A DNA stretch of 26,613 nucleotides from a virus (IMGVR_UViG_3300011271_000016:1-26613); one strand, 5' to 3'. Positions 1-26,613 are shown, counted from the first letter of the stretch. Numbers and translations are program-made. The notes: generated from the sequence alone by a model not told the origin.

Positions 1-20
1 AAGCTGGATGCGTTGAAGTA

Positions 21-131
21 TTAAAGCTGCCCACAAAGATACACAATATATTTCAACACATCAAAAGCGCCTAATGTTATTAAAATATATTTCGTAGAGT
101 CGATAGCATCCTGTTTTGCGCTATATCTCAT
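21..131 (-). CDS. Small hydrophobic protein, 36 aa
   Basis: This short ORF begins at an ATG preceded by a strong ribosome site (AGGAGG, 5 bases before the start). It follows the zinc-ribbon gene by 9 bases, so it looks like the next cistron of the leftward operon. The second half (ILITLGAFDVLKYIVYL) is hydrophobic enough for one membrane pass. I do not recognise a family. The ribosome site and spacing are the main evidence that it is real. Confidence 0.5.
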   Translation of the reverse strand: MRYSAKQDAIDSTKYILITLGAFDVLKYIVYLCGQL

Positions 132-140
132 AACGTCCTC

Positions 141-275
141 CTATTTTGTAATGTAAATCTTATGTCGAATGTAACGGCACTTTCGACAGGTTCGTTTAAT
201 CCCAAACTTAGTCTTTACAACATGTGCATCTGACAAGAGATGGCCGCGTTTACATAATAGCTGTCTTGGTCTCAT
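141..275 (-). CDS. Small zinc-ribbon protein, 44 aa
   Basis: The start codon overlaps the stop of the helicase gene (ATGA), with an AAAGGGA ribosome site. The protein has a C-x2-G-H near residues 8-12 and a C-x2-C at about residues 30-33, surrounded by Arg and Lys. This C..GH...C..C pattern is common in small phage proteins and in the zinc-binding part of HNH endonucleases, but no HNH catalytic segment is present. A nucleic-acid-binding role is inferred from the basic charge and probable zinc site. Confidence 0.65.
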   Translation of the reverse strand: MRPRQLLCKRGHLLSDAHVVKTKFGIKRTCRKCRYIRHKIYITK

Positions 276-1549
276 ATCCCTTTATTGTTAGCTAAGAACG
301 CTGGAAGCCCGTTCCAAACTGTCGACTTAATCATATCGGACCTTTCCATAACTGAGATGATATTGGTCACTGAATTGGCCGACGTTTTGTCACTTAAAAA
401 AGTATATACCATGTGCGACGGAATTGGTACTCCTTTATTTTTCACGTTGTAACTCATTATGAAGTGATAGAGTTCATTGATGACTTGAGCATCGCCACCG
501 CTTGACATAGCGATGAAGATGTCGGGCATATGGCCCTCGGCCTCAAACATCCAATTGAGCGCCGTACGGAAATCCTCAGCCGTTATGTGGTCTTGGTTGC
601 TGCGATCGCAAGATGCAATCATACAAAGCTTTAACAAGTGGGCCGTTCGCCTAGTATTGTAGTGTTGGAGGCGTGGATGAGATAGCTTCCCATTTCCAAA
701 TTTGCTATCGTCTGTTATAGACCAAGGCCCTTTGGTTTCGTGCCAGTTATTCATTAAGTTGGCGGCCTCCTGCGTGAATTGAAGTTTACGGTAATGGGTT
801 TCACTGGCAATCTCTTTCAAGTCATGTAGCAGCGCTAGTTTAAGGCCTTCGTCTTGCCGCTTCACTTCATCCATGAGATCCAACGGCTTTATTTGTGTTG
901 TATCATCTGAGTATATAATGATTACGCGGGCAAGAAATCCTTGTTCCCATGCTTGAACTGGCATCATACCCGTTAAGAACGAAGGTGTACAGCATGCGAG
1001 GATGTTCACAAGCGGTTCATGTATGATAATAGGTTCCTTGATAGTTCGGCGGCTTTCTTCATAATGCCTTCCATCATATAGATAAGTAAGAGCATTAAAA
1101 AAATCGGGATCATAACCAGGTATAAGAGCCCCAAGCTCGCCCACAGCAACAAGTAAAGAATTGATTTGCTTAGTTTGATTAATAACACGTGAGGCGCGGC
1201 TAAGCTCGTCGATGAAGGCCGCTTTGGTAAGGGAAACAGGTGCAACATTATGAGTTCCTAATTCGCGCCAAAGCTGTTCACATTCGTGAAGGGCATTGGA
1301 TTTACCGAGGCCGGGCGGACCGACGAGAAAAACATAGAGATTTGGATAGAGATCGGAACCCTGCGAGCGTATCCATACCTTGCGTTCGAGAGCGCCTGCA
1401 ATCGCACATATGGCAGCCCAACGGCGGAATGGTTCAGGCGATTGTATTCCATCTGTATATTCGAGAAAGCCAGCGACCCACGAGGCAAGCTTTCGTCCGG
1501 CTGCAGGAAGGTGGACCACATTGCTTGACACACTCAAAGCACCCAACAA
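272..1549 (-). CDS. Replicative helicase/ATPase, DUF3987-like
   Basis: This 425-residue P-loop ATPase carries a clear Walker A, GPPGLGKS, at about residues 77-84. It is preceded by the RRWAAICAIAGAL-type segment seen in DUF3987 and phage primase-helicase proteins. A hydrophobic stretch ending in GELGAL (about residues 133-140) is a Walker B-like candidate. The C-terminus looks like a winged-helix region. No primase zinc finger or TOPRIM motif is visible, so helicase alone is the safer call. It sits directly after the methyltransferase and polymerase in a replication operon. The start is uncertain: TTG at 1549 overlaps the upstream gene, and an in-frame GTG lies 15 bases further in; neither has a strong ribosome site. 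Confidence 0.75.
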   Translation of the reverse strand: MLGALSVSSNVVHLPAAGRKLASWVAGFLEYTDGIQSPEPFRRWAAICAIAGALERKVWIRSQGSDLYPNLYVFLVGPPGLGKSNALHECEQLWRELGTHNVAPVSLTKAAFIDELSRASRVINQTKQINSLLVAVGELGALIPGYDPDFFNALTYLYDGRHYEESRRTIKEPIIIHEPLVNILACCTPSFLTGMMPVQAWEQGFLARVIIIYSDDTTQIKPLDLMDEVKRQDEGLKLALLHDLKEIASETHYRKLQFTQEAANLMNNWHETKGPWSITDDSKFGNGKLSHPRLQHYNTRRTAHLLKLCMIASCDRSNQDHITAEDFRTALNWMFEAEGHMPDIFIAMSSGGDAQVINELYHFIMSYNVKNKGVPIPSHMVYTFLSDKTSANSVTNIISVMERSDMIKSTVWNGLPAFLANNKGI

Positions 1550-2076
1550 ATTTCACTCGGACCGATGTGGTTTCGATTCCATACTATCCAGCAGAAATCC
1601 GTTTTGCCTCCTTGGGGGATTATACCGAGGCCGCCAGGTGGCATTGAAGGACGGCGAGACAGAATGACAACTTTCTCTGGTGTTATATAATCAGTGAATA
1701 ATTCATAACGTTTTTGACTGGCTAAAAATGCTATGCGAGCTAAAATGGCGACGCGACCAGTTACATTATAGAGAGCGCGTTTTATGAAAAGCTCTGATTT
1801 ATTGTAAGGAGGATTAGTTACTATGTTATCATATATGTTAGTATCTTTTAGATAATCAATTCCACTTACACCAAATCCACGATCTATTAAATCGTGTGCC
1901 GTACAAGTGAAGCCATGTGCTGTAAAGGTTAATGGAATTTTTCCGGTGCCACAAGCAGGATCATGGATCTGTCCTTCAAACTTAATGGCTTTGATAAGTG
2001 CTTCGATACACCAACGTGGCTCAATGTAGAAATCGTTGTCATTTCGTTGATACGTTTCTGTAAACTCATATGACAT
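1534..2076 (-). CDS. DNA adenine-type methyltransferase
   Basis: The protein has the SAM-binding motif I as DPACGTG (about residues 39-45) followed by the catalytic motif IV as NPPY (about residues 88-91). That order and the NPPY form point to an N6-adenine (or N4-cytosine) methyltransferase acting on DNA. It is short (180 aa) with no visible target-recognition domain, as in many phage orphan methylases. No restriction enzyme gene is adjacent. I chose the ATG at 2076 (MSYEFTE) because GCGAGA lies upstream and it overlaps the polymerase stop by only 11 bases; a longer start at 2100 exists. A likely role is to modify phage DNA against host restriction. Confidence 0.8.
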   Translation of the reverse strand: MSYEFTETYQRNDNDFYIEPRWCIEALIKAIKFEGQIHDPACGTGKIPLTFTAHGFTCTAHDLIDRGFGVSGIDYLKDTNIYDNIVTNPPYNKSELFIKRALYNVTGRVAILARIAFLASQKRYELFTDYITPEKVVILSRRPSMPPGGLGIIPQGGKTDFCWIVWNRNHIGPSEICWVL

Positions 2077-3580
2077 TTCGATCTCGCTTTCGATCATCAT
2101 GGCCGCGCCACGTTCTCAGCGCGTCGGGATCGTCTTTATCATCAGACCAATTCCAACCAACCTTCGCTTCCGCTGGAATAATAAAGTCGCGGCCACCTTT
2201 TAAGTGAACCACTTGCCCAATTTTAGAGAGCGCCTTTTGAATGATCCAGTCTTCGTCTTCTTCACGATACTGAAAGAGTATAGAGTCATGCACTTGCAAC
2301 AATAAATGGCATATGTCTTCGCGCCACAGCGCCAGCATTCCACGGTCAATAACGTCGGCAGTAACGCTTTGCGGTTCATAAGCTATTGCCTTACGAATGG
2401 TTTCGGGATCGTTAGGGTGGCCAAAGAAGCGGCGCGGCCGGCCGAGCATTGTCGTGAGGGTTCCTTTAATCTTGATTTGTTGTTCAACATATTTCCACCA
2501 ATCTTGAAATGCGGGGAATGCTGTGAAGTATTGCCTTTGAAAATGTTCTATATCTCCTTTTGGAATATGAGTTTCGCGCGACATTGTCGTAGGTTCACCT
2601 TGATAATTGGAACCATGTCCTAATCGCTTCGAAGCGTCACGATAAGTAAAATCACGATAGAACTTACCATTAGCCACGCGGCGGTCGTCAGCAAGATTGC
2701 CGTTCCAAGGTAAGTTTCTGTAAGCGATCCTAGCGACAGATGTATGAAGATCACCAGACTCACAAGAATCGAGGTAACGGCTATCCCTGAACAGATTCCA
2801 ATGAATAGCTCCGCAGACGCGGGAGTCGGATTGCTCGAGATCGATGTTGCCGAATTTGTATCCCGAATCAGAGATGAAACATGACCTAAGTCGGTTTTCC
2901 ACATTCTGTAAGTTTGTGCCCGTGCCGAAGTCGGAAAATGAAGAAGCAAGTCTTCCCGTTGTAGTGCCTGCAATGTTGAAGGAAGTTCGAAGTCGTCCAT
3001 CGGCATCAATTGCAGTACTAAGGAAGGAGATCCTTTTAGCGTGCTCTCGTAGAAGGTATAAGTGCCGGACGATAGGTTCTGCATAGAAGTAAGCCTCCAA
3101 CTTTTCAAGGGCGTTGCGATCAACGGTGCGAACGCGATCGCCTGCGGCATTTCGTTTGGTGATTTCGGCTATGCCCATAACTTCGAAAAATAAGGTTTGT
3201 AGTTGGTCGTCGGACGGCCAAGGGTTTTTGCGGGTCTTGCCGATCTCGAATTGCCAGCCAATGCCCTCGCGGATAATGCGATTTAGCTGCAATGCTACGA
3301 TGTTGACCTCTTCACGATAAGTATGCAGGAGGGACTTACGACGCTCTTCGTCAATAATGACACCGCGCATATTCATTTCAAGAATTGGGCCTTGAAGGTC
3401 GCGCGAAAGGTTGTAGATATTCTGGGTGTCGGGAGTTAGTTGAGGTAGGAGGTCTTCGAGGACTTCGGCTGTGACGCAGCAATCTAAACCATTGTATATC
3501 CACAGCCGCTCCGTTTGCGTTGAAGGCATGGACTCGGGCGTTAAGGAAGCAGTGTTAATGATTTTCATTTGGTCAATCAT
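2066..3580 (-). CDS. Family A DNA polymerase, C-terminal part (exo III motif plus polymerase domain)
   Basis: This is the polymerase half of a split DNA polymerase I. It begins with the third exonuclease motif, Y-x3-D (YNGLD, residues 29-33). It then carries TTGRL, palm motif A (NIDLEQSDSR, Asp about 247), the finger helix motif B with Lys about 318 and NYQG, and motif C (VHDS, about 431-434). Exonuclease motifs I and II are on the separate upstream gene at 3873-4949. The ATG at 3580 overlaps the end of the small intervening gene by 8 bases, suggesting translational coupling; no good ribosome site is visible, and a GTG at 3682 is an alternative. The product would synthesise phage DNA, probably in complex with the upstream half. 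Confidence 0.88.
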   Translation of the reverse strand: MIDQMKIINTASLTPESMPSTQTERLWIYNGLDCCVTAEVLEDLLPQLTPDTQNIYNLSRDLQGPILEMNMRGVIIDEERRKSLLHTYREEVNIVALQLNRIIREGIGWQFEIGKTRKNPWPSDDQLQTLFFEVMGIAEITKRNAAGDRVRTVDRNALEKLEAYFYAEPIVRHLYLLREHAKRISFLSTAIDADGRLRTSFNIAGTTTGRLASSFSDFGTGTNLQNVENRLRSCFISDSGYKFGNIDLEQSDSRVCGAIHWNLFRDSRYLDSCESGDLHTSVARIAYRNLPWNGNLADDRRVANGKFYRDFTYRDASKRLGHGSNYQGEPTTMSRETHIPKGDIEHFQRQYFTAFPAFQDWWKYVEQQIKIKGTLTTMLGRPRRFFGHPNDPETIRKAIAYEPQSVTADVIDRGMLALWREDICHLLLQVHDSILFQYREEDEDWIIQKALSKIGQVVHLKGGRDFIIPAEAKVGWNWSDDKDDPDALRTWRGHDDRKRDRNVI

Positions 3581-3842
3581 TTCTAGCGTGTGGATACTCA
3601 CACTGATGTGGGCTTCCTTGCACACAAGGTTTTTTGCCACTTTGACACTTGTAGCATCGATGGTCTCTAAAGATATCTTCACGCCCAGTCATATGCGATG
3701 TCGCCGGTGTAGAGCGATTTGAGGATGACAAGCTACATTCGACTAACCTCCCTGGCTTAGAACCTCCATTAGATGTAATCTGTCTGAGACGCAATGGATA
3801 CATACACCATTTATTTCGATCCATTATCTTCTGTAGATCCAT
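3573..3842 (-). CDS. Small cysteine-rich (zinc-binding) protein inserted between polymerase halves
   Basis: The ATG at 3842 has an excellent ribosome site (GAAAGGAG, 7 bases upstream). The 89-residue product ends in a C-x2-C-x6-C-x7-C cluster (CYKCQSGKKPC...C) followed by EYPHARND, a tail I recall from small alphaproteobacterial and phage proteins. The four cysteines suggest a zinc site. The middle of the protein is Ser/Thr-rich and unremarkable. It lies exactly between the exonuclease I/II motifs and the exonuclease III motif of the polymerase. It is either an inserted gene or part of a mobile insert; no HNH or GIY-YIG endonuclease motif is visible. Confidence 0.6.
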   Translation of the reverse strand: MDLQKIMDRNKWCMYPLRLRQITSNGGSKPGRLVECSLSSSNRSTPATSHMTGREDIFRDHRCYKCQSGKKPCVQGSPHQCEYPHARND

Positions 3843-3872
3843 AGCAACTCTCCTTTCGTACATTCACCATTT

Positions 3873-4949
3873 TCATTCCTCCCGTTGATCTTTGACAGTC
3901 TGTTCACCCTTGCCACGCATAAGCTTCCAAGCTGGCTCGTTAGAATAAATTGATCCGAGGAAACCAAGTCCCTTTTGTACTTCTGGCTGCAATGCGTGAT
4001 GTAATAACATGGTATCGTGCTTGCAGTTCCTGACTGTGATACCATAGCGCCGCCACAGGAAATGGATGTCATACATGCCGTTTTGAAACACCTTTTCTGG
4101 TGGAAGTTGACAGATTTCCTTGATTAATTTCCAAACGAACAACTCCTCGCTTGCTGACCAATACGACTTTGTCTCGCGGCGCCAATCAAATATTGGAATG
4201 ACGAGGCAGTGCTGTGTTGTCCAGGCGAAGCCGATGCAGGTTATTTGGTCGGCTACTGTCTCGATATCTATGCTTAGGCGATCCGATAGAGTGATCTCGG
4301 GAATAATTTTGATGATATCGTCAACAGATTCGGGAATGTAGATAAAGCGCTCAGGCCGACGAACTTCGGGATATGCTGCTTCGCGCGCCGCTTTTATCAA
4401 ATCAAAGACTACTATCGGGCGGAGATGCCACGAATCTCTAAAGAGATATGCAGGATGGAAGGTTGGGAGAAACTTTCCATAAGGTGAGGAAGCCACAGCT
4501 CCACGGATTTTAGTGATAGTTCCTTGGCCAATAGCAAACCAAGAAGCTGTTGCTCCAAGCCCGATAATGAGATTCGGTTTCCTGTCACTGAGTTCGTTAC
4601 GTAAACGTTCGAGATGGTGGTAATATTCTCGTCGGACATATTGTCCATTACGGATTCCTGGGAGTCCATCAACACGCTCCTTCTGACACAGTTCAGGTAT
4701 GCGGTTGCCCTTAGGCTGCTCATTGAACACATTGGTTAGATGAATGCCGGCTGTCTCGAACGTAGCGTCGCGGTTGTTGTATATGCCGCGCCATAGATCT
4801 CGGTTGAGGTTATAGGCTGTGCCAGGGGGCAACAGGCCGGCCTCTTCGAGCATTCGATTTAGCTCGCGGCCAGAAGCGCCGACGAATGGGCGCTTAGCAG
4901 CGGCCTCATCTTTTCCCCACGCCTCTCCAATGATGGCAATTCGACTCAT
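3873..4949 (-). CDS. Uracil-DNA glycosylase-like domain fused to DNA polymerase 3'-5' exonuclease N-terminal part
   Basis: Residues 1-190 look like a uracil-DNA glycosylase superfamily fold: GEAWGKDE (8-15) in place of the usual GEAPG motif, and FHPAYL (about 164-169) as the active-site His motif. Cysteines for the family 4 iron-sulfur cluster are not apparent. From about residue 200 it becomes the DnaQ-like exonuclease of family A polymerases, with motif I SIDIET (Asp228, Glu230) and motif II NGMYD (Asp294). It stops before motif III, which is on the next ORF. The exonuclease should therefore work only if both proteins associate, or if the halves are joined by RNA processing. The tail SNEPAWKLMRGKGEQTVK is typical of the uninterrupted polymerase family. 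Confidence 0.85.
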   Translation of the reverse strand: MSRIAIIGEAWGKDEAAAKRPFVGASGRELNRMLEEAGLLPPGTAYNLNRDLWRGIYNNRDATFETAGIHLTNVFNEQPKGNRIPELCQKERVDGLPGIRNGQYVRREYYHHLERLRNELSDRKPNLIIGLGATASWFAIGQGTITKIRGAVASSPYGKFLPTFHPAYLFRDSWHLRPIVVFDLIKAAREAAYPEVRRPERFIYIPESVDDIIKIIPEITLSDRLSIDIETVADQITCIGFAWTTQHCLVIPIFDWRRETKSYWSASEELFVWKLIKEICQLPPEKVFQNGMYDIHFLWRRYGITVRNCKHDTMLLHHALQPEVQKGLGFLGSIYSNEPAWKLMRGKGEQTVKDQREE

Positions 4950-5188
4950 TTAATGCGTTCTACTTTTATCATATCATGAATCAGCTGTCTTGTACTAAAT
5001 TTCATTCCAAGTAAAGCCTTTTGCCGCCTAACAAAATTGCAGCAATCTCCTGAAACTTTTCGTTGTGATTTTGTTAAGCCTCCACCATTTACAGGATATA
5101 AAAAATAATCGCCTACAGCCATATCTTTTAGCGGCCATATATAACGATCGCTTGTAAAACCTCTGACAAAGCTATGACGTTTTGCCAT
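4946..5188 (-). CDS. Small conserved phage protein, DUF7303-like
   Basis: The 80-residue protein starts after a strong AGGAGGG ribosome site and its stop overlaps the next gene by 4 bases. It contains WPLKDMAVGDYFLYP and a basic C-terminal half with FSTRQ and VERIK. This resembles the small phage domain whose pattern is a hydrophobic strand, M-x-VGD-x-F, then a helix with Arg/Lys, and a terminal V-x-RI. The family has no established function that I know of, and its basic charge suggests nucleic-acid contact. The assignment is from memory of the pattern. Confidence 0.7.
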   Translation of the reverse strand: MAKRHSFVRGFTSDRYIWPLKDMAVGDYFLYPVNGGGLTKSQRKVSGDCCNFVRRQKALLGMKFSTRQLIHDMIKVERIK

Positions 5189-5489
5189 CTTGGCCCTCCT
5201 TATATTGCTTATATTCGTCGCCGTGCAGTCCTATCGGAAATAGAATATGTTTAGGAATGTGACTGAGGCAATAATATTCATTGCTGATCAAGTATAATGG
5301 CATTTTTGCGCCGCATTGTGAGCAGGCCAATGGCGTCTTGATTGGTGTAGATTCCTTTTCTGGGAAACCGGCTTCTAGTGCTGAATAATAATCCAGGAGA
5401 CCAGCAAGATTCTTTATGTCTGTTATATGCAGTGGAGTTATGCTGTTTGGATAAGCCTCAACATACTTCGCTACTGCTAGAAGATTCAA
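5172..5489 (-). CDS. Small zinc-ribbon-like protein, about 105 aa
   Basis: The reading frame is open further upstream inside the methyltransferase gene, but that part looks like shadow coding. I place the start at a TTG (5489) preceded by GAGGTAG, which gives a 32-base overlap with the upstream gene; the start is the weak point. The body contains C-x2-C (CSQCGAK) and later C-x2-H (YYCLSH), a plausible zinc-binding site. An amphipathic helical stretch precedes it. No family is recognised. Confidence 0.55.
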   Translation of the reverse strand: MNLLAVAKYVEAYPNSITPLHITDIKNLAGLLDYYSALEAGFPEKESTPIKTPLACSQCGAKMPLYLISNEYYCLSHIPKHILFPIGLHGDEYKQYKEGQDGKTS

Positions 5490-6720
5490 GGCTACCTCGT
5501 GTTTTCTCGAGCGCGCGATTTGCGTCAGCCGCGAACTCAGGATCTCGTTCGAGTCCAAAAACGGTTTCGGCCCCGAGCTTTGTGGCCGCGCGAAGGGCAC
5601 TTCCGCTTCCGCATGTAGGATCGAAGAGTCTGGTTTGGCCATCGACGAGCATTTCGAAGAAGTATTCGAGGGCGGCTTGGGACTTTTCATGGGGATGGAT
5701 CTCTCGTTCAGTAGGCGCGGTGAAAGAATTGTTCTTTACGCGTACGATTTTTCGATCATTACGCCAGCCAAAGAAAGCCATGTCGTAGGTGCGACGTGGC
5801 CGGCGTTGTGGATCGGGTGCTATGCCCTCAGAACCACGTAACCAAATTAGGGGATGCTCGTCGAATTGAAAGCCATCGAGGAGCTTGAGTAGTTCCCATG
5901 TTTGGCAATAGAATGTTGGGCTAAACCAAAAAATCATATGCGCAGACTCAGTACAGAAGTTGTCGAGATGAACTGATAAGGTTTTAAAAAGAGTCCAATA
6001 TATGTCTGGTGAATCATCATAATGTACGTTTAAAGATGAATCTGATTGTCCTTCACTCTTATGTGCATTTATACCGTAAGGGAAGTCACAATGAATGAGA
6101 TTGAACTTTGGGCCATTGTAAGCTGGTGCCCATTCATTGAAGTCAGCGACAACTATTAAATTAGATGATGTATATAGTACGTTTAACGTACTTTGCAGTT
6201 CATCCTGCTTTTGCCGCTCTATCAAGCGCGTAGCTGTATTATAGGCTGTCCTGAATCCGTCCGCTGTAGCGACGCGAGGATTGTTGATAACTTTTTCTAG
6301 CGTTAGGTGATTGGAAACGGCCTGTTTGTTCAAGCCGATGGCGCGGCCAATACTTTCCATATTAATGTCAGGTTCTAAGACACGGCGGAGATTGACGTAT
6401 TTTATGTAGGCGTCATGCTGCTCGCGCCAAGTCATGTCCTTGCGGCGAGTATTCTCTTCAGTCTCGACAAGCTCGCGCTGAAGCGGATCTATCTCATCGT
6501 AGAATTGAAATGAGATATCGGTCCAGCCAAGGCTGCGGCATGCCAAGAGGCGGCGATGACCTGAGACGAGGGCGTGCTCGCGAGTGAGGAGAATTGGATG
6601 AATGAGACCGAGACGGCGAATTGAATCAGCGAGATCATCGATATCGCCGAGTTCCTTTCGCTGGCGTTCATCGATAGTGATGCTGTCGATTGCCGCGGTG
6701 TAGAATATACCGCTAGTCAT
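5458..6720 (-). CDS. ParB-like domain fused to DNA methyltransferase
   Basis: Residues 10-110 form a ParB/Srx N-terminal domain, with IDDLADSIRRLGLIHPILL and the nucleotide-binding-type box SGHRRLLA (53-60). Residues about 122-140 form a helix-turn-helix (SIGRAIGLNKQAVSNHL). The second half is an amino-methyltransferase with catalytic DFPY (212-215; the usual form is DPPY) and SAM-binding FDPTCGSGS near residue 370. Motif IV before motif I is the beta-class order. Such ParB-methylase fusions are known in phages. Their role is usually taken as DNA modification with sequence targeting by the ParB part; this is not proven here. A copy of the GTACGT-N3-ACGTAC palindrome lies inside this gene, between the two domains. 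Confidence 0.88.
   Translation of the reverse strand: MTSGIFYTAAIDSITIDERQRKELGDIDDLADSIRRLGLIHPILLTREHALVSGHRRLLACRSLGWTDISFQFYDEIDPLQRELVETEENTRRKDMTWREQHDAYIKYVNLRRVLEPDINMESIGRAIGLNKQAVSNHLTLEKVINNPRVATADGFRTAYNTATRLIERQKQDELQSTLNVLYTSSNLIVVADFNEWAPAYNGPKFNLIHCDFPYGINAHKSEGQSDSSLNVHYDDSPDIYWTLFKTLSVHLDNFCTESAHMIFWFSPTFYCQTWELLKLLDGFQFDEHPLIWLRGSEGIAPDPQRRPRRTYDMAFFGWRNDRKIVRVKNNSFTAPTEREIHPHEKSQAALEYFFEMLVDGQTRLFDPTCGSGSALRAATKLGAETVFGLERDPEFAADANRALEKTRGSLESSSSSEVC
6177..6191. promoter_or_regulatory. Palindrome GTACGT-TTA-ACGTAC (site 3)
   Basis: This perfect 6-bp-arm palindrome (7-bp arms if the flanking A and T are counted) matches two sites in the intergenic region near 19.5 and 19.96 kb. 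It also shares TATATAGTACGTT (6171-6183) exactly with the reverse strand of the 19.96-kb site. It is inside the ParB-methyltransferase coding region, between the ParB and methylase domains. It could be a binding site for a phage protein. Confidence 0.55.
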
Positions 6721-6941
6721 GTTATTCTAAGATGTGTTATTAAATGTACACAGAAATCGGCATGGCGATGGTCATCTATTCTATATATTGCAAAATCAGT
6801 AATCATTATGATATGGTTACTACGTACTGTTAATGATTCAATTCTTTCAAACTCGTGTGGTAATTTAAATATTGGTTCTAACAGCTTATTTATATCCATA
6901 GTGGGGTCCTTAATATAGCCTAACGCGACCCGGCTTTCCAT
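6717..6941 (-). CDS. Unknown small protein, 74 aa
   Basis: The ATG at 6941 follows AGGAAGGA, and its stop overlaps the ParB-methyltransferase start by 4 bases. An in-frame ATG at 6899 with AAGGA upstream is also possible and would give a 60-residue product. The protein alternates charged and beta-branched residues (TVRSNHIIMITDFAIYRI), suggesting a small beta-rich fold. No family is recognised. Confidence 0.65.
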   Translation of the reverse strand: MESRVALGYIKDPTMDINKLLEPIFKLPHEFERIESLTVRSNHIIMITDFAIYRIDDHRHADFCVHLITHLRIT

Positions 6942-6989
6942 ATCGCGTCCTTCCTTTCAGGCGTCAGCTTTCGCTGATGGGCGGCTATG

Positions 6990-7445
6990 TTAGGCTGCTT
7001 TCGTTGTCGTATCGATTTCGGCACGTAGCCCCATAGTACCATCACGACGCTGGAACGGGCGGTGGGCGATGTGGCCCTTGAACTGTTGGCCGACTGACTC
7101 GGCGATCGCCTGCGTAACGCTCAAGCCACCCTTGACGCCAAGAACGTCTCGCAGGAAATTGCGAATCATCGAGGCCGAATCGGCAGTCATGTAGAACGTC
7201 AGTGACATTTCCTTGCCGCTTTGGAGACCGCCGATTTCATCGAGGGCCGCCCGATCAACATCTTCGAGGGCTTGAATTGGTCGCAGCTTGAACTCCCAAA
7301 ATGGCGTCTGCTTGTTGCTTGATTTGCCGCTTTCGGGCATTCCGTTAATGAGCCAAACGTAGGTGCCAACAGGAAAGGGTTTGGGGTCCTCGATATCGTC
7401 GAGACGCATGTTGGAGATTTCTTCGAAGGAAGTGGGGTTGGGCAT
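6990..7445 (-). CDS. Conserved phage replication-associated protein, possible ssDNA-binding partner
   Basis: I place the start at the ATG at 7445 (MPNPTSFEE) because AAGGA lies upstream; the longer form has none. The 151-residue protein has a central beta-rich part (PFWEFKLRPIQAL) and a long region with GLQSGKEMSLTFYMT. It then has helices with FLRDVLGV and a terminal RRDGTMGLRAEID strand. Genes of this kind often sit beside Sak4-like recombinases in phages, where the partner is an ssDNA-binding protein, so that role is inferred from context. GKSS at about residue 41 is not a P-loop. Confidence 0.7.
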   Translation of the reverse strand: MPNPTSFEEISNMRLDDIEDPKPFPVGTYVWLINGMPESGKSSNKQTPFWEFKLRPIQALEDVDRAALDEIGGLQSGKEMSLTFYMTADSASMIRNFLRDVLGVKGGLSVTQAIAESVGQQFKGHIAHRPFQRRDGTMGLRAEIDTTTKAA

Positions 7446-7566
7446 TACTAGGATTCCTTTATGTGAAGTGGGAAGGTGCCGATCGCGATACAGAGACACA
7501 GCTGGGGAGGGTATCCACCGGCGCTCAGTGTTACAAAGCCACTTACTGAGTTGGCTATCACAAACA
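7446..7566. other. Short intergenic gap, nothing recognised
   Basis: These 121 bases separate the leftward genes at 7567-7875 and 6990-7445. Apart from the AAGGA ribosome site of the downstream gene, I see no convincing promoter, terminator or small ORF with a ribosome site. Confidence 0.4.
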
Positions 7567-7875
7567 CTAAAAGGAGATGTCGTCGCCGTTCTTGGAATTA
7601 TCAGTTATGGCAAGTGGGTCATTCCTTTTATTCCAAGAGTAGCGACGCTGAGTTTCTTCAATTGCAGGACCGAGACGTGCTGAAGTTGAGCTATCTTGAG
7701 TGCCATAACTGCCACAGGATAACACATATGATACTTTTGGATGCCAATCGGCGACGCGGCCACGGCATTCTATGTCCAGACGAAATTCTGCAATATGCAG
7801 TTCATCAAACGCGCGACGAATATCATCTAGAGCATCCATGATATAGGCGTGAAGTTGTTGATAACGATCAGCCAT
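7567..7875 (-). CDS. Unknown small protein, 102 aa
   Basis: The ATG follows GAAAGGAG, and the gene start overlaps the end of the ATPase gene by 8 bases. The N-terminus (RYQQLHAYIMDALDDIRRAFDE) is a charged amphipathic helix. The C-terminal third is polar and likely disordered (RRYSWNKRNDPLAITDNSKNG). No family is recognised. Position between the ATPase and its probable ssDNA-binding partner suggests a recombination/replication accessory. Confidence 0.6.
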   Translation of the reverse strand: MADRYQQLHAYIMDALDDIRRAFDELHIAEFRLDIECRGRVADWHPKVSYVLSCGSYGTQDSSTSARLGPAIEETQRRYSWNKRNDPLAITDNSKNGDDISF

Positions 7876-8683
7876 TGTGTGCTCCTTTCGAGGCTTTGAA
7901 GTAGGTTGCGAGGCCAGTATCCATTGGAAGTTCCGCTGACCACTTCGGATCGAAAGAGTTAGGGTTTTTGAGATCGATCATATTGGTCGAGACTGTACGG
8001 ATAGTCCGGCGTTCGCCTTGCTTAGTTGCTAAAGCGACGGCAGGGAAGTACGTCGGAATCTCAGGGCCGATAGCCGTGCCGACAGCCATTGGAAAGCCTT
8101 TCAACGTTCCATCCCTCTCAATATACTTTATATGAGCTATAACGATTACATTAGCACGAAATGCATCGGAAGTCAATAGGGCGATGCAGTTCATCAATGC
8201 GCGTTGCGCTGTATAGATGATTGCGCGTGGCTCGACGCCCTTAGTAGGGACGCCCTCAGCTATGCCGGCGGCACCCTGCATTCCGCGCGCCCAAAGTTCG
8301 GCGGATAGCGCCATCGTCGTTAGCGAATCGATGACAACAATGGTTTCCTCGCCCCATGTAGCCGGCCGTGATCCATCTTCCCAAGTATCCATTGCGCGTA
8401 GGCCGTCTACGAAAGCCCTGGGCATGCCGTCGCATATCGGGCCGGCTGGAGTGGCGCGCAGCTTGTCGCGGAAAGTCATATATTCGATGTTGTCGAGATA
8501 TTGCGGGCAATCTAGGCGGACCTTGGCGATGAGCGGTGAAAGGAGGTTGTCGTAGTCGTAGACTCGAAGTTTGTAGCCGGCTTGGACGAGGGAGATTAGG
8601 GATGTGGTTTTGCCTGTCGCAGAATCGCCAATATACAAAAGTTTGTTGATTGTAGATGAGCTATGCTCAGATGCTTTTGGCAC
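7868..8683 (-). CDS. RecA-fold ATPase, Sak4-like single-strand annealing recombinase
   Basis: The protein opens with a short tail and then the Walker A GDSATGKT (about 19-26). A Walker B-like strand, ETIVVIDSLTTMA, lies near residue 125, and FRANVIVIAHIKYIE follows in the position of the RecA-core strand after it. This is the pattern of the AAA_24/Sak4 family of phage ATPases used in recombination. The start is GTG at 8683, chosen for its AAAGGAG 7 bases upstream; an in-frame upstream ATG at 8740 would overlap the nuclease gene. The neighbouring nuclease and possible ssDNA-binding protein would complete a recombination module. Confidence 0.8.
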   Translation of the reverse strand: MPKASEHSSSTINKLLYIGDSATGKTTSLISLVQAGYKLRVYDYDNLLSPLIAKVRLDCPQYLDNIEYMTFRDKLRATPAGPICDGMPRAFVDGLRAMDTWEDGSRPATWGEETIVVIDSLTTMALSAELWARGMQGAAGIAEGVPTKGVEPRAIIYTAQRALMNCIALLTSDAFRANVIVIAHIKYIERDGTLKGFPMAVGTAIGPEIPTYFPAVALATKQGERRTIRTVSTNMIDLKNPNSFDPKWSAELPMDTGLATYFKASKGAHNG

Positions 8684-8696
8684 AAGTTTGCTCCTT

Positions 8697-9637
8697 TCAG
8701 CGCACTTCGAGCGGATTCCATATCCGTTTCTCATAGCCACTAGTCAAAAAATCCTCGCGAACCTGCGGCGACTTCGAGCACACTTCAAGGAATGGACAGC
8801 CACCGTACTTTTGGCAGGCTGAGTCATTCATCGGCCAGCCCTGTTCGGCCGCCTGCCATATCATTTTTATATGATATTCAGCATCGTGCAGCCATTCAGC
8901 CGACTGTTCGGGCGTGCGGAAAGTAAAACCGCGTTCAAAGCGGGTGAAGCCGACGGCGATTTGGGCCGCGTCTATCATTACGCCCTTGACTGGCGTTTTC
9001 CACACCACGTCGGCGGCGATCGCGTAGAGAGACATTTGATTGTCGGGGTTGTATCGCTTGAAGTAGTAGCCGCCGAGAGTGGATCCGGTTGTTTTCTGGT
9101 CTTGCACGTAGATTCCGTCGGCGAACTCGACGAGGCGATCTAGATGGCCGCATAGCCAAATTTCATCCGTCAATTGAAAACGGAACGATAGCTCGACAGC
9201 GGCGCTTCCGTCGGCGAGATGGACCGTTTTGCACGGGTCGTTTTCGCCGAATTGTCGAGATACCAAATGATGGAGCGGATCAGGTTTTCACGGGTCTTGT
9301 AGCGCGCGGCGCCGGGTAGGTCGCGGAGTTCTTCAGCATTGAGCATTGGCTTATCGAGATCATAGTTCCAAGACGCCTTCAATGTTTGAAGGATTACGTT
9401 GTAGAGGGCATCTCGATGGCTGAGGCCGTTAGGCTCGGCGCGGAGTTTGTGATAGGTTTCGAGAGCCTTGGCATAGAAGCCGCCAAAGGTTAGATGGACG
9501 TTCTCGCCTTTCTGGCGGTAGCCAAGGATTTGCTGATAGTAATATTTTCGGGCGCAATCCTTAGCGGGGCCTAGCGAAGATGAGTCCCATATCCATTGAC
9601 GGCCGTCAAGGAGATAGGGTGACTCAGTCGTTGTCAT
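8697..9637 (-). pseudogene. PD-(D/E)XK nuclease, Cas4/RecB-like, split by a one-base frameshift
   Basis: Two ORFs in different frames join into one protein. The N-terminal part (from the ATG at 9637, coupled ATGA to the upstream gene) carries SSLGPAKDCARKYYYQ, with the first Cys. The C-terminal part carries the catalytic GHLDRLVEF and VQDQKTT (Asp...Asp-x-Lys), and a cysteine cluster C-x5-C-x5-C (CQKYGGCPFLEVC) like the 4Fe-4S site of Cas4 nucleases. The frames meet near 9250. Adding one C (GACCAATTC instead of GACAATTC) would restore YLDQFGENDP. Intact, it would be a 5' or 3' exonuclease for recombination with the Sak4-like ATPase. The indel may be real or a sequencing error; no slippery heptamer is obvious. 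Confidence 0.75.
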
Positions 9638-9822
9638 AGTAACGCCATACGTCTGTGCCAATCATCTAATCTACCAGACCACAACTTTCCGTTGGCTGCA
9701 CCTATATAAACGACAGTACGAGGATATTTTTCTCGACTTCCGTCATCATTTGTCAAGAATAGTACTGTATATACCCTACCACTACTATGTTTCCATATAG
9801 ATCCTGGCGTTGGGTCAGTCAT
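9634..9822 (-). CDS. Small DUF1653-like protein, 62 aa
   Basis: The sequence GSIWKHSSGRVYTVLFLTN followed by TVVYIG and GKLWSGRLDDWH matches the DUF1653-type pattern, a small beta-barrel-like domain frequent in phages. It begins inside the previous gene's stop (ATGA) and ends by overlapping the nuclease start by 4 bases, so it is tightly coupled. Function is unknown. Confidence 0.75.
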   Translation of the reverse strand: MTDPTPGSIWKHSSGRVYTVLFLTNDDGSREKYPRTVVYIGAANGKLWSGRLDDWHRRMALL

Positions 9823-9995
9823 AGCAACCCCAAATCGGCAAGGTCAACTGGCTGCTTAGTTGCCGTTGGCGCTTTTCCAGTGGCGACAAAAAGCCGCCGC
9901 TTCTCTTGATATTCGGCGATGATCTGTTCGGTATCCTGTTCGCTATACTTTAGCGGATGCCTTGAGAACAGTTCGGCTAGGGTTGTTTCGCTCAT
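9819..9995 (-). CDS. Small protein ending in DLADLGLL, 58 aa
   Basis: The ATG at 9995 follows TAAGGAG, and the gene ends in an ATGA overlap with the next. Most of it is one predicted charged helix (SEQDTEQIIAEYQEKRRLF), then a flexible Lys/Thr/Pro linker, and a terminal VDLADLGLL. The last eight residues are identical to those of the unrelated protein at 14306-14548, although the codons differ at 9 of 24 bases. The tail may be a short binding motif. The fold resembles tiny phage proteins with a helix followed by a linker; no function is known to me. Confidence 0.75.
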   Translation of the reverse strand: MSETTLAELFSRHPLKYSEQDTEQIIAEYQEKRRLFVATGKAPTATKQPVDLADLGLL

Positions 9996-10152
9996 CTTGA
10001 GTGCTCCTTATTTTTAGTTCGACGGCTTCACAGTGTTTACGGACGAGTTCACGAATGACATAGTTTGGAGAAATGTTAGTATAAATGCTTTGGAGGCGGG
10101 CGAAATCACCAGCGTAAAGGAGGATATGATGGCCTTTGAGTTTATCCGACAT
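9943..10152 (-). CDS. Small ribbon-helix-helix-like protein
   Basis: The sequence HHILLYAGDFARLQSIYTN followed by SPNYVIRELVRKHCE has the strand-helix-helix layout of Arc/MetJ-type DNA-binding proteins. The ATG overlaps the end of the previous gene, with no separate ribosome site. The frame runs 53 bases into the next gene, which is unusual. Removing one A from the run of five at 10002-10006 would end the protein at VELK just before the next ribosome site, so an indel is possible here. Confidence 0.6.
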   Translation of the reverse strand: MSDKLKGHHILLYAGDFARLQSIYTNISPNYVIRELVRKHCEAVELKIRSTQDERNNPSRTVLKASAKV

Positions 10153-10327
10153 TTTGTGGATCAATCGAATCATCCAGATCATTCTCATCCATTGGCGGCG
10201 CTGGTAATCGCAGCCAATGTGTAGCTATTCCGCCATCTGGGCAGTACAAGACACCTTCTTCCATAAAAACACGAACATAATTGCCGTGTTGCGGCGCTGT
10301 CGCGATTGGCTGCCATTCATTGGACAT
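10142..10327 (-). CDS. DUF551-like small protein, 61 aa
   Basis: The opening WQPIATAPQHGNYVRVF matches the W-x-PI-x-TAP signature of DUF551 and related phage proteins. A beta-rich middle and an acidic tail (DENDLDDSIDP) follow. It overlaps both neighbours by about 11 bases, indicating coupled translation. Function is unknown. Confidence 0.75.
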   Translation of the reverse strand: MSNEWQPIATAPQHGNYVRVFMEEGVLYCPDGGIATHWLRLPAPPMDENDLDDSIDPQNVG

Positions 10328-10559
10328 TTGGCACTATCCACACTTCAGTTTCGGTAGTAACAATCTTCATTAAGTTATAATCGTCATAAGCGAGTTCGCG
10401 GCGGGCTGCATAGAGCTTAGCAGCCAGACGCTTGGGATATTGCGATTCGATCTTTATGCCTGTAGGCGCCTTCATTGCGCGATCCCACAAAGCGGCAAGC
10501 TCAGGTAGGTCCGATTTAATCACGGAACCTTTTGGCGGACGGCCGCGGCCTCTTAACAT
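10317..10559 (-). CDS. Small protein with N-terminal AT-hook, 80 aa
   Basis: It begins MLRGRGRPPKG, an AT-hook (RGRP core) that would bind the minor groove of A/T-rich DNA. A helical Ala/Arg-rich part (RLAAKLYAARRELAYDDYN) and a beta-like end (TETEVWIVP) follow. The N-terminal 11 codons lie in a 35-bp sequence repeated 248 bases upstream, where it starts a second small gene. The ATG overlaps the stop of the preceding mini-gene (TAATG). Confidence 0.7.
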   Translation of the reverse strand: MLRGRGRPPKGSVIKSDLPELAALWDRAMKAPTGIKIESQYPKRLAAKLYAARRELAYDDYNLMKIVTTETEVWIVPNVQ

Positions 10560-10562
10560 TAG
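10528..10562. repeat. 35-bp direct repeat, copy A
   Basis: This copy matches 10776-10810 with one mismatch (A at 10555, G at 10803). Both copies cover a gene start and encode the AT-hook M-(L/S)-RGRGRPPKG on the minus strand. Confidence 0.9.
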
Positions 10563-10624
10563 AAAAACGCTGCATATAATGGCGCGATTCCCATCAGCGC
10601 CATAAGAATAGTATTAACAGTCAT
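10559..10624 (-). CDS. Possible 21-residue hydrophobic peptide
   Basis: The mini-ORF encodes MTVNTILMALMGIAPLYAAFF, almost entirely hydrophobic and long enough for one membrane pass. Its stop overlaps the start of the AT-hook gene as TAATG, a pattern used repeatedly in this operon. The ribosome site is weak (GTGAAG). It could be a coupling leader or a real membrane micropeptide. Confidence 0.35.
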   Translation of the reverse strand: MTVNTILMALMGIAPLYAAFF

Positions 10625-10678
10625 TGACTTCACCGCTTTTTTGCCGAAGCCCGTTAGGGGACGTTGATCGTTTCGTCA

Positions 10679-10807
10679 TTACGAACAATGCCCCAAAACC
10701 CACAAAAATAAAAGCACAATCCACGCCGTTACGACCCCACCCTTCACGGCCCGCCACGCTGACTCCGGTGTCATGCCTTTTGGCGGACGGCCGCGGCCTC
10801 TTGACAT
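10679..10807 (-). CDS. Small single-pass membrane protein with AT-hook-like start, 42 aa
   Basis: The start overlaps the previous stop (TAATG). It begins MSRGRGRPPKG, the same as the neighbouring AT-hook gene because of a 35-bp duplication. It continues through a short charged part into a membrane segment (VVTAWIVLLFLWVLG). Arg/Lys before the segment and few charges after it predict an N-in topology. The AT-hook may be an accident of the duplication rather than useful here. Confidence 0.5.
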   Translation of the reverse strand: MSRGRGRPPKGMTPESAWRAVKGGVVTAWIVLLFLWVLGHCS

Positions 10808-10810
10808 TAG
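10776..10810. repeat. 35-bp direct repeat, copy B
   Basis: This is the second copy of the AT-hook-encoding repeat (see 10528-10562), 34 of 35 bases identical. It also spans a stop/start junction (TAATG on the minus strand). Confidence 0.9.
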
Positions 10811-10959
10811 CGTTTCTTTTTCTTGAGTATGCCAGTTCGCGCATCGCTTTTATTAAACTCTTTAGCGACGGCTTGCGGCACGCCAACACGCTTTGCGAAT
10901 TTAGGGTCATGCGAGGCGGCAGCCATGAGACGCGCTTGTTTAGGACTCTTTGATGGCAT
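10807..10959 (-). CDS. Small conserved phage protein, 50 aa (MPSKSPKQARLMAAA type)
   Basis: The gene follows a strong GGAGG ribosome site. The product has the pattern SPKQARLMAAASHDPKFAKR, then VPQAVAKEFNKSD and a Lys-rich end (GILKKKKR). I recall this as a widespread phage mini-protein with no assigned function. The high Lys/Arg content fits nucleic-acid or virion association. Confidence 0.8.
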   Translation of the reverse strand: MPSKSPKQARLMAAASHDPKFAKRVGVPQAVAKEFNKSDARTGILKKKKR

Positions 10960-10984
10960 CTTTTTCCTCCATCAGATTGAAGTC

Positions 10985-11012
10985 GGGGGCGGCCTGTCGG
11001 GAAACCGCCCCC
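10985..11012. terminator. GC-rich hairpin, 8-bp stem
   Basis: The stem is GGGGGCGG / CCGCCCCC with a 12-base loop, in the gap between leftward genes at 11074 and 10959. On the minus strand no T-run follows, so it is not a classic intrinsic terminator. It may be an attenuator or RNA-processing site. A second, 6-bp hairpin (GCGCTG/CAGCGC) lies just beside it at about 11020-11044. Confidence 0.5.
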
Positions 11013-11073
11013 GCTTCTCACAGCGCTGAAAGGAGCCTAACAGCGCCGCTCCCCGCTTTTATATCACGGGGGA

Positions 11074-11580
11074 TTAGAGTCCGACTGCAGCCAGTGTATC
11101 TAGGCCAGCCTTTTCACGATCCTGCAGCGCCCGACGCGCCCGACGTGCATAGTCATCATGGCGGGCCTCAAGCAGCTTCCCTGCGGCTTCGACCAACTGC
11201 TCGCCCTTGAGCTTCTCGCCATGCTTAGCAAAGAATGCAGCCGAGATGTCTTCGCGAGCGAGCTTGTTCATTTCGCGTTCGACAGGATCGACGATGCGGG
11301 GGCCGCGAGGGCCGCCAGCCTTGCGCTCGCCGAATTTGTACGATTCAGCATAGGCCGTAACTTCACTCTGCAAGGTCTGGACCTGCTCGGCGCTGAGTTC
11401 GGTTGCACCGTTCAACGTCTTTTTCACGCGGGCGGCGCAGTTGTTGCGGATGTTTTCAAGGGCAGTCTGGCGAAGGGCATGGACTTCGCCTTCATCTTGG
11501 AGAGTGTAGCCAACGGCATAGCGGGCGAGCACGCCATCGGGAACCTCGAACTTGTGTCCTTGAATGGTAAGGTTAGACAT
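11074..11580 (-). CDS. Unknown abundant-type small protein, 168 aa, paralog-like to 17902-18444
   Basis: I chose the ATG at 11580 (MSNLTIQGHKF), which has AGGAGA upstream and follows a good promoter. The protein is helical and charged, with SYKFGERKAGGPRGPRIVD and DPVEREMNKLAREDI. The DPVE-x-E-x2-K-x-A-x3-I pattern also occurs in the protein at 17902-18444, suggesting distant relatedness. It has no catalytic motif. Having its own promoter suggests high early expression, perhaps as a DNA-binding or structural accessory; this is inference. Confidence 0.75.
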   Translation of the reverse strand: MSNLTIQGHKFEVPDGVLARYAVGYTLQDEGEVHALRQTALENIRNNCAARVKKTLNGATELSAEQVQTLQSEVTAYAESYKFGERKAGGPRGPRIVDPVEREMNKLAREDISAAFFAKHGEKLKGEQLVEAAGKLLEARHDDYARRARRALQDREKAGLDTLAAVGL

Positions 11581-11623
11581 TGGAAAATCTCCTGTGTGAC
11601 GTTGGAATTTCAACGGTATTCGC

Positions 11624-11653
11624 ATTATATCATGATGGACATGGACACGTCAA
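11624..11653 (-). promoter_or_regulatory. Sigma70-type promoter for 11074-11580
   Basis: The -35 is TTGACG (11648-11653) and the -10 is TATAAT (11624-11629), with 18-base spacing, reading leftward. The -10 is followed by GCGA, as in the promoter near 17.05 kb (both read TATAATGCGA). A short hairpin (CGTTG...CAACG) lies in the leader before the ribosome site. Confidence 0.75.
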
Positions 11654-11661
11654 TGGTTGCG

Positions 11662-11799
11662 TTATTCGTTTTTGTTAATAAAATAATCTAAACTCTCATT
11701 AAAATCTTCTAACCAATCATCATAATTTATTGGTTCGTCTTCCTGTTCATAACCTTCTTCATGGCAGCGTCCGTCATGCCATCCTGCTGGAGGAATCAT
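11662..11799 (-). CDS. Small acidic protein, 45 aa
   Basis: The ATG overlaps the helicase stop (ATGA). The protein is strongly acidic (EEGYEQEDEPINYDDWLED) with a Cys/His pair at its start (HDGRCHEE). No family is recognised. An acidic mini-protein could be a DNA mimic or an adaptor; this is only a possibility. Confidence 0.55.
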   Translation of the reverse strand: MIPPAGWHDGRCHEEGYEQEDEPINYDDWLEDFNESLDYFINKNE

Positions 11800-13253
11800 T
11801 TCATATCCTCCAGGTTCATTAAAAACAGGTTTTCCTTAAACCGCGTCTCAATCACATACCTGACGTTCATTTCCTGTTCCCATTCTTCAGTGCCCTCTTT
11901 TGCGAATTTGCTTGGAATGCGCCAAGGGTCGAGATGGTAGACGGTGTTCCATTCGAGGCCCTTGGCTTTATGACCACTCAAAAGCTGGATCGGGCCGTCT
12001 TGCTTAAAGAGGGCCTCAGCAAACGCGATGGCTTGGCCAAGGTCACGGCAATCTTCGCGGCATGCAAGGACGCGCAGGCATTCGTAGCGTTCATAGACTG
12101 TCTCGGCGCGTTTGGCATGGGCTATCTCGCGCTTTAGCCAAATTTCTAGGGCATCCTCGATTCCGCGACTAGCCAGCGATGGAGGTCCGAGCTTCTTCAT
12201 CACTCGGACAAGGCCCGGCCCAATATCCATGCCGACCAATTTGATTGCGCGGCCTGATTTAATGAGACGTAAGGCACACGAGAAAAGAGGCGCATTGTTT
12301 CTGCATATGATAGCTGAGTAGTCAGAAATGGCTCGGGATTCCCATTCTGCCAACACTTCAACGTGCCCATCGCTGGCCCATTCAGGGGCTCGCATGTGTG
12401 GAACTCTAAACCAAGCCCGTTCCACTCCAGCTTTAGGCACGCGGAAGGTTGTACTGAGAGTGAGTTCTCGCATGTTGAATTTGACACGAAGGGCCTCCAT
12501 ACCATTGCTAACGCTGCCACGGAATCCATAGATGCTTTGCCAAGGATCGCCGACGACGATAACGCGCTGATGCACGAGCTTTTCGAGCATGACGTGGTTG
12601 ATTGGCGACAAGTCCTGAACCTCGTCGCATAGGACGAGAGGAAACTTGGGCCATGAGCCGCCGAAGCAGACAGGCATGTAGATTTGGTCGTCGAAATCGA
12701 TCTCACCGGCGTAGGCGTTGCGGATCGAGGCAGTCATGGCCTGCTCGATTATGTCCTGTTGGAGCTTAGTCGGTTCTTCGTCGTATTGGTCATACCAAGC
12801 CTGACGCTCGGTAATGGCATGGCCAATGCCGATCCATTGTAGCGGAATGTAGCCGTCACGTTTGGCGTAGCGCAGCCATCGAAGTGTATCGGCAATGTCA
12901 TCATAAGCTTCCTCGCGCGCCGATCGCGGCAACTCATCTATGATGCTGCGCACGATACTGTGCATTTTGTCGAACTTAACAATTAGGCGTTTGTTGGTAG
13001 CCTGGGCCCAAACGCGGTGGCCGAGGGCGTTTAGGGTCCGGACTTCGACATGGCTGGGTAGGCGCTTTGCCATCTCGTCGGCGATCCGCTTGTTGAAGGC
13101 AAGGGAGAGGATTGGAATTCCGGTGATTGCATGGCAGATCATTTCTAGGGTTGTGGTTTTGGCGGCGCCGGCGAGAGCGTTGATGATGAGGTTGTCGGAA
13201 GTGGTGCGGGCGGCCTCGATGATAAGGGATTGTTCGGGAGTGGGGGTGTGCAT
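11796..13253 (-). CDS. Superfamily 1 DNA helicase, UvrD/Rep-like
   Basis: The 485-residue protein has a Q-motif-like start (TPEQSLIIEA) and a Walker A, NALAGAAKTTT (about 25-35). A Walker B, LVLCDEVQDLSP, lies in mid-protein, followed by motif III VVGDPWQSIYGFRG and the late motif LLSGHKAKGLEW. These are the SF1A helicase motifs in order. It is shorter than host UvrD (about 720 aa), as is usual for phage forms. The start follows AAGGAGCCTAACA. A role in replication-fork or recombination unwinding is likely. Confidence 0.9.
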   Translation of the reverse strand: MHTPTPEQSLIIEAARTTSDNLIINALAGAAKTTTLEMICHAITGIPILSLAFNKRIADEMAKRLPSHVEVRTLNALGHRVWAQATNKRLIVKFDKMHSIVRSIIDELPRSAREEAYDDIADTLRWLRYAKRDGYIPLQWIGIGHAITERQAWYDQYDEEPTKLQQDIIEQAMTASIRNAYAGEIDFDDQIYMPVCFGGSWPKFPLVLCDEVQDLSPINHVMLEKLVHQRVIVVGDPWQSIYGFRGSVSNGMEALRVKFNMRELTLSTTFRVPKAGVERAWFRVPHMRAPEWASDGHVEVLAEWESRAISDYSAIICRNNAPLFSCALRLIKSGRAIKLVGMDIGPGLVRVMKKLGPPSLASRGIEDALEIWLKREIAHAKRAETVYERYECLRVLACREDCRDLGQAIAFAEALFKQDGPIQLLSGHKAKGLEWNTVYHLDPWRIPSKFAKEGTEEWEQEMNVRYVIETRFKENLFLMNLEDMK

Positions 13254-13255
13254 TG

Positions 13256-13732
13256 TTAGGCTCCTTGTCCATATATTAAGATGATATTACTATAGAAGCG
13301 TATTCCAAGTTTTATTAGCTGTCTATTCACTCTATGTTGTTCATTAAGAACTGCCCTTTTACATTTAGTAGAACAATATTTGGTTTTTCTGCCTTTAAAG
13401 GCCTGTTTACAATAACTACATTCATGTATTATAGAGATACATCTTTTTTTATAGCTGTTTTTAGATGAGCATTTGCTAGAACAGCATAATGCATTTTTAT
13501 ATAAAGGTTTAAATACATTTGAACATATAATACATTCTCGCAAATCGTAAACACCCTTACGAAGTTGTCCATGTCTTCTTCTTAAATCTTTTAGAGCACA
13601 TTTCTTGGAACACCATTTCTTAATGCCATAACTAAAGTTAACAAACGAAGTTCCGCAAATAGAACAATGGTTCTCGCGCATCAACGTTTGAAGTTTCTTC
13701 AAATTTCTCTGCAGATGCGCGAGAGCTTCCAT
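13256..13732 (-). CDS. Protein with three or four C-x2-C...C-x3-C zinc-finger repeats
   Basis: The 158-residue product repeats the pattern C-x2-C-x-F...WCS-x2-C: CSICGTSF/WCSKKC, CIICSNVF/CCSSKC, CSYCKQAF/YCSTKC. Each is likely to bind one zinc. Repeats of this type appear in phage proteins and next to homing endonucleases, but no catalytic HNH segment follows. The gene is markedly A/T-rich compared with its neighbours, suggesting separate acquisition. It ends just before the SF1 helicase start. Confidence 0.75.
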   Translation of the reverse strand: MEALAHLQRNLKKLQTLMRENHCSICGTSFVNFSYGIKKWCSKKCALKDLRRRHGQLRKGVYDLRECIICSNVFKPLYKNALCCSSKCSSKNSYKKRCISIIHECSYCKQAFKGRKTKYCSTKCKRAVLNEQHRVNRQLIKLGIRFYSNIILIYGQGA

Positions 13733-13744
13733 TATCTTGTCTTT

Positions 13745-13990
13745 TTAATTAGTGCGCATAGTTGTGAATGATCTGTTCACCTTCAATTCAAGCTCGACAA
13801 CGCGGATTACAGTAGAAGTCAATTTTGCTTGACTGTTCATTTGATCCTTGGTGTATTTCCCATCACCAGCCATATTTGATTTGAGAAGTGACATAAGTTC
13901 TTTGAGAAGATAGCCTGTGTCAACTTGTTTTATGGCAGGCAGGTGAGTTTCAACTTCAGTAACTGCTTCTTTGCTGTGCTTGTCGGACAT
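13745..13990 (-). CDS. Unknown small helical protein, 81 aa
   Basis: I chose the ATG at 13990 (MSDKHSKEAV) because TAGGAG lies upstream. The sequence is mostly predicted helix, with TGYLLKELMSLLKSN and VIRVVELELKVN. No motif is recognised. It lies between an exported small protein and the zinc-finger gene. Confidence 0.65.
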   Translation of the reverse strand: MSDKHSKEAVTEVETHLPAIKQVDTGYLLKELMSLLKSNMAGDGKYTKDQMNSQAKLTSTVIRVVELELKVNRSFTTMRTN

Positions 13991-14030
13991 TTGTAGGCTC
14001 CTATACACCTGAAAAACTCCGGTGCGCGAG

Positions 14031-14288
14031 TTAGCGGCCTAACGGAACGAAATGGCCGCCTAGTGTCTGGTCAGGTGATGGCGCTGCATAGCCTTGCGAA
14101 GTCAGGCCTGGCATTAAGCCGCGATCGTATGGTACGAATGAAGGCATGGCACGATCGTGGTTGTTATAGGACGGTTCTGAATATGGTGATGGATAAGGCC
14201 TGTAGATATCGTGTTGGTCGGTGCTGTATAGCTGAGCATGAACAGGCATGCTAAACAAAAGCGCGGCTGCAAAGATTGAGGCTCTCAT
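14031..14288 (-). CDS. Small secreted/periplasmic protein, 85 aa
   Basis: A typical signal peptide opens the protein: MRASIFAAALLFSMPVHAQ, with likely cleavage after VHA. The rest is Pro/Tyr/Ser-rich and likely unstructured (YRPYPSPYSEPSYNN). It begins after AAGGAAA. Its place beside an exported nuclease-like protein suggests a small cluster acting outside the cytoplasm, but the function is unknown. Confidence 0.75.
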   Translation of the reverse strand: MRASIFAAALLFSMPVHAQLYSTDQHDIYRPYPSPYSEPSYNNHDRAMPSFVPYDRGLMPGLTSQGYAAPSPDQTLGGHFVPLGR

Positions 14289-14305
14289 GACGAAATTTCC
14301 TTTTT

Positions 14306-14548
14306 CTAGAGAAGGCCAAGATCAGCTAGATCAATGTGCTTTGATATCGGCAACGTTGGCGTTGGCCGCCTCCAAACAGCACCTATGCGAATCCGCAGCA
14401 TATCAGCGAACGCCGTTGTCACGTCGAGATAGCCACATAACTCGCGTGCGCTATTGAGCACCGCAATGCGGCCACTTGCTAAGGGCAAGAGAAGGACGAG
14501 ATCGTCGGAGTATTTGCGGGATAGAACCTCTTGGTCATCTATCAACAC
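14306..14548 (-). CDS. Small protein ending in DLADLGLL, 80 aa
   Basis: The start is GTG with GGAGG upstream. A globular part (LVLLLPLASGRIAVLN, then ARELCGYLD) is followed by a Pro/Thr linker and the tail KHIDLADLGLL. The last eight residues are identical to those of 9819-9995, with mostly different codons, so the peptide itself seems conserved. No family is recognised for the globular part. Confidence 0.7.
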   Translation of the reverse strand: MLIDDQEVLSRKYSDDLVLLLPLASGRIAVLNSARELCGYLDVTTAFADMLRIRIGAVWRRPTPTLPISKHIDLADLGLL

Positions 14549-14726
14549 GGTGCGCCTCCATCAAATGCTCTCTGTAAGCAAACAGTTCATTTAAAACATT
14601 AGGCTCAAGAGCAATAAAATTGTTCTCGGATATTCCATCATTTATCCATAACCAGATGTTATACCCATCATACCCTGCATAAACTGCATCCCCAAGATAG
14701 ATTTTATCTTTTAAGTCTACGGACAT
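14535..14726 (-). CDS. Small conserved phage protein (YLGDAVYAGYDGYNIWL type), 63 aa
   Basis: The ATG at 14726 follows GGAGGG. The sequence IYLGDAVYAGYDGYNIWLW followed by NNFIALEPNVLNEL is a pattern I recall in many phage mini-proteins. It suggests a small beta-sheet plus helix. Function is unknown. It overlaps both neighbours slightly, consistent with an operon. Confidence 0.8.
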   Translation of the reverse strand: MSVDLKDKIYLGDAVYAGYDGYNIWLWINDGISENNFIALEPNVLNELFAYREHLMEAHRVDR

Positions 14727-15211
14727 GGCGACCCTCCAATGAATTGACAGTATGGCACTCGCCAATCAGGTGCCATGAACATGGCCTGGCCTTCAGCAAG
14801 CGACATCGTATGATGTTTGCAAACCGCTTCCCACACAAACAATTCGAGCTTGTCCTTGAGCTTGTAGTGCCAAACCGTTTCGTCTGGGCCAGGCTGACAC
14901 CAAAGATTGTCTATGTCGTCGGCCCCGCCAAGGGCGAGCATCAAGCGATGATCGATCTCGCCACATTGGCGGGCGCCATAACGCTGACGTACCTCGGCTT
15001 TCATCTCTGATGTGGTGACGCGGTGCCGCTTGCTGTAGGAAAGGCCATTGACGATTCCGCAGACTTCAGCCTGGTCGGTTGACGCAATGACGCCTGGAGT
15101 TAGGCCAGGATCTGGCAAGACGGCGATTTGTGGATCGGCGATGGCAAAGGCGCCGCACAGGCCGGCGAGGATCAGGCCGGCGATAAAGCTGTCACGTTTA
15201 GGTTGGATCAT
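14717..15211 (-). CDS. Exported HNH-type nuclease-like protein
   Basis: The start (ATG at 15211, AGGAGA upstream) gives a signal-peptide-like N-terminus (SFIAGLILAGLCGAFA). The core reads GEIDHRLMLALGGADDIDN, with LWCQPG after it and a later KDKLELFVWEAVC. This resembles secreted HNH-fold nucleases with the pattern E-x-DH-x-x-P-LELGG-x2-x-x-NLWP and a KD-x-LE helix. The DH and the N are in the right places; the Pro of the canonical form is Met here. It could degrade DNA in the periplasm or exclude other phages; this is inference. Confidence 0.7.
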   Translation of the reverse strand: MIQPKRDSFIAGLILAGLCGAFAIADPQIAVLPDPGLTPGVIASTDQAEVCGIVNGLSYSKRHRVTTSEMKAEVRQRYGARQCGEIDHRLMLALGGADDIDNLWCQPGPDETVWHYKLKDKLELFVWEAVCKHHTMSLAEGQAMFMAPDWRVPYCQFIGGSPCP

Positions 15212-15917
15212 AAGGATTCTCCTGTGGCTTGACGAGAGCACGGATCGCGTCACAGATGCAGAGCGCGTTATCGATCGCCCCCGCGCGGTGATTCATGCCC
15301 GCCGCGAACGCTTCCGTCGTGTTGTTGCGGTCACCGCTTGCGGGATGGTTGGCATACCGCTCTGCTACTTGCGCGGCTTCCTCGATCGCCGCAGAGCGGG
15401 CAATGCGGGCGATGGCTTGACGCTCTGCGAGCGTGGTTCTGTACACTGCGCGTGCGTCGCGCCAAATCTGGTGACGTTCATGCATCTGAAAATCTCGTTC
15501 GTCCGCGCGGACCTCGCGCTCGGCCTGCTCGATGGCGCAGGCGTTACGTTCGACGAGTTTATTGTAGTCTCGCCGCCATAAGATCAGGCCAGGATCTTCA
15601 ATGTTGTCCCCAGTACATGACCGCTGATGTATCAGCGGTTCACATGCTGCCGCTGCCCGCTCCCTCGCCGAGGCGCTGGGCGCGTCCGAGCAATAAGGAC
15701 ACGGACGCCCGGCTTCGTGATTATCCTGATTAGGGCAAATGGGCGGGGCTATCAGACGATAGGCGACGATGTCATATGGACTCCCTTCGTGCTTCCAATT
15801 CCATGCCGTAGACGAGGTCAATGGCGCTCCCGTTCCACCGTCACGTAGACGGTATTCGAACAGTTTGCCCTTCGGAACCGGACATTCACCTCCGGCCCAA
15901 TCGATCCACCCGTCCAT
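15198..15917 (-). CDS. Conserved phage hypothetical protein, 239 aa
   Basis: The N-terminal 60 residues (WIDWAGGECPVPKGKLFEYR, then TAWNWKH and PYDIVAYRLI) match a domain common in phage accessory proteins. A C-x...C-x2-C segment follows (ICPNQDN...PCPYC). The C-terminal half is a long charged helix ending in an AAIEEAAQVAERYANHP repeat-like segment of the kind seen in other phage proteins. It starts after GAGAGGGG. Function is unknown. Confidence 0.75.
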   Translation of the reverse strand: MDGWIDWAGGECPVPKGKLFEYRLRDGGTGAPLTSSTAWNWKHEGSPYDIVAYRLIAPPICPNQDNHEAGRPCPYCSDAPSASARERAAAACEPLIHQRSCTGDNIEDPGLILWRRDYNKLVERNACAIEQAEREVRADERDFQMHERHQIWRDARAVYRTTLAERQAIARIARSAAIEEAAQVAERYANHPASGDRNNTTEAFAAGMNHRAGAIDNALCICDAIRALVKPQENPYDPT

Positions 15918-16031
15918 TATTTTCCCCTCTCGGTTTGAAGTGCCACACCGTGGTGAAATCCGGCGAGGTAAGATGTAGACCTCGCGGACCTGTAGTAGTG
16001 CAGTCGAGACTGCGAGCCGCGACGATTGCTG

Positions 16032-16319
16032 CTATCGCGTGGCTGCATACGCGATCAGCGGCCAAATGAGCCCGAGCACATAGGGCAGGGCGGCGAAGGT
16101 AAAAAGACATCCGCCGAGCACAGCAACAAACCAGCCGCCGATATGCTGCGCTCCGAATGGGCGGCGTTTCAGGCCGCGATTAGAGAGATTCATCGCAGCG
16201 AGGAAAATCACCAAGCCGCCTAGCGCGAGATATGGGCTGTGCAGGACAGGACCGCCAAGCGCCTCAATTGGATCACAGGAATAGGGGCATGCATTAATCG
16301 GCTTCCAAATGCGTTCCAT
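16032..16319 (-). CDS. Small integral membrane protein, 95 aa
   Basis: Three hydrophobic stretches are visible: YLALGGLVIFLAAMN, GGWFVAVLGGCLFTFAAL and PYVLGLIWPLIAYAA. Positive charges (NRGLKRRP) lie between the first and second. It could be holin-like or a membrane accessory protein, but the position in the early cluster, far from the lysis genes, argues against calling it a holin. A 112-base gap follows before the next gene. Confidence 0.6.
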   Translation of the reverse strand: MERIWKPINACPYSCDPIEALGGPVLHSPYLALGGLVIFLAAMNLSNRGLKRRPFGAQHIGGWFVAVLGGCLFTFAALPYVLGLIWPLIAYAATR

Positions 16320-16420
16320 TCATTTATTACCACGATCACGAATAAGCAAATAGATAAACATCACGAATACTATGCTGGCTAAAAAGATTGAAAGTAAATG
16401 AGCAATTATTGCTCCGTGCA
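16320..16420 (-). pseudogene. Broken small membrane protein (one-base indel)
   Basis: A strong ribosome site (GGAGG, then CGCACC) leads to an ATG, but the frame closes after 13 codons (MHGAIIAHLLSIF). Adding one T to the run of four near 16381-16384 would continue as LASIVFVMFIYLLIRD and end at 16320. That would give a 33-residue single-pass membrane protein overlapping nothing and ending just before the next start. This looks like a homopolymer indel, real or artefactual. Confidence 0.5.
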
Positions 16421-16473
16421 TGGTGCGCCTCCAATCAACTGAACATTTCACGTAGCGGCAGTCTTCCGTTTGG

Positions 16474-16842
16474 TCATAATCCTGCTATTGCTAAGAGTTC
16501 GTTGGCTTCTTTGAGCCGGTCGCGTTTGGCAGAGGCGCGTAGCAATCGATTCCGTTCACGTTCGCGCCGTTCTTTGATTTGTTCGATGGTTGGTGCTGGT
16601 CGGCCGCTGCGCACAACATCGGCGATCTTATCAATGTCGTATTGAACGGGCGCTGCATTGGTGCCGGGCCGCATATGATCGCGGCTGCACGCTAGGGCGG
16701 CATCGCAGCGCGGCTTTAGAATGTTGACTAGCATGGTGACGTTTACAGGAATGTTGACGCGTTGTCGGTCAGGGAAGCGGATGGCGATCTCGTCGCCTTC
16801 GAGCCATATGGCGATGGCATAGGGCGGGCAATCTATTTCCAT
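16474..16842 (-). CDS. Unknown protein with charged C-terminal helix, 122 aa
   Basis: I chose the ATG at 16842 because it follows the previous stop by one base and has GGAAAGA upstream; the frame is open to 16920. The N-terminal half is beta-like (YAIAIWLEGDEIAIRF, then RVNIPVNV). The C-terminal half is a strongly charged helix (KERRERERNRLLRASAKRD). No family is recognised. Confidence 0.65.
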   Translation of the reverse strand: MEIDCPPYAIAIWLEGDEIAIRFPDRQRVNIPVNVTMLVNILKPRCDAALACSRDHMRPGTNAAPVQYDIDKIADVVRSGRPAPTIEQIKERRERERNRLLRASAKRDRLKEANELLAIAGL

Positions 16843-16843
16843 G

Positions 16844-17017
16844 TTACGGAGTCTTTCCGCCAGCATAGGAACCGCGCATCCAAGCAAAGGGATGTAACCA
16901 ATTTGACGGCAAAAAAACAAGCATGATTAATACTATCATCCAATCGTGGATGTTGTTAATGCTACAGCCATAATAGCTGCATTCGTAAGCGACGTTGTAG
17001 GTTTCTTTGTATGTCAT
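16844..17017 (-). CDS. Small membrane protein, 57 aa
   Basis: The ATG at 17017 (MTYKETYN) sits 9 bases after AAGGAG, which itself lies within the longer frame from 17035, so 17017 is preferred. A hydrophobic stretch (WMIVLIMLVFLPSNWL) gives one membrane segment. It is the first gene after a perfect promoter at 17044-17072. The function is unknown. A run of seven T makes the later frame worth checking. Confidence 0.55.
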   Translation of the reverse strand: MTYKETYNVAYECSYYGCSINNIHDWMIVLIMLVFLPSNWLHPFAWMRGSYAGGKTP

Positions 17018-17043
17018 TTCGTCTAGCTCCTTCATTTTGTCGC

Positions 17044-17072
17044 ATTATACCATATTATTTGGTAAATGTCAA
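17044..17072 (-). promoter_or_regulatory. Consensus sigma70 promoter (TTGACA-N17-TATAAT)
   Basis: Both boxes match the consensus exactly with the ideal 17-base spacing: TTGACA at 17067-17072 and TATAAT at 17044-17049, reading leftward. Transcription should begin near 17036, about 20 bases before the ATG at 17017. The -35 directly abuts a perfect hairpin (17071-17107), so repression or insulation of the upstream operon is plausible. Confidence 0.9.
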
Positions 17073-17107
17073 TGCGACCATGCCACTGTATCTAGCATGG
17101 TCGCATT
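17071..17107. terminator. Perfect 12-bp hairpin next to the promoter
   Basis: The arms AATGCGACCATG and CATGGTCGCATT are exact complements around a 13-base loop. On the minus strand it lies 6 bases after the stop of 17113-17265, as expected of a terminator, but no T-tract follows. The arm contains TGCGAC, also present after the neighbouring -10 and in the 18746-18762 palindrome, so it could be an operator. Confidence 0.6.
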
Positions 17108-17112
17108 GATGC

Positions 17113-17265
17113 TTAAGATGATCTATATTTCCTTCCAATAGGACGACGTAATCTCGTTCTTGGTAATATGCGTCTCATAAGCATATAAACTGTTTGCATT
17201 AAATCCTCATATTCTCTCATTTCTTGGTATTCTTTGGCTAGTTGCATTATATCAACATTTGTCAT
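17113..17265 (-). CDS. Small basic helical protein, 50 aa
   Basis: The ATG follows AGGAGA and overlaps the previous gene by 4 bases. The product is Met- and Arg-rich (MQTVYMLMRRI and RTRLRRPIGRKYRSS) with an N-terminal charged helix. It is A/T-rich relative to its neighbours. No family is recognised. Confidence 0.6.
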   Translation of the reverse strand: MTNVDIMQLAKEYQEMREYEDLMQTVYMLMRRILPRTRLRRPIGRKYRSS

Positions 17266-17402
17266 TCGTCGTTCTCCTGCATAGCGCGTAGGGTCTCGGC
17301 CGCGCGTTCGATGATATCGAGTAGCTCGTCGTCGTCTTCGTCAGGCGGAATGTCGTTAATGACATTGACGAACCATTCGCGGGTATGCGGGTTTGTCATC
17401 AT
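17262..17402 (-). CDS. Small acidic protein, 46 aa
   Basis: Start overlaps the previous stop as ATGA, with AAAGG upstream. The sequence NPHTREWFVNVINDIPPDED is followed by an acidic run and an amphipathic helix (LLDIIERAAETLRAMQ). No family is recognised. The overlaps at both ends support it being translated. Confidence 0.6.
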   Translation of the reverse strand: MMTNPHTREWFVNVINDIPPDEDDDELLDIIERAAETLRAMQENDE

Positions 17403-17623
17403 GACACCTTTAGGTTGCCGGCGCGATCACGACGCACTGCCGCGAACCAAGAACGCTTTGGATGGTTGGTGACGGTGATGCTGCAAATGTCTGTTACAAC
17501 ATCGCACACATAGCCTGGGCATGGATTAAAGGTGCTAGGATCGGCGACATATACGAGTCCGGCTTTGGCGATCACCGCTTCACGAAAGGCTTTCTTAGTT
17601 GGATATGGAACTATGTGAGTCAT
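17399..17623 (-). CDS. Small conserved phage protein (VTNHPKRSWFAAV type), 74 aa
   Basis: The gene follows AAGGACC. The C-terminal ITVTNHPKRSWFAAVRRDR is a pattern I recall from many phage and prophage hypothetical proteins. The N-terminal part is helical with a GLVYVADPS turn. Function is unknown. Confidence 0.75.
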   Translation of the reverse strand: MTHIVPYPTKKAFREAVIAKAGLVYVADPSTFNPCPGYVCDVVTDICSITVTNHPKRSWFAAVRRDRAGNLKVS

Positions 17624-17840
17624 GATGGGTCCTTATAGATGGCGTGGTTGCCCGAAGGCGATGGCAACTAAATTCAGGGAAGCTTTCTCCTTTCGGATGT
17701 TTCGGGCTTCTTGAGACAACGCAAGTATGACCGGATCGGCGCATGTTATCTCGGGTTTCTTTTGCTTGCTCCCGCGAAGTGAAATAGCCATGGTCAGGGT
17801 ACCAAGAAGTTCCTTTGTTGTCTTTTACAACGTATGACAT
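17595..17840 (-). CDS. Unknown small protein, 81 aa, with doubtful C-terminus
   Basis: The ATG at 17840 has AAGGAG upstream, so translation surely starts here. The first half (MSYVVKDNKGTSWYPDHGYF, then TSREQAKETRDNMRR) looks like a real protein. The last 30 residues are His/Ser-rich and run 29 bases into the next gene. A second frame from an ATG at 17791 (MAISLRGSKQKK, ending QPRHL at 17633) looks natural in its later half and ends just before the next ribosome site. Either the genes overlap or one base is missing here. Confidence 0.5.
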   Translation of the reverse strand: MSYVVKDNKGTSWYPDHGYFTSREQAKETRDNMRRSGHTCVVSRSPKHPKGESFPEFSCHRLRATTPSIRTHHDSHSSISN

Positions 17841-17855
17841 TTTGTTGGTCTCCTT

Positions 17856-17894
17856 GCAGCCGGCTGGCCTAAGGTTTGCTAACCAGCCGGCTGC
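17856..17894. repeat. 12-bp-stem hairpin; its central 30 bases recur inverted at 20574-20603
   Basis: The arms GCAGCCGGCTGG and CCAGCCGGCTGC pair perfectly around a 15-base loop, in the gap between leftward genes at 17902 and 17840. Positions 17857-17886 recur on the other strand at 20574-20603 with a single mismatch. A terminator, processing site or protein-binding site is possible; conservation of the loop argues against a simple terminator. Confidence 0.8.
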
Positions 17895-17901
17895 TCGCTT
17901 G

Positions 17902-18444
17902 TTAGATCCCGCTATCGGCTAGTTCGCTTGCACTCGCCGTGCGTTCGCGCACGATGCGCTCGGCCGACGCCCGCACCGATTTGCCCTTGGGGCCGGCCAT
18001 GTAGAGGCCGACTGCCTCGGCGATGTCGGCTACCGGCGCGAGCCTGCGGTCCGCCCGCGATGTATTGATCTGATGCAAGAGGCGCGGCACAAGACCCTTG
18101 ATGTCCTTCGGTACCGGTATCGATGCGAGCATGGCATGGATGTTGGCGACCGCGATCTTGCGAACTTCGGCCTCGACAGGATCGGCGGGTTCGGCGGTGG
18201 CGCGATGGGCGCGAAGTTCGCCGGCGTACATGTTGGCGAGGCGCTTCTCGGCTAAGGCGAGAATCTCCGCGTTGGGCAGCGGATCGCCGGCCTCGGTGGT
18301 CTTGTTGGCGGCCGCATCGTTTAGACATTGGCGCAAGCCATAGTCGTAGATGTAGGATTGTACGGTCTCGTTGAACCGCGTGGTATCAACGGTTAGCACG
18401 CCGTATTTGCCAGCTCGACCGATGTTAACGTTGATGGTAGGCAT
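17902..18444 (-). CDS. Unknown helical protein, 180 aa, paralog-like to 11074-11580
   Basis: I chose the ATG at 18444 (MPTINVNIGRAGKYGV) because AAGGAG precedes it. After a short beta opening the protein is Ala/Arg-rich helix, with TAEPADPVEAEVRKIAVANI sharing the DPVE-x-E-x2-K-x-A pattern with the 11-kb protein. Both have a YG/Y-rich segment soon after the N-terminus and a similar length. The function is unknown. The gene is noticeably more G/C-rich than its neighbours. Confidence 0.75.
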   Translation of the reverse strand: MPTINVNIGRAGKYGVLTVDTTRFNETVQSYIYDYGLRQCLNDAAANKTTEAGDPLPNAEILALAEKRLANMYAGELRAHRATAEPADPVEAEVRKIAVANIHAMLASIPVPKDIKGLVPRLLHQINTSRADRRLAPVADIAEAVGLYMAGPKGKSVRASAERIVRERTASASELADSGI

Positions 18445-18479
18445 TGGTTGGCTCCTTGTTGGCGCATGATTGCACCGTG

Positions 18480-18519
18480 TTGCGCCCGCTGTTGTTGGGT
18501 TTTTTGTAGGCGGGCGCAA
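18480..18519. terminator. 10-bp perfect hairpin between leftward genes
   Basis: TTGCGCCCGC and GCGGGCGCAA are exact complements with a 20-base loop. It lies between the stop at 18535 and the ATG at 18444. On the minus strand no T-run follows. The plus strand has a TTTTTT run only inside the loop, so a classic intrinsic terminator is unlikely. Confidence 0.6.
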
Positions 18520-18534
18520 TGGCGCTACAATCAA

Positions 18535-18687
18535 TTAATAACCGGGTTTCAGGATTTGCTGGGCCTCTAACATGCGGACCAATCTGGCTGCCCATTGCTC
18601 TGCCATGTCGGGCTTGCCGCAGTCTCGATAGGCAATCGCTTTGGCTAGGGCTTGGCTGATCTCGCTTCGCGTCGCTCTGTCGGTCAT
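18535..18687 (-). CDS. Small helical protein, 50 aa
   Basis: The ATG follows AAAGGAGCCTAACA, the leader shared with the SF1 helicase gene. The product is two amphipathic helices (TRSEISQALAKAIAYRDCGK and MAEQWAARLVRMLEAQQIL). It resembles tiny phage proteins of the same helix-turn-helix hairpin shape. No function is known. Confidence 0.65.
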   Translation of the reverse strand: MTDRATRSEISQALAKAIAYRDCGKPDMAEQWAARLVRMLEAQQILKPGY

Positions 18688-18745
18688 TGTTAGGCTCCTT
18701 TATTGATCGAATGTCTACAATGACGCTATGATATGTATATGTCCA

Positions 18746-18762
18746 TGCGACATAGTGTCGCA
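18746..18762. promoter_or_regulatory. Palindrome TGCGACA-TAG-TGTCGCA
   Basis: The 7-bp arms are perfect. It lies 3 bases beyond the stop of the first leftward gene (18765-19193) and about 60 bases before the next ATG. The TGCGAC half-site also occurs in the hairpin and promoter near 17.05 kb. It may be an operator or a terminator stem. Confidence 0.55.
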
Positions 18763-18764
18763 CC

Positions 18765-19193
18765 CTATTCGTCGTCCAGCTTTAATGGTTTGTCGGGCGC
18801 GAATGGATTGGGATCATCAACAACCGGCTGCTGCGGCGTTGGCGGCATGCCATGGTTACGAAGCCAACGTTCTTGTTCGGCGGCTTCCCATCGGCGGAAA
18901 TCCTCCGCGAGTGAATTACCGTTAGCATCGTATAGCTGCGATGGATCAATGGTTGGTCGCGGTGTGATGATGATCTTGTTGCCCCGCCGCAGAAACACGT
19001 AGGCGTCGAGCAACGCTATTCCATCATTATTTTCCCGCACGATCTTGCGGTATGTGTTGAGCCGCTGCAGCATATTGACGCAAGAATTGGGATTTAGACA
19101 GTCTATCTCACCGTGACCGCGCTCGAGGACGTATTGTAGGATGTTCTTGCAATCGGCGAAGCGGACGTCAGGGTTTATTTTGGGGCGCGCCAT
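18765..19193 (-). CDS. First gene of the leftward operon, unknown, 142 aa
   Basis: I chose the ATG at 19193 (MARPKINPDVRF), which has AGGAAC upstream and lies just below a good promoter. The N-terminal half is mixed helix with two Cys (FADCKNILQYV and DCLNPNSC). The middle is beta-like (GNKIIITPRP), and the end is Pro/Asp-rich and acidic (PFAPDKPLKLDDE). As the first early gene it could be a regulator or host-takeover factor; no DNA-binding motif is clear. Confidence 0.7.
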   Translation of the reverse strand: MARPKINPDVRFADCKNILQYVLERGHGEIDCLNPNSCVNMLQRLNTYRKIVRENNDGIALLDAYVFLRRGNKIIITPRPTIDPSQLYDANGNSLAEDFRRWEAAEQERWLRNHGMPPTPQQPVVDDPNPFAPDKPLKLDDE

Positions 19194-19225
19194 TATGATT
19201 GTTCCTATCATTGCCATTATTACCC

Positions 19226-19255
19226 ATTATGCGCACATTATTTGGGTTTTGTCAA
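19226..19255 (-). promoter_or_regulatory. Leftward early promoter (TTGACA-N18-CATAAT)
   Basis: TTGACA (19250-19255) and CATAAT (19226-19231) are spaced by 18 bases on the minus strand. This places the transcription start about 25 bases before the ATG at 19193. It is the only good promoter ahead of the whole leftward block. The initially transcribed region has repeated CATTAT/ATAATG words. Confidence 0.8.
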
Positions 19256-19277
19256 TACTATTGTACAGGCGCGTGCG

Positions 19278-19297
19278 GTCCTGAATAGTCCTGAATA
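19278..19297. repeat. Two tandem 10-bp repeats (GTCCTGAATA)
   Basis: GTCCTGAATA is repeated exactly twice in tandem, followed by GT. Ten-base spacing would put protein sites on the same face of the helix. It lies just upstream of the leftward promoter and 22 bases from the inverted-repeat cluster. Confidence 0.8.
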
Positions 19298-19319
19298 GTT
19301 CGGCGGTGTGTGACTAAGG

Positions 19320-19489
19320 TTTAGTAACGTTTCATAACGTTAGAGCGTCTGGTTAAATGGAATCGCGGCCGTGGCCCTTCTTTTAAATCTATAGTAGAAA
19401 AAAAAAAAATTAATAATTATTAACATACTTTAGGGTAGGGTCTGGGTTCCGTGTAATGAGACATACTAACGTTACTAAACGTTACTAAA
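19320..19489. other. Origin-like region: 24-bp inverted repeat around an A/T tract
   Basis: Positions 19320-19343 and 19466-19489 are inverted repeats (22 of 24 bases identical). Each is made of two units of ACGTTACTAA or a close variant, in opposite orientation on the two sides. Between them, 19381-19430 is almost pure A/T with a run of eleven A, about 37 bases from each arm. Iteron-like sites around an easily melted tract are typical of replication origins, and the region also lies at the switch between divergent transcription blocks. Function is inferred from layout only; no DnaA box was recognised. Confidence 0.6.
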
Positions 19490-19532
19490 GCTACTCAGGC
19501 GAGGCAGCCCTACACAGCTCGACGATATGTAT

Positions 19533-19553
19533 GTGGTACGTTCGACGTACCAC
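19533..19553. promoter_or_regulatory. Palindrome with core GTACGT-TCG-ACGTAC (site 1)
   Basis: The arms extend to 9 bp (GTGGTACGT / ACGTACCAC). The core at 19536-19550 matches the sites at 19960-19974 and 6177-6191. The upstream flank TATGTG resembles the TATATA flank of the other two. A dimeric phage regulator or a ParB-type protein could bind here. Confidence 0.7.
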
Positions 19554-19739
19554 CATTCACCGCCGCCCGCCATTAAATCGAATACCGCCCGCGCCGCCGC
19601 ACGTACGCGCGACTAACGACACCGGCTGGTACCCCACTAGCCGGCCGTCCATCATGTCACCCACGGCCCGCCCCGTGGCCCGCAACCGCTATACATAAGA
19701 GCTGTGCTCCACAGCGGCGCGGCAAAAGGCGATTTCGCT
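19554..19739. other. Structured non-coding stretch, possible small RNA
   Basis: No ORF with a ribosome site is visible. Two clean hairpins lie here: CCGGCT...AGCCGG (19622-19644) and GCTGTG-CTC-CACAGC (19701-19715). A stronger one follows at 19740. With a palindromic regulatory site upstream and a terminator-like hairpin at the end, a rightward non-coding RNA of about 200 bases is possible. Packaging or origin structure is an alternative. Confidence 0.3.
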
Positions 19740-19773
19740 GGAGGGGGTGGGCCGATCGACGACCACCCCCTCC
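19740..19773 (+). terminator. Terminator-like hairpin, perfect 11-bp stem
   Basis: GGAGGGGGTGG and CCACCCCCTCC pair exactly around a 12-base loop. The plus strand continues GCAAATTTT, a weak T-run, so rightward termination fits better than leftward (which would read into GCGAAATC). Confidence 0.6.
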
Positions 19774-20062
19774 GCAAATTTTGCACAGTCAAACATTTAA
19801 TGTACATACTTTCCCTTGATTTTGCCTAAAACTGAGGCATTTCATAGCAGCTATGCCAGTTTGTGATGTTTAGCGTGATATTTGCAACAGTGTGGCGCCA
19901 GGACAACATGCGCCGGGCGCATAGCACGGCCGGCCGCCCCCACAAAAATGCATAGCTCGGTACGTCCAACGTACTATATATGCAGTTAAATGTATATGCC
20001 CGGATCGATCCGGTTGACATTGGCGTTTATCGCGTGTACGGTTGCGACGGAAGGAAAAGGCC
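19774..20062. other. Non-coding leader before the rightward genes
   Basis: This stretch contains an imperfect hairpin (AACT..GGCAT/ATGCCAGTT near 19830-19862), a GC hairpin near 19893-19914 (GGCGC/GCGCC), palindrome site 2, and a TTGACA at 20014-20019. I found no strong -10 for that TTGACA, and the implied start would fall very close to the ribosome site, so a promoter there is doubtful. TATATA at 19975-19980 beside palindrome 2 is another candidate -10. Open frames on the minus strand here lack ribosome sites and look like chance. Confidence 0.4.
19960..19974. promoter_or_regulatory. Palindrome GTACGT-CCA-ACGTAC (site 2)
   Basis: Perfect 6-bp arms. On the reverse strand it shares TATATAGTACGTT with site 3 inside the ParB-methyltransferase gene. 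It lies about 90 bases before the first rightward gene and beside a TATATA box, so it may control rightward transcription. Confidence 0.65.
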
Positions 20063-20560
20063 ATGGCCCTCGACCTCGAAGTAGCCGGCGTCGTCAGCGA
20101 AGTCTCCGCCGACGACAAGCTGCCGACCTACGACAAAGCTGTCGTAAAGCGGCTGCGCGATTCTCATCACGCACTGGCCCGCGCAATCGCGTCCGGCATG
20201 CCCCTCCAGGCAGCGTCGGCCGCCACTGGCTATTCCCCTTCCCGCATCTCGATCCTGCAGGCCGATCCCTCGTTCCGCGAGTTGCTGGAGCACTATCGCC
20301 GGACTAAGGCTGAGGCCGTCATCGATGTCGAGGCGCGGTTCCTCTATGCTGGCCTCGATTCGCTGCAGAGCTACATGGAACAGCTCGAGGACGACCCGGA
20401 GTCGATTCCGGTAGCGTTGCGCGTCGAGGCTGCCAAGGTCTTCTCGGCCATAGCGGGCTATTCGGCGGTCGCCCGCTCGATCAACAAAAACTTCAACTAT
20501 GGCCTTGGCGATCGGCTTGATCGGGCTGTGGCTAAGCAAAAGAAGGATGAGGCGGCATGA
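20063..20560 (+). CDS. Terminase small subunit candidate
   Basis: I chose the ATG at 20063 (MALDLEVAG), which follows GGAAGGAAAAGG. The protein has a helix-turn-helix (ALARAIASGMPLQAASAATG then YSPSRISIL) followed by EHYRRTKAEAVIDVEARF and a long helical C-terminus. That layout matches phage small terminases, which recognise the packaging site. Its position as the first rightward gene, four genes upstream of the large terminase, supports the call. It could instead be another HTH regulator. Confidence 0.7.
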   Translation: MALDLEVAGVVSEVSADDKLPTYDKAVVKRLRDSHHALARAIASGMPLQAASAATGYSPSRISILQADPSFRELLEHYRRTKAEAVIDVEARFLYAGLDSLQSYMEQLEDDPESIPVALRVEAAKVFSAIAGYSAVARSINKNFNYGLGDRLDRAVAKQKKDEAA

Positions 20561-20573
20561 AGCAGGAAACAAC

Positions 20574-20603
20574 CTGGTTAGCAAACCTTAAGCCAGCCGG
20601 CTG
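20574..20603 (+). repeat. Second copy of the 30-base hairpin-loop sequence
   Basis: This copy is identical to the reverse complement of 17857-17886 except for one base (A at 20591). It lies between the small-terminase stop and the next ATG. Here only the inner CTGG/CCAG pairs remain, so the long stem of the first copy is not conserved, while the loop sequence is. Confidence 0.9.
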
Positions 20604-20605
20604 AG

Positions 20606-20857
20606 ATGGCCCATTCCCGCTCAATGGGCCGCGTCGTCGCAGTCATGGACGAGCACGAGGCCTACACAAACCTCATCGAGTCCCTCGCAATCGCGCAGGC
20701 CGCCTGCCGCCAACTCGGCTTCATGCGGGCTGCCCCAGAGGGTCACCAAAGCCCGAAGCAACTCGCAATGGCCGGCGGCTGGTTTAAGATGGCCGAATTG
20801 CTCGCGGCGGCCCGCAGTAATGCCATAGCATTAGCAACAAGGAAGCTTGCATCATGA
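20606..20857 (+). CDS. Small helical protein, 83 aa
   Basis: The product is mostly helix, with EAYTNLIESLAIAQAACRQL and SPKQLAMAGGWFKMAELL. An internal ATG (MDEHEAYTN) is an alternative start; neither has a strong ribosome site. The stop overlaps the next gene by 4 bases. No family is recognised. Confidence 0.6.
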   Translation: MAHSRSMGRVVAVMDEHEAYTNLIESLAIAQAACRQLGFMRAAPEGHQSPKQLAMAGGWFKMAELLAAARSNAIALATRKLAS

Positions 20858-21030
20858 CAGACGGAGAATTGCTCGACTACATGGGCGATGATGCCCGCAA
20901 GTGGGCGGCCGAGTTCTGCAAGATCGCCCGCGACCACGGACATAATATTGATGAAGGCTGGATGATTGGTTGGTTTGCTAATGCGATCGAACATTCTACG
21001 CTTGTGCGGCAAAGAAGGGTAGAATCATGA
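20854..21030 (+). CDS. Small conserved phage protein, 58 aa
   Basis: The ATG overlaps the previous stop (ATGA). The sequence KWAAEFCKIARDHGHNIDEG then WMIGWFANAIEHS is a pattern I recall from phage mini-proteins next to packaging genes. No function is known. The stop overlaps the next start by 4 bases. Confidence 0.75.
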   Translation: MTDGELLDYMGDDARKWAAEFCKIARDHGHNIDEGWMIGWFANAIEHSTLVRQRRVES

Positions 21031-21275
21031 CAGCGATCCGCGTTCACGAGTTTGTTGAGAATGTCTGTAAATGGTGTGGGGCCAAAGGGACGGATACAGA
21101 ATGTAGCTGCATCACACGCTACATCGAAGGTCAAGCTGAATTGTGCCCCGAGCCCACTCTGCGTCGCATGTCATGCGAGGATTTCGACGCCATCTGGTTG
21201 CACTTACGCAGGTTGACTGACGAACGTGAAAATCCATTGCAGGTGCTTGAAGCCGGAACAGGTGAAAGCTATTGA
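21027..21275 (+). CDS. Small cysteine-rich protein, 82 aa
   Basis: The N-terminus has C-x2-C (CKWCGAKG) and then C-x-C (ECSC) with a nearby His, suggesting a zinc site. The rest is charged. Both ends overlap neighbours by 4 bases (the next gene starts at TTG). A nucleic-acid-binding role is possible but unproven. Confidence 0.65.
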   Translation: MTAIRVHEFVENVCKWCGAKGTDTECSCITRYIEGQAELCPEPTLRRMSCEDFDAIWLHLRRLTDERENPLQVLEAGTGESY

Positions 21276-21706
21276 CACCAGCTCAAATCCTCGTCCGCGA
21301 TCTTATCGTGAAGCTCAATACGGCCGAGTTTGGCGGCTGGTTCGCGATCGAATCACCAATGGCGTTCGTACAAGTCGAGTCGGGGTTTCGACCACATGCC
21401 TATCGGCTAGAGCCTAGCGGTGTGGCATCCTATGGACTCATGCAGGTCCTCGACACGACGGCTAAGGGATTTAGTATAGCTGATCCGAAGCTTATGTTCG
21501 AGCCTGAGATCGGCCTACGGGTGGGAATGTCAGTGGCGCGGGCGTATTGGGACATCCTGCAAAAGCATTTTGGGCGCGTGCCGACACTGGCGCAGTGGGC
21601 AGCATCCTATAACGAGGGGCCCGGTAACGTGTTTGGGGATCGAAAGGATTCCGCCTATGTAGAGCCTTGGCTGGCTGCCCGCCTCTTTTGGAAGAAGCAT
21701 CTATGA
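21272..21706 (+). CDS. Lytic transglycosylase (SLT-like)
   Basis: The protein contains the catalytic Glu in AFVQVESGFRP (Glu36) and GLMQVL (55-60), then later WAASYNEGPGNV. This is the soluble lytic transglycosylase (lysozyme-like) motif set, which cleaves the glycan strands of peptidoglycan. It is 144 residues, near the minimum for the catalytic domain. It has no signal peptide. The start is TTG overlapping the previous stop, with CAGGTG-type upstream bases. It could be an endolysin or a virion-associated enzyme. Confidence 0.85.
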   Translation: MTPAQILVRDLIVKLNTAEFGGWFAIESPMAFVQVESGFRPHAYRLEPSGVASYGLMQVLDTTAKGFSIADPKLMFEPEIGLRVGMSVARAYWDILQKHFGRVPTLAQWAASYNEGPGNVFGDRKDSAYVEPWLAARLFWKKHL

Positions 21707-21960
21707 TTTTGAAGTCTAGTCAGGATAGAGACGGCGGCCCGGCTTTGGGCAATGTTCCGGCTGTAGTCGGCCCATATAATGGGTGCCGGGCCGAGTTCAT
21801 TGACGCATCACGCTTTAGGTGTGAGGCTAGGCCGCTCGTCTCGATTCTTGAGGCTTCTGGTGCAGGTGGCTCGCCCACCTTCAAGCGCATGAGCGTTCGT
21901 AAAAGCGCTATGCATGCCCTATGGTGCCTCCGTACCATGTGTATGGAGGTGGCACCATGA
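21703..21960 (+). CDS. Unknown small protein, 85 aa
   Basis: The ATG at 21703 overlaps the previous stop (ATGA), and the end overlaps the large terminase by 4 bases. The sequence is Cys/Met-rich towards its end (ALWCLRTMCMEVAP) and has no recognised motif. Confidence 0.55.
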   Translation: MILKSSQDRDGGPALGNVPAVVGPYNGCRAEFIDASRFRCEARPLVSILEASGAGGSPTFKRMSVRKSAMHALWCLRTMCMEVAP

Positions 21961-23555
21961 TCCTCGAAGAGCTAGAACCAGAAGAACTTGATCGGCTAAT
22001 AGACTTCCTTAGCAGCTTTCGCCATGATCCATTAGCGTTCGTCGAGGCTGCTTTCCCTTGGGGTGAGGGCATCCTAATCAACAGTGCCGGCCCCGAACCT
22101 TGGCAGCGCCGCGTCCTCGAGCGCGTTCGTGATGGGCTGTCGCCCGAGGATGCCCTCCTGCATGCAGTCGCCAGTGGCCACGGTGTCGGAAAGAGCAGCC
22201 TTGTCGCTTGGCTCATTCTGTGGTCCATCTCGACCATGACTGATACTCGCGGCGTCGTCACGGCCAATACCGAGACTCAGCTAAAAACGAAGACATGGCC
22301 GGAACTAGCCAAGTGGTATCGTATGTTCATCGGCCGCGCCCTCTTCAAGCTTGAAGCGACATCCATCTTTTCGTTAGATCCTGAGCACACTAAGACGTGG
22401 CGCGTCGATATGGTAGCGTGGTCTGAGCGCAATCCCGAGGCGTTCTCGGGCCTGCATAACCAGGGCCGCCGCGCTTTTATGATCTACGATGAAGCCTCCA
22501 ACATCCCCGACATTATCTTCGAGGCTTCGGAAGGCTTCCTCAGTGATATGGATACGGAGCGACTTTGGTTCCTGTTTGGCAATCCAACGCGCTCGACGGG
22601 GCGCTTCCGCGCAGCCTTTACCGACGCACGTTGGCAAACCCTCCAAGTCGATAGCCGAGACATTACCTTCACCAACAAATCCTGGATTAAACAGCTTTTT
22701 GACGCATATGGCGAGGATTCCGATTTCTTCCGTGTGCGTGTTCGTGGCATCTTCCCTCGTGTAGGCGACATCGAGTTTATATCGGCCGCTGATGTAGCCG
22801 AGGCCCGCATCCGCGAAACGGTCGGTCATAGCTTTGACCCACTTGTGGCCGGTGTGGATGTAGCCCGCTTTGGCGACGACGAAACTGTGATTGTATTTAG
22901 AAAGGGACGTGATGCGCGATCGATGGATGCTATCCGACTTCGCGGATACGACACAATGCAAGTTGCAGCACGAGTCGTCGAAGAGGCTACTAGACTGCGC
23001 GCTGATACAGTATTCATCGACGAAGGTGGCGTCGGAGGTGGAGTGGTTGACCGTTGCCGTCAGCTACGTCTATATGTTATTGGGATTCAATTCGGTGGAA
23101 AAGCCGATCGCTCCGACATCGTGACGCAAGGTGAGCGCTACGCGAATAAGCGTGCTGAGATGTGGGGATCGATGAGGGCGTGGCTGCGCGGCGGAGCAAT
23201 AGCTAACGACGATGACCTGCAACGCCAGCTTGTAGGTCCAAGCTATGGATTCAATAATCGAGACGAAATCCAGCTTGAACGAAAGGAGGATATGAGGCGG
23301 CGCGGCATCGTGTCGCCGGATTGGGCCGATGCGCTGGCTTTAACTTTCGCTTATGAAGTCTCGCCGAATGTCAATGCAGGCAGTGAGGCGCCTGCAAAGC
23401 CCATTTACATCACTGAGTATAATCCATTTGACAATGCTGGCTTAGCTGCACGCGTAGCTATTGCGGGCCTCGCGACATTATTCAACGAAGTCCGTGCTTC
23501 CAACAAACGTCGAAACAAACAGTTAATGCTTGTCTTTGAGTGGGTTGCAGCATAA
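21957..23555 (+). CDS. terL: Terminase large subunit
   Basis: I chose the ATG at 21957 (MILEELEPEEL), with GGAGG upstream and an ATGA overlap. The ATPase part has a Walker A, ASGHGVGKSSL (about 72-82), and a Walker B, FMIYDEAS (about 174-181). The nuclease part has AGVDVARFGDDE (Asp301) and VFIDEGGVGGG (Asp355), with a late PDWADALALTF. The protein would cut and pump DNA into the prohead, working with the small subunit. At 532 residues it is of normal size. Confidence 0.95.
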   Translation: MILEELEPEELDRLIDFLSSFRHDPLAFVEAAFPWGEGILINSAGPEPWQRRVLERVRDGLSPEDALLHAVASGHGVGKSSLVAWLILWSISTMTDTRGVVTANTETQLKTKTWPELAKWYRMFIGRALFKLEATSIFSLDPEHTKTWRVDMVAWSERNPEAFSGLHNQGRRAFMIYDEASNIPDIIFEASEGFLSDMDTERLWFLFGNPTRSTGRFRAAFTDARWQTLQVDSRDITFTNKSWIKQLFDAYGEDSDFFRVRVRGIFPRVGDIEFISAADVAEARIRETVGHSFDPLVAGVDVARFGDDETVIVFRKGRDARSMDAIRLRGYDTMQVAARVVEEATRLRADTVFIDEGGVGGGVVDRCRQLRLYVIGIQFGGKADRSDIVTQGERYANKRAEMWGSMRAWLRGGAIANDDDLQRQLVGPSYGFNNRDEIQLERKEDMRRRGIVSPDWADALALTFAYEVSPNVNAGSEAPAKPIYITEYNPFDNAGLAARVAIAGLATLFNEVRASNKRRNKQLMLVFEWVAA

Positions 23556-23869
23556 TGGAAATGCCGGTGGTAACTAATAAGATCGAACTCGGCCACATCA
23601 TACAAGCTGGCGTCCTTTTCGTTACCGTTATAGGTGGAATCATTGGAGCAGCATACACTATGGAAGCCCGCTTCTCCGCACACTCACAGGACATCATTGT
23701 CCTTCAACAGCAGCAAACCAACATTATTAAGTGGATGCAACAAATCCAGGACGAGGAAAAACAGTACATTAAAGATACAGCACAAACGCTTAATAAGGTA
23801 GCCGATCAGTTGACCGATATTAGGATTCTTATCGCGACGGTACGTGATAATGGAACGGCACGCAAGTAA
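23555..23869 (+). CDS. Inner-membrane coiled-coil protein, i-spanin candidate
   Basis: The start overlaps the terminase stop (TAATG). One membrane segment (AGVLFVTVIGGIIGAAYTM) near the N-terminus is followed by a Gln-rich coiled coil (VLQQQQTNIIKWMQQIQDEE). The end has DTAQTLNKVADQLTDI. A short cytoplasmic end, one membrane pass and a periplasmic coiled coil fit an inner-membrane spanin. The next gene encodes a proline-rich lipoprotein that starts inside this one, the usual partner layout. It could also be a different structural membrane protein. Confidence 0.7.
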   Translation: MEMPVVTNKIELGHIIQAGVLFVTVIGGIIGAAYTMEARFSAHSQDIIVLQQQQTNIIKWMQQIQDEEKQYIKDTAQTLNKVADQLTDIRILIATVRDNGTARK

Positions 23870-24098
23870 GATGGTTATAATGGTTTGTCTGGCATTAGGG
23901 GCCTGTGCTGCGTCAGGTGTTGTGACAGCGCCGCCACCACCTCCTCAAGCCGTGCCGTTGCGCAAGCCTCCGCCACCACCTCCTCAATCTGTCCAGCCTC
24001 AGACTGACGAAGTTCTTGAGCGCGTTTATGGCGTGCAGCGCGACATCGACTCAGTGATTGAGCGGACCAACGAAGCGAACCGACGGAGAAATCGATGA
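23850..24098 (+). CDS. Proline-rich lipoprotein, o-spanin (Rz1-like) candidate
   Basis: A lipobox, LGAC, follows a hydrophobic signal (MVIMVCLALGAC). I prefer the ATG at 23850 because its Arg/Lys residues give a proper signal n-region. After the lipid-bearing Cys come two proline stretches (APPPPPQAVP, KPPPPPPQS), then a charged helix. Outer-membrane spanins are proline-rich lipoproteins that overlap the inner spanin gene, as here. Together they fuse the membranes at lysis. A later start at 23871 is possible. Confidence 0.75.
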   Translation: MERHASKMVIMVCLALGACAASGVVTAPPPPPQAVPLRKPPPPPPQSVQPQTDEVLERVYGVQRDIDSVIERTNEANRRRNR

Positions 24099-24334
24099 AA
24101 AGCCAAGGAACAGCAGACGCCATTATCACTACTCGAATCCCTGATAATGTCCGTGGCGGTATGTCGCCACTTGGTGGTGGGCAGCCTGATCCGTATGCGC
24201 TACATCGCGACGAGGAGGTAGCCAGCGCCCCACTTGAGCGAACTCGCAAAGGTCCAGTTACCAACAATCGCGGCTTTATAACTCCGATCAAGGGCCGATT
24301 CCCCACAGCTCAGGGCACGTCGGACGGAGAATGA
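24095..24334 (+). CDS. Small disordered protein, 79 aa
   Basis: The ATG overlaps the previous stop (ATGA). The product is Gly/Pro/Arg-rich (NVRGGMSPLGGGQPDPYALH and RKGPVTNNRGFITPIKGRFP) and probably lacks a fixed fold. It could be a minor virion component. No family is recognised. Confidence 0.55.
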   Translation: MKSQGTADAIITTRIPDNVRGGMSPLGGGQPDPYALHRDEEVASAPLERTRKGPVTNNRGFITPIKGRFPTAQGTSDGE

Positions 24335-24336
24335 TG

Positions 24337-24495
24337 ATGGCTAAGGGTATTGGCTTCAAAGCAGCAGCCAAAAGCGTGGAGCGTAAGGAGGGCGTCAGCA
24401 AAGCGCGCGCTGGCGCCATCATCGCCGCCGGCGCCCGCAACGCTTCGGCTGCAGCCAAGCGCAAAAACCCGAATCTTCGGAGGGTAAAAGGATGA
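24337..24495 (+). CDS. Small conserved phage protein (MAKGIGFKAAAKSV type), 52 aa
   Basis: I chose the third of three tandem ATGs (24337), which sits 6 bases after GGAGA. The Lys/Ala-rich sequence (GIGFKAAAKSVERKEGVSK, then KRKNPNLRRVKG) matches a tiny phage protein I recall near packaging and structural genes. It is strongly basic, fitting DNA or virion association. Function is unknown. Confidence 0.75.
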   Translation: MAKGIGFKAAAKSVERKEGVSKARAGAIIAAGARNASAAAKRKNPNLRRVKG

Positions 24496-24680
24496 AAGTA
24501 GTTCATAGCGCGCTGCCGCGCGGCCCCGTATCTCATTTAGGTGGCGTTCACAATCCAAGCGTGGCGCAGGGACAAGGACCTGCAGCGCACGGTGACATGC
24601 CAAACCCTGCGGTAGCGCCCAGCGACATTGCATCGCAACTTGCCGCGATCTCGTCGCAGCCTGCAATGAAGGCATCGTGA
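24492..24680 (+). CDS. Small Pro/Ala/Ser-rich protein, 62 aa
   Basis: The start overlaps the previous stop (ATGA). The product is rich in Pro, Gly and His (LPRGPVSHLGGVHNPSVAQG), with a short helix near its end. It is likely disordered. Its place in the late operon is the main evidence. Confidence 0.55.
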   Translation: MKVVHSALPRGPVSHLGGVHNPSVAQGQGPAAHGDMPNPAVAPSDIASQLAAISSQPAMKAS

Positions 24681-24874
24681 TGTTTCCCTCATCGTCGAAG
24701 ATGGCACCTCCGCCGCCGCCAGCGCCACCGCCGAACCCGCCCACCTTTGCGACTGTAGCGAACAGCCCGCGGCAGCAAAGCCCGTTGGGAGGCCTCGGCT
24801 CGACCATCTTCACCTCGCCGCAGGGCTTGACTGAACAGTCCACGCCCGGGCGTAAAACGTTGTTAGGATCGTAA
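24680..24874 (+). CDS. Proline-rich small protein, 64 aa
   Basis: The ATG at 24680 overlaps the previous stop; a GTG at 24677 is an alternative. A poly-Pro segment (PPPPPAPPPNPP) is followed by SPLGGLGSTIFTSPQGL and a terminal RKTLLGS. Small phage structural proteins with proline runs and a K-TLLG end are familiar to me, so a virion role is plausible. Confidence 0.6.
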   Translation: MFPSSSKMAPPPPPAPPPNPPTFATVANSPRQQSPLGGLGSTIFTSPQGLTEQSTPGRKTLLGS

Positions 24875-24875
24875 A

Positions 24876-25058
24876 ATGAAAGGCTGGAAAACCGTAGCCT
24901 TTGGCGCATTCATGGTCGTGGTGCCGCCATTACTGACGTATGTTGGCGGCATTAACTGGACGAGCCTTGGTGTCTCTCCTGGCGTAGCTGCTGCGATTGG
25001 ATTAATTGTGATTGGGCTTCGCGCAGCCACTACGACGCCGGTCGGAAAGTCCAGCTGA
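24876..25058 (+). CDS. Holin-like two-pass membrane protein, 60 aa
   Basis: Two hydrophobic segments are visible: FGAFMVVVPPLLTYVGG and SPGVAAAIGLIVIGLRAA. A charged start (MKGWKT) and a TTTPVGK end flank them. Phage proteins with this layout (MKGWKT..., ...TTTPVGK) are common near lysis genes. At 60 residues with two passes it fits a class II/III holin, but it could be another small membrane protein. The stop overlaps the next gene (TGATG). Confidence 0.6.
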   Translation: MKGWKTVAFGAFMVVVPPLLTYVGGINWTSLGVSPGVAAAIGLIVIGLRAATTTPVGKSS

Positions 25059-25735
25059 TGCCGAACATCGCTTTAATCAACCGAACTCCTCGCATCCGCG
25101 ATGCGCCATTTGCGCGGTTGTTGCCTGCGCTTCAAGCACAAGTAAACGAGGATGTAGCGCCACACTGGATGACTGAAATGACAATCTTGCATCTTGTTGG
25201 TCGCAAGGAGCAGCCAGATCCAACGCATTGGAAGATTTGGCTCCTTGGTACGAGCGACATCGCGGGTGATCTTGGCTGCCACGAAGATGATACCGGCATT
25301 CCCGAGGCCAAGATATTCACTGAAGATGATATGCGATATGGTGCGGAGATCAGCGTTACGATCTCACACGAGCTGATCGAGATGCTGGTCAATCCGCGCA
25401 TAGATCAGCTTGTGAATATTGGCGGCGTTCAATATGTCCGCGAGGCATGCGATGCTGTGGAGGCAGATGGTGACGGCTATCTCAAACTCGATCACCGTAT
25501 GAGCAATTTTGTATTGCCATCGTATTTTCAGCCAGGCTCTGCTGGGCCATGGGATTTCCGCAGCCTATTATCAGGCTCATGTCCTGCGAAGCGCCCCGGC
25601 GGATACGTCTTGTCTTTCCACGACGGTGCATGGCATACCGACGCCCGCCGTTATGCTGATGGAACTATGTCTCATCGGGCATCAAAGCCCTTTGGCCGCA
25701 CGGCGCGGGTCGCCGCAAGGAGTACTTCGCCATGA
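25058..25735 (+). CDS. Zincin-like protein with HELIE motif, 225 aa
   Basis: The protein carries TISHELIEMLVNP near residue 103, and later REACDAVEADGDGY. This HE-x2-E form resembles metal-dependent peptidase-like phage proteins with the pattern SHEL-x-EML-x-DP. It differs from the classical HExxH, so activity is uncertain. The rest is mixed alpha/beta with an Arg-rich tail. It sits between membrane and lipoprotein genes in the late block. Confidence 0.65.
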   Translation: MPNIALINRTPRIRDAPFARLLPALQAQVNEDVAPHWMTEMTILHLVGRKEQPDPTHWKIWLLGTSDIAGDLGCHEDDTGIPEAKIFTEDDMRYGAEISVTISHELIEMLVNPRIDQLVNIGGVQYVREACDAVEADGDGYLKLDHRMSNFVLPSYFQPGSAGPWDFRSLLSGSCPAKRPGGYVLSFHDGAWHTDARRYADGTMSHRASKPFGRTARVAARSTSP

Positions 25736-26184
25736 CCGTTTCCCGACGCGCACTTCTGTCAAGCTTGCCTGTCCTGACCATAGTTGGCGTCCTGCCGGGA
25801 TGCGCCGGTTTCTCGATCTATCAGACCAGTTCTGATATCAGCATGATCGCCAAGGGCGTCAAGGCCATCCTGCCGCTTATTCAAGCGGTTACTGGCGTTG
25901 GGTCGAAAGTCTACAATAAGATCGTGGCGGTCGTAGCCGAGATCGAATCGCTGGCAACCTCGAATACGACAGCAGTTGGAACGACAGTCTGGTCGAATGT
26001 TGGGTCCAGCTTAAAAACGATTGTTGGCTTGCTCGTTGGCCTAGCAGTGCCCTCTTGGGTCAACACTGTGCTAAATGCCGCTGTCGCACTCGTTACCAGT
26101 TATCTTCCTTCGTTGGCTGCATCGGCAGGAATTGGTATGACGCCGGATCAGGCGCGGTCCGTGTTGCTGGCGGCGGTGAAGTGA
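25732..26184 (+). CDS. Lipoprotein with twin-Arg start, 150 aa
   Basis: The start (ATGA overlap) gives MTVSRRALLSSLPVLTIVGV followed by a lipobox LPGC. The twin Arg is in a Tat-like position, but a Sec lipoprotein signal is as likely. The mature part is Ser/Val/Ala-rich and helical, with SLKTIVGLLVGLAVPSWVN as a second hydrophobic stretch. A role in exclusion or envelope modification is possible; no family is recognised. Confidence 0.7.
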   Translation: MTVSRRALLSSLPVLTIVGVLPGCAGFSIYQTSSDISMIAKGVKAILPLIQAVTGVGSKVYNKIVAVVAEIESLATSNTTAVGTTVWSNVGSSLKTIVGLLVGLAVPSWVNTVLNAAVALVTSYLPSLAASAGIGMTPDQARSVLLAAVK

Positions 26185-26208
26185 AAATATTCTTATTGGA
26201 GAAAACCA

Positions 26209-26448
26209 ATGCGTTCGTTGATCTACCTTGGCCTGATTATTCCAATATCTGCCAGCGCAACTGGTGGCGAGGATTATATTTTCACCACTGTACCTGCAAT
26301 TCCTCTGATTGCGTATGGCGCAGCCAATCACGAGATAGCACGGCTTGGGCCCGGCGGATCAATTACAGGTCCCTTTGTTATTTATGACAATGAGGGAAAG
26401 GAGATTTTCAAACTGGAAGCGGGCGTGACATATCCTACTCCCCGTTAA
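26209..26448 (+). CDS. Small secreted protein, 79 aa
   Basis: TTGGAG precedes the ATG. The N-terminus (MRSLIYLGLIIPISASATGG) is a signal peptide with likely cleavage after SASA. The mature part is beta-like (GSITGPFVIYDNEGKEIFKL). No family is recognised. The preceding gene is also exported, so these form a late exported pair. Confidence 0.65.
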   Translation: MRSLIYLGLIIPISASATGGEDYIFTTVPAIPLIAYGAANHEIARLGPGGSITGPFVIYDNEGKEIFKLEAGVTYPTPR

Positions 26449-26474
26449 CCATTTTTACGAAGGTGCTCTTCGTC

Positions 26475-26613
26475 ATGAAGATCGAGATTGAACCACTCGA
26501 TGCCAGGGCTCTCCTACCCTTCCTGAGAGAGCCGGCGCTTCAAGGGATTGCTGTGCAGCACTACGCACTTGATGCGCTCTCCCGCCTCCTCGGTGCGTTA
26601 GAGGAGGCCTCAA
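26475..26613 (+). CDS. Partial gene at the window end, N-terminal 46 aa
   Basis: The frame opens at an ATG (MKIEIEPLDARALLPFLREP) and runs off the right edge. ACGAAGGTG upstream is a weak ribosome site. The visible part is helical, with AVQHYALDALSRLLGALEE. No family can be assigned from this fragment. Confidence 0.5.
   Translation, partial: MKIEIEPLDARALLPFLREPALQGIAVQHYALDALSRLLGALEEAS

Follow-up and report, generated by a model that had tools for sequence, protein, structure and literature searches.

The three copies of the palindrome GTACGT-N3-ACGTAC found in a 26.6-kb viral contig (the whole of which was analysed and is called the window here) are, as judged from comparison of sequences, probably the cognate parS/NBS/OB-like sites of the ParB-methyltransferase (ParB-MTase) fusion protein encoded by the same phage. 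The window covers part of the genome of a tailed phage, with early genes for a primase/helicase, a DNA polymerase, a UDG-exonuclease, the ParB-MTase, an AAA/Sak4-like ATPase, a nuclease and a UvrD-like helicase on the minus strand, and late genes starting with a putative terS on the plus strand. Between them is a divergent region of about 0.85 kb, which has the minus-strand early genes on one side and the plus-strand terS on the other (Table 1). About half of the early proteins in the window are without assignment.

The initial annotation had considered the triplicate palindrome unlikely to arise by chance, and this holds: all three copies are exact at their positions (Table 1), and 100 dinucleotide-preserving shuffles did not contain a single one. 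It is the only family with three members among the 121 perfect palindromes with 6-bp arms in the window (spacers 0-11), and allowing up to two mismatches gave a single extra match, which overlaps site B. The sequence TATATAGTACGTT, reported to be common to two of the sites, is indeed present in both site A and site C (with C read on the minus strand), and is a piece of a longer half-site consisting of 8 outer and 8 inner nucleotides on each side of one central base. In the ParB-MTase gene, site A falls between the parts for the HTH and the methylase (residues about 177-181), where its codons adjoin the low-confidence linker of the predicted structure. Site C is found approximately 40 bp upstream of the -35 of the predicted late promoter, and a TTGACA ahead of terS can also be read from the sequences of the relatives G001 and G002. 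The left outer arm of site B (GATATGTAT) equals the outer-arm consensus of the relative G017 (two bases further out).

Table 1. Location of the palindromic sites, the ParB-MTase gene and associated features in the window.
Feature	Position	Strand	Basis
Gene for the 420-aa ParB-MTase fusion, predicted to bind the sites	5458..6720	-	Pfam, PHROG, profile, AF2, Foldseek
Beta-class amino-methyltransferase domain, residues about 189-420	5461..6156	-	Motifs DFPYG and DPTCGSG kept
Site A, 37-bp palindromic site in ParB-MTase gene, centre 6184, core 6177-6191	6166..6202	.	Exact motif; place kept in relatives
HTH recognition helix, residues about 131-142, NKQAVSNHLTLE	6295..6330	-	AF2 model helix 132-142
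ParB N-terminal (NTP-binding fold) domain, residues about 8-108	6397..6699	-	GxRR and ENxxR boxes kept
Early/late divergent intergenic region with sites B and C	19218..20062	.	ORF map; same layout in relatives
Predicted early promoter TTGACA-N18-CATAAT	19226..19255	-	Read from sequence
Site B, centre 19543, core 19536-19550	19525..19561	.	Exact motif
Site C, centre 19967, core 19960-19974	19949..19985	.	Exact motif
Predicted late promoter TTGACA-N17-TACGGT, ahead of terS (ATG at 20063)	20014..20042	+	Read from sequence

The ParB-MTase is predicted to be a member of the ParB family, having a ParB N-terminal fold with both conserved boxes and a central HTH, and has the features of a beta-class DNA amino-methyltransferase, with motif IV followed by AdoMet motif I in an MTase fold. 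Pfam matches to ParB_N and N6_N4_Mtase are both under the curated cut-off (ParB_N just below, E 1.3e-4), and the PHROG families matched are ParB and methyltransferase. With an alignment profile, the solved structure best matched by the ParB half (residues 5-193) was Noc (7ng0, E 4e-20), with E-values from 4e-20 to 3e-14 for Noc/Spo0J/ParB structures and a weaker match to KorB (8qa8, E 0.0008), while residues 217-417 matched DpnA-like MTases. The AF2 model (pLDDT 86.4) is confident except for the interdomain linker and one loop, and has Foldseek matches to M.BceJIV, M1.HpyAVI, Noc and ParB. In this model the central HTH consists of helices 121-128 and 132-142, within the residues matching Noc, and in the N-terminal domain the columns of G54, R57, E89, N90 and R93 are invariant in 32 homologues.

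The initial annotation proposed a scan of related phages for the motif. The literal motif was absent from the relatives searched (14 records), even with one mismatch, but the closest relatives have lineage-specific palindromes at the corresponding position of the gene. The absence of the literal motif, if taken alone, would point to a private or chance repeat. The nearest ParB-MTase relatives (50-56% identity) have other palindromes at nt about 527-553 of the gene, with a second copy elsewhere. The palindrome in G001 is GGTTGAY / GGTTG-N5-CAACC, which in the copy at 4770 is part of a nearly perfect palindrome of 43 bp, while G002, G003 and G004 have ATGGAC-N-GTCCAT at the place of site A in the gene, and G047 has TTCGCG-N-CGCGAA at nt 547 of the ParB-MTase gene. 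The geometry common to the nearest relatives is one of 8 outer and 8 inner nucleotides about a single central base, and the outer arm is RTGTRYAT-like. Looking for one fixed outer-arm pattern in the relatives proved too rigid, giving one doubtful match, and was rejected. Across the phages, each half-site has two blocks, the inner at about offsets 1-8 and the outer at 9-17.

Phages with ParB-MTase relatives were then searched de novo for 37-bp palindromes recurring in a genome. This gave lineage-specific dispersed palindromes in about 21 genomes of a first set, and most examined phages with the fusion have their own set of 2-9 dispersed palindromes. There are nine sites in the Desulfofustis phage LS06-2018-MD01 (TTGCTATGTCCCAA-n-TTGGGACATAGCAA), eight in ctMlz233, six in G017 and five each in G018, G030, G031 and G033. 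A held-out set of 25 further genomes with the gene, found via their helicase, was scored in the same way with an added filter against duplicated flanks; site sets were found in 14/25, with scores up to 89 vs shuffle maxima of 65-70, and the genome-wide search gave no site set in the other 11. Looking at the gene surroundings and at single palindromes adds G058 and L054 to the phages with sites at the gene. No sites were found in any of nine related phages lacking the ParB-MTase gene (two held-out and seven others), with three of these seven having terminal or tandem repeats only. High pair scores in G008, G059 and some other genomes likewise came from terminal or tandem repeats and were not counted. 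In total the catalogue holds about 131 sites in 35 genomes, and as with parS, NBS and OB sites these are palindromes present in few copies. A palindrome scan of the ParB-MTase genes alone gave no signal, and the signal is in the shared palindrome rather than in palindromicity. Over the full 37-bp arms the sites of the window are below the pair-score threshold of the de novo search, because their outer arms are weak; the place of the window in the site family is based on its exact inner core, the position in the gene typical of its clade, and the outer-arm match of site B.

Co-variation between site blocks and protein parts was tested in 30 genomes, with DNA-polymerase identity as control for relatedness. 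With polymerase identity accounted for, genomes with similar recognition helices tend to have similar inner arms (r=0.27, p=0.0003), similarity of the outer arms goes with that of the ParB N-terminal domain (ParB-N; r=0.30, p=0.0007), and the crossed pairings (inner arm with ParB-N, outer arm with helix) were null in the same 30 genomes. Inner arms do not follow polymerase identity itself (r=-0.08), and the association of the outer arm with ParB-N persists after correction for polymerase and MTase identity. Both associations hold without close pairs and without the distant outgroup, with r about 0.4 each in a filtered set of 20 genomes. In a sliding scan along the protein, the inner arm peaked at residues 131-141, corresponding to the recognition helix, with a family-wise p of only 0.063, while the peak for the outer arm (family-wise p 0.021) was split between the MTase motif IV window 209-219 (r=0.357) and ParB-N windows 23-47 (r up to 0.354). 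The co-variation of helix and arm was not significant in the first 18 genomes (r=0.07, p=0.22) and became clear only after the held-out genomes were added, and hence comes from a second look with more data rather than from one test planned in advance. For G032 and L047, which have SK-type helices, TTTCG arms had been predicted informally, and were not confirmed. Of the readings offered by the initial annotation, the one of a parS-like target of the ParB domain is supported by these results, since the palindromes track the recognition helix and ParB-N of the same protein, rather than the methylase domain or general relatedness, and since the closest relatives hold substitute palindromes at the same place in the gene.

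The sites are enriched between genes. With a crude ORF caller, 56/111 sites in 30 genomes were intergenic vs 7.3 expected, and in four genomes, including the window, a site is inside the ParB-MTase gene. In G056, G060 and G061 there is a site 25-29 bp upstream of the ParB-MTase start, and a gene-centred search placed one 25-35 bp upstream in G058; overall, a site within 60 bp upstream was found for 3/30 ParB-MTase genes vs 33/1685 other genes (p=0.023), a modest enrichment. The largest gaps between sites are below those of random placement (combined p 0.0025, 12 genomes), with even spacing individually significant in two genomes only, the Desulfofustis phage (0.009) and ctMlz233 (0.033).

The location of sites B and C just upstream of terS is what could be expected of terminase (pac/cos) recognition or packaging sites, but in related phages up to nine sites per genome are dispersed over early and late regions, and the clade of the window has one within the ParB-MTase gene, making a role in packaging highly improbable. 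Intergenic palindromes could also fold in RNA, and act as hairpins, terminators or processing signals; however, the sites are conserved as DNA and not as RNA hairpins. Complementarity of the arms within a site (11.7/18) is not above the identity between sites of the same genome (12.1/18), there is no excess of G-U pairs among mismatched pairs (76/427, at chance), conservation peaks at offsets 3-7 and then around 10-15 from the centre, a T-run is not consistently present and the exact core in the window occurs in a coding region, so that an RNA role is extremely improbable. Another option of the initial annotation, that the palindromes are what the MTase domain methylates and not what the ParB part binds, is likewise very unlikely. 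The fusion does contain an intact beta-class MTase domain, and the outer-arm scan also peaks at its motif IV window, but given ParB-N and polymerase the outer arm does not track the MTase domain as a whole (r=-0.11, p=0.89), and a target of 33-37 bp at 2-9 copies per genome would be unusual for beta-class amino-methyltransferases. Finally, the sites could be operators of another phage-encoded regulator co-evolving with the lineage, as divergent early/late control regions typically hold operators, and the unassigned early proteins could include such a regulator. This is unlikely, since the inner arms track the recognition helix and not polymerase identity, the outer arms track ParB-N also after the polymerase and MTase corrections, and such sites are missing from the nine phages without the ParB-MTase.

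We infer from these sequence comparisons that the ParB-MTase binds the sites. A protein dimer would read the 33-37-bp palindrome. Its HTH recognition helix would be responsible for the inner block, which differs by lineage, and its ParB N-terminal domain, or a surface co-varying with that domain, for the outer block. A few copies of the site are scattered over each phage genome, often between genes; in some lineages a copy is within the ParB-MTase gene or 25-35 bp ahead of the gene start. By analogy with Noc and KorB, the protein may load at these sites as an NTP-dependent (probably CTP) clamp and spread along the DNA, and so deliver the methylase domain to the phage genome, or organise or regulate that genome, in cis; a recent report on phage ParB fusions states that nucleotide specificity is not reliably predictable from sequence or AlphaFold3 (PMC12704722). 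A tentative version of this reading is that a ParB-type sliding clamp carrying a DNA methyltransferase loads at dispersed, lineage-private sites on a phage genome and spreads, so that only DNA with the phage's own sites is marked or coated in cis. An alternative that we regard as equally tentative keeps the same protein and sites, but the main task would be to repress transcription of phage operons as well as of the ParB-MTase gene itself, as in KorB-like global regulation, with the methylase being secondary; it concerns function and not the binder, and its likelihood overlaps with that of the preferred reading. KorB is a ParB-family clamp which silences from distal operators (PMC11790492), and the intergenic half of the sites, the sites upstream of the gene start in G056, G060, G061 and G058, and the flanking of the predicted early and late promoters by sites B and C all agree with such regulation. 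On the other hand, promoter-like sequence is only slightly enriched near the sites (41% vs 29% of random positions), most sites of the Desulfofustis phage occupy the gap from a stop codon to the following gene, with no promoter evident there, and the clade of the window has its site buried in coding sequence.

The predicted ParB-MTase sites share features with, and differ from, those of several known systems. They resemble the parS sites of ParABS systems in being palindromic sites at which a ParB protein would nucleate, and in some bacteria parS is within the parB gene. However, no ParA (PF13614) was found in 17 + 9 phage records, the window itself being a fragment, and a ParABS partition system was rejected on this ground; the half-sites, moreover, have two blocks and are lineage-specific whereas parS is near-invariant. 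The sole PF13614 match was in G046, which is a bacterial MAG. A tyrosine integrase was also absent from the phages searched, and with neither a ParA-type ATPase nor an integrase, partition of a prophage is unlikely. The phage-plasmid N15 similarly has several inverted-repeat ParB-family sites scattered over its genome, but is a plasmid prophage with a ParA-type partner, whereas the present phages are without ParA and integrase. Noc of Bacillus combines, like the ParB-MTase, a ParB-family N domain with an HTH, and is loaded as a clamp by CTP at 16-bp NBS sites scattered over the chromosome (PMC8429893). In the phage protein a methyltransferase takes the place of the C-terminal part and membrane binding is not indicated, and its predicted sites are longer than NBS, have two blocks per half, are few per genome and change in sequence by lineage. 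KorB of plasmid RK2 is also a ParB-family clamp with several operators, near or far from promoters, but lacks a methylase, and OB is 16 bp long (PMC11790492). Phage ParB-N6_N4 methyltransferase fusions with the same domain architecture have been described as frequent in phages, with enrichment in prophage regions; their role is given there as unknown, anti-defence or phage-host interaction being a suggestion (Kaljevic et al. 2025, PMC12704722). The part of that paper available gives no DNA target, which is predicted in the present work, and the open-access literature searched contained no report of DNA sites for phage ParB-MTase fusions. In view of the prophage enrichment described there vs the lack of integrase in our phages, the two sets may represent different subgroups.

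The catalogue provides predicted DNA targets for the ParB-MTase fusions of dozens of phages, a poorly understood family, and assigns a probable reader to each block of the site, with the address differing between related phages in step with the protein. With these predicted sites, binding, clamp loading, spreading and cis-methylation become testable using short DNA duplexes, and the outcome may be phage DNA methylation, genome organisation or gene silencing. If the sliding clamp does carry its methylase in cis from such sites, it would represent a device for self-versus-other marking, with an address code that diversifies fast between related phages. Loading of the ParB-MTase at its predicted sites would add to the known uses of the ParB clamp principle, which are segregation, nucleoid occlusion and the silencing of plasmid genes, a use in the infection cycle of phages that apparently do not integrate.

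The DNA polymerase gene is overlapped at its end by the gene for a putative second methyltransferase, and the separate coding of the polymerase domain and the uracil-DNA-glycosylase-like/exonuclease protein recurs in relatives. When compared by coordinates, both parts of the PD-(D/E)XK nuclease lie within a single frame in two related genomes (G001 and G008), unlike the apparently split arrangement in the window, for which a frameshift or a sequencing error is a possible explanation. By eye, the two early proteins lacking a family match seem to bear a distant mutual resemblance.

Further features of the window
Feature	Position	Strand	Remarks
Putative DNA methyltransferase, second in window	1534-2100	minus	PHROG 799
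Uracil-DNA-glycosylase-like + exonuclease protein and polymerase domain, separately encoded	3873-4949 and 2066-3682	minus	
PD-(D/E)XK nuclease	8697-9266 + 9170-9661	minus	apparently two overlapping frames
Two early proteins	11074-11625 and 17902-18534	minus	no family match
Inverted repeat	19317-19492		46 nt, 78% complementary

Strong palindromes resembling hairpins occur in the related genomes L070 (at ~5779) and G027 (at 3170 and 9877), in some cases with a T-run after them; they look like terminators and were left out of the counts of sites, i.e. the dispersed palindromes predicted to be ParB-methyltransferase targets. The inverted repeat of the window is composed of TAACGTT/AACGTTA units with an A-rich stretch between, forming a second palindrome family distinct from the GTACGT sites, and may act in control or as an origin of replication.
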